Source: a virus
Direction: 5' to 3' (one strand)
IMG/VR virus record: IMGVR_UViG_3300030101_003608
Location: 20,112-84,111 of that record
Length of the DNA stretch: 64,000 nt
Position 1 is the first letter of the stretch. Each line of letters begins with the position of its first letter. A program made the position numbers and the translations under genes. The notes below the pieces were generated by a model. That model did no database searches and was not told where the DNA came from. It worked only from the letters and a program-made list of their open reading frames with translations. Of the stretch, positions 1 to 64,000 are shown piece by piece.

Positions 1-3000
1 CAGTGTTATCAACAAAGTGTTCCCATACTTTATTTTTCTCAGGAGATAATACACTATAGTTAGAGAATCCATCTGAGAACCTGTTCTGCAAGGTTGCAAG
101 CATGGACAATCTTGTACTTACAGAAAGCGGTTTACCTACTTCTTTTTCAATAACTTCAGGTAATCCATTTAACAAATAGTAAATAGGATTTTTACTAACA
201 TTCATAGCTGCCGCCTCAAGACCTGGATTGTTAGATTTTGCAGCTTTGTTTACAATGTTTATTACATTAAACATGAAACCAATACCATGAGATTTTGCAA
301 ACTGTTCAGCATCTGAAGTCATTTTTACAATCTCATAACTACTCATATCAAGTGCTATACCTAAAGCATTTAAAAACTCTACAGACTTACTTGGTATAAA
401 CTTACCCTTGTAAGAAAATTCTTTTACTACTTTAGAAAGATCTAATCTATTAGTTATACCTTTAGTGTCTTTTATAATATAAGGATTAGTGCTTCTTGAC
501 GCTATTGCAAAGTTTGTTTTCCAATCACGTAGTATCTTATATAAGTTAAAGTTAGCTCTAGAAACTCTAGACTCATACATAGACTCTTCAGGAATTAATT
601 TATCACCCTCTCTTTTTCTTTCTTGTAAAATAGTTTTATTTACAGTAAGTTGAATATGTGGAATCTGAGGTTTTTTAAAATCTTGCCAAAAGTTTGTTTC
701 AGTGTCAAACTCTACACCATTTTTATAATTTTTTGATGGATCCGGAAGCATTGTCATAATCTCACCAAACTCTAAATAATTATCTTGTTCTTCAACAAGT
801 CTATTATAAATATCAATTGGATCAAAAGAACCTTGTAAAACTCTAGCTAACTTATTCCAAACCATAGATGATTCTTCTAATATTGGTAACCCAAACTCAT
901 CTCTTTGTCTTACAATATCACCTTGCTCATTACGCTCTTGTTTAAATATACCTGTTAGAAATAACATAGTCTCTTGACTAGTCAGTTCCTTAGCAGAAAT
1001 TGCATTTCCTTCTTTTGTAGTAAATAAAGGTACACTACTTGCATCATCAATATCTTGTAAGTATTGTTCTTTTAAAACAGAAAATCTAGATTTTTCTAAG
1101 TGAAACGCAACTACACCTTTCTTTTGATTTCTGTCTAATGAAAGCTCTACATCTCCAAAGTTATCAACCATTTTATTTAATAGCTCAACTCTATCTTTAA
1201 GAAGCACCTCTCTTAAAAGATCTGGATTTTTTGTTTCTTCATTAGCTTCTTGCAAGCTTGTAAGCTGTTGCTCTAAGTTATCTCTGTTAACTTCTAACTT
1301 TGCTTTTATACCTTTGTATAATAAAATCTTTTGTTGTTCGTTGCCTAATATTTTTAGGGCCCCGCTGCTTGTGCTAAACTGTTTATTATAGTTTTGAAAT
1401 GTTAATGCCATTACAGTATCTATAATATCTACAGCTGTAGCAGAATCAGTTACAGTAAATGTAGCTACATTCTTAGATTGCTTTTTAAGAGGCTTAATTT
1501 GTTTAGCCCTTTGTAAAACTACAGGCTCTAATGTTTGAATAGAATTCTTTGCCGGGATAGTAAAGTTTCCTGTATAAAGTTTATCAAACATTTCTTTGAC
1601 CATTGGATTATCCTGAACATTTCTTACCATTGGATTAAGAGGGTCATTATTAAACAGTTCTAAAAACTTTCTAATTTTTTCAAAAATCTTAGCTATGAAA
1701 CGACCAAGTTTAGTACTTCTACTTCTTGCATATGACCTATATTCTTCAGCTAAAAGTTCTTCAATCTCATAAAAATTTTTATTTCCGTACTTTGTAATTA
1801 AACGTCTATCTCCATCTATGTTTTGAACTTCTTTATATAGCTTAGTTCTTTCTTCAGAAGTTAATACAAGTTGTGTAAATCCATGCCATGCTTCATGATA
1901 CATGTCTATGCTTAAAGCATCTTCATATATAACAGCTTTACCTTCTTTTCTTTTGTCTCGAAGTTTTTCTTGCTCACTTAAGCTTGCATCATTTTGCAAT
2001 GCCCAAGCACTATTATAGAATAAACCAAATGCATCTGAATTTATAATACCTACAGCTCTTTCAAACTCAAGAACTTCATTTAAAGGACTATTTTTATACC
2101 AGCTGTCTGCTTTACGCAATGCCTCTTTAGATGTAAATATTTTATCAAGAAACCTTTTTCTTTTTTTAGATCTTTCTAAAGGTGTACTAATACTAGAGTC
2201 GAAACCTTCTAAAGCAGCATCTATACTGTTGTTACCTTGCTTTTTAATTTCTGCATCAAGCGTTTCTTTTGTAGGTGTAACATCTTCAGATGCAGCATCA
2301 ATTGCTGGTACAGTAGGTTTTATTTTAGCTTTTTTAGGAGTATTCTTTTTCTTTTTAAAGAATTCATTTGTCCACTTAGTCCCATATATTCTTTTAATAT
2401 AGTCTCGTGCATTTAATTTCTTAGTTGTATAACCGGACTTAGTATACTTATTTGCAACTCTAGTAGTCCCGTTAGAATCAGATACTACTTCAACAGGAGT
2501 CTTAGTTCTTATAGCAGCTTTTGCCATAGCAAGACCTATTCCAGAATCTCCTTCAACAATTATCTTTCCTATAGAAACTCTTTTATTTAATTTTTGAAGA
2601 ACCTTATACATTAATTCATTTAACTGTTCTTGCTTCCATCCAAGTTTAGCTAAATCTCCCATATGATTACCTACTATATTAATAGTAAGATCTTTACCAT
2701 ATGAGTTTAAGTTCTCTGCAATTCTTTCTGCCTGAGCATCACTAATAGTTTTTACTTTTTTCTCACCAAGTTTCATAAACTCCCAAGATTGTTCAACCTT
2801 AGATTTTATATGTGCTAAATCAGAAGTCTCAAAATCAGAACCTATACCAAATGTAACATCAGAATTATTTACATTCATAGTAAGCATAGCTTTTCTATTA
2901 GGCAATCTACTTGTAACAAAATTTCTTTTATCGGCCTTTTCTTTAGCTTTAGGTGTATTAGTTTCTGTGTCAATTTCTTCCACGGGCCCAATGTAACCTA

Positions 3001-4873
3001 ACTGTAGTAAATCTTCTTGAGGAGTTTGAAATTCTTCAGGAATAGCAAATTGCAAGTATGCATTAACACCTGCAAAATAATTATCTTTTTCAGCACTGTA
3101 ATCTACCTTTGCAATAGGTTTAATAAAGTCAAGGTAGTTTTTAGTAACAGCTTTAACTATATCATTATCATTTTTATCTTTTACAAACTCATAGTCTAGA
3201 TAAGTTGCCTCTTCATTTATAATTCCGTTTTCAGCAAATTCTTTTTGATAAGACATATTAGCAGGAAACTTACCTTTAACAAAACTTTGTAAATGGTCAC
3301 TAATTATTTTTTCAGCATTAGGTTTAGTTAAGTCTATATTCTTATAAGTTCTTTCAGTTTTACCATTAACCAACTTATCCGATGCTAGTCTTACCTGGAT
3401 TTTGTTTAAACCTTCTTCTTCTTCAATAGTAACTCTAATTCCATTTTTACTAGTTCTATTAGACAAGAATTGATTATAGTAGTTTAATCTATCTTGAGCA
3501 CTTAGTTCTTCATTATTAAACTTAGCATTTGTAGTTAATACTTTAGCTATTTTTGTAGCTAGGGTTACAGGCATATCTAATCTTTGTAAGAATACCTTTT
3601 CATCTACAGTTATTCCGGCACTATCTTTTGTTACAGGAAAATAAGAATGTCCTTCTAAGGGCCCTGAATCAATTATGTATAACATATTAAAGGTGTCAGC
3701 AAAATCAGTTTCTGATAATGGAGTCAACCTAGTTTGAGTTATACCATAGCTACCACCTGTAATTGGTATAACAACACCTTCTTTATTAGTTTTTAAGTTT
3801 TCACTTAGAGTATATAAATCATTTAGCGAGCTTTCTTGATCTGCTTTAATCTTATCTCTAATTCTATTCTTTTCTGCAGAACCCATTTGTATGCCCGCAT
3901 TTAACATCTCTAGAATTTCTTGCTTTGCTAAATCTTTAGAATCTACAAGCGTATAAAGTTTTCCCGATCTATTACCCAAGTATAGTTTATCACCTCTTTT
4001 AACTACAGGTCTAATATACTGATATACTGCTCTACCTTCTTCTGAAATACTTCCCTCCTCATCAAATTTTAAAATGTTTCCATTTTGATCTGCAATAAAG
4101 GCCGTAATCATATTAAAAGAAGGATTGTTCTTTAACATGTTTTTATCATCTCTTGTTAACAAAGCTTGATCTACATCTTGTATATTTTTAGCTAGCATCT
4201 TTACACCCACTTGAGATCCATCAGGCATTGTAACAATAGGCTCTTGATTAGGATTATTTCTAGTAAACCATATTAAAGTCTTAACAACATCATAGAACAT
4301 TTTCTTTTCAGGATCCTTAACATTCTTAAGTTCTTCAGATACCGTGTCAGGGTTTTCAGCATAAGCCATTTGACCAGTAGTAGTATTTGGATAAGCCGGT
4401 CTAGCTTTATTGTTAGTCATTATAGAAGAAACTAAATTAGTAGGAACATTATCTTGAGTAACATTCTCTCTAGATTTATTTTCTTTTTTAATTTCTTCCT
4501 CTATACTTTTTTTACTTGGCTTTTTTTTAGTTGTAACAAAAGATGCTACTTCATCTAAATCTTCAAATTTACTATTAAGTTCAGCTAAGTAATTTAAATC
4601 TAGAGGTGTTTCCGCTTTGAATATTTTACTTAAATAATCATTTTTAGTATCCTTAGTTATAACATGAAGTAATTGCGAAGGCATAGCTTGCGCAAACTGA
4701 AGAGATAGTTCTTCAGGATAAGCTTCATTAACCGTGTTATACACAAGCTTAACTAACTCATCTAAACCTGCAATATCACCAGCTGCATCATTCTTGATTA
4801 CTGAATTAATAAAGTCTTGAGATATTTCATTTAAAATAGCTAAGTCTTGATCTTTTGTTAAATTACATGCCAT
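1..4873 (-). CDS. Giant multidomain protein with HExxH metallopeptidase site (partial, cut at left edge)
   Basis: Open frame from an ATG at 4873 to the window edge, about 1,624 residues with no stop, so the C-terminus is missing. The N-terminal ~700 residues are charged and unrecognised. Around residues 705-800 a Rossmann-like stretch contains IIVEGDSGIGLAMAKAA, resembling SLOG/YpsA-type nucleotide-binding domains seen in giant crAss-like proteins. At residues 993-997 the motif HEAWH fits an HExxH zinc peptidase, and a downstream EELLAEEYRSY at about 1035-1045 could give the third (Glu) ligand of a gluzincin. It starts 12 bases after the 2,160-residue gene and probably belongs to the same late operon. 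In crAss-like phages such giants are virion cargo ejected into the cell. The peptidase is well supported by motif, the SLOG assignment is tentative, and substrates are unknown. Confidence 0.7.
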   Translation of the reverse strand, partial: MACNLTKDQDLAILNEISQDFINSVIKNDAAGDIAGLDELVKLVYNTVNEAYPEELSLQFAQAMPSQLLHVITKDTKNDYLSKIFKAETPLDLNYLAELNSKFEDLDEVASFVTTKKKPSKKSIEEEIKKENKSRENVTQDNVPTNLVSSIMTNNKARPAYPNTTTGQMAYAENPDTVSEELKNVKDPEKKMFYDVVKTLIWFTRNNPNQEPIVTMPDGSQVGVKMLAKNIQDVDQALLTRDDKNMLKNNPSFNMITAFIADQNGNILKFDEEGSISEEGRAVYQYIRPVVKRGDKLYLGNRSGKLYTLVDSKDLAKQEILEMLNAGIQMGSAEKNRIRDKIKADQESSLNDLYTLSENLKTNKEGVVIPITGGSYGITQTRLTPLSETDFADTFNMLYIIDSGPLEGHSYFPVTKDSAGITVDEKVFLQRLDMPVTLATKIAKVLTTNAKFNNEELSAQDRLNYYNQFLSNRTSKNGIRVTIEEEEGLNKIQVRLASDKLVNGKTERTYKNIDLTKPNAEKIISDHLQSFVKGKFPANMSYQKEFAENGIINEEATYLDYEFVKDKNDNDIVKAVTKNYLDFIKPIAKVDYSAEKDNYFAGVNAYLQFAIPEEFQTPQEDLLQLGYIGPVEEIDTETNTPKAKEKADKRNFVTSRLPNRKAMLTMNVNNSDVTFGIGSDFETSDLAHIKSKVEQSWEFMKLGEKKVKTISDAQAERIAENLNSYGKDLTINIVGNHMGDLAKLGWKQEQLNELMYKVLQKLNKRVSIGKIIVEGDSGIGLAMAKAAIRTKTPVEVVSDSNGTTRVANKYTKSGYTTKKLNARDYIKRIYGTKWTNEFFKKKKNTPKKAKIKPTVPAIDAASEDVTPTKETLDAEIKKQGNNSIDAALEGFDSSISTPLERSKKRKRFLDKIFTSKEALRKADSWYKNSPLNEVLEFERAVGIINSDAFGLFYNSAWALQNDASLSEQEKLRDKRKEGKAVIYEDALSIDMYHEAWHGFTQLVLTSEERTKLYKEVQNIDGDRRLITKYGNKNFYEIEELLAEEYRSYARSRSTKLGRFIAKIFEKIRKFLELFNNDPLNPMVRNVQDNPMVKEMFDKLYTGNFTIPAKNSIQTLEPVVLQRAKQIKPLKKQSKNVATFTVTDSATAVDIIDTVMALTFQNYNKQFSTSSGALKILGNEQQKILLYKGIKAKLEVNRDNLEQQLTSLQEANEETKNPDLLREVLLKDRVELLNKMVDNFGDVELSLDRNQKKGVVAFHLEKSRFSVLKEQYLQDIDDASSVPLFTTKEGNAISAKELTSQETMLFLTGIFKQERNEQGDIVRQRDEFGLPILEESSMVWNKLARVLQGSFDPIDIYNRLVEEQDNYLEFGEIMTMLPDPSKNYKNGVEFDTETNFWQDFKKPQIPHIQLTVNKTILQERKREGDKLIPEESMYESRVSRANFNLYKILRDWKTNFAIASRSTNPYIIKDTKGITNRLDLSKVVKEFSYKGKFIPSKSVEFLNALGIALDMSSYEIVKMTSDAEQFAKSHGIGFMFNVINIVNKAAKSNNPGLEAAAMNVSKNPIYYLLNGLPEVIEKEVGKPLSVSTRLSMLATLQNRFSDGFSNYSVLSPEKNKVWEHFVDNT

Positions 4874-4885
4874 TACTCTATAGTT

Positions 4886-7800
4886 TTAACAATCCTCTTT
4901 TGGATTCTTTTTTGTATAATTTTTTAATTTATCAGCTAGTCCACTTAATCCTGTACCTTCATTATTTTCAGCAACAGAAGTACTTGCATTAACCTCTTTC
5001 TGATTTTGTTGACTCTTCTTGGCAGCAGCTTTAGCTTCTTTACTTACCTTGATACTTTCTTTAGCATCCGTTGCAGTAGCTTTATCAAACTTTTCATTTG
5101 CTTCACTTACAGGCATACTTTTTTGTTTTCTGCTTTTTAAACCAATTGATTTAACTGTAACCATATCAACATCACCTTTTTTATAAACTTTGGTTACTTC
5201 TACAATATTACCACCTACATCAAAGATAGGGTTTTCAGAAACTAAATAGTCACCTTTTGATAAATCTTTTGGAGATATTACATTTTCTAAAGCTTTTCTT
5301 TTAGCATCAACTTCTTCTTGAAGCATCTTAGTAAGTTGTTCACCGAGTGCTGGTTCTTGTACTACTAAAAGTATAGCCTCCATTCTAGCAGCATCTGCTT
5401 CATTGATATCTTTAGCTTCTCTAATTTTTTGAGCAAGCTCTTCAATCTGATCAGCTACACCACTATCTAATTTTTCTTTTATCTCTTCAGTTAAGAATGG
5501 ATCAAATGATTCTCCTTCTTCAGTAACAGGAGCTTGCAATTCAACAGGAACATCTGTAGGTTTAACTAAAGGTACTCCAGCTTCTACATCTTCTATATAA
5601 GGTATATCAACAGCTATATTATTTTGAATAGATTTTATTTGAGCATCTATTTCTTCTTTTCTAGCTTTATTAGCTTTTTTCTTTTCTAGCTTTAATTTAT
5701 CAATTCTTTCTTTATTAAGTTCTTCTCCTGCCTTTTTTGCAGAATTAATATAGCCATCTAAGTTTATGTCAAGTTGAATAAGTAATAAAGATAATTTAGA
5801 TGGTAATGTACCCATCATGTTATGAACTAGATTTCTATATATTGATTGCTGTGCGCTATACTGATACAATTTAGACTCAGAAAAATTTTCAAAATCTTTA
5901 GATGTCTTAATGTCTATAACATGAAACTCTTTAGTTTTTCTATTAAAGGCAAATATATCCATTGCACCTACAACACCATTTTCCATAGCAGTCTGATCAA
6001 AGACTAATGCATCTCCAACATAGAAGAAATAGTCTCCGTCTTTAGCCCAATCTTGTAACTCAGTTATAATTGCATTAATGCTATCAAAAGCTTCATCACT
6101 CATGTTATCAGGCTTAGTAGGTTTTATAAAGTTACCATCTTCATCTAATGTTAATCCTGCTCTAAACATAGCGTCAACTGTATTACCTGCAATATTAGAC
6201 TCCCTAAATGCTACTCTATTAACAACCTTCTTAAGACTATCTAAAGTAAAGTTAGCTTCCAAAGCTGTTTTAATAGTTGCAAGTTTACCGGGCTCTTGTA
6301 ATTGAGAATAAGTTTTATCTGCGCTGATACTTTGAACCAAAGTGTCAATTTTTTCTTGTTGAGATAAATCCATTTTATCAATACTATCAAAAAGATTTAA
6401 TAAACCTCCTCTAGAAGTTTTACCAGTCTTTTTATTATAGTTCTTTTCTTTAACAGGGCCATACTCAAAAGCAGATAACTTAAACTTTTTGTTTTTTAAC
6501 TGTTCTGCGTATTGAGTAGATCTTGTTGGTGCAGGAGTTTCTGGAGTACTTCCTGTAAATCTATAACCTATAGTTTCACCATTTTCACCTATTACTCTTT
6601 CTACTTGATTTTGTTTACCAAGAACCATAGCTTCAAACAATCTCCAGTTTCTTTCTGAAGGACTTTGAGGACGTTTTAGCTCTGATAAATCTTCTCTATA
6701 TTTAGTTAATGCATTTATGTCAGATTGAATATCTTCTTTTCTAGCATCAGTCTTAGCCTTTTTTAAGTCATTGTTTAACACATTAACTAATGCATCAAGC
6801 TGTTTTAACTTAGAAGGAACAGTACCATCTAAAGTTTTAAGTGTTGGTACTTCTACTTCTTCTACAGTCTTAGGTTTCTTAGCTTCTTGTTCTGCATTAT
6901 ATTTAGCAATTATATCTCTATTATTTTTTAACCAATTATTTCTAAGTCTAAGATATTCTACATCCTCATTTGCTTTTTCTGACATACCCTTAGCATCTAA
7001 GTATAACTCAAACTGAGTAGTTAATATATCTTTCAATTCTTGATCAAGAGTATCCCATTTAACGGTAGTTCTATCAGAATCTATTTTTTTCTCAACAGGT
7101 TCTTTTCTTTCAGAAGTTGGTTTTATAACAGGTGGCTTCTTTTCTTCTTCAGTATAAGAAGCTTCTATTTCCTTTAAAGCTTTACTATAACTCTCATCTA
7201 TTGTATTGATAGCCTTTGTATATACTTTTCCTTCTGGTGTTTTATCAAACTCAGAAACTATTTCTGTTTCCATTTGACTTTCAATTTCTTCAATAGTTTG
7301 ATCTATAATATCTAATGCGGAATATTTATATAAACCAAAATCATTCTGTATACTAGCTTTATCTTCTTTAGATATTCCAGCACCTAATTTAGCCTGCTTA
7401 CCATACTTAGTTATTAATTTTTGTACTTCTGGATCAGATTGATCTACAGTGCTTACAAATTCATCAAATTGATTTGATTCTAAACCAATCTCTGAAATTA
7501 TATCTTTTCCAAAGTTTAAAGGATCTTTGTATGATTCTGTTTTTTCTTTTAAACTTTTTAGTTTATCAAGTTCTGCTTGTAATTTTTTATCTGTAGGTAC
7601 TTCTTTTGTATTTTGCTTTTCAAATTCTTCTACACTAATTCCATTACGACTTTTAAAGGCTTGTTTTTCCTTTTGAATCTGAACTAATCTTTTTTGCTCA
7701 ATAGCTTTTTTCTTAGCCTTATATTCTCTATACTTAGATCCTTCATCTAATTCTTCATTCTTTTCTACATAAGCCTGATATAGATATAATTTGTTCATAT

Positions 7801-10800
7801 ATCTATTAAATACAGGGTTATCTTCTGTAATAATTAGTTGATTAACTTCATCATAAAACTCTGTAGGAGCTATACCGTGGTCTTTCCATGCAATAAAATC
7901 TGCACCAGACATAAAAATACCATCTTCAGCTAACGTATTTAAAAGACCATTTCCTGCAATATCATTTAATTCTCTTTTTGCAATCTCAGTTGCATAAGCA
8001 CCTCTTTCATTGTAAAGCTTTTGCATCCACTCTAAATTCTTTTCATAAAGCTTATAAAAACCTTGTGGGTCATTTACAAGATTTATTAACTTAGCTAACT
8101 CAGCTTTTTCATCAGATAGTTTATAGTAATCTATTACATCTCTAAATCCTTCTGAAGCCTTATCATCAAATATAAAATCAGTTTCTGTACCAAGTTCATT
8201 TAATAAATTTTTATACGAATTTTTAAGTTTGTTAATAATCTTACCTTCTTCTTTAACAGTCTTTTTACCTAACTCTCTATCTAGTATTTTATCAACCTCT
8301 TCTTCAGTAACACCTTTAGTTTTTGTCTTAGCTCTCTCAGCATCAACTCTTTGTTGTTGGTCAGTAGTTAATCTATCAAACATTTTAGGATTCATTATTG
8401 CCTTATAATCCTCCTCTTTTATTATCTCTACTACATCTCCTTCTTTTTCAAATACTTCTTTTATTTGTTCATAAGTTCTTTTACCAAAAATATCAGTATT
8501 TTGATAGTTACCATCTTTAAGAATTTGAAAATCTCTTATACTTCCGTCTAAATTTACTTTATATCTATAAGTGTTTGTAGTACCTTCTACAGGGTCTGTT
8601 ATAGTAAATGTTTTTCTACCAACAGGAACCTTACTATCTGAATATCTAGGTTTTTCTACAGGAGCTTCTTCTTTTTCTGCTTCCGTAGTTTTATTTTCTT
8701 TTTGTAAATATTGTTTTAAACCTGCTCTATACCTATCTCTATGAAAAAAGTCATCAAAGCTTTTCCAATTATTATAGTAGTCTTCTAAAGCATTTAATCT
8801 TTTTTGTCTTTGCTTTGCAGCTTCTTTTGATTCTGGAGTTGCCTGAGTAGTAAGAGTTTTAATTTCATCTTTAAGTCTAGCTATCTCAGCTTTCATACCT
8901 CTACTATCTCTAATGGTAAGAATTAAATCAGAATCTGATTTAGATAAACTTTCTGAAGGTCTATTATTATAATGAGTTTTTTGAATAGAGACCATTCTTT
9001 TACTAACATCTTCCCAATTTTCTTGAAAAAATGCAGCTTGTGTTACAGCTTCTTCCCAAGCATTATGCATAAAAACGGCATCTTCATATCCCTCCATCCA
9101 TGATTCCATGTTACGTATGTCAACAGGATTCTTATATTTTTCCTCAACCCTATCTATAGTCTTACTTACTTTCTTTAGCTTTTCTGCAATTATTGGAATT
9201 TTAGATTTATACTTTCCTACTTCATCAGCGGTAACTGTAGGATTTGCTTCAAGAAATTCCTCATCTGTAAGATCTTGATAAGTTTTAAAGTTTTCTATAT
9301 AGCTGTCTAAAATGCCATTTTTCTTTAAATATTTAACATGACTAATTACAGCTTCCATCTCAGCATCTCTATTTTCTTTTATGTCTCCACTTTTAGTAAC
9401 TGTATTCACACCTAACTGTGTTGCAGCATTAAAATATCCACTATCCCAAAAATCCTTTACACCTATATCATTAATTCGATCTGCTAGTTGTTGACCTACT
9501 TGAGTTTCAAATTCAAGATAGTCTTTATAACCTTGAGGATCATACATTTTTGCAGACCTAGTTCTAGCTGCATTTATACCAGCTCCTAAACCTTTAGTTA
9601 AGAATCCCATAAAAAATCCTGATCCAAATACCTCAGCACCTTCAGGACTAATTTGTTTTTTTAAAGCTCTAGTATATTCATCAACTGAAGTACTACCTTG
9701 TCCAAATATTGCTTTATCTATAATCCCTTTTCTTGTTGGATCACTGTAATAAAGTTTTTTATAATGCTCATATGTAGCATCTGCAATTACTTGCTGAAAA
9801 GATTCTTGAAGACCTTCAAGTAGATTTACTTTAAAATAACCTATAGTGTTACCTAAAGATTTTGCAATAGGATCTGTTTTCCAACCATGCAGCCAGGTTC
9901 TATAACCCCTTTCTCTAAATACAGCCCCTTTACCTGATTCTAATGTAACCCTACCTATAGGTCCAAAATCACCTTTACCAATACTGGCTATATCATTAAT
10001 TTTTTTACCAAAAACTTTATTTAGTGCGGTTGGGTTTAAAATATTATCAAATGCAAGTTTGTTAGTAAAATATATAAGAGCTGTGTTCCATATAGAAGTT
10101 TCAAAAGCTTCTGCATCTGCAGCAGACATTATCCTTTCTAAATCTTCACCTAGAGGAGCCTTACCATTATTTTTATAATAATTAGAATATAAATTATCAA
10201 ATAATCTATCACGATTTAAAGAAGACTCTAATCTTGATTCAGCTATAGCTAAGTTTATATTTCTAATATCTCTATAAAATGCACCAAAACCCATAGCCCC
10301 TTCAGCTAATCCTGTCAAGTTATCTGCACCATCTAGAATTCTATAACGGTTTGCTGTCACATTACTAAAAGGATTAACAGCTCTACCTATAGTACTTTCA
10401 CTTAGTCTTCTAAGGTCCCAACCTTGATACCACTTTCTAGCATTTCCCATACCACTCAAGTAATCAAGATTTTGTTGAGTTATTCTAGCTCCGTCTACTG
10501 CATTATCAAGCTTGTTTGCCTTTTGTATATTAGAAAGAGTTTTTGCACTTCTAATATTAGGAACATATCTTCCAGCAGCACCAAGTTTAAACGCACTTCC
10601 AAAGCCTCCATCTAATGCAATAGAACCCATTATACCTAAAGTATAACCAAAGTTCATTACCAGGTTATTCACAAAAGCTCCTGTTCCATCATTTGAATCA
10701 TAATATAATTTATTAACCCTATCAAATTCTCTCCCAACTCTATAATCAGGTTTCCAAAAATCACCCTCAGCCATAGCACCTAAGCTTTCATATGTTCCTA

Positions 10801-11368
10801 TAAATCCGGCTAATGCTAGTTGTGACATACCATATAAAGAATAAGCTGCTCTTTCACCATAGCTAGTTGCCATATTATAAGCAGCTTCATTATTATGTAA
10901 AGGGTGAAAATCTAATTCATGGTCACCATCTCCCCATAAGTTATGATATCTGTCCCAATAAGTAGTAGAGTTAGGGCCTGCATTATATTTATAAATACCA
11001 CCCCATTGATTAGGATCTTGAAAATTTACTAATTCATTATTAAGACTTTGTTTTAGTGATGCTACATATTGTTGTTGACGGCTTTTTTTTTCTTCTTCAG
11101 ACATAGAAGCTAAATCACCTAATGGTTGATAAGTTGGAGGAGGTATCTGTGTATTATAAGGATCTCCTGTAATTAAATTTTGTGTAACAAAAGCATTTTC
11201 TGGAGTTTCTTGAAAAGGTATATAACCTTCAAACTCCTGATTACTATTATAAGGTTCTTGAGCAGAATTTGTTAAATTTAAATTACTAACTTGTTCAGCA
11301 ATGTTAGACATTTCTGTATCAATACCTTGACTCTCTAAGTTATCTGTATTTTCTTCTTGTTCTAACAT
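4886..11368 (-). CDS. Giant virion/ejection protein with embedded PD-(D/E)XK nuclease domain
   Basis: A 2,160-residue protein. Residues about 170-290 hold Gly/Ala-rich hydrophobic stretches that could insert into a membrane, as in phage ejection proteins. The middle is long, Lys/Glu-rich and predicted coiled-coil. Near residues 1780-1850 is a PD-(D/E)XK nuclease core: VGAMDIF with Asp near 1804, then VIDIKTSK with Asp1819 and Lys1821, followed by the helix YSAQQSIYRNLV. This is the RecB/Cas4-like arrangement. The C-terminus is basic and repetitive in Lys, Ala and Glu. The start ATG overlaps the stop of the upstream gene by one base, implying translational coupling. It may degrade or process host or phage DNA after ejection; that role is inferred. 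The nuclease fold is well supported, the structural role moderately. Confidence 0.72.
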   Translation of the reverse strand: MLEQEENTDNLESQGIDTEMSNIAEQVSNLNLTNSAQEPYNSNQEFEGYIPFQETPENAFVTQNLITGDPYNTQIPPPTYQPLGDLASMSEEEKKSRQQQYVASLKQSLNNELVNFQDPNQWGGIYKYNAGPNSTTYWDRYHNLWGDGDHELDFHPLHNNEAAYNMATSYGERAAYSLYGMSQLALAGFIGTYESLGAMAEGDFWKPDYRVGREFDRVNKLYYDSNDGTGAFVNNLVMNFGYTLGIMGSIALDGGFGSAFKLGAAGRYVPNIRSAKTLSNIQKANKLDNAVDGARITQQNLDYLSGMGNARKWYQGWDLRRLSESTIGRAVNPFSNVTANRYRILDGADNLTGLAEGAMGFGAFYRDIRNINLAIAESRLESSLNRDRLFDNLYSNYYKNNGKAPLGEDLERIMSAADAEAFETSIWNTALIYFTNKLAFDNILNPTALNKVFGKKINDIASIGKGDFGPIGRVTLESGKGAVFRERGYRTWLHGWKTDPIAKSLGNTIGYFKVNLLEGLQESFQQVIADATYEHYKKLYYSDPTRKGIIDKAIFGQGSTSVDEYTRALKKQISPEGAEVFGSGFFMGFLTKGLGAGINAARTRSAKMYDPQGYKDYLEFETQVGQQLADRINDIGVKDFWDSGYFNAATQLGVNTVTKSGDIKENRDAEMEAVISHVKYLKKNGILDSYIENFKTYQDLTDEEFLEANPTVTADEVGKYKSKIPIIAEKLKKVSKTIDRVEEKYKNPVDIRNMESWMEGYEDAVFMHNAWEEAVTQAAFFQENWEDVSKRMVSIQKTHYNNRPSESLSKSDSDLILTIRDSRGMKAEIARLKDEIKTLTTQATPESKEAAKQRQKRLNALEDYYNNWKSFDDFFHRDRYRAGLKQYLQKENKTTEAEKEEAPVEKPRYSDSKVPVGRKTFTITDPVEGTTNTYRYKVNLDGSIRDFQILKDGNYQNTDIFGKRTYEQIKEVFEKEGDVVEIIKEEDYKAIMNPKMFDRLTTDQQQRVDAERAKTKTKGVTEEEVDKILDRELGKKTVKEEGKIINKLKNSYKNLLNELGTETDFIFDDKASEGFRDVIDYYKLSDEKAELAKLINLVNDPQGFYKLYEKNLEWMQKLYNERGAYATEIAKRELNDIAGNGLLNTLAEDGIFMSGADFIAWKDHGIAPTEFYDEVNQLIITEDNPVFNRYMNKLYLYQAYVEKNEELDEGSKYREYKAKKKAIEQKRLVQIQKEKQAFKSRNGISVEEFEKQNTKEVPTDKKLQAELDKLKSLKEKTESYKDPLNFGKDIISEIGLESNQFDEFVSTVDQSDPEVQKLITKYGKQAKLGAGISKEDKASIQNDFGLYKYSALDIIDQTIEEIESQMETEIVSEFDKTPEGKVYTKAINTIDESYSKALKEIEASYTEEEKKPPVIKPTSERKEPVEKKIDSDRTTVKWDTLDQELKDILTTQFELYLDAKGMSEKANEDVEYLRLRNNWLKNNRDIIAKYNAEQEAKKPKTVEEVEVPTLKTLDGTVPSKLKQLDALVNVLNNDLKKAKTDARKEDIQSDINALTKYREDLSELKRPQSPSERNWRLFEAMVLGKQNQVERVIGENGETIGYRFTGSTPETPAPTRSTQYAEQLKNKKFKLSAFEYGPVKEKNYNKKTGKTSRGGLLNLFDSIDKMDLSQQEKIDTLVQSISADKTYSQLQEPGKLATIKTALEANFTLDSLKKVVNRVAFRESNIAGNTVDAMFRAGLTLDEDGNFIKPTKPDNMSDEAFDSINAIITELQDWAKDGDYFFYVGDALVFDQTAMENGVVGAMDIFAFNRKTKEFHVIDIKTSKDFENFSESKLYQYSAQQSIYRNLVHNMMGTLPSKLSLLLIQLDINLDGYINSAKKAGEELNKERIDKLKLEKKKANKARKEEIDAQIKSIQNNIAVDIPYIEDVEAGVPLVKPTDVPVELQAPVTEEGESFDPFLTEEIKEKLDSGVADQIEELAQKIREAKDINEADAARMEAILLVVQEPALGEQLTKMLQEEVDAKRKALENVISPKDLSKGDYLVSENPIFDVGGNIVEVTKVYKKGDVDMVTVKSIGLKSRKQKSMPVSEANEKFDKATATDAKESIKVSKEAKAAAKKSQQNQKEVNASTSVAENNEGTGLSGLADKLKNYTKKNPKEDC

Positions 11369-14300
11369 TATTTTATTTTCTGAAGTTGAGATTTAGCTTG
11401 TTGATATCTAGCATTGTTTTGGTAAATTAATTGAGGTACTTTTACATTAAGATAGTAATCTCTAGCTTTACCTACATTTCTTCCCATTACTAATTCAGGA
11501 ACAGTAGTTTGCACTATTTCATTTTTATTTGTTACAATACTATATACAGGAGCATATTCTGTAACCTGTAATACACCATTAGGATCACCAGTTACTGATT
11601 TAAAAGATATAGCATATCCAGGTTCAGATGATTCATACATTCTTTCTCCACCGTTAGCTATTATTGCTTGCATAGGCATATCCATAGTTTGAGCTTTATA
11701 AAGAGTAGTGTTTTTAATAAGATCTACAGGAACATTGATTGCAAATCCTTGCTCTTTTTTCAGCATTTCTACTTTTAACTTTTCTCTTTTATCTTTGTCA
11801 TCAGAATCAGGAAATAACGTTTTTAACTTTTTATCTATAAAACTTTCATTAGGCCAAAGTATAACTGCACCACTAGTTGAAGAATTTTTAGAAATGGGTG
11901 ATACACCTATTTTAAAATTTTTAAGATTATAATCCTCATCTTTACTTGGAAACTTAGAAAGGTCTGTAAGCATTAAGTTTGCTAAATCTGATAAAGTCTT
12001 CCCATCAAAGTCATCTGTAGACGTTTCATAATCAGATTCACTTAATCCATATACACTAACATTATTTAAGTCTTCATCGTCCATCTCAGCTTTAACCTCA
12101 ATAGTTTTTAAAATTGGTTTAAGCTCAGATAAGTATTGTTGCATAGGAGGAAGATTTGGCATCTTAGAATCTACGTTAATTGTTGGTGTTCCTAAAGTCA
12201 TATCAGCTGTTCCAGCAGATAGCGCTTGCTGATCTACAAAACTTCTTGTTCCCGGAATTGGAGTTTTAAGATCTTGATCTTCATAGATTCTATTTATTTC
12301 CTCTAAATAATTATCATATTCTGCACGTAAATTGTTACCTCTTGAACTAACTGTACCCATGCTTTCAAGAAAACCCAGGTCTTTATTAGTGTTCATTCCC
12401 TCAATAAACCATTCAGGATCTTCAGCTACATACTCATCATAAGCATCCATAGCTTCGTCAGCAACAGCACCAGTTATCATTGCAGTAGCTCCTCCTGCTA
12501 TTGACCATATCAGATGAGCTGCAAAACCCATACCCGGTATTACATTAGCAGCTTCTAAAGCTGAACCTGTTACAGCAGCAACAGTAAAACCTTTCATAAA
12601 GTTTTGAACTGCCCCACTAGTAGTTAATCTACTGGCTGGCTCTAACTCTTGTGGACCATACTGATTTACTGCACCTCTTACATATTCGTCATAAGATACA
12701 GTTCTATACCCACCGGTTATTGGATCATATGTATTCATTAGATGAGCTCTTTCATGCATATTTCCACCAACTTTTTTAGCATAGTCTATTAAAAGAGCAA
12801 GTTCTTCTTCTGATCTTTTTTTGTTAGCCTCATCTGCTTTAGCTTGTATTATATTATAATCTTCTAAATCATGAGTTAAACTATATATCTTATTATTTTG
12901 TTCTTTCATACTCTTAGAAAATAAAGCATTGTTTTCTTTAACAAAAGTTTTATAGTTTTCTAAGATTAACCCTAATTCAAAATCTTGTTTACTTCCCATT
13001 ATATAATCTGTAGCAAGCATGTCTTTTGTACGTTGAGCTTGTACTTCTTCTGTTTGGTTTCTAAAGTCTCTACTACCATCATTAACCCCGCTACCTCCTA
13101 ATCTAGGATCAGGCTCACCTTTTTTAGGTGCAGCTATTGCTTTTCTAAACATTGCATAAGCTGTTTTTTTATCTATTTCACCAGACTCATACATATCTTT
13201 ATATTTACGAAACTGTGCTTGATCATATCTATTATTACCCCAAGATCCAAATATATTATTAACTTCTTCAGGAGTAGTATAACCCTTATCTAACATTTCA
13301 GACATAATGTTTTTTAAAGAAACAATTGTCTTATCCATATTTTCTTCTGCAGCTACTACATTATTATATATCAAACGCTCAACATCGTCTTTAGACATAC
13401 CTCCTGGAGTTGCTCCTTTTACTGGTTCAAGTTGTACAAAATGTTTAGATTGTGTTGGTACAGGTAGCCCTTGAGGACCTATTTCATATTCACCTGTTTC
13501 TAATTTCTTTTTTATTTCCTTGTCATATGCTATTTTAGCTTTATTTGCAGCTTCTCTAGCATTTTCATCAAGTGTAGGAAAATGTGTAGGTTCACCATTT
13601 TTATCTCTAAATAAATAAGGGTATCTTCCTGTCTTAGCCATACCATCAATAAACTTTTTCTTTTGATAGTTTTCTAATTCTTTTCTTTTAGAGTAATTTA
13701 TTTTAGCAAGTTCATCTACTTTATAAGTTTGTTCAAAATTAGCTATAGACATATTTGAAGCTGTACGAAGAATGTCTCCTTCTAACATTTGACTTGCTAG
13801 ATTAAGGTCTATACCATAACGTAAATTTTTAAGGTCTTCAGGATTAAATGGAGTTCCACCTTCAGTATTACCAGTTGACTTAACGTTTCCAGTAAGGGTT
13901 TCTAAAGTTTCAGTCATGGATTCTTCCATTTGTTCTAGATCAGAAAGATACTTTTCATATTGTGCTAAAGAGTTATCTACATCTTCAGTAGGGTTCTTTT
14001 CTGATTTAATCCTTAAGTTATCTACTTTATTTTGAACAATTTTCTTTTCAGATTTTATTTTATCAAGTTGTTTTTGTTGCGCATCTCTTAAAGGAGTTAC
14101 TTGTTCATTTAAGTATAATCTTTCCGCATCTTGTCTAGATAAGTTAGCATCTTTAGACATTTTATCTTTAATATCAGCTTGTCCTGCATTATATGCTTCT
14201 ACTCTATAAACATCCATTACACGAGGATCTGATGCAAGGGCTTGTCTAAATCTTCTTTGTAAAGGTTCTTTTAAAAGTTCTCCATTTTGAGTTGTAACCC

Positions 14301-14892
14301 AGTAAGCACCATTTCGTTGCATTACTTTTACATTACCCATCTCCTTCTGAATTTCTCTCATTACCTTATCTGTATTTACATAAGGCACATAGTTAAAAGT
14401 TTCAAAACTAGATAGTTGATCAAAAGGTAAAGCTTTAAACTCCTCCATTTTATTGTTCAAGTATTGCAAGCCACCACCCCAATACATACCTTGTTCTTGC
14501 TTATTTTTTGAAGTAGCAAAACTTTTACCTTTAGCATACTCTGTATTAAACTGATTAGTTTTTACTATATCAGCAATCAGATTAGGGTTTTGATAAAAAG
14601 GTTTAAATACTTGTTCAGCTTGTATTACATTTTGTTTTAAAGACAGGTCCATACCTGCAACTCTACGTACATCAAAATCAATTTGTTTTAATATACTATC
14701 TTTAACTTTTTGGCTTTCAGGATTTGACACTTGCGTTTCATATAACCTACTGTATACATTATTAAGTTGACTCCAATTTTGATCATACTTAGTTTGCTTT
14801 AACTGAAGATTTCTACTTAACACATTCCAATCTAATTGGAAAGGTTGATATGATGGTATAAAGCTTGTTATTCCCTGTGGATAAGTTGCCAT
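11368..14892 (-). CDS. Large putative internal virion (ejection) protein
   Basis: A 1,174-residue protein with no recognised enzyme. The first ~350 residues are helical and rich in Gln, Lys and Glu, with long coiled-coil stretches. Around residues 765-825 a Gly/Ala-rich hydrophobic region (for example VIPGMGFAAHLIW) could cross or perturb a membrane, as the internal core proteins of podoviruses do when forming a channel. A chance-looking HERAH lies near residue 711, without convincing further zinc ligands. It sits between the M/Q-rich virion protein candidate and the nuclease-containing giant, and its stop overlaps the next start. The AT-rich leader (14893-14957) may hold a weak promoter. Ejection protein is inferred from size, neighbours and composition. 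Confidence 0.55.
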   Translation of the reverse strand: MATYPQGITSFIPSYQPFQLDWNVLSRNLQLKQTKYDQNWSQLNNVYSRLYETQVSNPESQKVKDSILKQIDFDVRRVAGMDLSLKQNVIQAEQVFKPFYQNPNLIADIVKTNQFNTEYAKGKSFATSKNKQEQGMYWGGGLQYLNNKMEEFKALPFDQLSSFETFNYVPYVNTDKVMREIQKEMGNVKVMQRNGAYWVTTQNGELLKEPLQRRFRQALASDPRVMDVYRVEAYNAGQADIKDKMSKDANLSRQDAERLYLNEQVTPLRDAQQKQLDKIKSEKKIVQNKVDNLRIKSEKNPTEDVDNSLAQYEKYLSDLEQMEESMTETLETLTGNVKSTGNTEGGTPFNPEDLKNLRYGIDLNLASQMLEGDILRTASNMSIANFEQTYKVDELAKINYSKRKELENYQKKKFIDGMAKTGRYPYLFRDKNGEPTHFPTLDENAREAANKAKIAYDKEIKKKLETGEYEIGPQGLPVPTQSKHFVQLEPVKGATPGGMSKDDVERLIYNNVVAAEENMDKTIVSLKNIMSEMLDKGYTTPEEVNNIFGSWGNNRYDQAQFRKYKDMYESGEIDKKTAYAMFRKAIAAPKKGEPDPRLGGSGVNDGSRDFRNQTEEVQAQRTKDMLATDYIMGSKQDFELGLILENYKTFVKENNALFSKSMKEQNNKIYSLTHDLEDYNIIQAKADEANKKRSEEELALLIDYAKKVGGNMHERAHLMNTYDPITGGYRTVSYDEYVRGAVNQYGPQELEPASRLTTSGAVQNFMKGFTVAAVTGSALEAANVIPGMGFAAHLIWSIAGGATAMITGAVADEAMDAYDEYVAEDPEWFIEGMNTNKDLGFLESMGTVSSRGNNLRAEYDNYLEEINRIYEDQDLKTPIPGTRSFVDQQALSAGTADMTLGTPTINVDSKMPNLPPMQQYLSELKPILKTIEVKAEMDDEDLNNVSVYGLSESDYETSTDDFDGKTLSDLANLMLTDLSKFPSKDEDYNLKNFKIGVSPISKNSSTSGAVILWPNESFIDKKLKTLFPDSDDKDKREKLKVEMLKKEQGFAINVPVDLIKNTTLYKAQTMDMPMQAIIANGGERMYESSEPGYAISFKSVTGDPNGVLQVTEYAPVYSIVTNKNEIVQTTVPELVMGRNVGKARDYYLNVKVPQLIYQNNARYQQAKSQLQKIK

Positions 14893-14957
14893 TTTATTAG
14901 TATTATTTTATTTTTTAAATATATTAAAATTTTTAAAGTTTATTAAACTTATAAGGT

Positions 14958-17225
14958 TTAATTACCATAAGGTAATGTACTATATCTTGGTATAAAAGTA
15001 CTAGAATTCACTGATCCTCCATACCTGCTACTACCACCATCAGGATCTGGAGTAGCATTAGGATCTGGAGTACCATCAGGATCTGGAGTAGTTGTAGTAG
15101 TTGTTGGTGCTTGACCCATAGTTGTAGGATCTACATTTGGATAATACTTTGCAAGACATTTAGCAGGATCATTACCTGCGCCTATACAAGCTGATAAACT
15201 TCTTCTTTGCAAGTTTGTTCCTCCTAAAAAGTTACCTAACCAATCATAGTTCTCTGCAGCATTTTCTAATGATTGTTTCATAACATTCATTTTATAAACA
15301 TCCATTGCTCTTTGATCTCTGTTAGCTCTAATTTGATTAATACCAGCTGTCTCTAAATTTTTTGTATTTGCAACAGCTCTATTATAATCTGCATCAAGAC
15401 CTGCTCGCATTTTCTGCTGATTCATTCCAAGTGCTGTTTCATCTTTATAACGTGCAGCACCAAGCATTGCATTTTTATTATACACATCTGTAACAGTAGA
15501 TGCTATAGGACCTGTACTAGCCGCATTTACTTTAGCTATCATAGCTTGTTTTTGACCTTCTGTTAACCCTGACATATTTCTAATATCATTAATCTGTGCA
15601 AGCTGATTACTTTGTTGATTTTGTACAGCTGTTCTATAGTCTAAATAATTTGTTTTTGGTGTAGGCACTATATCCAAACCAACAGGGTCTGGAGTTGCTA
15701 AACGTCTTCTCATAGAAGACATGGGAGGTAAAGCTAAAGGATCACTTTTCTTTTTTTGCTGTATCTCTTCTTCAAACTCTTCTCTACAAAAAGCTTCTTT
15801 AAATCCTGTACACCTTTGTTCTACAGTATAACCTTCAATTCTACCAGAAGCAAGAATTTCTTCAAAAGTCATTTTATTGCTAACAACCCCATCTTTTTCA
15901 CATTGACATCCGTTGTTTTCCTCTGTTTCCTCAACCTCAACATAAACATCCTCTATTGTTTCTTCAAATCTTGATTGATCACCTTTACATCTTTCCCAAA
16001 TTTCCTGAGCCTGTGGACTATTAGGATTTAAGTGAGTTTTTCTACTTCCTGTTTTCTCAAATGCTACATCAGGATCTGTAAGTTGTTCCCAAGTTGCACC
16101 ATCTTTAATCATATCACAAATTGCACCTTCCCATCCTGATGAAGAAGGTCTTCCAGAACTTCTAGCTTCAGAAGCATTTTTTCTTTCTTCCCCAGGAGTT
16201 ATAGTTGTTTCAGACTCAAATCTATCACTATCTGTACGACCTCTAGTTCCTGTACCGGGTAACCTATCAACTTTTTCAGCACGTCTACCCTCTACTGTTT
16301 CACCAGCATCTTGATATTTAGTTAAACCTCCGTTAGCCATAACAAAAGGCATATCATATCCTCCTAGTTCCATACCATAAGCAGCCATAGGCATAGGCTG
16401 TTCCATCTGAGGTGGCATCATTTGCTGTTCTTGCTGCATTGCCATCATCTGTCTAGGATCCATCATAGGTTGCTCTGGAGGAGCCATACCTTGTTGTGGC
16501 ATTGCTACAGGTTGACCATCAGGCATCATAGGAGGCATTCCTTGTGGAGCTTGTGGTTGTTGTTGCATAGCCTGAGCTTGTTGCATTTGCATAGCCTGCA
16601 TCTGTTCAGCCTGAGCTTTTAATTCAGGAATTAAATCTTCTTCAGTAATTCCATTAGCTTCCATGTAAGGTTTAGCTATTTCAGGAATGCCTTGCGGGAA
16701 TCCTTTCTTAGCTTCTTGAGCTAAAGCAAGAGCACCCAACTTCATGACTATATTCTTAATCATGATTTCTGCAGTGTTTCTAGATAATCTATCTGTGTCA
16801 GGATCCATAAGTATAGCTTTATACTTACTGATATCATAAGGCTTTGCAAGTTCTGCAGGAGTATAACTACCTTTAGTCTTACCAAACATTTGTAAGATTT
16901 TAGGGTCTTTTATCTTCATTGACTTAGTGTCACTAAAAATAAAACTATCATCTGGAAGATTCATAGGTACACCACCACTAGAATGTCTAGGGCCTTTTAT
17001 AGTCATATGATCTACTATACCATCTCCTGATATTTGACCTACTACAGTTTCTCCACCTTCTGCTTCTAAGTTAGCTTCTTCTCGTGGTACTCCACCAATA
17101 GTTCTTTTAGGTTTTAAAGAGCCTGTTGAATTCTCATCCATACCTCTACCTAAAGATAATCCATAGTCTACTTGTTGCCCATAGGCAGCTTTTGGTAATC
17201 CTAAACTTTTAATTCTAACTTTCAT
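14958..17225 (-). CDS. Met/Gln-rich virion-associated protein with N-terminal LPKAA motif
   Basis: A 755-residue protein. The N-terminus has LPKAAYG at residues 10-16, a variant of the LPKAQxG motif found in neighbouring proteins. Residues about 35-130 (REEANLEAEGGETVV through LPDDSFIFSDTK) are a conserved-looking block that I recall from phages of aquatic Bacteroidota. Residues about 200-285 are almost only Met, Gln, Pro and Ala. A Cys-containing acidic stretch follows, and the C-terminus is Thr/Pro/Asp-rich, ending with a Tyr-Gly-Gly element. The gene begins 4 bases after the upstream stop. The low-complexity segment suggests a flexible linker or assembly region. Function is unknown; virion location is inferred from the operon. 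Confidence 0.55.
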   Translation of the reverse strand: MKVRIKSLGLPKAAYGQQVDYGLSLGRGMDENSTGSLKPKRTIGGVPREEANLEAEGGETVVGQISGDGIVDHMTIKGPRHSSGGVPMNLPDDSFIFSDTKSMKIKDPKILQMFGKTKGSYTPAELAKPYDISKYKAILMDPDTDRLSRNTAEIMIKNIVMKLGALALAQEAKKGFPQGIPEIAKPYMEANGITEEDLIPELKAQAEQMQAMQMQQAQAMQQQPQAPQGMPPMMPDGQPVAMPQQGMAPPEQPMMDPRQMMAMQQEQQMMPPQMEQPMPMAAYGMELGGYDMPFVMANGGLTKYQDAGETVEGRRAEKVDRLPGTGTRGRTDSDRFESETTITPGEERKNASEARSSGRPSSSGWEGAICDMIKDGATWEQLTDPDVAFEKTGSRKTHLNPNSPQAQEIWERCKGDQSRFEETIEDVYVEVEETEENNGCQCEKDGVVSNKMTFEEILASGRIEGYTVEQRCTGFKEAFCREEFEEEIQQKKKSDPLALPPMSSMRRRLATPDPVGLDIVPTPKTNYLDYRTAVQNQQSNQLAQINDIRNMSGLTEGQKQAMIAKVNAASTGPIASTVTDVYNKNAMLGAARYKDETALGMNQQKMRAGLDADYNRAVANTKNLETAGINQIRANRDQRAMDVYKMNVMKQSLENAAENYDWLGNFLGGTNLQRRSLSACIGAGNDPAKCLAKYYPNVDPTTMGQAPTTTTTTPDPDGTPDPNATPDPDGGSSRYGGSVNSSTFIPRYSTLPYGN

Positions 17226-17229
17226 AGTA

Positions 17230-20200
17230 TTATTCTATAATTTCAATTGAGCCTCCTGCGGCATATATTGCATCTATTTGTTGTGGTGTTAAATCATATA
17301 CACCCCCTACTCTGTATTGACCTCCTCTAGCGCCAACATAATTTATTGATGAAGGTCTTGCACTACTAGATTGAATAGGATCATTAAACTGTGAGTTAAC
17401 CATTGATTGATATCCAGTAACAGCATCAAATCCTTGATTTATATCAGTACTTATATTTGATACTTTAGAATCTGAAGTTTGTTTATTACGGTCAAATTCT
17501 TCTTGTCTACGTGTATCTGCAGCTACACCCCTATCAACAATAAAGTCAGCAAGTCTACTAGCAGTATTAGCTATTAAGGGGTTATTAGTTTTTCTAGCAG
17601 TATTAACTTTAAAATTTTCAGATTTAACTGCGGCATTATAACAGTCACTTCCAACTCGTTGTAACTCAGCTTCTGTACAATCTTCTAAGTTAAAGTCATC
17701 ATCTGAAGTATTTTCAACTAGATTCATATTAACTGCATCCTGATCTCCCATGAAATCAGTATCTATTTCTCCAGCCATAAAAAACTTATCTAAACCACTG
17801 TATATATTTTGACCACCTTCATTAAAGTTATCTTTATTTAAAAATCCTGAATCCTTTCCAGTATAGTAATCTTTAAAACCTTCATACTCGCTACCATCTA
17901 TTTTTCCATCATCATCAAATGTATTTTTATTAGGTGTCCATGTAACATTTAATCTGTCTTTTCCTATCTTTTTATCTTTATACTTTAGATTCATATTAGC
18001 TCCTATGATTCTGTTTCCATCACTATCAAACTGTGCACTTCCATAAGGTTGTGCAATAGTATTAGGTAATCCATCTACTCCTATATATCCAAAAGCAGCA
18101 TCTTTATCACCGTCTTTATGAGATAGCCAATCAAATTGTTTTGGTGCATATATATCTCTCACTGTACCAAGAACACCTCTTAAACCTTTACCTTGAGTAA
18201 TAGGTTCAAATGCTGTTTTAAAATGATCTTTAATTTGACCAAAGACTCCTTTAGATGTAGGATAAACTGTTTCTCTATATTTTTGAACCTCTGCTGAAGG
18301 AGACATTGGTCCTAGTACTGGATCCATCTTAGGTTTCTTAAATGCTCCACCTGGTGCAAAGTAAGGATCTGTAATATCTTTATACATATCTGGATCATCC
18401 ATTTCATCTCCACCATATACATACTTATATAAGTCAGGACTTACTGAACCTCCAAAAGCTACACTAGGAAAAGCACTTCTGTTATAGTCCCTTGGTGAAT
18501 ACTGTTTAGCATTTCCTCCACCAACAAAATCTAAGTCCCATCTTCCATTACCTTTATCTACAATTTTATATTTTTTAGGCTCTTTGATATAGTTACGATC
18601 AGCTCTTTTAAAATACTCTATAGCAGCTTCTTTAGTCTTAGCATTCTTTGCATGCTTATTATCTAATACTTTTTTGTTTTGTTCAGTAGCTTGTTTATTT
18701 ATTTCTTTTGCTCTTTTCTTCTTCTCCTCTATGGTATTCTCTCTCCATCCAGGATAGCTATCAAACCATTTCTTCAGCTTTTCTCCTCCAGGATCATCCT
18801 CATCATAATGTTCATAACCCGAATCTTTAAATATCATTTTATAAATTTCTTCTTTTGAATAACCTTGCTCTAATAGACTATCAATACGTTCATCCCAATA
18901 TGCATTTTCATTCCACTTATATGAATCCGCAGGGACATCAGGATCCCCACCTGCTTTTACATAATCATAAACATCAGTAGGATCTTTTTTCCGCCAAGCC
19001 TCTATAGATTTTTCTTTTTTACTTTTTCCAACATTGTCAGGATGCCATTTACTATCACGGTGTTCATCTTGATATTCTTGAGGCATCTCAGAAAAACTTT
19101 TTGTACCATATTCCTTACCTTGCCAAATAAAAGTTGTAGCTCCAGCATCTCTAGCTGTTCTATATGCTTGTGAGAAAGTCATATCATCTGTAACACCAAA
19201 ATTATCTGCAGAAACTTCAGTAACTTCATTATCTACAACCTCTTGATTCTGTAAAGCTTCAATTCTTTTTTCTTCATTATAATTTGCTATATCTTCTTCT
19301 GTAGCATTAGGTCCTAATACCGCTAAAGCTTCAGCATTTGGATCATTTGGATCTATTACATTTTCATCAGCATTGTCCATATCATCTTCATCATCAAATA
19401 TATCTACAGCATCATCATAAGCCTCTATAGCAGGATCTCGTACTACATCAATAAATTCTTCTGAATCTTCTTTTTCATAATTAGTGTTTTCAACAGGACC
19501 AGCTGGATTTTTAGGACGGTCAACCCATTTATTTGCAGTACTATCCCAAATTAAAGTAGGATCTCCCGTTAAATCATTTAATACTTTTTTAAAATAGTCA
19601 AACTCTGACTGTCCATCATTAGGAGGATTATTCTTAAGCTTTAAAGCTCTATCACTATCATCATTGGCTTCATTAATATCTTTTATAAGAATCTCTGTTG
19701 CTGTAACTCCAGGTATTACTCTAGTACCAATATTTCTTGTTGTATTATATCCAGTACCAGCACTACTAGTTCCAAGAGTTCCTCCAAAACCTGGTAAAGA
19801 AGTATAGTCTAAACCTGATATACCCCACTCTCTTCTACCAAATCCTTTTTTCTTAAAGTAAACATCTACATTAGTATCTTCAAGACCTGTTCCTTTTCTA
19901 GAAAATTCATTAGCTGTATTACGATGACTAAATATTTGAGGCATCATTGAACCTAAATAGTCAGAACCTATAGTAACCATGTCTTTACGAATCTGGTTAT
20001 AATCAGGAGGTAATACACTTTTACCTTCATAAATAGAATCATTTAACTCTTGCCAAGTAAAATCACCTCTTTTTAAACCTTTTCTTAAGGCTTTTCTATC
20101 AGATCTTTCATACGGACTTTGTTTACTAGCTCGTCTTGCTATTCCTCTATTTGTTACTCTTCTTGTCCTCCCACCTTTTCTAAACATTTCTGACTCATCA

Positions 20201-20847
20201 CTATAATTCATGTCAGCCATTTCTTTAGCATAGAATTCATTACCTTCATCTTTCACACCTTCTATAAATGTATTAAGAGTTGCTGGTTGTGGTAAAATGC
20301 TGCCAGGAGTTTCTGTTTGCATTTCTCTCCCTTCTTTAGCTTCTTTTAAAAGTTTTTTCTTATAACCACCTTTAGACATTTCAGCAGGTTGTTCTTGCAT
20401 AGGTTGTTCTTGAGAACCTTCTTGCATCTTAAGAGAAACCATACCTACTAGATCTTTAAATTGAGTCAGCATTTCTTGAGTCATTTGCTGATCAACCTCT
20501 TGACCAGATTGCTGAAGTTTAGCTAAACTTACTTCTACAAATCCTCGTACAATATCATCTTCAGAAACTCCTGAACTAAGTAGTTGCATTATAATATTAG
20601 GAGGTGTAACATTTTCCTCCATACCTTGCATAATTGCAGCTGTGGCTGAATTTTCTTGGGGTTGACCTGCACCTTGCTGTTGAAGCATTTGCTCTTGTTG
20701 TTGCTGCTGCATCATAGCCATTTCTTCTGGAGATGGTTGTTGCATTCCTTGTTCAGCCTTAAGCATAAACTGCTGCATTTTATTTATTACACCAGGTTTT
20801 TCACCACCTAATGCTTTTCTGATTCTATATCTTTTTGTTTTTGACAT
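17230..20847 (-). CDS. Large Met/Gln-rich virion protein candidate with GG-x-I-x-E C-terminal motif
   Basis: A 1,205-residue protein. Residues about 25-165 are rich in Met, Gln and Glu, like the following 755-residue protein, and both end in related Tyr/Gly-Gly segments, so the two may share ancestry. An acidic Asp/Glu/Asn-rich region occupies about 465-560. The last 20 residues, LTPQQIDAIYAAGGSIEIIE, align with the C-terminus of the next upstream gene product (LSPEDVKKYIEGGYILEELD). A GTATATTA promoter-like element lies 20 bases before the ATG, making this the likely first gene of a transcription unit. No enzymatic domain was recognised. It probably travels in the virion with the neighbouring giants; that role is inferred. 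Confidence 0.55.
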   Translation of the reverse strand: MSKTKRYRIRKALGGEKPGVINKMQQFMLKAEQGMQQPSPEEMAMMQQQQQEQMLQQQGAGQPQENSATAAIMQGMEENVTPPNIIMQLLSSGVSEDDIVRGFVEVSLAKLQQSGQEVDQQMTQEMLTQFKDLVGMVSLKMQEGSQEQPMQEQPAEMSKGGYKKKLLKEAKEGREMQTETPGSILPQPATLNTFIEGVKDEGNEFYAKEMADMNYSDESEMFRKGGRTRRVTNRGIARRASKQSPYERSDRKALRKGLKRGDFTWQELNDSIYEGKSVLPPDYNQIRKDMVTIGSDYLGSMMPQIFSHRNTANEFSRKGTGLEDTNVDVYFKKKGFGRREWGISGLDYTSLPGFGGTLGTSSAGTGYNTTRNIGTRVIPGVTATEILIKDINEANDDSDRALKLKNNPPNDGQSEFDYFKKVLNDLTGDPTLIWDSTANKWVDRPKNPAGPVENTNYEKEDSEEFIDVVRDPAIEAYDDAVDIFDDEDDMDNADENVIDPNDPNAEALAVLGPNATEEDIANYNEEKRIEALQNQEVVDNEVTEVSADNFGVTDDMTFSQAYRTARDAGATTFIWQGKEYGTKSFSEMPQEYQDEHRDSKWHPDNVGKSKKEKSIEAWRKKDPTDVYDYVKAGGDPDVPADSYKWNENAYWDERIDSLLEQGYSKEEIYKMIFKDSGYEHYDEDDPGGEKLKKWFDSYPGWRENTIEEKKKRAKEINKQATEQNKKVLDNKHAKNAKTKEAAIEYFKRADRNYIKEPKKYKIVDKGNGRWDLDFVGGGNAKQYSPRDYNRSAFPSVAFGGSVSPDLYKYVYGGDEMDDPDMYKDITDPYFAPGGAFKKPKMDPVLGPMSPSAEVQKYRETVYPTSKGVFGQIKDHFKTAFEPITQGKGLRGVLGTVRDIYAPKQFDWLSHKDGDKDAAFGYIGVDGLPNTIAQPYGSAQFDSDGNRIIGANMNLKYKDKKIGKDRLNVTWTPNKNTFDDDGKIDGSEYEGFKDYYTGKDSGFLNKDNFNEGGQNIYSGLDKFFMAGEIDTDFMGDQDAVNMNLVENTSDDDFNLEDCTEAELQRVGSDCYNAAVKSENFKVNTARKTNNPLIANTASRLADFIVDRGVAADTRRQEEFDRNKQTSDSKVSNISTDINQGFDAVTGYQSMVNSQFNDPIQSSSARPSSINYVGARGGQYRVGGVYDLTPQQIDAIYAAGGSIEIIE

Positions 20848-20866
20848 GTCTAAAAGTACTTATTTA

Positions 20867-20874
20867 TAATATAC
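20867..20874 (-). promoter_or_regulatory. GTATATTA promoter-like element upstream of the 1,205-residue gene
   Basis: Coding-strand core GTATATTA with flanks TTA and TAAATAA. It is 20 bases before the ATG at 20847, within the 60-base gap after the stop at 20908. The same core recurs before other transcription units in this window. No TTG is seen 20 bases upstream here. Confidence 0.5.
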
Positions 20875-20907
20875 TAATTTTTAGTTTAATGTTTAAACAT
20901 TTAATGT

Positions 20908-23900
20908 TTAATCTAATTCTTCTAATATATAACCTCCTTCTATATATTTTTTTACATCTTCTGGAGAAAGATCAGCCTCTACAGAACCTCCTTGCTTATA
21001 AGGTACAATTCGTTTTGTACCTTTTAAAACATCGTCAGGAAGTGTAATTTCCCACCAAGTATTTCCATATTCATCAGTTACTTCTCCAACTTTTGCATTA
21101 GGATACCTTTTTTTCAAGAACTTTTGTAAGGCTTCGTATCTTTCTACTATTTTATATCTAACAGGATCTAATAATTTCCAATAATCATCTTTACCTATTT
21201 TTTCAGGAGTGTCTTTATATTTCTTTAAATAGTTTGTTATTCTTTTACCTTCACTGTTTAGTGTTTTAATTTTATCAACCTCTTCTTCAGTAAAATATTT
21301 AGACTTAAATGTTTTTATCTTTTTAGTGCCTTCACCTGTAGAAACCTCTTCTGTAACATATTGCCATAAAGGTTCATCACTTGTAGCTATATCTACTATT
21401 TCATCAACAGTCAGTTTATTTGTTAAACCACCTGGCCACTCATTAAATAAGCCTACTAGGTTTATTTTGTCATCTTCTGTTAAATTTTTATTAGAAATAA
21501 CAGCTCCAGCTTTATTAATATCTATATTATTATGAATTAATGCGCCAAAATTTACAACATCATATCCAGATTTTGGGACCTTGCTTATATTCTCTAAGGT
21601 ATAATCTTTACGAGTATTATTGTAGCTTGAATAGTCTTGTATTCTATTAGCAGTGCTACCTGTTGGAAATCTTACTTTTTCATATTTACCTGTACTAGCT
21701 GCATAAGCTATAGTTTCTTCAACCATTCGCTCAAAATTATACCTTTGAAACAGTCTAGCATCTGGAGCAACCTCCATTTTTTTCCTAGTCGCTGCAATTT
21801 GATTTGCATTAAAAGATTCAGAAGTAGGGTCAATAGTAAAAAGAGACCTACCTAATGCATCTTCTACACGGTTAATAACTGTCTGTAAGTCTACATCTTG
21901 ATACTTTGTTTTCATTCCATCAGGCAGTTGATCCTTAAATGAATCTCGTATATAGTCAATATCCTTTTGTAATTCTTCATACTTTGTCTTAGCTGCAGCT
22001 CTTTCATTTCTGAGCCCAAAATATATATCATCAAGCACATCATTATACTGCTCACTATAATCCCACATAAACCCATATCCTTCCTCACCTTTTGTTCCTT
22101 TTACCCAATAATTTCTTCCAGTACTATCTTTTTCCCGGGTCCAACCATCCTTATTAAGTAGTTCCTCCCTATCAGCTAATCCTGCATCCGACAGTGGTCC
22201 TTGTGGTCCCTTATACATTGCACTAATGTCATTATTAGCTTGCTTCATGATTTCTACAAATTCATTTACGGCTAACTCGTCCCTCAGCCTTGCTGCTGAA
22301 GTTTGTTTTCTACCTCTGGGCTGTTGACTAAACTCAGATTGAATCTGATTTGAGAATAATGTCTTAGGAACATTAGCTCTTTCAAAAGTATAAACACGTC
22401 CTAATGTCTTATCATCTGCACCATGAGCATCTACTCCAAAAGGAAGTTTGTCTTTATTGTTAAAAACTAACTGTCTAGGATTCTTGGTATAATTTTTACC
22501 GCTTTTTTCAAGGTTTATATCCCAACCTGTCCAATCATTATTTCTAGGTCTACCAATGCTTCTCTGTATTTTTTTTTCATTAATTGTAAAAAGCTTCTTC
22601 TTATCATCTAATTTTGACTTGAGTATATCATATTTATATTCTTCTGCATATAGTTTTTTTCCTGGATCATTATACTTATCTCGTAAACTCAACCAAACTG
22701 GATCACGCTCAAGTATCTCATCTATATTATTTACGTTCACTCCAGGATTAGTCTCAACAATCTTTCTTTCATAATTCTGTACTTCATATTGTATTTCATC
22801 TATCTCAGAGTTAAGGTCTTTGATTCTTGATTCTGATTGACCTATTTGATATTCTAAATCTTCAATCTCAGAATTTATCTGGTTAAGATCTTCAATATCA
22901 TAGTTCATCATACCTGGATCATACTCATTATTAGCAACAAAATCACTCATGCCTGTTTTATATCCACCATAGAGAGGGTTTCCAGTTGTATGTTGCACTT
23001 CTATATTAAGTGGTATAATTGTAGAATTTGCTACATCATTTAATTCATCAAAACTAATTTCTGCAGGTATAGTACCATCATAACGATTTTCTAATTCCTT
23101 TTTTATTCTAGATACTTTTAGTGAAGAAGCAGACTCATCCTTTTCCATTATTTTAAATGCTTTTTCTGTAGATACATTTCCCTCACTATTTTTTAAGTCT
23201 GCAATTTTTCCATTTTCTTCAAGTGTCTTAAATGATCTTTTTGCTTTAGGTTTAAAGGTTTTTGTAAAATCATCATAAATATATCCATCTTTTTCCCAGG
23301 TTTTCATAAATTGACCCGCATCCTTTGGTGCAACAACACCCGTGTGATAATCAGTATTAAATACTATGGATCCATCAGGATTATTTGTAGCATGATGCAT
23401 TGGACTTGCTTCTGTTTTTTGTGCCGGAACTGAAGGTGTCGGCTCTATAATTTTAGCACTAGGTATAACAGGAGAAGTTATGTTAGGAACAGATAAAGAT
23501 TTTGTATTTGATAATAAAGGACCTGGGGCATTAACAACAGTAGACGTACTTTTCATTTGTTGTTGCAAAGGTTTAGTTGCAATAGCCCACTGACCTGAAC
23601 CCGTTGTTCCTTGAACTAAAGGTTTATAATTTGTTAAATTATACTCACTAGCTCCTAATCCAATGTCAATATTCCCTTTATAGTTTTTATAACGGAATGT
23701 AAATGGAAGATTACTTTTATTTAAAAACTTCATAGAAGAAGTTCCTTTACCTAAACCATGTATATATCTACCTGCCTTAAAAGTGTTACTATATAAACCA
23801 GTACCTATTGGTAATGTACCCACAAAAAGTCCATCATAAAAACCTTGACCAAGTTCTATATCATCTAAAGTCTTACCTGTAAATGCTACCTCTGTAAGAT

Positions 23901-25719
23901 CTTTAACTCCTTTTCCAAATTCTTTTGCAGTTTTTCCAGGTTCCTCAAATGCTCTAATAATACTTGCTCCACCAATTTCAGGAATCACTCTAAGTTGAGT
24001 TTGCAAAGTTTGACGTTTTTCTTCAGTACCTAAATCAGATAAAAGTTTCCAATAGCCTGGAAACTCTTCTTTAGTTGTAGCAGGATCAAACCTTGCCCAG
24101 TTATTTTCTTTATAATCATCTGCAAAGTATCTAGTAGCCATAGACTTATCTGAATATCTTCCTTTCTTATTTTTAAGATCTTTTCTTGCTTGTAGATATT
24201 GTTTATACTGTAAGTCCTCATATTCTTTATCCTTATATTCCTTTATGAGACTTTGATATTTATCTATATACTTTTTCCAGTCTTCATCATTATAACCCAT
24301 GGGTAAGTCACCATAACCTCTTAATCCAGCTATAACATGATTCATCATTTCAGCTTGCTCTCTTCTAGCTTTCCATTTTTTAAAAAGACCTTTTTTATTC
24401 TTTCCTCCTGCAATATCTGAAGTTGGTAGATCCATGAAATATCTCATGTCAGGAGCCTGTTTACCAGATAAGATTGCTTCTTGTTCCTCATTTACATTAG
24501 GTGTATCAGGATCATCAAAAATATAATTTGGATTTAGAATTTTTTTATAACCGGATGTTGCTAAATTATACTTACCTTCTGGAATGTCTCTAAAAACATA
24601 ATCTTTATATACATCATCCATGGTAGCTTTGATAAACTTTTTAAATCTTCGTCTATCTGCCCATGTTTCTTTATCTGGACTTTTAGTTTGTACTATTTTA
24701 GCTGATGTAGGTTGTTGATTTGCAGCTTGAAGGGACTTATAAAATTCTTCTAATCTTTGCTCCATAGTTACTGGTGTACCATCAGGGTTCCATTCATAGT
24801 AGCTACCGGACTCAGCCCAATCATCTAAAAACTTATTAAAAGCTTTTCTTTTATCTCTAGGAACTTGAACACCTGATTGAGCTTGTGGTAATGCACCTCC
24901 TTTATATTTTTTAGGTAATGCTTCTTCTTGTTTTTTTGCAAAATACCTGTTAATCCAATCTACTGTAAACTGATTTCTTCGACCCAAAGGTTTGCCACCT
25001 GAAGTTCTAACATGTTCCTTAAGCATTAAGTCTACATCATTGTTTACTACACCTTTTGCAAAGTTTGGAAATTCTTCTATGCCTCCAGCTACATTATATT
25101 GATAATCAGTTAATATTATTTGTTGAGGAACAGAAAGGTTTTCAAAAGTACCTTTTCCATATGTTTTGTTTATATAGTTAGATGCATATTTCTTTTTCTC
25201 CTCGAAAATTTTTCTCATCATGGTATTCATTTCTTCAGTAGTTATACCTTTATACCAATCACGTTTCTTGGATAAACCTGACAATTTTATTCCAGGTCCT
25301 ATATCATATCCTCCACCTTCTTCTGGAGCTGGATAAGGTTTCCATAATTCAGTTATAGGGTCCCACCCAACTTTAGCCGCATTTTCTTGGGAGCGCAGTT
25401 GATTAAAATAATCATTATATATTTCTTTTTCTTTAGCAACCTTAGCAGCTTTTATCATTTTACCGAATAAACCAGTTCCTGCTTTTTTTGCAACCTTTGT
25501 TGCAGGTTTTGCTACAGCTTTTTTCTTAGGAATATTTATTACTTGACCTATAGAAAGATTGCCATAACTAATTCCTGGATTTGCAGCTCTTAACTCAGAA
25601 GGATTAAAACCATTATCATATGCTATATCGTCAAAAGTATCTCCAGATTTTACACTATAACTTGTACCTCCTCCATCTTGAAAACGTCTGGGTAATCCAA
25701 CTATTTGATACTTCTTCAT
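20908..25719 (-). CDS. Giant virion protein with LysM and T4-type lysozyme (GH24-like) domains
   Basis: A 1,603-residue protein. Residues 20-65 form a LysM peptidoglycan-binding domain (YSVKSGDTFDDIAYDNGF through LSIGQVINIP). Residues about 103-275 resemble a GH24 lysozyme: LRSQENA with candidate catalytic Glu112, then GGGYDIGPGIKL, LTDYQYNVAGGIEEF and a basic RNQFTVDWINRYF helix. LPQAQSG follows at 277-283, exactly where the lysozyme ends, suggesting a domain boundary or cleavage point. The remaining ~1,300 residues are unrecognised, with a coiled-coil segment near 910-1010. The C-terminus has the GGYILEELD cassette shared with neighbours. The protein probably opens the cell wall locally during DNA ejection, separately from the lysis amidase. 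The lysozyme call is good; the virion role is inferred. Confidence 0.72.
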   Translation of the reverse strand: MKKYQIVGLPRRFQDGGGTSYSVKSGDTFDDIAYDNGFNPSELRAANPGISYGNLSIGQVINIPKKKAVAKPATKVAKKAGTGLFGKMIKAAKVAKEKEIYNDYFNQLRSQENAAKVGWDPITELWKPYPAPEEGGGYDIGPGIKLSGLSKKRDWYKGITTEEMNTMMRKIFEEKKKYASNYINKTYGKGTFENLSVPQQIILTDYQYNVAGGIEEFPNFAKGVVNNDVDLMLKEHVRTSGGKPLGRRNQFTVDWINRYFAKKQEEALPKKYKGGALPQAQSGVQVPRDKRKAFNKFLDDWAESGSYYEWNPDGTPVTMEQRLEEFYKSLQAANQQPTSAKIVQTKSPDKETWADRRRFKKFIKATMDDVYKDYVFRDIPEGKYNLATSGYKKILNPNYIFDDPDTPNVNEEQEAILSGKQAPDMRYFMDLPTSDIAGGKNKKGLFKKWKARREQAEMMNHVIAGLRGYGDLPMGYNDEDWKKYIDKYQSLIKEYKDKEYEDLQYKQYLQARKDLKNKKGRYSDKSMATRYFADDYKENNWARFDPATTKEEFPGYWKLLSDLGTEEKRQTLQTQLRVIPEIGGASIIRAFEEPGKTAKEFGKGVKDLTEVAFTGKTLDDIELGQGFYDGLFVGTLPIGTGLYSNTFKAGRYIHGLGKGTSSMKFLNKSNLPFTFRYKNYKGNIDIGLGASEYNLTNYKPLVQGTTGSGQWAIATKPLQQQMKSTSTVVNAPGPLLSNTKSLSVPNITSPVIPSAKIIEPTPSVPAQKTEASPMHHATNNPDGSIVFNTDYHTGVVAPKDAGQFMKTWEKDGYIYDDFTKTFKPKAKRSFKTLEENGKIADLKNSEGNVSTEKAFKIMEKDESASSLKVSRIKKELENRYDGTIPAEISFDELNDVANSTIIPLNIEVQHTTGNPLYGGYKTGMSDFVANNEYDPGMMNYDIEDLNQINSEIEDLEYQIGQSESRIKDLNSEIDEIQYEVQNYERKIVETNPGVNVNNIDEILERDPVWLSLRDKYNDPGKKLYAEEYKYDILKSKLDDKKKLFTINEKKIQRSIGRPRNNDWTGWDINLEKSGKNYTKNPRQLVFNNKDKLPFGVDAHGADDKTLGRVYTFERANVPKTLFSNQIQSEFSQQPRGRKQTSAARLRDELAVNEFVEIMKQANNDISAMYKGPQGPLSDAGLADREELLNKDGWTREKDSTGRNYWVKGTKGEEGYGFMWDYSEQYNDVLDDIYFGLRNERAAAKTKYEELQKDIDYIRDSFKDQLPDGMKTKYQDVDLQTVINRVEDALGRSLFTIDPTSESFNANQIAATRKKMEVAPDARLFQRYNFERMVEETIAYAASTGKYEKVRFPTGSTANRIQDYSSYNNTRKDYTLENISKVPKSGYDVVNFGALIHNNIDINKAGAVISNKNLTEDDKINLVGLFNEWPGGLTNKLTVDEIVDIATSDEPLWQYVTEEVSTGEGTKKIKTFKSKYFTEEEVDKIKTLNSEGKRITNYLKKYKDTPEKIGKDDYWKLLDPVRYKIVERYEALQKFLKKRYPNAKVGEVTDEYGNTWWEITLPDDVLKGTKRIVPYKQGGSVEADLSPEDVKKYIEGGYILEELD
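24871..24891 (-). other. LPQAQSG motif after the lysozyme domain
   Basis: Residues 277-283 of the LysM/lysozyme protein read LPQAQSG, a variant of the LPKAQxG motif shared by several proteins here. It lies directly after the last lysozyme helix, at an apparent domain boundary. Confidence 0.6.
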
Positions 25720-25720
25720 G

Positions 25721-28700
25721 TTAAATCTCTTTTAATGTATAACCTAATTTTTCTAATTGTTCCTTAGCAGCTTTATCTATATTTACTATATCTCCTAACT
25801 CATGATTTACAGAACCGCCTTCCTCTCTTTTTCTTCTTTTTCCTTTGCTTTGTAATCTTCTATTTAAAGTTTTACTCTTATTTTTTTTCTTTTTTCTTTT
25901 TAATCTTCTTAACCTTCTTTTTTCTTGCCTTAGTTCTTTAGGTGTAGACATATCTAAATCATCATCTTCATATTCTATCTCAGATAACTTTAAGTTAGAT
26001 TGCGGAATAGGAATAGGTTCAATGTTAAGACTTAAGTCTAAATCATTTAATTGACGCACTGACTCTTTTAATTCATTAGCCGAGTTATTAAAAGTCTCTT
26101 TAGCTTTATAACTAGGTAAATCTTCAGGTTTAGGATTTCTTTTATATTTATCATAATATTTAGCAGCATATATAAAATCTTGTAATGTAGGATACATGTC
26201 TTTATCTACATTTTTGTACGCTTCTTTATATGTTGGTTTTATTTCTTTCTCTATTCTTGTTAAAGTTTTAGTAACAAATTTAGGAGGTGTGGGTTTTTTA
26301 TAAAGAGGTCCTAAACTGTAGTCTCCATCATATATATGACTCCAGTATCCTATTGGCTTAACTTTTGCTCCCCATAAACCTGTTCCCTTTAAACGGTTCC
26401 CCATGTTTATAAAATTAAGATATGCATCTATATCTTCTTTTGGAGTATTACCTGGAAAAGCATAATCATATATAAATCCTTTCTTACCTATATAATCAGG
26501 TGGATCTTCAAGATTAAAAGGGACTTTATTAGAATAAGTTTCATCCATGCTTTTCATTCTCGCCTTAAACATACCCTCATCCATATTTCCAAGACCAAAG
26601 GGAAATCCAGTACTAGCATAAATACTAAGACCATGATTATATGCATCTAAACTATCTTGATAAGCTTGCATTGCTTTTCCATCTTGAGCTTTAGGAAGTT
26701 CTATAGTATTATGAGGACGCTCACCTTTCTTATATCTTACTTTCTTTGTTGAAGCATTTTCAATAAGTTTTCCATTTTTACGTCTAATATTTTTATATGA
26801 TTTAATACTTCCATCTTTATATCTACGTGTAACTTCTCTTTCAGTAAATTTAACTCTAGGTGTATCTTCTGTTTTATAAGTAATATCTTTAGTTAAGGTT
26901 TTACTTACTCCTCTATTTGGTCTATATACATCAACTACTTTTCTTTCTCCAAACTCTGTAGATCCTGAATCTTCTTCATAAACTCTTCTATAACCTTTTT
27001 TCTTACGTTCACCTTCTTCCATCTCTTCTAGTATATATCCACCTTTTGCGTATTCTGCAGCTTCATCTTTTGTAAGTTCTATATCTAGAAACATTCCTTC
27101 TTTTGCCATTTGCATATCATCCCCTTCTACTTGTGGAGCTTCATTTTTAGATATATTATTTAACATCCACATTATCTCTTCATCACTGTATGATTTTTTA
27201 AGTTGATCCATAGGATCAAGCCGTTCTCCGTCATAAGGATTTTTTAATCTTTTTAGTTTTTTATAAGCTTTCTTATCTACTTTTTGTGTAAAAGGATCAT
27301 ATATGCCTGCCTTTTGAGCTACTTGTCTAATCTCCATTAATCTTGCTCTAGTCTCAGTGGGTCTTTCAACATAATTCATTGTCCTTTCCTTACGTTTTAC
27401 ATAATCAGGATACTTTTTTTTATACCATTGCCATTGTTTTCTAGGAGTATCTACACCTTCAGGAAACCATCCTTCATCTTCAAACTGTTTTCTTCTTTTA
27501 TACCAAGCAGGACTTCTATAATATTTCTTAGCCGCAGCTTTATCCATATAAGCTATATCAGAATCAGGAATTAACCTACCAGAATTTTCTAAAGATATAT
27601 CTGTAGAATGACTAATCTCATGTATATTGGAATGACCATAATGTTCTAAGTTTTCAGGATTATGACCAACTTGTCCAGAATGTTCAATCCAAGCAATTGG
27701 CTGGTCGGGATCAGGAATTTCTTCATGAGTATCTTGATCATGTATCATTTTCTGTCTATACTTAGGAGCTGGCATATTTGATAAATTAAACATTCTTTGT
27801 TCAGCTATAGATTGAGCACCCCGCTGAGGAGATACTCTTGGTTTACCATCAGCAACATCTTTTTCAAAATCAGCTTCCATTGATTGCATAAGCATTTGCT
27901 TATACATAGGAGAATTCATATAATCTCTAAACCATTGTACATCTTTAGGAAAACTTTCATTAGCTTCTTTAATAGCTTTATTGATTTTTTCTGTTCTTGG
28001 ATATTTTTCAAAATATTCTTCCTCACTAATGCAGTTTTTAGTTTGATGATCATATATCATACCTTCGTTACATGGTGATGACACTCCTTTTTTTGTAGCT
28101 TCTTTAAAAATACGTTTTCTTCTTTTCTCATCTTCTCTCTTATTATAATCTTCTACATCAAAATATATTTTATTATATTTTGAATGTGGATACCAACCTG
28201 TCCACTCTCCAAGTCCTCTAAGTATATCCTTACGGTTTTCATCAGCCCAATTTGTTAAACTCTCATTAGCTCCATCCAGCAAATTCTTATCAGGCTTAGG
28301 CTCTTCAGGTTTTGGAATAGATTGCATATCTATTACACCTGGTATACCAAATTGAGCTTTAGGAAGTTCTCCACCTTCATTTAGCTCTTCTAAAATATAA
28401 CCTCCTTTTGCATATTCATCAGCTTCCTTTTCAGTGAGTTCCACGTCTATAAATTCTAAAGATCCTCCAAGATTTCTTTTAGGTAATGTCTTTATATTAC
28501 CATTATGAGTTCTAGCATATCTAGCCTTATCAGTTTCCATACTAGGTATTAAAGTTCCTGAATATGTTTTACCCTTAAAGTTCCAAGATACATTCCCACC
28601 ATTATCATACATTGGTATTTCATAAACAGAATTTCCCGGAAATTGATAATCATAACCAGGCATCATCATTTGTTGATTACCTTCATCATCAATACCTAAT

Positions 28701-28807
28701 ACAGGATAGTTTACTCCTTTCATAGTTATGCTTCCCCCTACATTTGGAATTAATGTATTCTCTCCAGGAAACTCCCACTGTCCGTATTTACTTTTCTTAA
28801 ATTTCAT
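25721..28807 (-). CDS. Large virion protein with HExxH peptidase motif and two LPKAQxG / GGYILEE cassettes
   Basis: A 1,028-residue modular protein. It starts with a conserved-looking block (YGQWEFPGENTLIP through MYDNGG, residues 8-71). The cassette ELTEKEADEYAKGGYILEEL lies at about 123-142, followed by LPKAQFG at 148-154. A zinc-peptidase-like segment has HEISH at 396-400 followed by RPTETRARLMEIR near 480-492, a pattern compatible with a gluzincin. A second cassette (ELTKDEAAEYAKGGYILEEM) lies near 575-594, and a second LPKAQDG near 704-710. The C-terminus is very basic and ends in a diverged version of the cassette. It looks like two or three protein units fused in one reading frame. It starts at the stop of the tail stabilization gene (one-base overlap). 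Confidence 0.65.
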   Translation of the reverse strand: MKFKKSKYGQWEFPGENTLIPNVGGSITMKGVNYPVLGIDDEGNQQMMMPGYDYQFPGNSVYEIPMYDNGGNVSWNFKGKTYSGTLIPSMETDKARYARTHNGNIKTLPKRNLGGSLEFIDVELTEKEADEYAKGGYILEELNEGGELPKAQFGIPGVIDMQSIPKPEEPKPDKNLLDGANESLTNWADENRKDILRGLGEWTGWYPHSKYNKIYFDVEDYNKREDEKRRKRIFKEATKKGVSSPCNEGMIYDHQTKNCISEEEYFEKYPRTEKINKAIKEANESFPKDVQWFRDYMNSPMYKQMLMQSMEADFEKDVADGKPRVSPQRGAQSIAEQRMFNLSNMPAPKYRQKMIHDQDTHEEIPDPDQPIAWIEHSGQVGHNPENLEHYGHSNIHEISHSTDISLENSGRLIPDSDIAYMDKAAAKKYYRSPAWYKRRKQFEDEGWFPEGVDTPRKQWQWYKKKYPDYVKRKERTMNYVERPTETRARLMEIRQVAQKAGIYDPFTQKVDKKAYKKLKRLKNPYDGERLDPMDQLKKSYSDEEIMWMLNNISKNEAPQVEGDDMQMAKEGMFLDIELTKDEAAEYAKGGYILEEMEEGERKKKGYRRVYEEDSGSTEFGERKVVDVYRPNRGVSKTLTKDITYKTEDTPRVKFTEREVTRRYKDGSIKSYKNIRRKNGKLIENASTKKVRYKKGERPHNTIELPKAQDGKAMQAYQDSLDAYNHGLSIYASTGFPFGLGNMDEGMFKARMKSMDETYSNKVPFNLEDPPDYIGKKGFIYDYAFPGNTPKEDIDAYLNFINMGNRLKGTGLWGAKVKPIGYWSHIYDGDYSLGPLYKKPTPPKFVTKTLTRIEKEIKPTYKEAYKNVDKDMYPTLQDFIYAAKYYDKYKRNPKPEDLPSYKAKETFNNSANELKESVRQLNDLDLSLNIEPIPIPQSNLKLSEIEYEDDDLDMSTPKELRQEKRRLRRLKRKKKKNKSKTLNRRLQSKGKRRKREEGGSVNHELGDIVNIDKAAKEQLEKLGYTLKEI
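26678..26698 (-). other. LPKAQDG motif
   Basis: Second LPKAQxG copy in the 1,028-residue protein, separating the HExxH-containing part from the C-terminal part. Confidence 0.6.
28346..28366 (-). other. LPKAQFG motif following a GGYILEE cassette
   Basis: First LPKAQxG copy in the 1,028-residue protein. It comes six residues after GGYILEEL (the intervening residues are NEGGE), so cassette and motif form one composite unit. Confidence 0.6.
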
Positions 28808-31800
28808 TATCTCTGACTTAATTGGGATTTAGTATTTACAATCTTTAGGATCATGTTTGTATTTCGTGAATCATCTCTAATTAACTTAACAAAGTTTAAG
28901 TAATGTCTAAACTTCTTTCTTTGTAGTAATGGTTTACTATAGTTAAGATTAAAGTCATTTAGATTTTTTACATAACCATTAGGTTCAGTAATCCATATAT
29001 TATTTTGAGGATAACTTCCTAAAAGTTCAGTTGTACCTGGAATTAATGGTCCTGTAGGAGGATAATCAGATCCTTGAGGAAACTCTCCTCTATCTTTAGT
29101 AATATCCCAGAACTGATTAAATCTATATTTGTTTTCTTCTTTTGAAAATAATATATCAAATGAAGCAAGGTTAGATCCTAGTTTAGGATATGTTTGAGAT
29201 AAAGCTACATTATTCTTTGGGAATATATTTAAGTTAAGAATTCCTGAAGCCTGTTCTGAGTTACTAATTATAGCTTTATTAAAATTATAATCTAATACAT
29301 GGAACTGATCGCTACATAGTTGAATATCTTTTCTATAACATTCAAGAACATATTCAATACTTCTCATAGTGGTAACTGTTTGTCCCGTTGGTACAGGTAT
29401 CTCTATTTCAAAAGGATATTGCACACCGTAAAAATTACAGTAATCATTACAAGCACTATTATGTTTCCATATACCATCTTTTTTAGTAGTAAGGAAATGT
29501 CCTTTACTTGGTATGTATAAACCAGGGTTCCAATCATGGAATGAAATCCATAATTTATTTTTAGGATCATAACTTACTGTCCAAGACGCATCTTTAAAAA
29601 ATCTAGAATCTCCTAATGTTATAGTATAATTAACTTGATCTTTTAATTTAAATCTATTTGTACTTGGGTCAAAATCAAGAATTCCTACAAATTCTTTTTT
29701 AACCATGAAGTCTCTTTTAGAAAAGTACAAAACAGAATTTGAGTTATCATAAGTTGCAGAACAGCCTATACCCGCTACAGGATTATTTGTATGAGGATAA
29801 TTTGGAAACTCTTCTAAAAGCTTAAATGGTAAAAATTTATCAAACCACCACTTCATTCCAGTTTGAGATATCTCTTCTAGTTTTCCTGTATAAGCAAAGA
29901 TTTTACCTTGCTCTTGTGATATAAAGTATATACCTGCTGGAGTAGATATTACAGAATATATATCTTGGCAAGAACCATATTGATAAGGTTGATCTGATAC
30001 TACTACATTTTGAGGCGTAGTAGCAAATAATCCACCATCACCTATAGTAGCTTTAACTCCTAAATAAGTTTCTCTTTGATCTACACCTTGGAATACCAGA
30101 GGACTGTTATTTTTAAATGTAACTAACAAACCTGTTTTACCAAATGTCTTAACGGTATTTAATTCACTTTTAAAATCTACTTTATTCAAAGCCAAGAACA
30201 TTAACCATGAATCATAAGCTTCATGCTCTTGTAAAGGTTTTGAATATTGAATTCTATTTGGAAAACTTGTATAACACAGTTCAGCTGTTTCTGGATCATA
30301 ATTAGTTCCTTGTAAAGCTCCATTATTGTAGTACTGACTAAATAAGAATCTTGACGCACTTAAAGAATAATCATATCTAAAAAAATTACCTTTGGTAAAT
30401 ATAGCAGGGTTCTGACTAAACAATTGTTGCAGATCTGTAAACAACCATTTGTTATAAGACTTTTCTTCAGCACTTCTACCTGCAAATCTCCAGTCTGTAA
30501 TTACTTCACTTTCTACAAAGAAGTCTTTTATACCACTTACTGATGTATAGAAATATGAATTCTTTACACCTATTAAACCAGGATATCTAGTAACAAAATT
30601 AAATGCTTCATCATAACCAAAAGGTGGAGGAGCGTCTAAGTTGTAATAAGATCTTGGAAATAATCCTTCACCTACACCAGAAGAACCCGCTTGAAATATA
30701 TTTAGTAAGTTATCAAAATTTAGATCACTTATATCCCATCTATTGCTGTTAACCATAAATCTAGGTTCAGGAATCATTTGTCTTCTAAAATAATTAAACC
30801 TAGTATTATCTGGTTTATCATAAAGCCATTCATAGAAGAAAGGCATCATAGTTTTTTCAGTATGTCTTGTGACATAAGTATCTCCTCCAAAAAATGCAGG
30901 AGTGGTTTTTATTTTAGTATGTTCAAAACTTAAACTACCACAAACATTAGGAAGAGAGGATATTTGTATAGTATTAGGATCTGGCAAGTTTTCTCTAAAA
31001 TCTATTCTTTGTTCATGAGGAGTTGTCATAACTTGAATGATAGATCCTAGTTGTCTATATAAATTTCTAAATGTATATTTTAAACCTACATAATGACTTG
31101 CAATTATTGTTTCAAACTCATTTGATTTATTGTTTTCTCTAAAAGCTTCTCCATCTAAAAATAAATCTTTCCAACCTAAACCTATATCTTTTTGAACTAA
31201 ACCTAAAGTCATAGAGGATTGGTCAACACTTTTAATAAACTGAAAGTTTATACCAGCAACACCGGTAGTAAGAAAGTTTGGACCATCTGGATTTTCATCA
31301 TCATCTGTAGTTCTAAGTACAACTAATTCAGGTCTTAATAAATTATTTATTCTATAATTTACCTCACCATTATATGTTGAATAAGGAAAACTATAATTAT
31401 AATTTTGAGCTTGATATGTAGGAAACTGAAATACCTGATCTTTTACATATGATCCCACAGGTAATCTAAATCTATTTACATTATCCCAGTTTTCATTACT
31501 GTTTGAAGGGCGAAATTTAGTATACTCACCATGACCAATTCCTTGAAGAGCATACTGCCTAGTTCTAACTATTGAATATAATACATCTACAGTATCTTTA
31601 GCTCCTTCTGCAAAATAATATACAGACTGACCTAACATAGTGAACCCAGGAATAAGGTTACCTATAGCATTTGCGTTTGTAAAAATTGCAGGTAATAACT
31701 GGTATGCTGTGTAAGTTTTATCATATCCTGGTAATGTTAGTTGACCTGTTGCGCCACTAATTGCATTTGATGCTGCCGTTTGTGCAGTTACTAAACCGTT

Positions 31801-34374
31801 TCCACCAGCTATAACATCAGTAAAAAATCCACCACCGTTAATATATCCAGGTAATGCCGTATTCATATATGTTCCTAATGATACATTACCTGCTACTAAA
31901 CCTGTCAAACCACCAGGAAGAGCTGGAGGTCCAGGGGGAGGCCCTCCAGGATCTGGAAATGATAGACCTGTTGTACTACTTCCTGCCATTACAGGATATC
32001 TAGGAACAGTATAATTTACTTCTGGATAGTTTATATTAAGCTCTCCCGTTACATTTAGAATTACATTAATTAAACCGCCTAATATAGTAATAAGCAATAT
32101 TTCATTTCCAAGCAATTTAAACTCTGGATGTTTTTCTGGTTCAATAAACTGTTGAACAGCTTTACCTTTTAAAAACCCATAAACTTTTAATTCAGATGCG
32201 GTAAGAGCGGGATTATTATAACTTGTATCTGGTGAATGAAATGATTGTATGTCTATAGGAATATTTTGAGCTATTCTTTTACCATCCTTTGCAGCATCTG
32301 AGGGTACAGCTCTTCTAAGCATGAAAGGATCATTATATAAATAATCAGCACGACCTGTAAACACACCTTGATTAGCTCTAGGTATTAAACAGTTATATGG
32401 ATAGTTTGCATAAAGACCTAGTGTAGGCGTATTATCAATACTTTCTGGGCTTCCCTTTATGCTATAGTTTCTAAAGTTATTTATCATACCTTTAGCTAGA
32501 ATAGTTTTATTACCATTTCTAGAACCTCTTAAAATTTCATATCCAACTACATTAGGAATATCATTACCATCATTATCTTTTGGCATAATGATATTCTTAA
32601 ATCTTACTCCCATAAGTCTAATCTTAAACTGCCCGTCACTATTCTTTTTAAAGTGATAAGTAGATTCTGTTAAATCATTATCTGGAAACCTATGATGTCT
32701 TATAGGTTTTCCACATAAATCAAATCTACGACTAGGAGCATTAGGAGGATCATTAGTGGGTGGTAGAGGTACACCTGTCCAACACTGAGAACTAGAGTTC
32801 CATATTTCAGGTTGGTTATCAGGATAGAATTCACTTGACTGCCAGTAACCCATTTTACCAGCTGCAATTATTTGACCACCATCCTCTAATGGTTCTATAG
32901 CTGATGAAGTTTGTGTGGCTGTATTTAGTACATGAAAGATTTGATTGTCTTCATATAATGGAGTTGTACCTACACTGTTCTGATCATCAAGAGTAGCTAT
33001 GTCTGTTGTTGATACACCTGCCGGAGTTACATAATCTCCCGGAGGTCTACCCGGAATATGATATGATGCAGACTTATCCCCTGTATCATATACCCATCTT
33101 ATGAAGAATGCATATATCTCATCTCTTAAATAACCTGCATTCTTTCCTCCATCTGTATAATACTTTTCATCATATTCTACAGATACCCATTCTGCCTCAA
33201 TTAAATTTGCTAAAGGTTGATAATTAAAATTAAATTTAGAAGTAGGTCCGATTCTTAATAGATAGTTGTTTGCAGAAAGCATTTGCTCTGATTTTTCAAA
33301 CACATAATCTCTATTTAAAATGGTTAATTTATCTACGGGTTCAAACTGATCATTAAATAAATCTACTATAACTCTTTTTGTTTTAGTTGAGTAAAAACCT
33401 ATAATTTTGTTATCTTCATTTTGATTAGTAAACCTTACAACAACTAATTCAAATTCATCAAAAGCTTCTTCATCTACATCAATTTCTATATCTAAAGATC
33501 CTCTTAAATCTGGATCATAATAAATAGGTTGAGGATGACCCACAGAAAAATAATTAGTTACCCTTACTTGATCTATAGTATATGCAATTGCTACTGCATA
33601 AGATCCATTAGGTAAGGATCCGGGTTGTTCTCCACGTTTAATATTAGTAGAAGGAGTTTTAAGCAATCTTGCTAATCTTAATTTATCACAATCTACTTTA
33701 TTTGAATCTGGGTAAGTTTCACATGGATCTGGAGTTAATGGATTTTGTAAATCTTTCTCCCAAATCACTCCTGGCCATAATACTTGAGTAGCTCCATTTG
33801 TGTAGTAATTTACTGTAGCTGAACCTGGTTGACCATTCATGTATGTAAAAGGTTCGTCAATCCAAAGTTTTGGATCTCCAATATTCATATATCTATCAGG
33901 GTTAAAATTGTCAGCCCAATATACTTGCCATGAACAATTATCTAATAATCTAGATGCTCCTGTAATTAAATATAACTTATCAAAGTTTAAACATTTATCA
34001 TTTACTATAACTCTATATCTACAAGGATCTTCTTCAAATAATCCTATTTCAGATGCTATTACATTTGAACCTAGGGCATCATACTGTACACTGTATATTA
34101 CCCACTTATCGCTATATAAATGTATTGTACCAATAATATCTTTATTAGTACCTGTAGATGCAAACATTGCTTTAGCACATAAAGCATTTGACTCTTCATT
34201 AGAAACAGTTCCTAAATCTCCACTAGATGTATTATTGCTAGCATTTCTAGCATGTGTCCACATTCCAGCTTTTACAAAAGAAGGATCAGAATCTTTATTT
34301 AACCCTTTAATAAAAGTATTAGTTTGGACATTTCCTGTATTAGGAGTTTTTCCTTGTTTCCTTTGTTTAGCCAT
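28807..34374 (-). CDS. Tail stabilization / muzzle-like protein (P22 gp10-related, crAss-like)
   Basis: A 1,855-residue protein whose N-terminal region (FIKGLNKDSDPSFV, then IIGTIHLYSDKWVIYSV and VNDKCLNFDKLYLITG) matches the beta-rich layout I recall for crAss-like tail stabilization proteins. These form the distal part of the short tail. A Gly/Pro-rich flexible segment is at about 800-880. The rest looks beta-strand-rich without enzyme motifs, and the length fits the family. It overlaps the start region of the preceding connector gene by 8 bases and is followed by the giant proteins, as in other crAss-like genomes. It should seal the tail tip and release on host contact; that is inferred from the family. 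Confidence 0.75.
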   Translation of the reverse strand: MAKQRKQGKTPNTGNVQTNTFIKGLNKDSDPSFVKAGMWTHARNASNNTSSGDLGTVSNEESNALCAKAMFASTGTNKDIIGTIHLYSDKWVIYSVQYDALGSNVIASEIGLFEEDPCRYRVIVNDKCLNFDKLYLITGASRLLDNCSWQVYWADNFNPDRYMNIGDPKLWIDEPFTYMNGQPGSATVNYYTNGATQVLWPGVIWEKDLQNPLTPDPCETYPDSNKVDCDKLRLARLLKTPSTNIKRGEQPGSLPNGSYAVAIAYTIDQVRVTNYFSVGHPQPIYYDPDLRGSLDIEIDVDEEAFDEFELVVVRFTNQNEDNKIIGFYSTKTKRVIVDLFNDQFEPVDKLTILNRDYVFEKSEQMLSANNYLLRIGPTSKFNFNYQPLANLIEAEWVSVEYDEKYYTDGGKNAGYLRDEIYAFFIRWVYDTGDKSASYHIPGRPPGDYVTPAGVSTTDIATLDDQNSVGTTPLYEDNQIFHVLNTATQTSSAIEPLEDGGQIIAAGKMGYWQSSEFYPDNQPEIWNSSSQCWTGVPLPPTNDPPNAPSRRFDLCGKPIRHHRFPDNDLTESTYHFKKNSDGQFKIRLMGVRFKNIIMPKDNDGNDIPNVVGYEILRGSRNGNKTILAKGMINNFRNYSIKGSPESIDNTPTLGLYANYPYNCLIPRANQGVFTGRADYLYNDPFMLRRAVPSDAAKDGKRIAQNIPIDIQSFHSPDTSYNNPALTASELKVYGFLKGKAVQQFIEPEKHPEFKLLGNEILLITILGGLINVILNVTGELNINYPEVNYTVPRYPVMAGSSTTGLSFPDPGGPPPGPPALPGGLTGLVAGNVSLGTYMNTALPGYINGGGFFTDVIAGGNGLVTAQTAASNAISGATGQLTLPGYDKTYTAYQLLPAIFTNANAIGNLIPGFTMLGQSVYYFAEGAKDTVDVLYSIVRTRQYALQGIGHGEYTKFRPSNSNENWDNVNRFRLPVGSYVKDQVFQFPTYQAQNYNYSFPYSTYNGEVNYRINNLLRPELVVLRTTDDDENPDGPNFLTTGVAGINFQFIKSVDQSSMTLGLVQKDIGLGWKDLFLDGEAFRENNKSNEFETIIASHYVGLKYTFRNLYRQLGSIIQVMTTPHEQRIDFRENLPDPNTIQISSLPNVCGSLSFEHTKIKTTPAFFGGDTYVTRHTEKTMMPFFYEWLYDKPDNTRFNYFRRQMIPEPRFMVNSNRWDISDLNFDNLLNIFQAGSSGVGEGLFPRSYYNLDAPPPFGYDEAFNFVTRYPGLIGVKNSYFYTSVSGIKDFFVESEVITDWRFAGRSAEEKSYNKWLFTDLQQLFSQNPAIFTKGNFFRYDYSLSASRFLFSQYYNNGALQGTNYDPETAELCYTSFPNRIQYSKPLQEHEAYDSWLMFLALNKVDFKSELNTVKTFGKTGLLVTFKNNSPLVFQGVDQRETYLGVKATIGDGGLFATTPQNVVVSDQPYQYGSCQDIYSVISTPAGIYFISQEQGKIFAYTGKLEEISQTGMKWWFDKFLPFKLLEEFPNYPHTNNPVAGIGCSATYDNSNSVLYFSKRDFMVKKEFVGILDFDPSTNRFKLKDQVNYTITLGDSRFFKDASWTVSYDPKNKLWISFHDWNPGLYIPSKGHFLTTKKDGIWKHNSACNDYCNFYGVQYPFEIEIPVPTGQTVTTMRSIEYVLECYRKDIQLCSDQFHVLDYNFNKAIISNSEQASGILNLNIFPKNNVALSQTYPKLGSNLASFDILFSKEENKYRFNQFWDITKDRGEFPQGSDYPPTGPLIPGTTELLGSYPQNNIWITEPNGYVKNLNDFNLNYSKPLLQRKKFRHYLNFVKLIRDDSRNTNMILKIVNTKSQLSQR

Positions 34375-35401
34375 TGCTGTGAATATTATGTCTTACACGT
34401 CTATTAATTAAATTTGGAGAATGAGAACTAAACATGTTGTAATACCTAGCATACATTGCTTTTCTATTAGCATTTGTTATTTCTTTTAACTCTCTAAAGT
34501 TAGGTGTATTAACTACGCTTAATGCATTATTTCTAGCGCCTCTCAATCTTTGTTCAACAAGTTGCATTCTTTGAGCAACATCTTCACCATTCATATAAAG
34601 ATTTTCAAGAATTCTAGATTTAAATGCATATTCATAATATTCATTTATTAGATCATGATCAGGTACTAGCAAGTTACCTTCTTCATCTTCCATCTGACCT
34701 TGGTAGTTTAAATATACTTTACCTGTTTTAAAGTTTGTAAAAAGAAATCCATGTTTAATCCAACCTTCATTTTCAGTATTATGATATAAGTTGGGACACT
34801 CACAATCAATATTCTGACTAGCCTTCATTTTCAAAGGAAGCAGTTGTTTATATAGTAAAGTTTCTGAAGCATTAATTACTTGAATTAATTCATAAGATTC
34901 TCCCTTACAGTTCATAAAAACTCTAGGTTTTACATTAGCATCTCCATAAGGTTTATTAGGATTATTAACCAAACACGTGCCTTCATTACCTTTATCATCG
35001 CAACAAGGTGTTGGTTCATTTGTATCACAAGGATCAGGAACATCTTTTGGAAAGTCATCATATGTTACAGGAAGAGTGCCTGTTGTAATTGGTACTTCTA
35101 TCATAGTAGTTCCCCCAGCTATACCATCATAACCAATTTTTCTTTCATAGTCTCCGCAAATTAATGCATAGTTGAATGTATAAAAGTCATCAGGTAGTTT
35201 TACTTTACCATGACAAACATCAAGTATAACCTCTTTTTGTTGATTAATTCTAAGCCCTAAATCATAATTAAGTTTTTTAGCAAGCTTAATTAGCTGCTGC
35301 GGCTCAATCATATTTTCTAAAGCTAATGAACTTAAATCTACAGTTACATCTTCTAAAAGTTGATCAAAGGTTCTATATTTTAAAGTATAGTTATAATCCA
35401 T
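34367..35401 (-). CDS. crAss-like tail tubular / gp4-like connector protein
   Basis: A 344-residue protein. The N-terminal YRTFDQLLEDVTVDLSSLAL and LNYDLGLRINQQKEVILDV segments match a conserved family located just before the stabilization protein in crAss-like phages. It contains a Cys-rich insert (CDTNEPTPCCDDKGNEGTC) near residues 127-145, and two further Cys near 200, which could bind metal or form disulfides. Stop and start signals overlap with both neighbours. It probably forms one ring of the tail tube below the portal. The family match is from memory. Confidence 0.68.
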   Translation of the reverse strand: MDYNYTLKYRTFDQLLEDVTVDLSSLALENMIEPQQLIKLAKKLNYDLGLRINQQKEVILDVCHGKVKLPDDFYTFNYALICGDYERKIGYDGIAGGTTMIEVPITTGTLPVTYDDFPKDVPDPCDTNEPTPCCDDKGNEGTCLVNNPNKPYGDANVKPRVFMNCKGESYELIQVINASETLLYKQLLPLKMKASQNIDCECPNLYHNTENEGWIKHGFLFTNFKTGKVYLNYQGQMEDEEGNLLVPDHDLINEYYEYAFKSRILENLYMNGEDVAQRMQLVEQRLRGARNNALSVVNTPNFRELKEITNANRKAMYARYYNMFSSHSPNLINRRVRHNIHSNG

Positions 35402-36066
35402 TATCTAAGTGTATTTTGTCCATCATCCTGTCCATCTGTAGGAACTTGCATGGTCATGGTTAATTCTTTTACTACGTATTGTTCTATTTCAGAAAATAAA
35501 TAGTCTGGTATATTTAATGATTGGTCTTGACGTATAATGCACTTATCAGAGTCACATGTTTCAACATCATTCTCAAATATTGCTTCAATTTTAACTGCAT
35601 CCCATTCTAAGTTAGGAAAGTATAGATAGCCGTCAAGAAACCAAAAGTATTGTCTTTTATTATATTTAAAAGTTGTAGTTTTAGTCATAGAAACAAAAGT
35701 ACCGGGATCAGTTCTAAATAATTCTTTAGAACCGTCAATTGAAGATACTGTTCTAAATATAGGTCCCTGTATACCAGTTAAAAGATTTGGAAGCTTTTCT
35801 TTTGTTCTTTTAAAATAACATCCTGAGTATACCCCATAACAAGCAGCATCTACCTTATCTACTTCAATAAGTTCAACATAAGGCATTGTTTTAAAAATAT
35901 TGCTAATCTTCATTAACCTAAGTTGGTTATCTTCTCTCTTCATAAGAGACTGACCGTATTTAAGAATAGAATAGTAAATAGTTCTATCAGTTAAGAAAGG
36001 ATCTTCCTTAACAGCTTTAAGAGTATTTCTTACTCTAGATATTGCTTCTCCAACTGTTGTGCTCAT
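35401..36066 (-). CDS. crAss-like ring/tail-tube structural protein
   Basis: A 221-residue protein beginning GEAISRVRNTLKAVKEDPFL, with IFRTVSSIDGSKELFRT and FVSMTKTTTFKYNKRQY further on. These blocks are recognisable from the tail connector proteins of crAss-like phages. Position between the IHF-like gene and the gp4-like connector also fits. Its ATG overlaps the upstream stop by 4 bases. It is expected to be a head-tail ring or tail-tube subunit; I see no catalytic motif. Confidence 0.72.
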   Translation of the reverse strand: MSTTVGEAISRVRNTLKAVKEDPFLTDRTIYYSILKYGQSLMKREDNQLRLMKISNIFKTMPYVELIEVDKVDAACYGVYSGCYFKRTKEKLPNLLTGIQGPIFRTVSSIDGSKELFRTDPGTFVSMTKTTTFKYNKRQYFWFLDGYLYFPNLEWDAVKIEAIFENDVETCDSDKCIIRQDQSLNIPDYLFSEIEQYVVKELTMTMQVPTDGQDDGQNTLR

Positions 36067-36644
36067 AAGTCAAATTCATTATAGTCCTTTAAAGCATGTT
36101 CTTGCTTTTTTAATCTTATTTCATTAGCTACTTTTTTACCAAAAGCAAATTTTAATTTTTGTCTTGGATCAACTACTATATAGTTGTTCCAGTTTTCTGG
36201 ATATGTTTTAGCAACTGCTCTTTTAAATTCTCTACAAGCTATGAATCCCCAAAACTCTCTATTTCTAAATTTATGTTTTATTTCACGGTTTGTAAAAAAA
36301 ATCTTAGCTAGCTTACCATCACTGTCCCAATTTTTATTTGAAACCTTAACACCGTATTTTCTAGATTTAGCGTAATCAACATTTTTCTTTTTACTAGCTT
36401 GACAAGTTCCTATAAAAAGCCAACCTAATGACTCAGGTAGTTCTACACCATTTCTATTATCAATCACTGTTTCAAAAGCCAATTTATTAAAAGATTTAAT
36501 AATTGATCTTATTTCTTTATCCTTTAATTTATTATACCTAGGATATTTTTCTCTAAATCTGTCAAAGAACTCTTTATTTAGAACTTCATAAGTGTCTGCT
36601 CTAAATCTAGGAGCCTGTAAGTTTGGTGTTTTAAATGGTTCCAT
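36063..36644 (-). CDS. IHF/HU-like protein of crAss-like phages
   Basis: A 193-residue protein. IRSIIKSFNKLAFETVIDN followed by GVELPESLGWLFIGT has the two-helix then beta-strand start of an HU/IHF subunit, and WGFIACREFKRAVAKTYPENW continues the pattern I recall for the larger IHF-like protein encoded beside the tail genes of crAss-like phages. It is unusually long for HU, and basic. It is first in a transcription unit, with a GTATATTA element 11 bases before the ATG and a terminator just upstream. A role in DNA bending or packing is plausible. A structural role is possible because it travels with tail genes. Confidence 0.68.
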   Translation of the reverse strand: MEPFKTPNLQAPRFRADTYEVLNKEFFDRFREKYPRYNKLKDKEIRSIIKSFNKLAFETVIDNRNGVELPESLGWLFIGTCQASKKKNVDYAKSRKYGVKVSNKNWDSDGKLAKIFFTNREIKHKFRNREFWGFIACREFKRAVAKTYPENWNNYIVVDPRQKLKFAFGKKVANEIRLKKQEHALKDYNEFDL

Positions 36645-36654
36645 ACTATGTAAA

Positions 36655-36662
36655 TAATATAC
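36655..36662 (-). promoter_or_regulatory. GTATATTA promoter-like element before the tail genes
   Basis: Coding-strand core GTATATTA 11 bases before the ATG at 36644. A TTG lies exactly 20 bases before TATATT, close to the Bacteroidota -33/-7 spacing. It directly follows the terminator at 36708-36735, so one unit ends and another begins here. Confidence 0.6.
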
Positions 36663-36700
36663 TAAAAATTAATGAGATTAGCAAGTATAACAAATATAGT

Positions 36701-36735
36701 AAAAAAAGAAAACCCCCACTAGTGTGAGGGCTTTC
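36701..36735 (-). terminator. Rho-independent terminator after the fibre genes
   Basis: A 12-base-pair stem (arms 36708-36719 and 36724-36735, two G-U pairs, 4-base loop) followed on the minus strand by seven T. It lies 43 bases after the stop of the 499-residue gene and closes that unit. Confidence 0.85.
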
Positions 36736-36777
36736 TTGTTGTTAGCCACAGAAACCAACAAACCTGCGACAGTTTTA

Positions 36778-38277
36778 TTATCCTATAACTAATAAGTCAG
36801 TTACATTTCTAGTAGGATGATCTATTGTAAAAGTTGTAGAATTTACCAAAGCTATAAGTAAACCTTCTGTTACATCATTTAAACCATCAAAGGCTCTTAT
36901 TTGAACATAAGTCTCACCAACACCGTGAGTAATAGAAAGTGGAGTAACGGTTCCAGCAGTCCAACCAACACCAGATAGCAGTTGTCTTTGTACATCAGCA
37001 ACTATAGTAACAGAAACTGCATCACTACTAAGACTAATACCATCACCAGCAGTAAGACCTTTATTTGCCAACGCAGGTCCTGTACCATCATTTACTAAAG
37101 TTTCAGTACCTCCAGCTGAAGTTAATGCTACACTTGTTGCTGGAGAAGTATTTTCAATTTCCAAAGTATCCGTTGCAGGATCTATTGTAGTTGTAATACC
37201 ACCTGCCCCAATAACATTTAAAATATCAGTGTCAGTATCAGCATCTACAGCACCAACATCACCAACAAACCTTGTCCATACATTTTGATCAACATTTGGA
37301 AGCGTGTTTTCAATTTTTAAAGTATCTGTTAGTGGGTCTATTGTAGTTTGAATACCACCTCCATTTCCAACAACAGCTAAGACATCATTAGTAGTATCAG
37401 CATTTACTAAAGTACCATCATCAGCAGTAAATCTTGTCCATACATTTTTACTATTTACCAATGGACTAGCTGCAGTACCATCACCGCTAAGACCAGAAGC
37501 AGAATCTATTGATAAACCTGCAAATGAAATTCTAATCGCATCTGTACTAGGAACGGTGCTTCCATTTAAATAGATTGCTTCACCTGCTACAAAGTTTAAT
37601 GTATCTCCAGGAGCCTCTGCAGTTTGAAGATCTGTAGGATTATTATTTGGTCCCCATGTAAATCCTGCATCTGGATTAATTTTAGCAGTTACAAAATTAT
37701 TTTGGTGAGTAACTGTACCAGTTGTAAATGCTGCACCCGTTACATGACCAAATGTATCAAAACTAAAACTAGCAGCTTGTAAAAAGGTATTACCTGTACC
37801 AGTAACAGCTAGTGGAGAAACCACAGTAGATGTATCTTGATGAGATATAGTTACTGTTCCTGCTCCAGTATCTACTGCTACATCAATTGCAGGTCCAGCT
37901 AATATTTTTGCTAAAATTTGATTAGTAATGATGGGAGCAAAGTATACTTCAAATTGAGCCATATCAGCAGATACAGTATAAGTTGTTACATCTGTAACAG
38001 GATCTGTTGTAGGAACTACATCAATAAACGTGCTACCCGCTACTACACTAGCAGGTGGTGCCACTTTACTACATACATAGTTTACTAATTTTGTGATAGC
38101 CTCATCTAAATAATCATTTCTAGAAATTACAGTATCTCCATCACACGTTAAATCTACTCCTGTATAAACAATGCATTGCATGTTAAACACTTCAGAGCAG
38201 GCTGGTGGACACGTTACTGAAACCACATGAGTTCCAGAGCATCCACAACTAGGGGTATTACAATTTGTACAAGCCAT
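36778..38277 (-). CDS. Fibre-like virion protein with Cys-rich N-terminus and tandem repeats
   Basis: A 499-residue protein. The first ~45 residues are Cys-rich (MACTNCNTPSCGCSG, then CPPACSEVFNMQC). The rest is Thr/Ala/Asp/Gly-rich and probably beta-structured, as in phage fibres. Two tandem copies of a ~48-residue unit begin NVWTRF and end IENT (about residues 275-385). The C-terminal LSITHGVGETYVQIRAF domain looks like a compact fibre tip. The N-terminal Cys block resembles that of the upstream 554-residue protein, so both may attach at the same site. It is the last gene before a terminator. Head fibre or tail fibre cannot be decided from sequence. Confidence 0.6.
   Translation of the reverse strand: MACTNCNTPSCGCSGTHVVSVTCPPACSEVFNMQCIVYTGVDLTCDGDTVISRNDYLDEAITKLVNYVCSKVAPPASVVAGSTFIDVVPTTDPVTDVTTYTVSADMAQFEVYFAPIITNQILAKILAGPAIDVAVDTGAGTVTISHQDTSTVVSPLAVTGTGNTFLQAASFSFDTFGHVTGAAFTTGTVTHQNNFVTAKINPDAGFTWGPNNNPTDLQTAEAPGDTLNFVAGEAIYLNGSTVPSTDAIRISFAGLSIDSASGLSGDGTAASPLVNSKNVWTRFTADDGTLVNADTTNDVLAVVGNGGGIQTTIDPLTDTLKIENTLPNVDQNVWTRFVGDVGAVDADTDTDILNVIGAGGITTTIDPATDTLEIENTSPATSVALTSAGGTETLVNDGTGPALANKGLTAGDGISLSSDAVSVTIVADVQRQLLSGVGWTAGTVTPLSITHGVGETYVQIRAFDGLNDVTEGLLIALVNSTTFTIDHPTRNVTDLLVIG
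37155..37450 (-). repeat. Tandem duplication inside the 499-residue fibre gene
   Basis: Two diverged copies encode NVWTRF(T/V)xDxG, then a DVLAVVG or DILNVIG element, then TTIDPxTDTLxIENT. It is a protein-level tandem repeat of about 48 residues; boundaries are approximate. Confidence 0.7.
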
Positions 38278-38324
38278 TTTATTTTTATTTTAATTTATAT
38301 ATATAATTTTTAATTTTTTACTTT

Positions 38325-39989
38325 TTAATAACATGTAGTCTCTACAATGTCTGCATCACAAGCTAAAAATGCAGTTAAACCTTCTATAGTTGCAAAAAAT
38401 CCTCCTAAGTTACCAGAGTCTCCTGCATCACATGTAAAAGGCCATGTATAATCTGATCCATCAAAGTCAGTTTCTCCAACAAGGTTATTTGCACCTGCTG
38501 CTGGGAAGTTATGAATATCAGTATCAGTATTAATATAATTAGGAATACTTTCTCCTGATCTAACATTACTTGTTATAAATCTTAGATGAGAGCCTCCTAT
38601 AACTCCTGTAGCAGAAGAAATTTGTTCTTGATCTCTTAGAGATGCAATATACAATACACCTGCTTCTGTTATTGCTATTCTAGATGCAGCTGTTAAAGAA
38701 GTACCTACTGTTCCTGTAATTATAATAGGTCTATTTAATACAGCAGGATAAGGCATTCTATAATCAGCATCTAAATTATTTGTTGTTACTGCTGTAGGTA
38801 TTACACTTAATCCACCATTAAACGAAATTACTCCACCAGTACTAATTGATACTGCACCTGCTCCACTAGTTCCTGGAATACAAGTTGGTATATTATTATA
38901 ATCAGAATAACTAGATAATCCATGAATACCTCCTGCACCATTATCAAGTGGCACAAAAACATACCCTCTAAAGTGAAGAACATTTCCTATTCTTCTTACT
39001 TGAGGTTTAGTAGCTGTTCCAGAATAAAAATCAAACCCATTAAGATCTACCCAACCCGTATCCTTAACTTTTGCTGATATTTCTAAATCTGCTGTTATAC
39101 TTAATTGTACAGTATTTGTCTCTTGAACAGTTACCGCTGTAGGTGGTAAACTTGCATAAATATCATAAATAGCTAACCATATGTTTGTTATAGTATCTGA
39201 TACTGTTCCTGGAGTTGTGACCCATGTTGGATATTGAGTTTGATAATTTGCAGCAGGATTAGTTAATGTAAGATCTGTATTTGCAATTGATTGACTACCA
39301 ATAGCAGTTGTTAATGAAGCTATAGTACCTGTTACTGTATAAAAATCACACCATAATGCATCAAAAAACTGTTCTAAAATCACCTGAACCTCGCTATCTG
39401 TTGAAGCAGGTACTGTTCCAATATCACATTTTGACTGAAGTGTTAATGCGGGAAATGTAGGATCTGGTTTATTTTCTAAATTTGTTACTCTGATAGTTAT
39501 GTCAGTAATTTGATCATTCATCAAACTTATTTCTGAAACAATGCTAGCAATTTTTTCACCCATTGTTACAGCATAATCTACTAACTGCATTGTTTTTTGA
39601 GTACCTACCACAAATTCTTCAGGCACTGTTACTACACAATCTGGACAAGTTTCACTAGCACGAGCTATACTAAAAGTAGCTCCTTTAGAAGATGCAGTTG
39701 AAGAAGCAGTTGTTCCACTTTGAACTGCACAAAGCTGATCAATTATAAACTGAACTAAAGCTTGAAAGTCTTGGGGACCACAAGCTATTGTACTAAAACA
39801 TGTTAAATCATAGTTAGAAACTTTTAATGTATCTAATACTGCGCAAAGCTCTGTAGCTAGTTTATGTACTACCTCAGAAACACTATCTCCAGTACATAAA
39901 TTAATGCATGGAATGTCAGGTCCCTGCCAAACTATACAGTTTGAAGAGATAGGGCTACAAGGTTTATTATCTAAATTTAAAGGTTTCAT
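38325..39989 (-). CDS. Fibre/adhesin-like virion protein with Cys-rich N-terminus
   Basis: A 554-residue protein. The first ~75 residues carry repeated Cys in an ordered block (CSPISSNCIVWQGPDIPC, then DSVSEVVHKLATELC), related in layout to the N-terminus of the downstream 499-residue protein. A helical segment near 125-175 (MNDQITDITIRVTNLEN) suggests a trimeric coiled coil. The C-terminal half is Thr/Ser/Gly-rich and probably beta-structured, with GWVDLNGFDFYSG resembling phage fibre head domains. A promoter-like element lies 16 bases upstream. Interpreted as a trimeric receptor-binding or decoration fibre; no enzyme seen. Confidence 0.58.
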   Translation of the reverse strand: MKPLNLDNKPCSPISSNCIVWQGPDIPCINLCTGDSVSEVVHKLATELCAVLDTLKVSNYDLTCFSTIACGPQDFQALVQFIIDQLCAVQSGTTASSTASSKGATFSIARASETCPDCVVTVPEEFVVGTQKTMQLVDYAVTMGEKIASIVSEISLMNDQITDITIRVTNLENKPDPTFPALTLQSKCDIGTVPASTDSEVQVILEQFFDALWCDFYTVTGTIASLTTAIGSQSIANTDLTLTNPAANYQTQYPTWVTTPGTVSDTITNIWLAIYDIYASLPPTAVTVQETNTVQLSITADLEISAKVKDTGWVDLNGFDFYSGTATKPQVRRIGNVLHFRGYVFVPLDNGAGGIHGLSSYSDYNNIPTCIPGTSGAGAVSISTGGVISFNGGLSVIPTAVTTNNLDADYRMPYPAVLNRPIIITGTVGTSLTAASRIAITEAGVLYIASLRDQEQISSATGVIGGSHLRFITSNVRSGESIPNYINTDTDIHNFPAAGANNLVGETDFDGSDYTWPFTCDAGDSGNLGGFFATIEGLTAFLACDADIVETTCY

Positions 39990-40004
39990 ATTTCTTGTTA
40001 TTTA

Positions 40005-40012
40005 TAATATAC
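40005..40012 (-). promoter_or_regulatory. GTATATTA promoter-like element before the 554-residue fibre gene
   Basis: Coding-strand core GTATATTA, 16 bases before the ATG at 39989, in the gap after the 955-residue gene. A TTG lies exactly 20 bases before TATATT. Confidence 0.6.
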
Positions 40013-40021
40013 AAATTATTA

Positions 40022-42889
40022 TTAAGAATTGCAAGAAGAATTAGACCCAGTCTTAACACAACTATCAGTTGTTTTAGGACATGGGAACTGAGGATCATTT
40101 AAAGCTTGTAATTCTATTAGTTCTTTACTTATTAACCATTTTTCATTTAATTCAGGACAGCAATTAGATATACCGTATCTTAATGCTAATGCTTCTTTAT
40201 AAGCTATTTCTGCAAAGTTACATGTAATTTTATCATACTTTTCTGAAGAGCATATAGGTGTATTATATCCAGGTTTTACTTTTCTGTTATTTGGAAAATA
40301 CTGCGGACACTCTCCTATTTTAGTTTTTTGTTTAACACACTCTTCACTCTCTATAGTTTCTAACAATATAAGAGCTTGACCATCAGGCCAAACACCTTTT
40401 ACCCACTGTGCATCTGTAAATATTGGACAATCCTCTGTTGATTCAAAACTACCTATGTCACTAGGAGCAACTGTACCTATAGTTTGACCTATAAACCATC
40501 CATTAAGAGCTTGAGAATACCATATATAATAAGTGATGTTTACACCTAATACAGTAATTTCAAAAGAATAAACATTTTTACCATCATTAGTTGTACCATT
40601 CCAGTTTGCATCACCTATAAAAGATGCTCCTTCTTCTCCTTCAATTGAGATAGTAACACAGTCACAACCATTAGCAGCACCAATTACTTCAAATACATTA
40701 CAATCTCCATAGTAATTAAATATACCAGGAATTGATTCATCCCATTTTTGTACACAATGTCTTAAAGAAGACTTTCCTGAAGGAACTGTTTCTGTAGATG
40801 CAGTATCTCCATTAATATCTATGTATGAATATACTTGTTCTTTTGTAGTTGTATTAAAAACAGTTGAACATCTTGTTACTAAAGTTTCACAATCTGTACA
40901 TGTTTCAAAAGCAACTGTTACTTCTACAGGCTGTTGACTAGGAGGTTGTCCTACACCTGCATAAAGTTCAACAGTATAGCAACCTATACAACCTTCTACT
41001 TGAACAACTTGATTTAAATAAGGTGATAAATTTGAAGGAGTAATTATTATTGCATCTGCATGTGCTGGATCACAAGGCGTTAATGTATAAAATGTAGCTA
41101 GACATGATGGGCAATCTGTAAACTCTATAATGTTACTTATAGTAACACTGCTTGGTGGTTCATGCGTAATCTGTTCTACAAACCAGCAATTACAATCATC
41201 TTTTATAACTTTACCTATATATGCAGATAAATCTTGAATGCTGTATGTAACTTCTCCACTTTCACAATCCGTTAATTTATATGCTATAGGACCTATACAT
41301 TCTATACAGCTAGTATATTCTTGTAATACTGTTACATCTACAGGACATTTGCAAGCATTATCATCAGAACATGGTGAAGTTATTATTGCTGTTACAGGAT
41401 TACCATCAGGAAGAACTCCTACTACCCAAACGGTTTCATCTGCTATTGGGCAACTTGTAATACCTCCTTTTATTTCTCCTATTACTTGTGCGGGTATAGT
41501 ACTACCTACATTTTGACTAATTATCCAACTACCTGCAGCAGCATTTGCCCAAATATAATAAGTAACTCCAAGTACTTCTAAAATAAATACTTTTTCATTA
41601 TTATGCGTACTTCCTGAATAATTAGCTAAATATGATATTCCGTTTATACTAACAGATACACATAAGCAGGTTGCTTCTGTAACAGTCCAACATCCTTCAT
41701 ATCCTGCTAATTCAACTACAGAACTTGGATTTATATATTTAAATAAACTTTGGAGCGTTGAGGTTAGTATTGCATTTTGATTTGGATACTTTTCAGGTTC
41801 ACAATTAATTAATTGAAAACATCTTTCAACACAAACTCCATCCTCACAAAGACCTCTTTCAACAATAACAGCTGAAGGTTCACCAGGAACTTCTTTTACT
41901 AAAGGAGGTGACTGAGCACAAAACTTATCTGGAGCATATGTAGACTGAGGATCACCATTACAATCAATATATGTAACTAATCCTGGAGCACTAATTATTT
42001 CATAACAGTTGCAAGGACAAGGTTCTGCTTCAAAACTAGTTATTTCTAAAGTTAGCACAGGATCTGTACAAACACCTTCATTTACTTCAACAAACCAAGA
42101 TTCTGTAGAACCTGCTAGTGTAACGTAAGTTCCTACAGCAGCTGCAAAGTCTTCTATAGTAGTTTGTATTTGTGTTCCATCACAAGCAGTTAATAGATAA
42201 CATATAGGATCACAAACTGGACATCCTACATCTGAATCAGAATAAGTACAATCATCAGCATGTATAAACTGTATATCTGCGCTAGCATCTGGAGGATAAA
42301 ATAAAAGATTATATTCTGCTATATCAGCAGGTGCTCCAGGTAAACCATCACCAACTGTACCAACTGACCAAGTATAACATTCTCCTGGAAATAAAGGATA
42401 CCCTTGTACAGGAGGTGCAACAATATTATATTGCTGTACACCCGTGTATTGTAAAAGACTAAATGAAGGCATTGAACCTCCTTGACTCCCCCCTATATAA
42501 GGCTCACCTCTAAAAAATATAGCAGGACCTCCACAACAAGGGTCTGCTTTTATATAATTTTGGTCTTTTGGACCACAATCTGGGCACAAGGCTCCAGCTG
42601 AAGTACAGTCTGAAAACTTTCCTAAAGATACCGCTGTTATTGAGCTATCACTAATAAATGGATATAAAAGACCTGTTAAAGCTCTAAATTCAAAAAGATA
42701 ACAGTTTCCATTAATAAATTCAAATATTCCACCAGCTCCTGCTACTATAGTATCAGCAATATCCCAAGTATAAACACCACTTAATGCTGTAGGATCGGGT
42801 GTTGTTGGATCAACTGTTAACCTAATATCTATAACGTTACTACCATTGCAACAATCAGTTACTCTATAGTGATAATATATAAGTGACAT
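40022..42889 (-). CDS. Large cysteine-rich adhesin/virion protein with repeated domains
   Basis: A 955-residue protein with several dozen Cys residues, rare in such an AT-rich phage. At least three units follow a pattern of (Y/F)xLTxC, then a short LSxY segment, then CxxC(W/Y)xVE (for example YKLTDCESGEVTYSIQDLSA and YTLTPCDPAHADAIIITPSN). A separate ~95-residue domain is duplicated: the copies share VLGVTYYIW or VLGVNITYYIW, then a GW/GS-containing segment, then an acidic Cys followed by WVVGVLPDG or WVKGVWPDG. The C-terminus has KITCNFAEIAYKEALALRYG and paired Cys. Likely a surface adhesin or head decoration stabilised by disulfides or metal; function inferred. Confidence 0.6.
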   Translation of the reverse strand: MSLIYYHYRVTDCCNGSNVIDIRLTVDPTTPDPTALSGVYTWDIADTIVAGAGGIFEFINGNCYLFEFRALTGLLYPFISDSSITAVSLGKFSDCTSAGALCPDCGPKDQNYIKADPCCGGPAIFFRGEPYIGGSQGGSMPSFSLLQYTGVQQYNIVAPPVQGYPLFPGECYTWSVGTVGDGLPGAPADIAEYNLLFYPPDASADIQFIHADDCTYSDSDVGCPVCDPICYLLTACDGTQIQTTIEDFAAAVGTYVTLAGSTESWFVEVNEGVCTDPVLTLEITSFEAEPCPCNCYEIISAPGLVTYIDCNGDPQSTYAPDKFCAQSPPLVKEVPGEPSAVIVERGLCEDGVCVERCFQLINCEPEKYPNQNAILTSTLQSLFKYINPSSVVELAGYEGCWTVTEATCLCVSVSINGISYLANYSGSTHNNEKVFILEVLGVTYYIWANAAAGSWIISQNVGSTIPAQVIGEIKGGITSCPIADETVWVVGVLPDGNPVTAIITSPCSDDNACKCPVDVTVLQEYTSCIECIGPIAYKLTDCESGEVTYSIQDLSAYIGKVIKDDCNCWFVEQITHEPPSSVTISNIIEFTDCPSCLATFYTLTPCDPAHADAIIITPSNLSPYLNQVVQVEGCIGCYTVELYAGVGQPPSQQPVEVTVAFETCTDCETLVTRCSTVFNTTTKEQVYSYIDINGDTASTETVPSGKSSLRHCVQKWDESIPGIFNYYGDCNVFEVIGAANGCDCVTISIEGEEGASFIGDANWNGTTNDGKNVYSFEITVLGVNITYYIWYSQALNGWFIGQTIGTVAPSDIGSFESTEDCPIFTDAQWVKGVWPDGQALILLETIESEECVKQKTKIGECPQYFPNNRKVKPGYNTPICSSEKYDKITCNFAEIAYKEALALRYGISNCCPELNEKWLISKELIELQALNDPQFPCPKTTDSCVKTGSNSSCNS

Positions 42890-42890
42890 T

Positions 42891-43046
42891 TTATTTTACA
42901 AATTTGTTTAAGTTACCTTGTTTTATTTTAGCTTCATAAGCTGCTATACATGTTGAACAAACTTGTCTTCCATCTGATGCCGTTCTTTTTTGACATCCGC
43001 ATGATAATTGTTTTCCACAGTTTGAACATCTTGATCCTGCTGCCAT
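42891..43046 (-). CDS. Small Cys-rich zinc-ribbon-like protein (51 residues)
   Basis: A 51-codon gene filling the gap between two larger genes. It has CSNCGK, then CGC, then CSTC, which fits a small zinc ribbon with two CxxC knuckles. The C-terminus is basic (AYEAKIKQGNLNKFVK). The ATG at 43046 is preceded by an A-rich leader containing AACCAACAAA, as at other late genes, and the stop is one base from the ATG of the 955-residue gene. Probable role in nucleic-acid or protein binding; no function can be named. Confidence 0.7.
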   Translation of the reverse strand: MAAGSRCSNCGKQLSCGCQKRTASDGRQVCSTCIAAYEAKIKQGNLNKFVK

Positions 43047-43069
43047 AATTTGTTGGTTTTAATTTTGGT

Positions 43070-43612
43070 TTAACAATGTCTACAATCTAATTTATTTAAA
43101 AGTTTTAGTGCATAATTATAAAGTGTCATACCTTCTTGTTGTTCATGACAAGTTTCTACTTTAGCTTTTGCTGCATCTAAATACATTCTAATTAATCTAA
43201 GATGATTTAATTTATCTTTTACAGCTTTAGGTGGATCACAATCTGCCACATCTATATCACATAAAATCTTTTGATATAAATCCATAGCCTGAGTCATTCT
43301 TAAATGGTTATACTCTACATAGACCACATGATTTGGATCTACTACATATTTTATTACATAAATTCCATCAGGTAAATTCACATATGATTGACCGCAGTGT
43401 TCTGTTTGCAATCCTAAATCACAAGCTGTTAAATTGCAAGATGACTCAGGTTGAAAATGAACTTCTGTAGCATAAGTATACCCAGGAACTGTAATTTGAA
43501 GTTTTGGTTCAAAAATAGCAACCTGTGCAGAATATACACTTGTATCAAAAATCTTCATGACACAGGCATTTCCTACAGGAGGTATTTCTAAACTTAATAC
43601 ATGATTTGCCAT
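43070..43612 (-). CDS. Conserved-looking structural protein, function unknown
   Basis: A 180-residue protein. The N-terminal half looks beta-rich (SLEIPPVGNACVMKIFDTSV, then LPDGIYVIKYVVDPNHVVYV), with Cys near 58, 63, 72. The C-terminal half is helical (NHLRLIRMYLDAAKAKVETC) and ends in DCRHC. It begins just after the terminator that follows the 465-residue gene, so it depends on read-through or on an unseen promoter. Cys content matches the adjacent fibre module. Possibly an attachment or chaperone protein for the fibres; that is a guess from position. Confidence 0.5.
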   Translation of the reverse strand: MANHVLSLEIPPVGNACVMKIFDTSVYSAQVAIFEPKLQITVPGYTYATEVHFQPESSCNLTACDLGLQTEHCGQSYVNLPDGIYVIKYVVDPNHVVYVEYNHLRMTQAMDLYQKILCDIDVADCDPPKAVKDKLNHLRLIRMYLDAAKAKVETCHEQQEGMTLYNYALKLLNKLDCRHC

Positions 43613-43623
43613 ATTAGATGAAA

Positions 43624-43663
43624 TAAAAAAAGGGAGAGGAGAAATTAGATCTCACTCTCCCTT
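43624..43663 (-). terminator. Rho-independent terminator after the 465-residue structural gene
   Basis: A perfect 9-base-pair stem (arms 43630-43638 and 43655-43663) with a 16-base loop that has a further short inner pairing, followed on the minus strand by a run of T. It lies 20 bases after the stop at 43683. Confidence 0.85.
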
Positions 43664-43682
43664 ATATGAGTAATTAATTATA

Positions 43683-45080
43683 TTATACTGCTACAATAAT
43701 ACTTGCAGCGGCACATGCAACACCTGCCTCAGCAGCTTGTGCAACACAGTCATTACCAACAGCATCTGTTACAACTTTAATATCATCTGCAAGATTAACA
43801 AGCTGAGTATTTAATGCAGCACCTGCACCTGTTTCAGCAGCAATCTCAAGTAAGTATTGATCATTATCAAATGTACCTGTTGGATTGTTGTATCTTGGAA
43901 TGCTATGTAAGATAAATAATCTGTCATATAATGCAGTTCTATTTACTTGACCAGCAGCAGTACCTAACATATCATTTCCTTGAGTAATCTCACGGATTCT
44001 TAAGTCAGTTGCAAAAGGAACTTGTCTGTAAGATTCAGATAAGATAAAATCTCTTGCTACAGTCTCACCAAGTCCTTGTGGTTTTCTACCTTTACACTCA
44101 TGCTCAATACATATTCCCGTAAACTCACATGGATCACCATTTAAATCTACTTCAGAAGCAAATAACCTTAGAGGCTCAGTTCCGTAGAAATCTGAAGGTT
44201 GGAAAGTACAATCTCCAAACTTAGTTTCTTCGTAAGCACCAACTAGTGTTAAACCTGCACAATCTCCAACAGCAAATGCTGATGTATATGCATCTACAGT
44301 ACTAATAGTTGGACCAGCACCTTGACCAGTTACAGCTTGAACTGCAGCTTGAGCAGCAGCTACAAATCCAGCAGCAGCTATATCAAAACCTTCTGGATAT
44401 AAAAGTGTAGTTATATGACCAGCAGCAACATCAGCTGCAGAAGCTACACTAACTACAGGAATGATAAATGGAGCTGGATTAGAGTTACCATTAGGACCAG
44501 CACCTGTAAGAATGACACTTTCACTAATTCCTTTTGCCCACTGAATCATTACAAGCGCTGGATCTACAGCAACAGGAGCAACAGCTCCATCTGGACAACA
44601 TCCAGTGTAAGCAGTAATTTCTTGATATGCTTGATGATTTAACATTCTTAATGCAGCAGATCCTTTTACATCTACTCTTAAGTGATAGTTCTCACCACAT
44701 AAGAAAGTTGGACAACAACCAGCATTACCTACAGTACTTGGTGTAGTACCAATATTTAAAATAGACTGTTGAGCAGGATTTGCTTTGTTAGTCCATACTT
44801 TGGTAATAAATTTAGGATTAATACCTTTTGATTTAATTGATTCTGTATATCCACCGTGAAAAGGTCCAACTTTGTCATCTGCATAAGGAGCACCTGATGC
44901 AATAACAAATTGACATTTTGATGGGGTAGCCACATCTAGTGGAGCCCAAGTCTTTGCATCATACAAAGATAATTGTCCTGAAGTTAGTGCACCACTGGCA
45001 GTAGAAGCTGGAGCTACTACAGGATCAACATACGCATCCATAATGAATGTCTTTCTAAAAGCGTGATTAAAATAAGCCAT
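43683..45080 (-). CDS. Abundant virion structural protein candidate
   Basis: A 465-residue protein, Ala/Gly/Thr-rich with scattered Cys (GNAGCCPTFLCGENY, then TGCCPDGAVAP). It starts MAYFNHAFRKTF and ends in AAASIIVAV. It is a single-gene unit with two GTATATTA elements upstream and a strong terminator downstream, the signals expected for a very abundant protein. Only the capsid gene shows a comparable terminator in the head region. It could be a head decoration, head-fibre or major tail component of the virion. I do not recognise the family with certainty. Confidence 0.5.
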   Translation of the reverse strand: MAYFNHAFRKTFIMDAYVDPVVAPASTASGALTSGQLSLYDAKTWAPLDVATPSKCQFVIASGAPYADDKVGPFHGGYTESIKSKGINPKFITKVWTNKANPAQQSILNIGTTPSTVGNAGCCPTFLCGENYHLRVDVKGSAALRMLNHQAYQEITAYTGCCPDGAVAPVAVDPALVMIQWAKGISESVILTGAGPNGNSNPAPFIIPVVSVASAADVAAGHITTLLYPEGFDIAAAGFVAAAQAAVQAVTGQGAGPTISTVDAYTSAFAVGDCAGLTLVGAYEETKFGDCTFQPSDFYGTEPLRLFASEVDLNGDPCEFTGICIEHECKGRKPQGLGETVARDFILSESYRQVPFATDLRIREITQGNDMLGTAAGQVNRTALYDRLFILHSIPRYNNPTGTFDNDQYLLEIAAETGAGAALNTQLVNLADDIKVVTDAVGNDCVAQAAEAGVACAAASIIVAV

Positions 45081-45113
45081 TGTTTTTTGTTTTTAATTTT
45101 ATAAATAAATAAA

Positions 45114-45131
45114 TAATATACTATAATATAC
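45114..45131 (-). promoter_or_regulatory. Double GTATATTA promoter-like element before the 465-residue gene
   Basis: Two GTATATTA cores, at 45114-45121 and 45124-45131, separated by two bases, 34 to 51 bases before the ATG. The distal copy has a TTG exactly 20 bases before TATATT. This is the only duplicated copy in the window. Confidence 0.65.
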
Positions 45132-45160
45132 TAAAAGTTTTTTAATTAATCAAATTAAGA

Positions 45161-45859
45161 TTAATTATTTCTTTCAGCAGTTTGCGAACCTCTTGGATAT
45201 TGTACTGGTGATTCTATATCTCCAGCTAATATACTAACAGCTTCATCAATAATTACTTCAATAATATCATCCTTAAATTCAGATTCTACTTCTACCAAAG
45301 TTTCTTGATTAGTATAAGGATCTACACAACCTTGTATTTGAATTTTTCTAGGTTGTCTATAATAGACTAAGTCTGCTTGTGATATTTCAAATTCATCATT
45401 AGTGTAAATATGAATTTGATTATCAATTAATGTAATAAAAGTTTCTCCCCATTCAAATGAAGGTTGCTTAGATTTATCTCTTAACAATTGATTTAAATTA
45501 CCTTCCTCTGCAAGATATACCGTCATTCTTCTATCTTTACAACAATCCTGACATGCAAATACATCTACTCTTTTAAACTGTAAATAGTTTTCAGGAATAG
45601 ATCCTCGGAAATGATCTTTCTTATCAGTCAATGAAAGTTGATTATCAGAAAGTAATACCTGAAGATCATCTTTTCTTCTAGTAGATTGTTCATCACCTTC
45701 TTTAACAATATTAAGACCATGCAATTGTCTTCTGCACCATTCTACTTGTGCTTTATTAAAAGCCTCAACAGCTTGCCAACATTCTATATTATCATAGTCT
45801 TGACTATCAAGCTTGTTAACTCTTTGTTTTAATTTTATGACTATTGCGCTATTTAACAT
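45161..45859 (-). CDS. Conserved head/tail adaptor-like virion protein
   Basis: A 232-residue protein. Helical N-terminus (VIKLKQRVNKLDSQDYDNIE) with an AFNKAQVEWCRRQLHGLNI block, then a beta-rich region FRGSIPENYLQFKRVDVFAC, QDCCKDRRMTVYLAEEGNLN and PSFEWGETFITL, then a helical C-terminus IIEVIIDEAVSILAGDIESP. The layout resembles head-completion or adaptor ring proteins of podoviruses. A 1-base overlap links it to the upstream small basic gene. It is followed by the double promoter. The adaptor role is inferred from size and fold impression. Confidence 0.5.
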   Translation of the reverse strand: MLNSAIVIKLKQRVNKLDSQDYDNIECWQAVEAFNKAQVEWCRRQLHGLNIVKEGDEQSTRRKDDLQVLLSDNQLSLTDKKDHFRGSIPENYLQFKRVDVFACQDCCKDRRMTVYLAEEGNLNQLLRDKSKQPSFEWGETFITLIDNQIHIYTNDEFEISQADLVYYRQPRKIQIQGCVDPYTNQETLVEVESEFKDDIIEVIIDEAVSILAGDIESPVQYPRGSQTAERNN

Positions 45860-46068
45860 TATTTCTTTTTCTTTCTTAGTTTACCTAATGTAATTGCAAA
45901 TCTAGCACGTTGAGCAGTCTTACCTTTACCCTTAGCTTTTTCTCTAAGCCAAGATTTTTTAATTCTCTTATTCTTTTTATCATAACCACCTTGTCTTTTA
46001 GCAGTAGCTGTAAGAGAACCTGGCTTTTTGATTGCCTTCTTGATATTTAACTTCTTCTTTTGTGCCAT
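45859..46068 (-). CDS. Small lysine-rich protein (69 residues)
   Basis: Very basic, with Lys/Arg making up over a third of residues. It contains KKPGSLTATAKRQ and ends GKTAQRARFAITLGKLRKKKK. The C-terminal RARxAxTLxK pattern is one I recall from small phage proteins of marine and freshwater viromes. Its ATG lies two bases after a possible 21-codon gene, and its stop overlaps the next start. Probable DNA binding; function unknown. Confidence 0.65.
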   Translation of the reverse strand: MAQKKKLNIKKAIKKPGSLTATAKRQGGYDKKNKRIKKSWLREKAKGKGKTAQRARFAITLGKLRKKKK

Positions 46069-46070
46069 TT

Positions 46071-46136
46071 TTAATATTCCCAGTAGATAAAAATTTGATC
46101 ATTTTCTTCTTCTGGTTCTTTAAAAGTTTTATTCAT
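46071..46136 (-). CDS. Possible 21-residue micro-ORF
   Basis: ATG at 46136 and TAA at 46071 encode MNKTFKEPEEENDQIFIYWE plus a final Tyr. It is acidic, unlike its basic neighbours. It starts 5 bases after a GTATATTA element and ends two bases before the next gene's ATG. It may be a leader peptide or a real tiny protein; too short to be sure. Confidence 0.35.
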   Translation of the reverse strand: MNKTFKEPEEENDQIFIYWEY

Positions 46137-46140
46137 ATAG

Positions 46141-46148
46141 TAATATAC
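46141..46148 (-). promoter_or_regulatory. GTATATTA promoter-like element between small basic genes
   Basis: Coding-strand core GTATATTA preceded by seven T, in the 90-base gap between two small basic genes. TGG rather than TTG lies 20 bases before TATATT. It would drive the 69-residue and adaptor-like genes. Confidence 0.45.
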
Positions 46149-46158
46149 AAAAAAATGA

Positions 46159-46431
46159 TCAGCATTTCCATCTTCTCCTAGCTTTTCTCAAACGGCTGTT
46201 TGGATCTTTAGCAGCTTTAGGAAACTTTTTCATTTGACCAAGAGATCTTGCACAATAACTTTTCTTTCTAGCTCCACCACCTGGTTGAGGTGCTTTAAGA
46301 TTAGAGCCAGTCTTTCTATTAATCATTTTACGGCCTTTAGCAGTAAGACCACCTTTCTTAGACTTACAACCATTCTTGATTGTACAGCCTTTCATAGCTC
46401 CTTTTTTCTTACTACTTTTTTTAGTTGCCAT
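46159..46431 (-). CDS. Small Cys/Lys/Arg-rich protein, DUF6321-like
   Basis: A 90-residue protein. PQPGGGARKKSYCARSLGQM and the C-terminal KDPNSRLRKARRRWKC match a family I recall as DUF6321, found in many environmental phages; the number is from memory. Conserved Cys in SYCARS and the terminal WKC suggest metal binding or a disulfide, with the rest poly-basic. Its ATG overlaps the upstream stop by one base. A nucleic-acid-binding or virion-internal role is plausible but unproven. Confidence 0.7.
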   Translation of the reverse strand: MATKKSSKKKGAMKGCTIKNGCKSKKGGLTAKGRKMINRKTGSNLKAPQPGGGARKKSYCARSLGQMKKFPKAAKDPNSRLRKARRRWKC

Positions 46432-46646
46432 TACTTTTTCTTTTTAAGTCTACGCTTATCGTGATTATATCCTTTAGCTTTTAATTCAAGATGCTTTTTC
46501 ATTGTACCAGCCCTAACAGCTTTACCTGATTTTGAATACATCATGTGAGCTTTAAACTTCTTCTTAGCAGTGCTTTTCTTAGCTCCACCTTTTTTCATTT
46601 TAGCCATTTTAGTAGCATCTTTAGTCATTACTTTTGCATATGCCAT
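46431..46646 (-). CDS. Small lysine-rich protein (71 residues)
   Basis: Basic N-terminus (KMAKMKKGGAKKSTAKKKF) and a conserved-looking core HMMYSKSGKAVRAGTMKKHL followed by ELKAKGYNH. The core resembles a short phage family seen beside DUF6321-like genes. One-base overlaps with both neighbours. Function unknown. Confidence 0.65.
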   Translation of the reverse strand: MAYAKVMTKDATKMAKMKKGGAKKSTAKKKFKAHMMYSKSGKAVRAGTMKKHLELKAKGYNHDKRRLKKKK

Positions 46647-46918
46647 TATTTCTTTTTTTTAGTTGTTTTTCTTTTTCTTATAGCACTGGTTCTTCTACCC
46701 ATGCCAACTCTTTTCTTTTCTGCAACAGCTTTTGTCTTTTGTGACTTAGACATAGAACCCCAGGTTCTAGGAGTCTTTTTAGAAATTTTTTTACTAGGTC
46801 TACACTTCTTAGTTTTCTTATTCTTAGAAGAGCCGCAAGGATTTCCTTTCTCATCCTTCCACTTTTCTTTAAACCACCTTTTCAGTGCAAGACCCTTAGC
46901 TGTTTTTCTTACTGCCAT
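46646..46918 (-). CDS. Small basic protein with KWFKEKW and PCGS motifs
   Basis: A 90-residue protein. LKRWFKEKWKDEKGNPCGSS followed by KKCRPSKKISKKTPRTW, MSKSQKTKAVAEKKR and VGMGRRTSAIRKRK matches a recurrent small phage family. Two Cys about 14 residues apart could bind metal. It sits within a chain of one-base-overlapping small genes. Function unknown; DNA binding is likely from charge. Confidence 0.68.
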   Translation of the reverse strand: MAVRKTAKGLALKRWFKEKWKDEKGNPCGSSKNKKTKKCRPSKKISKKTPRTWGSMSKSQKTKAVAEKKRVGMGRRTSAIRKRKTTKKKK

Positions 46919-47109
46919 TATCCTATCTTACCTCTACGTTTTCTACATTTAGCAATATATCCACTTGCATAAGCAGATGGAAATACTCTATACTTAGCCT
47001 TAGCTTTATGATAGCAAGCATCTTTCTTAGACTTTTTTTTCTTAGATCCTCCTTTTCTGAAATATTCTAAAATTTCACCATCAGTATTAATTCTTCCGTA
47101 ACCAGGCAT
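46918..47109 (-). CDS. Small protein with CYHKAKAKYRVFPSAYASG signature (DUF5872-like)
   Basis: A 63-residue protein. DACYHKAKAKYRVFPSAYAS followed by GYIAKCRKRRG is a highly recognisable signature of small phage proteins (DUF5872 from memory). Two Cys flank the signature. The start MPGYGRINTDGEI is close to that of the 156-residue protein (MPGYRKKM). Its ATG is separated by one base from the upstream stop. Function unknown. Confidence 0.7.
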   Translation of the reverse strand: MPGYGRINTDGEILEYFRKGGSKKKKSKKDACYHKAKAKYRVFPSAYASGYIAKCRKRRGKIG

Positions 47110-47110
47110 C

Positions 47111-47341
47111 TTATTTTCTTTTAAGGGTTTTCTTTCTAGGTAAAGTTTTCTTAGGTGCAGCAGATGATTTACCAGCTATAGTCTGTAGTTTTTTAACTTC
47201 AGCCATAGCAGCTTTTCTAATATCAGCCATTAATTTAGTATCCTTTTGGATATCTTGAGCTCTTTGTAAAGTACTCATTGCTGAAGCTACTTCAAACTCA
47301 CGCATTTCTTTTTTAGTCATAGTGTTAGTAAATTTAATCAT
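47111..47341 (-). CDS. Small helical basic protein (76 residues)
   Basis: N-terminal two thirds are predicted helical (EMREFEVASAMSTLQRAQDI, then ADIRKAAMAEVKKLQ), followed by a basic tail APKKTLPRKKTLKRK. Its start overlaps the upstream stop by 4 bases. It has no Cys, unlike its neighbours. Could be an assembly or DNA-condensing factor; unrecognised. Confidence 0.6.
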   Translation of the reverse strand: MIKFTNTMTKKEMREFEVASAMSTLQRAQDIQKDTKLMADIRKAAMAEVKKLQTIAGKSSAAPKKTLPRKKTLKRK

Positions 47342-47553
47342 TTTACTCTATACTGTTTCATAGGTGTAGCTACTCCACCAGTTCTAAGCGTTCTTCCTTG
47401 AATAGTTCTGGGATTATTAGAATACTTAGGCATTGTTTTACCACAACCGCAGCCTCCACCATATTTCATTTTTTTCATCATTTTGAAATCTTGAGCATCA
47501 ATCTTTCCATTTTTGTTTTTGTCCAGTTTATACTGGTTTCCTTTTAGTGCCAT
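47338..47553 (-). CDS. Small protein with a single EF-hand-like calcium loop
   Basis: A 71-residue protein. Residues 11-22, DKNKNGKIDAQD, fit a canonical 12-residue EF-hand loop (Asp11, Asn13, Asn15, Gly16, Ile18, Asp19, Asp22), followed by a Phe and a basic helix. A GGGCGCGK Cys-Gly element follows, then a basic C-terminus. A single EF-hand may bind calcium alone or pair between subunits, as dockerin loops do. Calcium-dependent virion stability is an inference. Start and stop are tightly packed with neighbours. Confidence 0.7.
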   Translation of the reverse strand: MALKGNQYKLDKNKNGKIDAQDFKMMKKMKYGGGCGCGKTMPKYSNNPRTIQGRTLRTGGVATPMKQYRVK

Positions 47554-47564
47554 ATCTTATAATT

Positions 47565-48035
47565 TTACATACATCTTCTACTACCTTTTGGGTTTCTTGT
47601 CCATTGACCACCATGTCCATATTTACCACCCTTTTTCATATTTGTATAGTACTCTGGTTCCGGGCTTGGTTCCTGTGGCCCAAGAGGAATTGGTGGAGGA
47701 TTAAACGGTTGGTCTTTTGGTTCTAGATCTTTAAACTTTCTATTATAGAATTTTTGCATTCTAGCATCTACTCTACCTTTCTTTCTGTCTAATCTAGCAG
47801 CTTGTCTATAAGCTTTTGCTTCTCCTCTCATGTCTTGTCTTGCTTGACGGCCTGGAAACATATTATCTAAGAATGCATCAGCTTTGCTATAAAAATTTTG
47901 AATAGCTTTTCCTGTTTGTCTTCCTGGTTGAGCTTTAGGTAGCTTTTTTTTCATTTTCTTTACTCCACCTTTTTTATAAGCTTTCATACTAGCACCACCT
48001 GTTCCATACATCATTTTTTTTCTATATCCTGGCAT
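47565..48035 (-). CDS. Basic virion-associated protein with LPKAQPG motif
   Basis: A 156-residue protein. Basic N-terminus, then LPKAQPG at about residues 32-38, the same motif as in the giant proteins 20 kb away. A helical region rich in Arg/Gln/Asp follows (QARQDMRGEAKAYRQAARLD), then a Pro-rich linker (PFNPPPIPLGPQEPSPEPE), and a Gly/Lys-rich end with NPKGSRRCM. It is first in the chain of small basic genes. It may be packaged with the genome; function unknown. Confidence 0.62.
   Translation of the reverse strand: MPGYRKKMMYGTGGASMKAYKKGGVKKMKKKLPKAQPGRQTGKAIQNFYSKADAFLDNMFPGRQARQDMRGEAKAYRQAARLDRKKGRVDARMQKFYNRKFKDLEPKDQPFNPPPIPLGPQEPSPEPEYYTNMKKGGKYGHGGQWTRNPKGSRRCM
47922..47942 (-). 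other. LPKAQPG motif in a small basic protein
   Basis: An exact LPKAQ core followed by PG. It lies between a basic N-terminal stretch and the helical domain, far from the other copies, and so links the small-protein block to the giant-protein block. Confidence 0.6.
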
Positions 48036-48053
48036 AACTTTTATTTTTTAAAT

Positions 48054-49073
48054 TTAACTTTTCCAATAATTTTCACACTCTTTAGTTAAATCATCTAAGA
48101 CATCTTCATTAAGAGGATTCTTTAAGAATTCAACTGTATCAGAAACATTTCTTCCCAACATGACATTCTTCTTGTTGTGATAGATATGTCCATCGCTCTT
48201 AGTAATAATATACTTAAAAAAGCTGGAATCTTTAACAATACTTCTAATTTTTAATGATTCCATGTCTGAATTTACTACATCTAAGAAAGTATTAACCGCT
48301 CTTTCCATATTGCTTTCAGCTCCATCTCCGTGAATATATGTATCCATATTTTCATATAAAATATCCAGTGGAGTAGACTTTTTATATTGTGTACTACTTG
48401 CATCTACAACTTTTGCTACATAGAATAATTTAGTACTATTCTTATCAAACAACTTTTGTAGCTCAGATAGTGCTTTATTTCTAAGCTTCTTATATTCAGT
48501 TCTACTAGATACAGTTTCTGCATCTTTATCTAAATAAAACTTAGGTGGTCTAGGTTTTGCTTTTGCATCTTCATAACTTTTTGCAATTAAAGAAAACCCA
48601 CCTGCCTCAATAGCATGCAATTTAATTCTATCATAAGGATCAGACATATTTAAAAACAAAGGTTCATTTCCTACACTTATGTCTATCTTATTCCAGAATT
48701 CATTGTTATCTGGTTTTAATAATTTTACTTTATTCCAAAAATCTTTGTCTTCTGGATCAAGTATGTTAGAAGCTAATTCTGCTTCTAGATCTGCAACAGA
48801 TTCTCTAATCTGTCTTACCTTAGCTTCTCTAGCTTCTTTGGAAAGTTTTTTGACTTCTGGAGCAAACTCATTAAGACCTGTTAGATATCTATTAATTCCA
48901 TTAATCTCTAGACATGCTAATTGTTCTTGATGTTTTATTCCATCAAATAAACTTAATCCATAATTTTCTAATCCCATATTTTCTGATCTTGCATCAAAAT
49001 AGGGTCTAATAGTAATCTTTGATTCTCTACTAGCTGATGGTGTTTCCACCATTGTAAATTGTTCTTTTGCCAT
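48054..49073 (-). CDS. Conserved protein following the major capsid gene (virion component candidate)
   Basis: A 339-residue protein. N-terminal TPSASRESKITIRPYFDARS, a charged helical middle (KLSKEAREAKVRQIRESVAD) and a mixed alpha/beta C-terminus ending LTKECENYWKS. No catalytic motif. It lies just after the capsid terminator and has a perfect tandem 15-base leader repeat before the ATG. It may be an auxiliary capsid or portal-associated protein, since comparable proteins follow the capsid gene in crAss-like genomes. Confidence 0.5.
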   Translation of the reverse strand: MAKEQFTMVETPSASRESKITIRPYFDARSENMGLENYGLSLFDGIKHQEQLACLEINGINRYLTGLNEFAPEVKKLSKEAREAKVRQIRESVADLEAELASNILDPEDKDFWNKVKLLKPDNNEFWNKIDISVGNEPLFLNMSDPYDRIKLHAIEAGGFSLIAKSYEDAKAKPRPPKFYLDKDAETVSSRTEYKKLRNKALSELQKLFDKNSTKLFYVAKVVDASSTQYKKSTPLDILYENMDTYIHGDGAESNMERAVNTFLDVVNSDMESLKIRSIVKDSSFFKYIITKSDGHIYHNKKNVMLGRNVSDTVEFLKNPLNEDVLDDLTKECENYWKS

Positions 49074-49083
49074 TGGTTTTTAT

Positions 49084-49113
49084 TTTTGTTGGTTATTATT
49101 TTGTTGGTTATTA
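49084..49113 (-). repeat. Tandem leader repeat TAATAACCAACAAAA x2
   Basis: Two perfect, adjacent 15-base copies on the coding strand, ending 10 bases before the ATG at 49073. A third exact copy lies before the scaffold gene at 52125-52139. There is no Shine-Dalgarno sequence, so this A-rich leader may recruit ribosomes. Confidence 0.75.
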
Positions 49114-49146
49114 AAAAAAAAGGGAGAGGAATAGCCCTCCCCCTTT
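49112..49146 (-). terminator. Rho-independent terminator after the major capsid gene
   Basis: An 11-base-pair stem (arms 49119-49129 and 49136-49146, one G-U pair, 6-base loop) followed by nine or more T on the minus strand. It lies 20 bases after the stop of the capsid gene. Confidence 0.88.
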
Positions 49147-49166
49147 TATAAGAATCTATTGTTAGA

Positions 49167-50786
49167 TTAGAATGATCCTCCAGTAACTGGGTTTCTCATA
49201 ACAATCTTCAATACCTTAGTTGGGTCTTTTACCCATACAGCTGGCATTGTTTGAGACATCATTACTCTGTATCCATTGAATTGACCAGAAGACTGGAATC
49301 CTTGGCTACGTCCCATGTAGTCCATTGTACCATTTTGATACCACCACTTAAGTTGATTATCCCAAGATAACTTCAATAAGAAGATGTTATCGTTAGTATT
49401 ATCAGTGATGTCAAAGATAATGAATGAATAAGAAGATAATGGGAATCCATCAATAATTGGGTTCTCAATATCATTAGTATTAACATTATCAAATGCTGGG
49501 TTAAGTACAAACTTAACGTTAGCTAAGAAAGGAATCACATAAGAAGTGTAAGCAAAACCAAAGTTAAGATCCATTCCTTGACCAGTGATTGCACCTATAT
49601 CAGCAGCTTGAATTACAAGACCTGATGCTACAGCTTCACGTTTGATAGCTTCATTAACCATTCTCATTCCACCCATACCAGTTTGTACAATCAATTGTCT
49701 ACTTGGATCTGGACCTTGGAATTCAACTTTTCCATTAAAGAAGTTATAAATCTCAGAACGGAATAAGTCAAGGTTAAAGTTATTCTTATTGTATACTCTT
49801 TTGAAAGAGTTATCAAGTTGTTGCCAAAGACCTACAGATAATCTTAAATCATCTGGTCCGTCTTGTCTAACTCTACCACCTTGTCCCCACATTAGGTAAG
49901 ACTCAATATCATTTGATACCTTAGTTAAGTGAGCAGCTTCCATGTTAGTAAGGAAAGATCTAGAAAGATCACCATTATCAAATGCTTTCTTTACACCATC
50001 TTTACCCATTTTTGATACCATATCTTCTAATGAAGTTATAGAACTATCCATGCTATCTCCTGAAGATCTCCAGATCTCAGTTACAGGAATAGTACCATCA
50101 GCATTCATTCCACCTTTGATCATAAGATCAGCTCTAGAAGAAACTGAGTAGTGAACGTGAGCTTCTGCTCCTCCTACATAGTTGTAGAATTCACGGAAAC
50201 CTGTTCCTGTTGTGATGTCAGAAAATCTTTCACCATACTCACCTCTAGCAGAACCTTTTCTAAAGTATTTAGTTCCATTTGCTAAAAATGCAGAATCAAA
50301 AGTTGCAGAGTTATTATTATTAACCATCTGAACTGTGTAGATAAACCCATCACCTGTAGGAAGAATATCCTCATCAGTAATGTAAAGTTCAGCTCCATTG
50401 TATTTGTCATAAGTGATGATATCACCATGTCCAAATTCTCTGCAGCTCATCTTGATACGGAAAGTAGTACCATCAGCACCTCTAGTATTTGCCAAAGTTG
50501 GATCAATATCCTCAATTATATAAGGAAGATCTCTTGACACAGGTGTTTGCCACTTATACTCTCCACGAGCATTATCTACTTCAATTACATTTTTGCCACC
50601 AAAGCTAGACATTTGATAAAGAGGCATTTCAACTTTCTGAGACATTGCCCATAAGTCCACTGGACCTAAATCCATTGGTTCTGCATCCTTCAACATGTTA
50701 ACCAGGTGGTAAGAGTCTACGTGTGAACTTGCGCTGTACGCTGTATCCCGTAGAAAGATACCATTGTTTAAAACTGGAGTTGCCAT
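49167..50786 (-). CDS. Major capsid protein (HK97-fold, crAss-like)
   Basis: A 539-residue protein in the canonical place after portal and scaffold. The N-terminal region (AMSQKVEMPLYQMSSFGGKN) and the EYKWQTPVSRDLPYI block resemble capsid proteins of crAss-like phages, and the length is slightly above the ~500 typical of the group. No Cys-rich or low-complexity segments, in contrast to neighbours. A 28-base A-rich leader links it to the scaffold gene without a separate promoter. A strong terminator follows, as expected for the most abundant virion protein. The HK97 fold is inferred from family and position. Confidence 0.82.
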   Translation of the reverse strand: MATPVLNNGIFLRDTAYSASSHVDSYHLVNMLKDAEPMDLGPVDLWAMSQKVEMPLYQMSSFGGKNVIEVDNARGEYKWQTPVSRDLPYIIEDIDPTLANTRGADGTTFRIKMSCREFGHGDIITYDKYNGAELYITDEDILPTGDGFIYTVQMVNNNNSATFDSAFLANGTKYFRKGSARGEYGERFSDITTGTGFREFYNYVGGAEAHVHYSVSSRADLMIKGGMNADGTIPVTEIWRSSGDSMDSSITSLEDMVSKMGKDGVKKAFDNGDLSRSFLTNMEAAHLTKVSNDIESYLMWGQGGRVRQDGPDDLRLSVGLWQQLDNSFKRVYNKNNFNLDLFRSEIYNFFNGKVEFQGPDPSRQLIVQTGMGGMRMVNEAIKREAVASGLVIQAADIGAITGQGMDLNFGFAYTSYVIPFLANVKFVLNPAFDNVNTNDIENPIIDGFPLSSYSFIIFDITDNTNDNIFLLKLSWDNQLKWWYQNGTMDYMGRSQGFQSSGQFNGYRVMMSQTMPAVWVKDPTKVLKIVMRNPVTGGSF

Positions 50787-50814
50787 TTATTATTTGTTTT
50801 TATTGTTTACTAAT

Positions 50815-52116
50815 TTAAAATCTTTTGAACATATTGTTCTTTCTTTGTACTGTTGGTTGTTTTCTTGTTGTCCCTTTTCTCTTAGCATTGCCAGAAGCTT
50901 GTGCTTGAGATGAAGAACTAATTTTCTTAGACTGTGCAGTTTTCAGTTTTCTTACTGTATCTGCAACAGCTTCTTGACTACCAAGACTTTTAACTTTGTT
51001 TTTATATCCGTCTGGATCTGAAAGTAACCAAAGTGCTTCTGCAATAAGGTCATGTCTTGGTTCTACAAACTGATATTTTTCAAGAAGATGCCCTAATAAA
51101 TTTGTAGGCTTTCCTGATATAGAAGGATAATTAGGTTGTACTAATCCAGAGTATAAATGATTTTGTAGCTTTCTATCTAATTTAATGTCTCCTAATTTGC
51201 CTTGTGAAAGTGTAGTATATACATTATCCATATACTGTGCAGCAGCTTGTTCTTGTTGAACTTTCTTTTGCTCTTGTTCAGCTAACTTATTAGCAACCAT
51301 CTTCTCTTGCATTTTATCAAGCTTTGGTTTAAACTGTTTAGCTTTTTTCTCTAGCCTCTCAATATCTGCCCAATCTTGTATTTCTGCTTCTATTTCTTCT
51401 GCTGTACCAAAATTAGTTGCTGTAAGATATTGTCTTGCAATCTCTGCTTGATGATTTTCATTTTCTGGATCTAGTTGTATAACTTCTTCAACATGTGATA
51501 AAGTTCTAAACAATCCTTTCATGTCTGTACCACCATCTGCAACATATTTAGCAGCTACTTGAAGTTCAGAAGGCAATGAATTAAAAAATTCTTTTGGAGT
51601 ATTTTCTCTAATTTGAGCTTCTCTTTCTTGAAAGTTAGCTTCAAACAGTTCTCTAAAATCTTTAGTAGTGTATTCTTCAATAGGCTTATCATCATCAAAG
51701 CCAAAAAGAGTACCCTCTTCAATCATTTTATGAGCTAAATCAACTAGACCACTTTTATCAGTTTTACGTCTACCTGGTTTAGTTTCTCCTACTTCCTCTT
51801 CAGTAATTGCATCATCTAGTTCAGCTAGTGCTTCATCAACCAGTTCCTTTTTTTGTTCAGGCGTTGCTGGTTGCTCTGTCTCTGCACCTACTTCTTCAGT
51901 TGTAGTTTCAGTCTTGTCAATGAACGTTGTGTCAAGTTCTTCTGGTTTAGAGAAGATGTTTGACTTTTTTTCTTGTGGTTCCGGTTCAACTTCTTCTGCT
52001 GGTAACATTATACTCTCAGCGCCTGGTTGACCAAAAATCTCATCAAGGTTTACATCTACTTCCTCTACCGTTGTAGAGTCTTGTACTTGAGTTTCCTCAT
52101 TTAATTCTTCTGCCAT
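50815..52116 (-). CDS. Scaffolding protein candidate
   Basis: A 433-residue protein between the portal and capsid genes. The first ~110 residues are extremely acidic (Glu/Thr/Pro), the centre is helical and charged with a coiled coil near 240-300 (LEKKAKQFKPKLDKMQEKMV), and the last ~45 are basic and Ser/Gln-rich, ending NNMFKRF. This polarity, with a basic helical C-terminus, is typical of phage scaffolds that bind the capsid protein. A promoter-like element and the AACCAACAAA leader precede the ATG. No protease domain seen. Confidence 0.7.
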   Translation of the reverse strand: MAEELNEETQVQDSTTVEEVDVNLDEIFGQPGAESIMLPAEEVEPEPQEKKSNIFSKPEELDTTFIDKTETTTEEVGAETEQPATPEQKKELVDEALAELDDAITEEEVGETKPGRRKTDKSGLVDLAHKMIEEGTLFGFDDDKPIEEYTTKDFRELFEANFQEREAQIRENTPKEFFNSLPSELQVAAKYVADGGTDMKGLFRTLSHVEEVIQLDPENENHQAEIARQYLTATNFGTAEEIEAEIQDWADIERLEKKAKQFKPKLDKMQEKMVANKLAEQEQKKVQQEQAAAQYMDNVYTTLSQGKLGDIKLDRKLQNHLYSGLVQPNYPSISGKPTNLLGHLLEKYQFVEPRHDLIAEALWLLSDPDGYKNKVKSLGSQEAVADTVRKLKTAQSKKISSSSQAQASGNAKRKGTTRKQPTVQRKNNMFKRF

Positions 52117-52124
52117 TTGTTAGT

Positions 52125-52139
52125 TTTTGTTGGTTATTA
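52125..52139 (-). promoter_or_regulatory. A-rich leader element TAATAACCAACAAAA before the scaffold gene
   Basis: Third exact copy of the 15-base leader element, 9 bases before the ATG at 52116. It would lie at the 5' end of the scaffold-capsid mRNA, just downstream of a promoter-like core. Confidence 0.65.
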
Positions 52140-52142
52140 CTT

Positions 52143-52150
52143 TAATATAC
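52143..52150 (-). promoter_or_regulatory. GTATATTA promoter-like element before scaffold and capsid genes
   Basis: Coding-strand core GTATATTA 27 bases before the scaffold ATG, in the 98-base gap following the small membrane-protein gene. No TTG 20 bases upstream. It would drive the scaffold and capsid genes as far as the terminator at 49112-49146. Confidence 0.55.
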
Positions 52151-52214
52151 TAAAATAAATCTTAAAAATTTAAAATTACGGTAAAAATTTATACATTTTT
52201 TTCCCATTATATAG

Positions 52215-52487
52215 CTATTTTAGTTTTTTAAATATTTTTTCAAGCTGTTTTATGTAAAATTCTCTTTCTTCAGATCTTACTAATGAAACCTCTTTTATAA
52301 AGTTTTCTCTTTCAGCATGACATTGTGTTAAAAATTGTTCTCTTTCCTTATGCCATGTCTCTCTTTCTCTTGTAGATCTTTCGGATATTTCTTCAATTTT
52401 TCTAAGAAGCCATCTTTCTCTAGTAATAGCATATAAAACCCAGATACCAAGTACCCCATATTGTGTTAATATTTCAAAGGCATCCAT
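52215..52487 (-). CDS. Small membrane protein with charged coiled coil, BhlA/UviB holin-like
   Basis: A 90-residue protein. Residues about 5-22 (EILTQYGVLGIWVLYAI) form one transmembrane segment, followed by a long highly charged helix rich in Arg, Glu and Lys. This is the architecture of BhlA/UviB-type holin-like proteins. It overlaps the portal stop by one base and so sits in the head operon, away from the lysis cassette at 60-62 kb. It could be a second holin, or a membrane anchor for head assembly. The family resemblance is architectural only. Confidence 0.5.
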   Translation of the reverse strand: MDAFEILTQYGVLGIWVLYAITRERWLLRKIEEISERSTRERETWHKEREQFLTQCHAERENFIKEVSLVRSEEREFYIKQLEKIFKKLK

Positions 52488-55246
52488 TACTTCTTATTCT
52501 TTTTAGGAGTTTTGACATCATACTTGTTTTTATTCTCTCTAGCTATTTGCAATTGTTTATCAGCTACTTCTCTTTGAGCTTGAATTCTTTGTTCTTCAAT
52601 GCTCATTTTTTGAGAATGCTTAACCATATCATCACTAAGCTTTTGTCTTTGTATATTAGTTTGTTGAGTATATTGTTCACTTTTTCTAATCTCTGACATA
52701 GCATCTCTATAGTCATTCATTTGATTTTTGTCTATATCTACCATAGAACCATAACCAGCAGCTCTAATTTCTGCAATAAGAATATCTTTTTGTCTTTCTT
52801 TTTCTGCCTCTGCTGCTTCAGCATCAAGCTTAGTTTGTTGCATCTGTTGTTGAGCTTGAGTTTGCTGTTGCTGCATTTGCTGCGCCTGTTGCATTTCCTC
52901 TTGTTTTTGTTTCTCTTGTTTATCCTGACTATCTTTTAATACATGAGATAGTTCAGCTACGGAATCAGATTGAATGATTTGACCTAAGTCATAAATGCTA
53001 GCACCTGTAGTATTATTATTCATAGCTAACTGTTTTAATTGTTCTAATACAGCTCTGTGATTAGCGGTAGTTGTGCAAAAGATATTTAGCTCTCTTAATA
53101 ACATTTCTGTACCTTCTATTTCAAAGTTTACTTTTTCTTCTTTATTTGTAAGATATGTAAGTCTTTTTGAAGGATTATTGCTATGATAATACTGGGCAAG
53201 ATCTGTTCTCATTTGATGTACTCTTGGCATTAAGTAATCAGAATGTTGAATAAAATACATTTCAGTTTGCGCATATGATGCATTAGCGGCTTGCTCTACT
53301 CCTGTTGCAGTCATTTGAGATAACTGTTGTCCCATTCTTTGCGGGTTAACTCCAATTGTTTCATAAGCTTGTTGCTTAAAGTAATTAGATAACTGAATTC
53401 TAGACATAAGTCTATTAGTCTGTTCTAAGTCAAGCTTTTGAAAATGCTGGAAGTTTAATGCATTCTCCGTATTTGTAATAGAAGTATCTAAAGGTAACAT
53501 TTGGAAATCCTTCATAGCTACATAAGCTTTTGCTAGATTACCTTTACCCCAATCTTCTCCTAATGAATGTTTAGGAAGTGTGTTTTGATCAAGCATTATG
53601 ACTGTACCTAATTCATCTACCAGTATATCTGCTATTTGATTATTTACTAAGTTATATCCAATTTGAAAAGGTTTCATTAAGTCAATTAATGATGTTGACT
53701 TAGTATTTCTATCTGAGAATACAGCTCCTTCTACAGGGAGCTTACAACCGTATAAATTATCATCACCTTTAAATTGAAACTTAAGTGGGCCAGGAGTCTT
53801 TTTATCTATTCCTACATAAATAGGAGTAAAGCCATTATTAATATCCATACCATAATAACTTGGAATATTTGGTCCTATTTTTACACCACCCCAAACTTGA
53901 TTAATCCATATCCACTCAATATGTTCACCAAAAAGTAAATTGTCTTTATTTTTATTTTTAAACAATCTATTATCATAAAGAGGTTTATCCATTACTTTGT
54001 AATCCTCTGTTACTATATCTGTAAACACATTTCCTACTTCATCTATCTTTGTAAGATGACCAAGTTTTCTTTGAGACTTCCAGTAAGCAGTTGTAACTCT
54101 AATTAAATTATTTTGATTATAGATATTATTATTGTAACCTTCTCCTTCTGATAAGATTTGATTTACTATATCTCCGTTAGTTGTTTGATCATTAGCTAAA
54201 GCTGTAGTATACTGTCTCATTGCTAATGAAGGCATTTCTGTATTCCACTTATGCGATCTGCTTGCATCATAAAAAGTTCCATCATTCTGGTAACCTCCCA
54301 TTGCATAAGTTGCTGATTGAATAGGATAAGCTGCTTCTAAAGATGCTAATTGCTTTTCTGACATTAAATACCCATACTGATCTATTACATCAGATGGAGT
54401 TAACATATCAGTTTTACCAACCCAGTTAGATTGAGAAATATATCTTGCTTGAGGCGATTTATGATAAAATGTTAATACAGGATTCCAAAGTTCTACATCA
54501 TAGTCATCCTCCATCATTCTCATATGCCAGAACTCTCTATCTGTAATAAGCATATCTCTGAAAGCTCTTTCTTCTAACTCATCCATTCTATATCTTTCTG
54601 CGTCCACACTATGCTGATGTGTTGCCCACTGTTCTAACATAGATCTATAATCTTTCTTAAAAAAAGATTCTATCTCAGGTAAAGTTTTAATATTTTCAGG
54701 ATTAAGTTGTTTTTGAGCTTCTTCAGATTGTGGGTCTAAACCTTGTTCAATTAACGCAGCAATAATTTTTTCTTCTGCATCAGACATCAAAGTTTCTTCT
54801 ACCATCTTTCTTTTTTCTTCCATGAGCTCATTATAAGAATGCTCATCAACAGCTCTATAGGTAAGTTTAGTAGATCTTTTTGCAAACTCTGCAGTCAATA
54901 CATTTATTACATTGGGTATAATAGGATAGAATTTAAGTTCTAATGCAGCATCTTCATCTCTGTTTGCTATCATATCTACTATGTCTGCATACTCATTATC
55001 TTCTTCTACAATATAATCCGATTTATCAATTATACCTTTTGCAAGTTTATAATTTTTCATTAGTCTTCTAGAGTTTCTTCGGATTTGTTTAAGACCTTCC
55101 CACTCTAACCAATCTAAATTCCAAGCAGCCCATTCTTCATTTTTTTTCTTATTGGGTAAGAACTGAAGAGGTTGAGTAATAGCACCCATTCTATTTCTTT
55201 CAACCTTTGCTCCTTTTTTTAATTGAAGTGCATTATATACCTGCAT
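52487..55246 (-). CDS. Portal protein (crAss-like)
   Basis: A 919-residue protein directly after TerL. Blocks such as EFWHMRMMEDDYDVELWNPV, LTFYHKSPQARYISQ and MLTPSDVIDQYGYLM resemble the clip/stem region of crAss-like portals. The helical core after residue 600 contains RMGQQLSQMTATGVEQAANA. The last ~150 residues are a Gln/Met-rich coiled coil (MQQAQQMQQQQTQAQ) ending in a basic tail, perhaps forming a barrel inside the head. The length is in the usual range for these phages. It forms the dodecameric DNA channel and docks the terminase. Confidence 0.82.
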   Translation of the reverse strand: MQVYNALQLKKGAKVERNRMGAITQPLQFLPNKKKNEEWAAWNLDWLEWEGLKQIRRNSRRLMKNYKLAKGIIDKSDYIVEEDNEYADIVDMIANRDEDAALELKFYPIIPNVINVLTAEFAKRSTKLTYRAVDEHSYNELMEEKRKMVEETLMSDAEEKIIAALIEQGLDPQSEEAQKQLNPENIKTLPEIESFFKKDYRSMLEQWATHQHSVDAERYRMDELEERAFRDMLITDREFWHMRMMEDDYDVELWNPVLTFYHKSPQARYISQSNWVGKTDMLTPSDVIDQYGYLMSEKQLASLEAAYPIQSATYAMGGYQNDGTFYDASRSHKWNTEMPSLAMRQYTTALANDQTTNGDIVNQILSEGEGYNNNIYNQNNLIRVTTAYWKSQRKLGHLTKIDEVGNVFTDIVTEDYKVMDKPLYDNRLFKNKNKDNLLFGEHIEWIWINQVWGGVKIGPNIPSYYGMDINNGFTPIYVGIDKKTPGPLKFQFKGDDNLYGCKLPVEGAVFSDRNTKSTSLIDLMKPFQIGYNLVNNQIADILVDELGTVIMLDQNTLPKHSLGEDWGKGNLAKAYVAMKDFQMLPLDTSITNTENALNFQHFQKLDLEQTNRLMSRIQLSNYFKQQAYETIGVNPQRMGQQLSQMTATGVEQAANASYAQTEMYFIQHSDYLMPRVHQMRTDLAQYYHSNNPSKRLTYLTNKEEKVNFEIEGTEMLLRELNIFCTTTANHRAVLEQLKQLAMNNNTTGASIYDLGQIIQSDSVAELSHVLKDSQDKQEKQKQEEMQQAQQMQQQQTQAQQQMQQTKLDAEAAEAEKERQKDILIAEIRAAGYGSMVDIDKNQMNDYRDAMSEIRKSEQYTQQTNIQRQKLSDDMVKHSQKMSIEEQRIQAQREVADKQLQIARENKNKYDVKTPKKNKK

Positions 55247-55251
55247 AGTTT

Positions 55252-57468
55252 TTATTTAATATTTTTAAAGGCAGATCTTTTTATAGATTTGCCATTTATT
55301 TTCTTTCTTTTTCTACCCATATGTCTGAACGGACTACTATTTAATTTAAACAAATTTTCTGACTTTTGCAACTTTTTGGCTGCATCATCTCTTATGATTT
55401 GCTTAGTGTAACCTCTATTAGATTCTTGTATTCTCATAAAAGATACAAGTGCTACAAATGATACTAATCTATCCACATTGACTCCGTCTGCATATTCTTG
55501 CATTTCTTTTATAAGCATTGGATCTGGAATTCTTTCTATTCCATAAGTTGTTTTGAGAACAGTTCCATCTTCTGCTGTTTCTTGATCAAGCTCTTCTCTT
55601 ACAAACTCTATCCCATAACTTAACAAGTGTGACTTAAATAATGTTCCTGTATTTTTCCATCCATATTCTTGGAATACATTCTTATTAGCACCTAAGTCTT
55701 TTAAAAACATTATTTGACTTTTAGGTACAAGATACTTTTGCTTCTTTCTGCTTATCATGTAGTTAATAAATAATGATATGTTATTCTCTATTACTGTCCA
55801 CGCATTATACCATTCTATTATAAGCTCTAATCTTTGGTGTGTTTGCTTTATGTCATCAAACCTTCCGCACCAAGCAGCTACAATCTTACTTTGTTCAATA
55901 TAAGTTTCTGTTTCAGTACCGGTTACTTTAGTAACCTCTATAGAGTTTTTCATTACATATATAGAACATAGTGAATCAGATGTTGTAGTTTTACCTTCAG
56001 CTACAGGGTCAATAGAAGCATAGTAGGTTCCAAAGTCTGGTTTTTCTTTATTTGGTCTTTCCCATACCACCAAACAGCCTGTTTTGTCTTCAGTCTTTTT
56101 ATTTACAGGAAAATCTTTTATAGGTTGTTTGTTACTTTTTACAACGCTAGGTTTACCATTAGCATCTGCAGATATATCTAGAAACTCATAGCCATATTCT
56201 TTTTCTTCTATTCTTCTTGCTTGTGCAGAAAGAAGATGTGTAGGAAATACAGAAACAGATCTATTATCAAACGCTTCTTTAATATTTCTTGGATGCTGAG
56301 ATATTCTCAATTGATAATCTTCTGGAGCTAGATCTCTTTTCCAATCATCAAATTGTTTTTGTAAAGCTGCAGTAGCTTCTTCTACTTTAGAATTACCATA
56401 CTCATCTATGTGCGGAGGCATTGACCATTGTTCAGGAATAAATAAACCTGACATACCTTCAGTACCTTTATGATCAATCAAATTAGTTTCTACAGCATAA
56501 ACATCTTTAGAAGTTGGATTAAGTATCATATCCTTAAGTGGATTACATTGTGACAAATCACCCACAGATCCTGCTGCTATAAATAATCCAGTAGTAGTAA
56601 GCCCTGATCTCATTGCTGGTCTCATATACTCATATGTCTTATCCATCTTAGGTGCAATTCCTGCCTCCTCATGAAAGAAGTATTTAACTGGACCCCCTAC
56701 ACCATTTGTTGGATCTTTCTCAAATGACATGCCTTGTATAGTTCCTTTAAGCCCTACTTCTGTTTTTCTGTTACCTTTCCTAACTTCAATCTTTTGTTGC
56801 CACATCATTACCTTACTAGGATTCATTGGTCTATACCATGCAGTATGTTCATTTAAGAATGCAGCATACTCATCTAAGAACTTCCAAGATCCTTTCTCAT
56901 TGATGTAATCTTTAAGACTAGCGCCTATTTTTAATGTTACCCCCGATTCAAACCATTGCTGATTTATAAGCTTTGCCATATGATAATAAGAAGAAGCTAT
57001 CTGACGTTTCTTTAATATAGCAACATGTTTATAATTTAACTCTGCTAGTACTTCATATAATGCCATGTGATATTGAGCATCTCTAATATCAGCAAATCCA
57101 AATCTTTGTATTTCTTTATTAAAGATTGGTAAAAAGTTTAGCCACATATAATAGTCTCTAGCTATGTACCAAGTTTTATCTTTTGTTTTAAATATTACTC
57201 CTTTTCTACATTTCTTTTTTTCACTTTCCCAGTAATTAATAAAATCTCTTGATTTAAATGGAGCTGCACAATAAAATCCTTGTTTGTTAAATCTACTAGC
57301 TTCTGCATTAAATTCTGCAGAAGTTTTATCAAAGTCATACTGACCAGGTTCTTTAAATAAATCTCTTACATAAGTAGCAAAGTCTTCTCTACTGTCAAAG
57401 TCTGTACTGGTCCATGTACCATTGTCCCATGTAGGAATATCCTGATATATCTCTGTATCATTGGTCAT
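55252..57468 (-). CDS. terL: Terminase large subunit (DNA-packaging ATPase/nuclease)
   Basis: A 738-residue protein. A deviant Walker A lies at 151-161 (ILKKRQIASSY) and a Walker B-like segment at 261-270 (VKYFFHEEAG, with Glu267/Glu268). The C-terminal RNase H-like nuclease has Asp487 in YYASIDPVAEG, Glu561 in VIENN and an Asp in VDRLVSF near 675. The C-terminus is strongly basic. Its start overlaps the upstream gene by 11 bases and it is followed after 5 bases by the portal gene. It cuts concatemeric DNA and pumps it into the head. The HEE in place of the common DE at Walker B fits the crAss-like subgroup as I remember it. Confidence 0.92.
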   Translation of the reverse strand: MTNDTEIYQDIPTWDNGTWTSTDFDSREDFATYVRDLFKEPGQYDFDKTSAEFNAEASRFNKQGFYCAAPFKSRDFINYWESEKKKCRKGVIFKTKDKTWYIARDYYMWLNFLPIFNKEIQRFGFADIRDAQYHMALYEVLAELNYKHVAILKKRQIASSYYHMAKLINQQWFESGVTLKIGASLKDYINEKGSWKFLDEYAAFLNEHTAWYRPMNPSKVMMWQQKIEVRKGNRKTEVGLKGTIQGMSFEKDPTNGVGGPVKYFFHEEAGIAPKMDKTYEYMRPAMRSGLTTTGLFIAAGSVGDLSQCNPLKDMILNPTSKDVYAVETNLIDHKGTEGMSGLFIPEQWSMPPHIDEYGNSKVEEATAALQKQFDDWKRDLAPEDYQLRISQHPRNIKEAFDNRSVSVFPTHLLSAQARRIEEKEYGYEFLDISADANGKPSVVKSNKQPIKDFPVNKKTEDKTGCLVVWERPNKEKPDFGTYYASIDPVAEGKTTTSDSLCSIYVMKNSIEVTKVTGTETETYIEQSKIVAAWCGRFDDIKQTHQRLELIIEWYNAWTVIENNISLFINYMISRKKQKYLVPKSQIMFLKDLGANKNVFQEYGWKNTGTLFKSHLLSYGIEFVREELDQETAEDGTVLKTTYGIERIPDPMLIKEMQEYADGVNVDRLVSFVALVSFMRIQESNRGYTKQIIRDDAAKKLQKSENLFKLNSSPFRHMGRKRKKINGKSIKRSAFKNIK

Positions 57469-57973
57469 ATCCTAGTCCTATTCCTCCCCTTACATTACTT
57501 TGCTGTTCTTCTTGAAGATCCTTATATGCACCTTTAAACGATTCTCTAATTTGTTGATATTTAGCTGCAGCATTAACTAAAGAATTTATATTACCATCTC
57601 TACCATGTTCAATTGGTGTAGTTTGCATGTACCTGCCTAATCTATCTAACATAGCGGCAATACCTTTATATGCTCTAGATGTTGGCGTTTCATACATCTT
57701 TTCACAAAATTTTAATGCTAAGTATATATCATCATCTTCTGTAGAAAACTCACCATCCACTTCCTTCATTATAACTTCTTCTTTTTCATGCTCAGGAGTA
57801 TGAAAGAATGGATTCATGTCAGGATTAGGACAAGTCATATAAAAAAGATACTGATAAATTTTAAGGTGGTCATCGGGATAGTTATTCATTATATCTTTAA
57901 GAGACTTTAATGTATAACAGTGTTCTGTTGGCACAACTTTGCCATTTTGTATATCAAACAGTTTTGCAATCAT
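57458..57973 (-). CDS. Small-terminase candidate / conserved packaging-region protein
   Basis: A 171-residue protein encoded immediately before TerL and overlapping it. Middle section acidic (EVDGEFSTEDDD), then a helical segment AYKGIAAMLDRLGRYMQT and a Gln-rich helix NAAAKYQQIRESFKGAY. The position and helical content suit a TerS, but no helix-turn-helix is evident. Small terminases are poorly defined in crAss-like phages, so the call rests on location. Confidence 0.45.
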   Translation of the reverse strand: MIAKLFDIQNGKVVPTEHCYTLKSLKDIMNNYPDDHLKIYQYLFYMTCPNPDMNPFFHTPEHEKEEVIMKEVDGEFSTEDDDIYLALKFCEKMYETPTSRAYKGIAAMLDRLGRYMQTTPIEHGRDGNINSLVNAAAKYQQIRESFKGAYKDLQEEQQSNVRGGIGLGYDQ

Positions 57974-58806
57974 TTCTTTTTAAATTTAGACGTATTATCT
58001 TTTAAATAGTGTATTATAGAGATAACCTCATCTTTTAAATATGGCACAGGTATTTGTACTACTTCTTTTACAACAGGGTCACCTTTATCTGTATATTTAT
58101 GAATAGGATAACCATACTCATCTTTTCCTTCTTCCTCAAATTGAACATGATAAATAAACATATTACCAGGTCTAAGTTTAGGATTGTGTTTTAATATAAT
58201 ATACATATAAATGCTGAGTTGTAAAGCATAATGATTAAAATTACAATCATCTAAATGAGATACAGGAAACTTCATTTTTTGTGAAATACCCTCCCAATCT
58301 TTCCAGGATTGCATTTTAATTTCTTTATTTGTTTTATAGTCTATTATAGAAACCTTTCCGTTTACAACTTCTACTAAATCTGATTGACCACATATACCCG
58401 CTGACTTTAAATAAACCATGTGTTCTGGATAAACACCTGGATCTAGTTTTTGATTTGGCGCAAGTTTAACACCTTCAGATTTTATTATAGGTGCAAATAC
58501 AGGAACTGTTAAACCTTCTCGTTCAATTGAAGCCAAAGAGCACAAATCATCTTCTCTTTGATTATGATAAAACGTTCCTAAACTCATAGCTCTTTCAGAT
58601 TCTTTTTTCCAAACCTCTTGTATCTGCTTTGGTTTCATACCAAACCATTTTGAGTTTTTTCTTTTACAAACTTTTTGTGCTACTTTTTTTGCATCAAAAG
58701 GTTCTTTAAAATAAGATGTTAATGTTGTTACACTAATCCAATCAATAAAACCATCTTTATTTGTAGACTTATAGCTATGGTCTTTTTCTGTAAATACTAT
58801 ACTCAT
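57970..58806 (-). CDS. PD-(D/E)XK nuclease (RecB/Cas4-like)
   Basis: A 278-residue protein with the full core: His81 in GTFYHNQRE, Glu128 near PEHMVY, Asp143 in CGQSDLVEV, then IIDYKTNKE with Asp156 and Lys158, and Gln196/Tyr200 in the helix YALQLSIYMYIIL. It lacks the four Cys of Cas4. It overlaps both neighbours by 4 bases, immediately before the terminase genes, so a role in genome processing, recombination or host DNA breakdown is plausible. Nucleases of this type are common in crAss-like phages. Confidence 0.82.
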   Translation of the reverse strand: MSIVFTEKDHSYKSTNKDGFIDWISVTTLTSYFKEPFDAKKVAQKVCKRKNSKWFGMKPKQIQEVWKKESERAMSLGTFYHNQREDDLCSLASIEREGLTVPVFAPIIKSEGVKLAPNQKLDPGVYPEHMVYLKSAGICGQSDLVEVVNGKVSIIDYKTNKEIKMQSWKDWEGISQKMKFPVSHLDDCNFNHYALQLSIYMYIILKHNPKLRPGNMFIYHVQFEEEGKDEYGYPIHKYTDKGDPVVKEVVQIPVPYLKDEVISIIHYLKDNTSKFKKK

Positions 58807-59099
58807 AATTCTCCTAATTTATCTTCTTCTTCTAATGTCATTAATGCAGGCCACTCTCCTATTGGACAGTGCGATGATAAAGCTCTTGTTTTAAATGCAA
58901 GCGAGCATCCGCAATTACCACAGCAAGGTTGTGTACCAGGAACTTCACACTTAGAACCTTTTAAATCTATTTCTAAACACTCTTTGCAGATAGCCATTCT
59001 TTTCATAGATACTTTTTCTACAAAGTCATCTCTCATTACTGAGTTTTTAATTCCTTCATAAATCTGTTTTCTATTTTTCCATATTTTTTTTAGATTCAT
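58803..59099 (-). CDS. Cys-rich zinc-binding protein, conserved in phages
   Basis: A 98-residue protein with eight Cys: C38 and C41 in ICKECL, C51, C59, C60, C63 and C65 in PCCGNCGCSL, and C78 in SHCPIGEW. The spacing suits two zinc knuckles. The ending CPIGEW is a signature I recall from small crAss-like and related phage proteins. Its position before the nuclease and terminase genes suggests a packaging or DNA-binding cofactor. Its start overlaps the HU-like gene by 29 bases. Confidence 0.7.
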   Translation of the reverse strand: MNLKKIWKNRKQIYEGIKNSVMRDDFVEKVSMKRMAICKECLEIDLKGSKCEVPGTQPCCGNCGCSLAFKTRALSSHCPIGEWPALMTLEEEDKLGEL

Positions 59100-59454
59100 T
59101 TTTTCTTTTTAAAAATTCTTCTTTTCTTTTCTTTTCAGTTTCAATCTGTTCTTTTATTGAACATAGATACTCTAGTTTTTCTTCTAGCATTTTTTTATTA
59201 TAATAAGCTGAGTAAGTAGATGTATCATGATTTTTTAAATACTTTTTGCATCTCGGTATAGCTCTGTTTACTGATCTTTTTTTAGCTGTAAAAATACCAA
59301 GTCCTGTTACATTTATTCTAGGATGGTAAAGTTCACTCAATAATGTTCTAACATTTCTATAGTAAAACTCTACTGCTGTTTCCACTAAAGCTTTTGATAT
59401 ATCTTTAGTTTCTGCTATTTCTTGATATAAATCTTTTGATTTTTTAGGTTTCAT
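59071..59454 (-). CDS. HU/IHF-like DNA-binding protein
   Basis: A 127-residue protein. Residues about 1-80 follow the HU fold: helices DLYQEIAETKDISKALVETA and EFYYRNVRTLLSEL, then beta strands INVTGLGIFTAKKRSVNRAI. The usual HU arm is shortened, and a Lys/Glu-rich helical tail (EKKRKEEFLKRKNESKK) is added. It differs from the 193-residue IHF-like protein, so the phage carries two such proteins, as described for crAss-like phages. Probably bends DNA at packaging or transcription sites. Confidence 0.7.
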   Translation of the reverse strand: MKPKKSKDLYQEIAETKDISKALVETAVEFYYRNVRTLLSELYHPRINVTGLGIFTAKKRSVNRAIPRCKKYLKNHDTSTYSAYYNKKMLEEKLEYLCSIKEQIETEKKRKEEFLKRKNESKKNMEK

Positions 59455-59810
59455 TTAGCAAGAAATTTAAAATCTAACATTACTGTACCTAAAGTTTCTA
59501 TATTTAACTTTTCATTAAGTTTAATCAATTTCTTATTTTTAGAATCTTTAAGAATAAGGTTAGATTTAATGCATTTATTAATACAATTTCTTACAGTTTG
59601 TTGAGATTTAAAAATCTTATGCTCTTCAGCAGCATCATAACAAAAATGAGTTAACTCTAATGGACCTAAAAGACTAAGTAATGTTAAACATTCAAGATCT
59701 GAGTTACTCACCGTTATTTTGTTAAGATAACAGTGAGTAATCAATTGAAACTTAATAATGTCTTTTTTTGACATTACTACTTTTTTTTGAACTTGTTTAA
59801 CAACAGCCAT
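59451..59810 (-). CDS. Conserved phage protein, winged-helix-like
   Basis: A 119-residue protein. A helix-rich layout with SDLECLTLLSLLGPLELTHF and QQTVRNCINKCIKSNLILKD followed by a short beta pair could form a winged helix. It overlaps neighbours by one and four bases. It may regulate late transcription or act with the HU-like protein; sequence evidence is weak. Confidence 0.5.
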   Translation of the reverse strand: MAVVKQVQKKVVMSKKDIIKFQLITHCYLNKITVSNSDLECLTLLSLLGPLELTHFCYDAAEEHKIFKSQQTVRNCINKCIKSNLILKDSKNKKLIKLNEKLNIETLGTVMLDFKFLAK

Positions 59811-60079
59811 TATACTTCTTGTTTTTTCAAAGTTCTCTTTTTACTCGTTTTTGGTTTAGCCTCTGGTTCAGGCATTGAGTCTTCTTCTGATGGATTCATC
59901 ATCATAGCATATTGCATTTGAATTTGAGTTCTTTTAAATCTCATTTCATCAATTTCAGCAAGCTTTGTTTCATAATTTAATTGTGCATCAAGATAAGGCA
60001 TTGATTCCTTATAAAAAGTTAGCATTTCTTCTTTTCTTTGCGCAAGTTCTTCAGGTGATAAATTTTCTGGATTTTCCAT
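59810..60079 (-). CDS. Small hypothetical acidic/helical protein
   Basis: An 89-residue protein if started at the ATG at 60079 (MENPENLSPEELAQRKEEML). An upstream in-frame TTG at 60103 would add eight residues, but that TTG lies in the probable promoter-leader region, so the ATG is preferred. A central helix (YETKLAEIDEMRFKRTQIQM) is followed by a Met/acidic segment and a basic end (KPKTSKKRTLKKQEV). First gene of the packaging unit. Unrecognised. Confidence 0.55.
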   Translation of the reverse strand: MENPENLSPEELAQRKEEMLTFYKESMPYLDAQLNYETKLAEIDEMRFKRTQIQMQYAMMMNPSEEDSMPEPEAKPKTSKKRTLKKQEV

Positions 60080-60101
60080 TGGTTTGTTTTTAAATTTACC
60101 C

Positions 60102-60109
60102 AAATATAC
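60102..60109 (-). promoter_or_regulatory. Variant promoter-like element GTATATTT before the packaging genes
   Basis: GTATATTT, one base from the common core, 23 bases before the preferred ATG at 60079. It lies directly after the terminator at 60138-60167, mirroring the terminator-then-promoter order near 36.7 kb. Confidence 0.45.
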
Positions 60110-60137
60110 AAATAAAGTTTAAACTACAGAAGTTTAA

Positions 60138-60167
60138 ATAAAAAACCTAGATAATTAAATCTAGGTT
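60138..60167 (-). terminator. Rho-independent terminator after the lysis cassette
   Basis: A perfect 9-base-pair stem (arms 60144-60152 and 60159-60167, 6-base loop AATTAA on the plus strand) followed on the minus strand by a T-rich tract. It lies 30 bases after the amidase stop. The stem is symmetric, but only the minus strand has coding genes to end. Confidence 0.8.
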
Positions 60168-60196
60168 CTTTCATTTATTATGAACAAGAAATATTT

Positions 60197-60901
60197 TTAC
60201 ACTGTACCTTCAGCTTCTACTTGTTGAATCATTTCAAAGTGTATTTTAGCTACTCTATCTCTACCTTCTTCAGGTAAAAGGTATTTATGACAGTTATCAT
60301 AGTTAGTCATAAAAAAGTTTTCACTTAATATAGCTGGCATAGATGTATTTACTAATACATAAAAGTTTGATTCTTTATCAGGATCTCCATCAGTAGTATC
60401 TTTTCTCATATACTCACCTTTAAATTCTCTCATAGATTTTTCAAATAATATTGTAGCAATATCATCTGATTTAGTTTTACCTGGAGAAGTATATACTGAC
60501 CATCCATTAGCAGACTCTTTATCAAAACCATTAGCGTGTATGCTTACATATATACACTTTTTATCTGAGGATTTGGCTATACTGTTAGCTGATCTTACTC
60601 TGTCTCCCAAACTTACATCCTCTTGAGTATCTACAAGGTTAACGTAATCAATATTATTCTCTTTACAAAGCTTTACTAATCTATTTACTATAGCTCTATT
60701 AAATTCTCCTTCATATAAAATAGATCCATCATCCCATACTGGAGATCTTTTACCAGAAGTTTGATAAACACCATCTATAATACCTCCGTGACCATTATCA
60801 AATAACCAAAGATATTTTGATTCTTGAGATCCGGAAGATTTGATTGATAAGTCAAATTGTGCATTACAATTTGGACAAGTTATAATTTTCTCCATAACCA
60901 T
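60197..60901 (-). CDS. N-acetylmuramoyl-L-alanine amidase (zinc lysin)
   Basis: A 234-residue Amidase_3-type enzyme that cuts the bond between muramic acid and the stem peptide. Zinc and catalytic residues are visible: His38 in DNGHGG, Glu66 in YEGEFNRA, His122 in SIHANG and Glu194 in ILSENFFMTN. There is a short N-terminal CPNC knuckle (Cys9, Cys12) without a partner pair, and no signal peptide, so it needs the holin for access to the wall. Last gene of the lysis cassette, before a terminator. A second ATG two codons in (60895) is also possible. Confidence 0.92.
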   Translation of the reverse strand: MVMEKIITCPNCNAQFDLSIKSSGSQESKYLWLFDNGHGGIIDGVYQTSGKRSPVWDDGSILYEGEFNRAIVNRLVKLCKENNIDYVNLVDTQEDVSLGDRVRSANSIAKSSDKKCIYVSIHANGFDKESANGWSVYTSPGKTKSDDIATILFEKSMREFKGEYMRKDTTDGDPDKESNFYVLVNTSMPAILSENFFMTNYDNCHKYLLPEEGRDRVAKIHFEMIQQVEAEGTV

Positions 60902-60972
60902 CTAATTAATGTAGGTAAAATGTACATTAGTAAAAATACAAAGCATATTGTTCCTAATGATATTACCCCATG

Positions 60973-61206
60973 TTATTTTCTTTTTCTAATTTTAGTTAAT
61001 TTGTCAATAGATGTTAAACCTAAAGAGCCAAATGCAAATAATGCTACTGCATCTACCAAATACTCGGCTGGTTTAATATCACCATGAGTAAATGTATTTG
61101 CTATTAGAGATGTTACTAGTGCTAGTACACATAATAATCCTCCTAATCTTTTAGATGAATAATGTCCTGTTTCATCACTTAATAATTCTTTAAAAAATGT
61201 TTTCAT
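60973..61206 (-). CDS. Holin candidate (two transmembrane segments)
   Basis: A 77-residue protein. Transmembrane segments at about 20-41 (RLGGLLCVLALVTSLIANTF) and 46-64 (PAEYLVDAVALFAFGSLGL), with a charged N-terminus and a basic C-terminus KLTKIRKRK. It overlaps the spanin gene by 4 bases and is separated from the amidase by 71 bases of non-coding sequence. Size, topology and neighbours fit a class II-like phage holin. Confidence 0.72.
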   Translation of the reverse strand: MKTFFKELLSDETGHYSSKRLGGLLCVLALVTSLIANTFTHGDIKPAEYLVDAVALFAFGSLGLTSIDKLTKIRKRK

Positions 61207-61658
61207 AATTTAGTTTTTAAAAATCTACATAGTCTATATATACCATATAGAATTATTAATATTAATGATAAATAAATTCCTTTATTTATAAGTTGTTTCC
61301 ATTTAGGTGTCTTTTCATAATACTTTACAGGAATTTTCTTTTCTATTATTTTTTCTACTGTTATGGTATCGCATTTACCACTAACATATACAGAATCATG
61401 TATAGTATCATGAAATATTTCAATTCTTAATCTTTCTTTTTCAATTATTAAAGTATCCTTTCTAATCTCAGTCCAAAAATGTTGAGTAAATACTGTATCA
61501 TGCTCTACTTTTTCTATAGTAAATTTTACAGTATCTATTACTTCTACACTATCTATAGTAAGTAAATAAGGGTGCTTTTCTACCAATCTGGTAAATCTAG
61601 CTTTTGGACTGCAAGCAACTAATACTAGCAGTAATACTACAAAGAACTTTTTTATCAT
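61203..61658 (-). CDS. Unimolecular spanin (lipoprotein with C-terminal membrane segment)
   Basis: A 151-residue protein. N-terminal signal FFVVLLLVLVACS with lipobox LVAC (Cys16) predicts an outer-membrane lipoprotein. A beta-rich, Thr/Ile/Val-rich periplasmic region spans about 30-115 (for example DTVKFTIEKVEHDTVFTQHF), and residues about 125-142 (GIYLSLILIILYGIYRLC) form a C-terminal transmembrane helix. This is the u-spanin plan, in which one protein links both membranes and fuses them in the last step of lysis. It overlaps its neighbours by 4 bases. It implies a host with an outer membrane. Confidence 0.78.
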   Translation of the reverse strand: MIKKFFVVLLLVLVACSPKARFTRLVEKHPYLLTIDSVEVIDTVKFTIEKVEHDTVFTQHFWTEIRKDTLIIEKERLRIEIFHDTIHDSVYVSGKCDTITVEKIIEKKIPVKYYEKTPKWKQLINKGIYLSLILIILYGIYRLCRFLKTKL

Positions 61659-61948
61659 TTAGTTTTAATTGCATGAATAGCCTCAATAATTTCTATCTTC
61701 ATTTTAGCCATATCATCTCTTAAGTCAGCTATAGATTTTTCTTGCTTTTCTCTGTTTACTTCAACCTTATCTTTTACATCATCTATTCTTTTATGAACCA
61801 CACCAACATCTTTACTTAAATTATTTAAAACCATTTGTTGTATTGCTACTTTATTTTTTAATGTAAACCAAACTGTTAATGCTCCCACTAAGGCTGATAG
61901 GATTGATAGCAGAGCATCAAAACCCACCTGCATACTTGAAATTTCCAT
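61655..61948 (-). CDS. Small membrane protein with coiled coil, lysis-cassette member
   Basis: A 97-residue protein. One hydrophobic segment at about 8-30 (VGFDALLSILSALVGALTVW) then a long charged coiled coil (HKRIDDVKDKVEVNREKQEK). It is the first gene of the lysis cassette, with a promoter-like element 35 bases upstream, and its stop overlaps the spanin start. It could be a holin regulator or antiholin-like protein; the architecture is the reverse of XhlA, which has its membrane segment at the C-terminus. Confidence 0.55.
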   Translation of the reverse strand: MEISSMQVGFDALLSILSALVGALTVWFTLKNKVAIQQMVLNNLSKDVGVVHKRIDDVKDKVEVNREKQEKSIADLRDDMAKMKIEIIEAIHAIKTK

Positions 61949-61982
61949 TCTTTAATATTTTATACATAAATAACACTTATTA

Positions 61983-61990
61983 TAATATAC
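61983..61990 (-). promoter_or_regulatory. GTATATTA promoter-like element before the lysis cassette
   Basis: Coding-strand core GTATATTA with TTTTC upstream and TAATAA downstream, 35 bases before the ATG at 61948. It lies in the 66-base gap after the metallophosphoesterase gene. Confidence 0.55.
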
Positions 61991-62014
61991 GAAAATTATT
62001 TAAATTATGAAAAT

Positions 62015-62908
62015 TTACACAGGGAACTTATGTGAGTCAATACCTCTATGATAGATATCATTGCCTCCTTTTGTAGATCTTCTATATCTAATATTTAAGA
62101 TTCTTCCTCCTACAGGTTTAATTGGGGCACCTCTTTCAACATGCCAACCTTTAGATCCATCACCATATTCTTCTTTATATGTACCTGTAAGCATCATATG
62201 AATTTGTCTTTGCTCTTGTCTATAACTATCTCTGCCTTGTAGCAGTTTATCCCTTACATCATTTCTAGCTGCATTCTCATGTATATGACCCATAGTAAAC
62301 ACATCAAAGTCTTCATACATTTCTAAAGCTCTAGTAAGATTCAAGGCCCCTTTAGTTACAATACCTCCTCCACCAGATCCGTGAAAGTATCTTATCTTCA
62401 TAGTTCTTATTACACCACCTTTTTCTTTTGTGGTACCTCTAAGAATTTGATTCACAAGTATCCAACCTCCATAGCCACCTACTTGTACATTAGTATTATT
62501 TTCATGATTTAGCATTTTAACAAATCTAGTAAGTATATCCGTTTCTTGCCATTTAATAATAGCTGTTTCATGATTACCATATCCTATTACTGTAAGTAAA
62601 TGAGAGTATGGTGACCACCATTCAACAGCAGTTTCCACAATACTATCTAAATATTTTGCATTATTATGTTCTGGTCTTATATCAGATTTGTTTTTTCTAT
62701 TATCTCCTCTTCCCTGCATCAAGCAAAACATATCACCATTTATCATAATAGGAATAGACTCCTTTACACAGTAATCTAAATCTCTTTTTAATGTCTCCCA
62801 GTCACACTTTGGGTTATCCCAATGTATATCTGACAACATGGCAATCCTTGCATGTGTACCCTCAAGTTTAATCTCATGGATATTAGCAGCATGTGCTTTT
62901 ATTTTCAT
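62015..62908 (-). CDS. Calcineurin-like metallophosphoesterase
   Basis: A 297-residue protein with the complete two-metal signature: Asp27 and His29 in LSDIHWD, Asp59 in INGDM, Asn112 and His113 in GYGNHETAI, His176 in YFHGSGG, and His208/His210 in MGHIHENA. The family includes protein phosphatases, nucleases (Mre11/SbcD-like) and cyclic nucleotide phosphodiesterases. No capping or coiled-coil domain is seen, so SbcD is unlikely and the substrate cannot be named. It lies between a small protein gene and the lysis unit. Confidence 0.85.
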   Translation of the reverse strand: MKIKAHAANIHEIKLEGTHARIAMLSDIHWDNPKCDWETLKRDLDYCVKESIPIMINGDMFCLMQGRGDNRKNKSDIRPEHNNAKYLDSIVETAVEWWSPYSHLLTVIGYGNHETAIIKWQETDILTRFVKMLNHENNTNVQVGGYGGWILVNQILRGTTKEKGGVIRTMKIRYFHGSGGGGIVTKGALNLTRALEMYEDFDVFTMGHIHENAARNDVRDKLLQGRDSYRQEQRQIHMMLTGTYKEEYGDGSKGWHVERGAPIKPVGGRILNIRYRRSTKGGNDIYHRGIDSHKFPV

Positions 62909-62928
62909 ATTTCTTTTTTTAATTTCTT

Positions 62929-63222
62929 CTACTCAGGTGGAGTAGGATCATACTTTTCAGAAGGACCTTGGAATTTACTATTTTCAGATTCTACTGCATC
63001 TTTATAGTAATCTGCAATACCTACATCTTCATTTACAAATAATTCTAACTCATCTTCAGTTAAAAAAGCACTTATAGTAGGTTGACCAGTTACAACTTGT
63101 GTAATTCCTTGATCACCAGCATATCCAAATACTACAAGACCGGCTTCTCCTTGACCATTCATTACATAGAACCATCTATTAGGATTATTTTTTGTTATTT
63201 CATTTATACTAAACTGTGCCAT
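62929..63222 (-). CDS. Small hypothetical protein (97 residues)
   Basis: Contains GQGEAGLVVFGYAGDQGITQ and an acidic second half (FLTEDELELFVNEDVGIADYYK). The acidic end PSEKYDPTPPE suggests a soluble protein. It follows the DUF285-like gene by 11 bases and could be its chaperone or tip partner. Unrecognised. Confidence 0.55.
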   Translation of the reverse strand: MAQFSINEITKNNPNRWFYVMNGQGEAGLVVFGYAGDQGITQVVTGQPTISAFLTEDELELFVNEDVGIADYYKDAVESENSKFQGPSEKYDPTPPE

Positions 63223-63233
63223 ATCTTTTTATG

Positions 63234-64000
63234 TTATACTGATCCTCCATCTGATATTGTCCAACTATGATCTGCTATTAATGCTGTTCTTGCAGTATCT
63301 GCTGCACTTCCTGCAGTATATTGAGAAGCATTAACATTTAAAGTAACAGTATTACTATTTGTTGCCTCAAGCCTAACTAAAAGAGCATCATAACTTGCTG
63401 TTGTCATTTTTCTTGTTGATCCACTTCCTACTAAACTTCCTATAGTTGTTAATGCTCCAAAGTCTGCAGATGCATCAAAAGTAAGAGTAGTAGGAGTAGT
63501 AGATATTTGGAAGAATGCACTTGACATATCAGTAACTCCACTAAAATCCATGTTGGAACCAAAAATAATACTTGATAAGCTAGATGCCTGTTTAAATGAA
63601 TCTTTAAGACTAGTTAATGCATTTGTAGTAGTCATGTTAATATTTATTGCACTAACACCTTTTGTTATAAAGAAAGCAAGAAGAAAACTTGTACAAGCAG
63701 GATAGTTCCAGTTTAAAGTAATAGTACTTCCTGAAGCATATTGTGCTTCCCTAAATAATTCCTGTATGTTTCCTGTAGCACTAGGCATAGACCAAGCTGA
63801 TACTGTAGGAGGAGGTCCTGCATCTACAGCTGCAAGACTGTATCCATTCCTATAAAAGAATTTGGCAAAAGTAGTTGTACATGCTGCCCAATTATTCCAA
63901 CTTGGACCAAAATTATGGTTATCAAATTTAAGTTTTCTTGTATTAAAGAACATTTCCCTTGCATCAGTAACACTTGAAATATCTATTGTGCTTAATCCTG
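63234..64000 (-). CDS. DUF285-like repeat protein, probable fibre/adhesin (partial, cut at right edge)
   Basis: The frame is open to the right window edge, so the true N-terminus is missing; 255 residues are visible. The edge segment STIDISSVTDAREMFFNT and the later SGVTDMSSAFFQIS and NIQELFREAQYAS follow the BspA/DUF285 repeat pattern (xxDxSxVTDMxxMF). The Ser/Thr-rich C-terminus ends in HSWTISDGGSV. Repeats of this type occur in bacterial surface proteins and phage fibres. An internal ATG at 63953 is not the likely start because the repeat continues upstream of it. A receptor-binding role is inferred. Confidence 0.65.
   Translation of the reverse strand, partial: GLSTIDISSVTDAREMFFNTRKLKFDNHNFGPSWNNWAACTTTFAKFFYRNGYSLAAVDAGPPPTVSAWSMPSATGNIQELFREAQYASGSTITLNWNYPACTSFLLAFFITKGVSAININMTTTNALTSLKDSFKQASSLSSIIFGSNMDFSGVTDMSSAFFQISTTPTTLTFDASADFGALTTIGSLVGSGSTRKMTTASYDALLVRLEATNSNTVTLNVNASQYTAGSAADTARTALIADHSWTISDGGSV

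What the first reader, a model, noticed from the sequence alone, without database searches (positions are those of the whole stretch)
17178..47942. LPKAQxG motif shared by unrelated late proteins
Seen directly: LPKAQFG and LPKAQDG in the 1,028-residue protein, LPQAQSG after the lysozyme domain, LPKAQPG in a 156-residue basic protein near the capsid gene, and LPKAAYG at residue 10 of the 755-residue protein. The proteins otherwise differ. At least two copies lie at domain boundaries. This could be a cleavage site for a phage peptidase (two HExxH domains are encoded here), or a packaging tag that places proteins in the virion. A shared linear motif across five sites in 30 kb is unlikely to be chance.
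Basis: partly seen in the sequence, partly recalled or inferred. Interest (0 to 1): 0.75.

Follow-up and report, generated by a model that had tools for sequence, protein, structure and literature searches.

The report
Shared address motif on phage cargo proteins
A very common but mostly uncultured group of bacterial viruses marks many otherwise unrelated proteins, probably those carried inside the virus particle, with the same seven-residue word (LPxAxxG), often paired with a second tag that ends each module; this looks like an undescribed address or connector code for loading or joining injected proteins, although whether it is bound or cut is not yet known.

Summary
All five copies are in frame where stated, against 0.004 expected by composition. 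Across relatives, [LIVM]P[KQER]A[QKRE]xG is strongly enriched in two gene groups: the large proteins between the muzzle-like gene and the next virion gene (34 seen, 0.24 expected in genomes chosen only by capsid gene), and small basic proteins beside the capsid gene. Core structural and RNA-polymerase-like proteins have none. I found 194 non-redundant copies in 111 unrelated sequence contexts. In IMG/VR one codon spelling gives 94 stretches versus 6 for a permuted control.

Internal copies are often followed directly by LPxAQxG, so modules read tag, motif, next module. Similarity between cargo proteins tends to end at the motif, and no Pfam domain found crosses one.

Best reading: a protein-level address and connector code for virion cargo of a crAss-like lineage (confidence 0.5). 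Processing by a protease is the main rival (0.27) and is not excluded. Natural gene fusions give mixed evidence, and virion location is inferred from a distant relative. No description was found in the papers searched.

The parts
17178..17198 (-). LPKAAYG, residues 10-16 of the 755-residue C1-like cargo protein (14958-17225)
   Evidence: lies in the tail (residues 1-30, pLDDT mostly below 50) before a confident domain at about 40-225
17199..17225 (-). N-terminal leader MKVRIKSLG before the motif
   Evidence: a KxRI-type strand followed by LP or GG is conserved at the N-terminus of nearly all C1-like relatives
24871..24891 (-). LPQAQSG, residues 277-283 of the 1,603-residue cargo B protein (20908-25719)
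25669..25695 (-). LPRRFQDGG, N-terminal variant of the motif in the cargo B protein, directly before the LysM module
   Evidence: the same LysM module follows an internal C-tag and KDGGG in relative G015
26678..26698 (-). LPKAQDG, residues 704-710 of the 1,028-residue cargo C protein (25721-28807)
28346..28366 (-). LPKAQFG, residues 148-154 of the 1,028-residue cargo C protein
   Evidence: six residues after an internal C-tag
47922..47942 (-). LPKAQPG, residues 32-38 of the 156-residue basic protein (47565-48035)
   Evidence: small basic proteins in this block are enriched, 10 seen against 0.09 expected
28382..28456 (-). internal C-tag EFIDVELTEKEADEYAKGGYILEEL in cargo C
   Evidence: 24.4 bits
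27020..27094 (-). internal C-tag MFLDIELTKDEAAEYAKGGYILEEM in cargo C
   Evidence: 20.4 bits
25724..25798 (-). C-terminal tag LGDIVNIDKAAKEQLEKLGYTLKEI of cargo C
   Evidence: 12.8 bits, a divergent form
20914..20988 (-). C-terminal tag GSVEADLSPEDVKKYIEGGYILEEL of cargo B
   Evidence: 20.4 bits
17236..17310 (-). C-terminal tag VGGVYDLTPQQIDAIYAAGGSIEII of the 1,205-residue cargo A protein (17230-20847)
   Evidence: 39.8 bits

Best explanation
LPxAxxG is a protein-level short linear motif that marks the start of a module in proteins which this crAss-like phage lineage most likely packs into its virion. A second signal, the C-terminal tag L[ST]xxEIxxYxxGGYxxEEL, marks module ends. Shown: the enrichment, the gene-class specificity, the position at module seams and the pairing of the two signals. 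Inferred: the marked proteins are virion cargo, and the motif is bound as an extended peptide by a conserved assembly partner (for example the portal, the inner capsid, or another cargo protein), so that swappable payloads (LysM, transglycosylase, amidase, L,D-transpeptidase, SET, GNAT, metallopeptidase-like) are recruited, or held in order, for ejection.
For: Window: 5 seen against 0.004 expected; MCP-selected relatives: cargo block 34 vs 0.24, small basic proteins 10 vs 0.09, core structural proteins 0, C2 and RNAP-like giants 0. IMG/VR scan: 94 stretches versus 6 for a codon-permuted control; 96 of 97 hits lie in open frames of at least 50 codons. 34 of 36 motif contigs carry the muzzle homologue and the other two carry the C1-like protein. 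194 non-redundant copies fall in 111 unrelated contexts, with A 99% and G 100%. BLAST similarity ends cluster at internal motifs, 46 of 85 versus 16 at random, 0 of 500 trials as high. The C-tag is confined to cargo proteins, with none in reversed sequence at 16 bits or more. No Pfam domain found crosses a motif or tag. Virion link: the muzzle profile matches crAss001 gp44 (8e-7), and phi4:1 gp040, annotated as a virion protein from MS/MS, contains both the cargo C N-domain (9e-8) and the C1 core (8.5e-6). The motif in C1 lies in a low-confidence tail.
Against: No binding partner is identified. No virion proteomics exists for any motif-bearing phage that I found. phi4:1 and crAss001 cargo proteins lack the motif. 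Natural fusions of cargo A with C1 are mixed: the internal leader is kept in L225, L197 and L274/L177 and lost or decayed in L306, L387 and L272. The C1 domain had no PDB fold match and homology to crAss001 gp45 is not established.
Confidence: 0.5

Rival explanations
1. The motif is a cleavage site: a phage peptidase cuts at or near LPxAxxG during head maturation or after injection, so the giant cargo proteins are polyproteins and the N-terminal leaders are propeptides.
For: Internal copies sit between modules and often follow an internal copy of a natural C-terminus (GGYIVEE-LPKAQxG), as a processed polyprotein would. A HEAWH motif recurs in giant RNAP-like proteins of many relatives. Zincin processing was proposed for phage polyvalent proteins (PMC5512222). 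Giant-phage prohead proteases do remove N-terminal propeptides as short as 20 residues (PMC10052503).
Against: No S78 prohead protease in 14 genomes, with controls ringing. MPTase-PolyVal reaches its cut-off in none. The conserved gene after the capsid gene is modelled as helical with a RecA-like match, not a protease, though that model is of modest quality. In one C-terminal copy (VPKAKYGMVMRKK*, G005) a cut would release only a few residues. The motif does not look like the AxE site described for SPN3US.
Confidence: 0.27
2. The motif is only an evolutionary seam: a flexible linker that spread with module shuffling and has no bound partner or cutter.
For: It sits at module seams, is often next to GG (82 of 194 copies against about 10 at random), and similarity ends there.
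Against: Five of seven positions are highly constrained across 111 unrelated contexts plus a sixth partly so, while neighbouring positions are not; synonymous codons differ between copies; standalone N-terminal copies in C1-like proteins are conserved where no seam exists.
Confidence: 0.15
3. Chance recurrence of a simple peptide in lysine- and glycine-rich proteins.
For: Some cargo proteins are low in complexity.
Against: Shuffled and reversed controls and the permuted-codon scan.
Confidence: 0.01

Closest known systems
crAss001 cargo proteins (gp45/C1, gp46/C2, RNAP-associated proteins) behind the gp44 muzzle (PMC10172136)
   Same: Same place in the late operon, after a muzzle homologue (gp44, 8e-7); cargo proteins stored in capsid and tail for ejection.
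   Different: crAss001 proteins score no LPxAxxG motif and no C-tag at tag strength; the paper's text has no mention of proteases or cleavage; here the block is split into three or four proteins with swappable payloads.
Cellulophaga phage phi4:1 gp040 and gp041 (annotated as virion proteins from MS/MS)
   Same: gp040 carries both the cargo C N-domain and the C1 core; a phi4:1 structural protein of the same length (895 residues) is the best structural match of the C1 model, E 1.6e-4.
   Different: In phi4:1 these domains are fused in one protein without the motif or the tag.
Polyvalent proteins of phages and conjugative elements (PMC5512222)
   Same: Very long late-gene proteins with many effector modules, some with zincin motifs.
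   Different: A text search of that paper for linker or linear-motif terms found no shared linear motif; MPTase-PolyVal was not found over its cut-off here.
T4 capsid targeting sequence with prohead-protease cleavage; SPN3US gp245 substrates (PMC10052503)
   Same: Short N-terminal peptides on packaged proteins.
   Different: Here the motif is also internal and C-terminal, and no matching protease was found.
Leptolyngbya phage Lbo-JY46
   Same: A C1-position protein begins MKIRIIGLPKAQIG, the neighbouring protein ends in the C-tag (24.0 bits), and the next has the cargo C N-domain (3.4e-17).
   Different: Distant (capsid protein 28% identical); only one strong LPxAxxG copy in its cargo block.

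Membership tests
crAss-like cargo block (gp44-gp46 region) | muzzle homologue directly before the cargo genes | tested here: met
   profile matches crAss001 gp44 at 8e-7 and Lbo-JY46 and phi4:1 far more strongly; order conserved in relatives
crAss-like cargo block (gp44-gp46 region) | C1-like protein homologous to gp45 | tested here: inconclusive
   hhalign probability 1.4% with the core; no PDB fold match; BFVD lists a 'Cargo protein 1 compact domain' protein at E 0.43, prob 0.30
crAss-like cargo block (gp44-gp46 region) | proteins present in the virion | not testable with these tools
   only indirect: phi4:1 gp040 carries the same domains and its record annotates it from MS/MS
Prohead-protease substrates (T4, SPN3US type) | a known prohead protease gene in the genome | tested here: inconclusive
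   S78: 0 of 14 with controls ringing. S77: none, but that search had no working control
Prohead-protease substrates (T4, SPN3US type) | cleavage at the motif | not testable with these tools
   needs virion N-terminomics
T4-type capsid targeting sequence | N-terminal position | tested here: not met
   34 of 137 copies in full proteins lie in the first 30 residues; the rest are internal or C-terminal
Polyvalent proteins | several effector domains in one late protein | tested here: met
   SET, GNAT and PG_binding in one 1,757-residue protein; SLT and a metallopeptidase-like hit in another
Polyvalent proteins | MPTase-PolyVal peptidase | tested here: not met
   PF18818: none over cut-off in 14 records; one weak hit in phi4:1. 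Not every polyvalent protein needs it
LPXTG sortase substrates | LPXTG near the C-terminus followed by a membrane segment | tested here: not met
   the sequence is LPxAxxG and copies are mostly N-terminal or internal

The most novel reading that the evidence does not exclude
A two-part address code (LPxAxxG at module starts, L[ST]xxEIxxYxxGGYxxEEL at module ends) by which a widespread crAss-like phage lineage plugs interchangeable effectors into its virion and delivers them to the host.
Probability: 0.42. Interest if true: 0.85.

Novelty: new variant of a known kind. Interest (0 to 1): 0.7.

Why it matters
How phages choose which proteins to pack and inject, and in what order, is poorly understood outside a few models such as T4, P22 and N4. 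A motif that predicts cargo from sequence would let one list injected effectors in an abundant, mostly uncultured phage group, and gives a testable handle in one cultured relative. If it proves sufficient for loading, it would be a natural plug-in system for protein delivery into bacteria.

Tried and rejected
Chance: rejected by shuffles, reversed proteins and a permuted-codon scan. A DNA-level repeat: unlikely, since synonymous codons differ between copies; the codon table is biased because many contigs were chosen by one codon spelling. C1 as a homologue of crAss001 gp45: not established. The gene after the capsid gene as a prohead protease: no support. Loss of tags in the first cargo A+C1 fusion seen (G045) looked like evidence against cleavage, but six further fused proteins gave mixed results, so the argument was dropped. 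The host was not settled: the single genome hit is a MAG contig binned as Campylobacteraceae. A lysozyme domain in the 1,603-residue protein was not confirmed. A C1 search of cultured phages by BLAST found nothing. Paper searches for the motif string found no description.

Full report
What was checked. Shuffling the window's own proteins gives 0.004 copies of LP[KQ]A[QA]xG per window against 5 seen.

Setting. The window is the late region of a 110,525-base uncultured virus record. Capsid, portal and terminase proteins match, distantly, Cellulophaga phage phi4:1 and Leptolyngbya phage Lbo-JY46. In 17 IMG/VR relatives taken by capsid similarity the gene order is conserved: terminase, portal, scaffold-like, capsid, a 339-residue protein, small basic proteins, ring protein, fibres, IHF-like, ring proteins, a muzzle-like protein, then the cargo proteins called here C, B, A and C1, then C2 and very large proteins. 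B is missing or merged in some genomes. The muzzle-like protein's profile matches crAss001 gp44 at 8e-7, and in crAss001 the genes behind gp44 are cargo proteins stored in capsid and tail (PMC10172136).

Extent. A position matrix seeded with the motif and iterated over all proteins of these genomes found 87 sites at 15 bits or more, against 1 in shuffled and 2 in reversed proteins. Some of these sites lie in the conserved muzzle-like protein (LPKDxDG) and are probably not the same motif. By gene class, the regular expression [LIVM]P[KQER]A[QKRE]xG occurs 34 times in the cargo block of the capsid-selected genomes (0.24 expected) and 10 times in small basic proteins (0.09), 0 times in core structural proteins and 0 times in C2 and RNAP-like giants. 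The exact word LPKAQxG is rarer in this set (3 and 4 copies). A scan of IMG/VR for one codon spelling gave 94 stretches, against 6 for the same codons permuted. Of 36 contigs from that scan, 34 carry the muzzle homologue and the other two carry the C1-like protein. The second set of contigs was chosen for having the motif, so its counts are not independent evidence of frequency.

Anatomy. The non-redundant set of 194 copies reads L-P-K/Q/E-A-Q/R/K-x-G, with A at 99% and G at 100%, often with GG just before, and falls into 111 contexts with no detectable similarity in the flanks. Three settings recur: near the N-terminus after a KxRI-type strand (C1-like and B proteins); internal, between modules; and in small lysine-rich proteins near the capsid gene. 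In the window's C1-like protein the motif lies in a low-confidence tail before a confidently folded domain.

Second signal. Many cargo A, B and C proteins end in a common tag, roughly L[ST]xxEIxxYxxGGYxxEEL. A matrix built from those ends scores 104 sites at 16 bits or more in cargo proteins and none in any other class or in reversed proteins; by a looser measure 59 of 123 cargo-block proteins, a count that includes C1-like and truncated ones, carry it near the end. Terminal copies are circular, because they trained the matrix, but about 26 distinct internal copies are not. Eight of these are followed within 15 residues by a motif over threshold, and many others by a weaker form such as LTKAxxG or KFQDGG. 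In G042 a 324-residue protein stops at this tag, while in G013 a related N-terminal module has the tag internally, followed by LPEAQDGG. The LysM module that starts the window's cargo B protein after LPRRFQDGG is internal in G015, after a tag and KDGGG.

Boundaries. BLAST similarity between cargo proteins tends to end at internal motifs: 46 of 85 motifs have such an end within -30 to +10 residues, against 16 expected from random positions and none of 500 trials as high. Starts show a weaker excess (23 of 85 against 17, 21 of 500 trials as high). None of the Pfam domains found in six cargo proteins (LysM, YkuD, SLT, amidase, lysozyme, SET, GNAT, PG_binding, metallopeptidase-like) spans a motif or tag.

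Mechanism. The data show a code; they do not show how it is read. Docking is preferred because the motif is shared by separate proteins of one likely compartment, occurs N-terminally, internally and near C-termini, and has no matching known protease. Cleavage remains open because it sits between modules and because HEAWH motifs recur in the giant RNAP-like proteins. The strongest natural test, in-frame fusions of cargo A and C1, is mixed: internal leaders are retained in L225, L197 and the related L274/L177, and lost or decayed in L306, L387 and L272. Retention argues that the leader works, or is tolerated, internally; loss argues that separation of the two proteins is not required in those phages.

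Virion evidence is indirect. phi4:1 gp040, annotated as a virion protein from MS/MS, contains both the cargo C N-domain and the C1 core; the best match of the C1 model among predicted viral structures is a phi4:1 structural protein of the same length. It has no motif. In Lbo-JY46, a cultured phage, the C1-position protein begins MKIRIIGLPKAQIG, its neighbour ends in the C-tag and the next protein has the cargo C N-domain, so the decisive experiments can be done there.

Novelty. Searches of the open-access library for the motif string and for related terms returned no description; subscription papers were not covered. Packaged proteins with short targeting peptides are known from T4 and giant phages, so this is filed as a new variant of a known kind.

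Noticed in passing
window 25721-28807 (cargo C, in the stretch ...VSSPCNEGMIYDHQTKNCI...); L294, L306, L314, L276: A small cysteine element (CPxGxxxDxxxxxCV-like) recurs in cargo proteins; 4 of 6 distinct copies found lie within 40 residues after an LPxAQxG motif.
   Followed up: partly
G000:C1:20086-24984 (overlaps the low end of the window) and relatives: A HEAWH zincin-like motif recurs in the giant RNAP-like late proteins of many relatives; a second giant-protein zincin-like region (HEFAH) matched no Pfam family.
   Followed up: partly
L202, L212, L234, G012: Another recurring element, W.WKAADGG.DV.TCHKCGG (a shorter form in G012), stands directly before LPKAQxG in several cargo proteins.
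   Followed up: no
window 48054-49073: The conserved 339-residue protein after the capsid gene is related to crAss001 gp33, and its model has a short RecA-like match in the PDB.
   Followed up: partly
window 45859-48035: A run of small, lysine- and glycine-rich proteins (63-156 residues) lies between the 339-residue protein and the ring protein; they may be internal head proteins, not tested.
   Followed up: no
L324: The only genome-collection hit of the capsid protein is a contig in a MAG labelled Campylobacteraceae; this may be a binning artefact, so the host is unknown.
   Followed up: no
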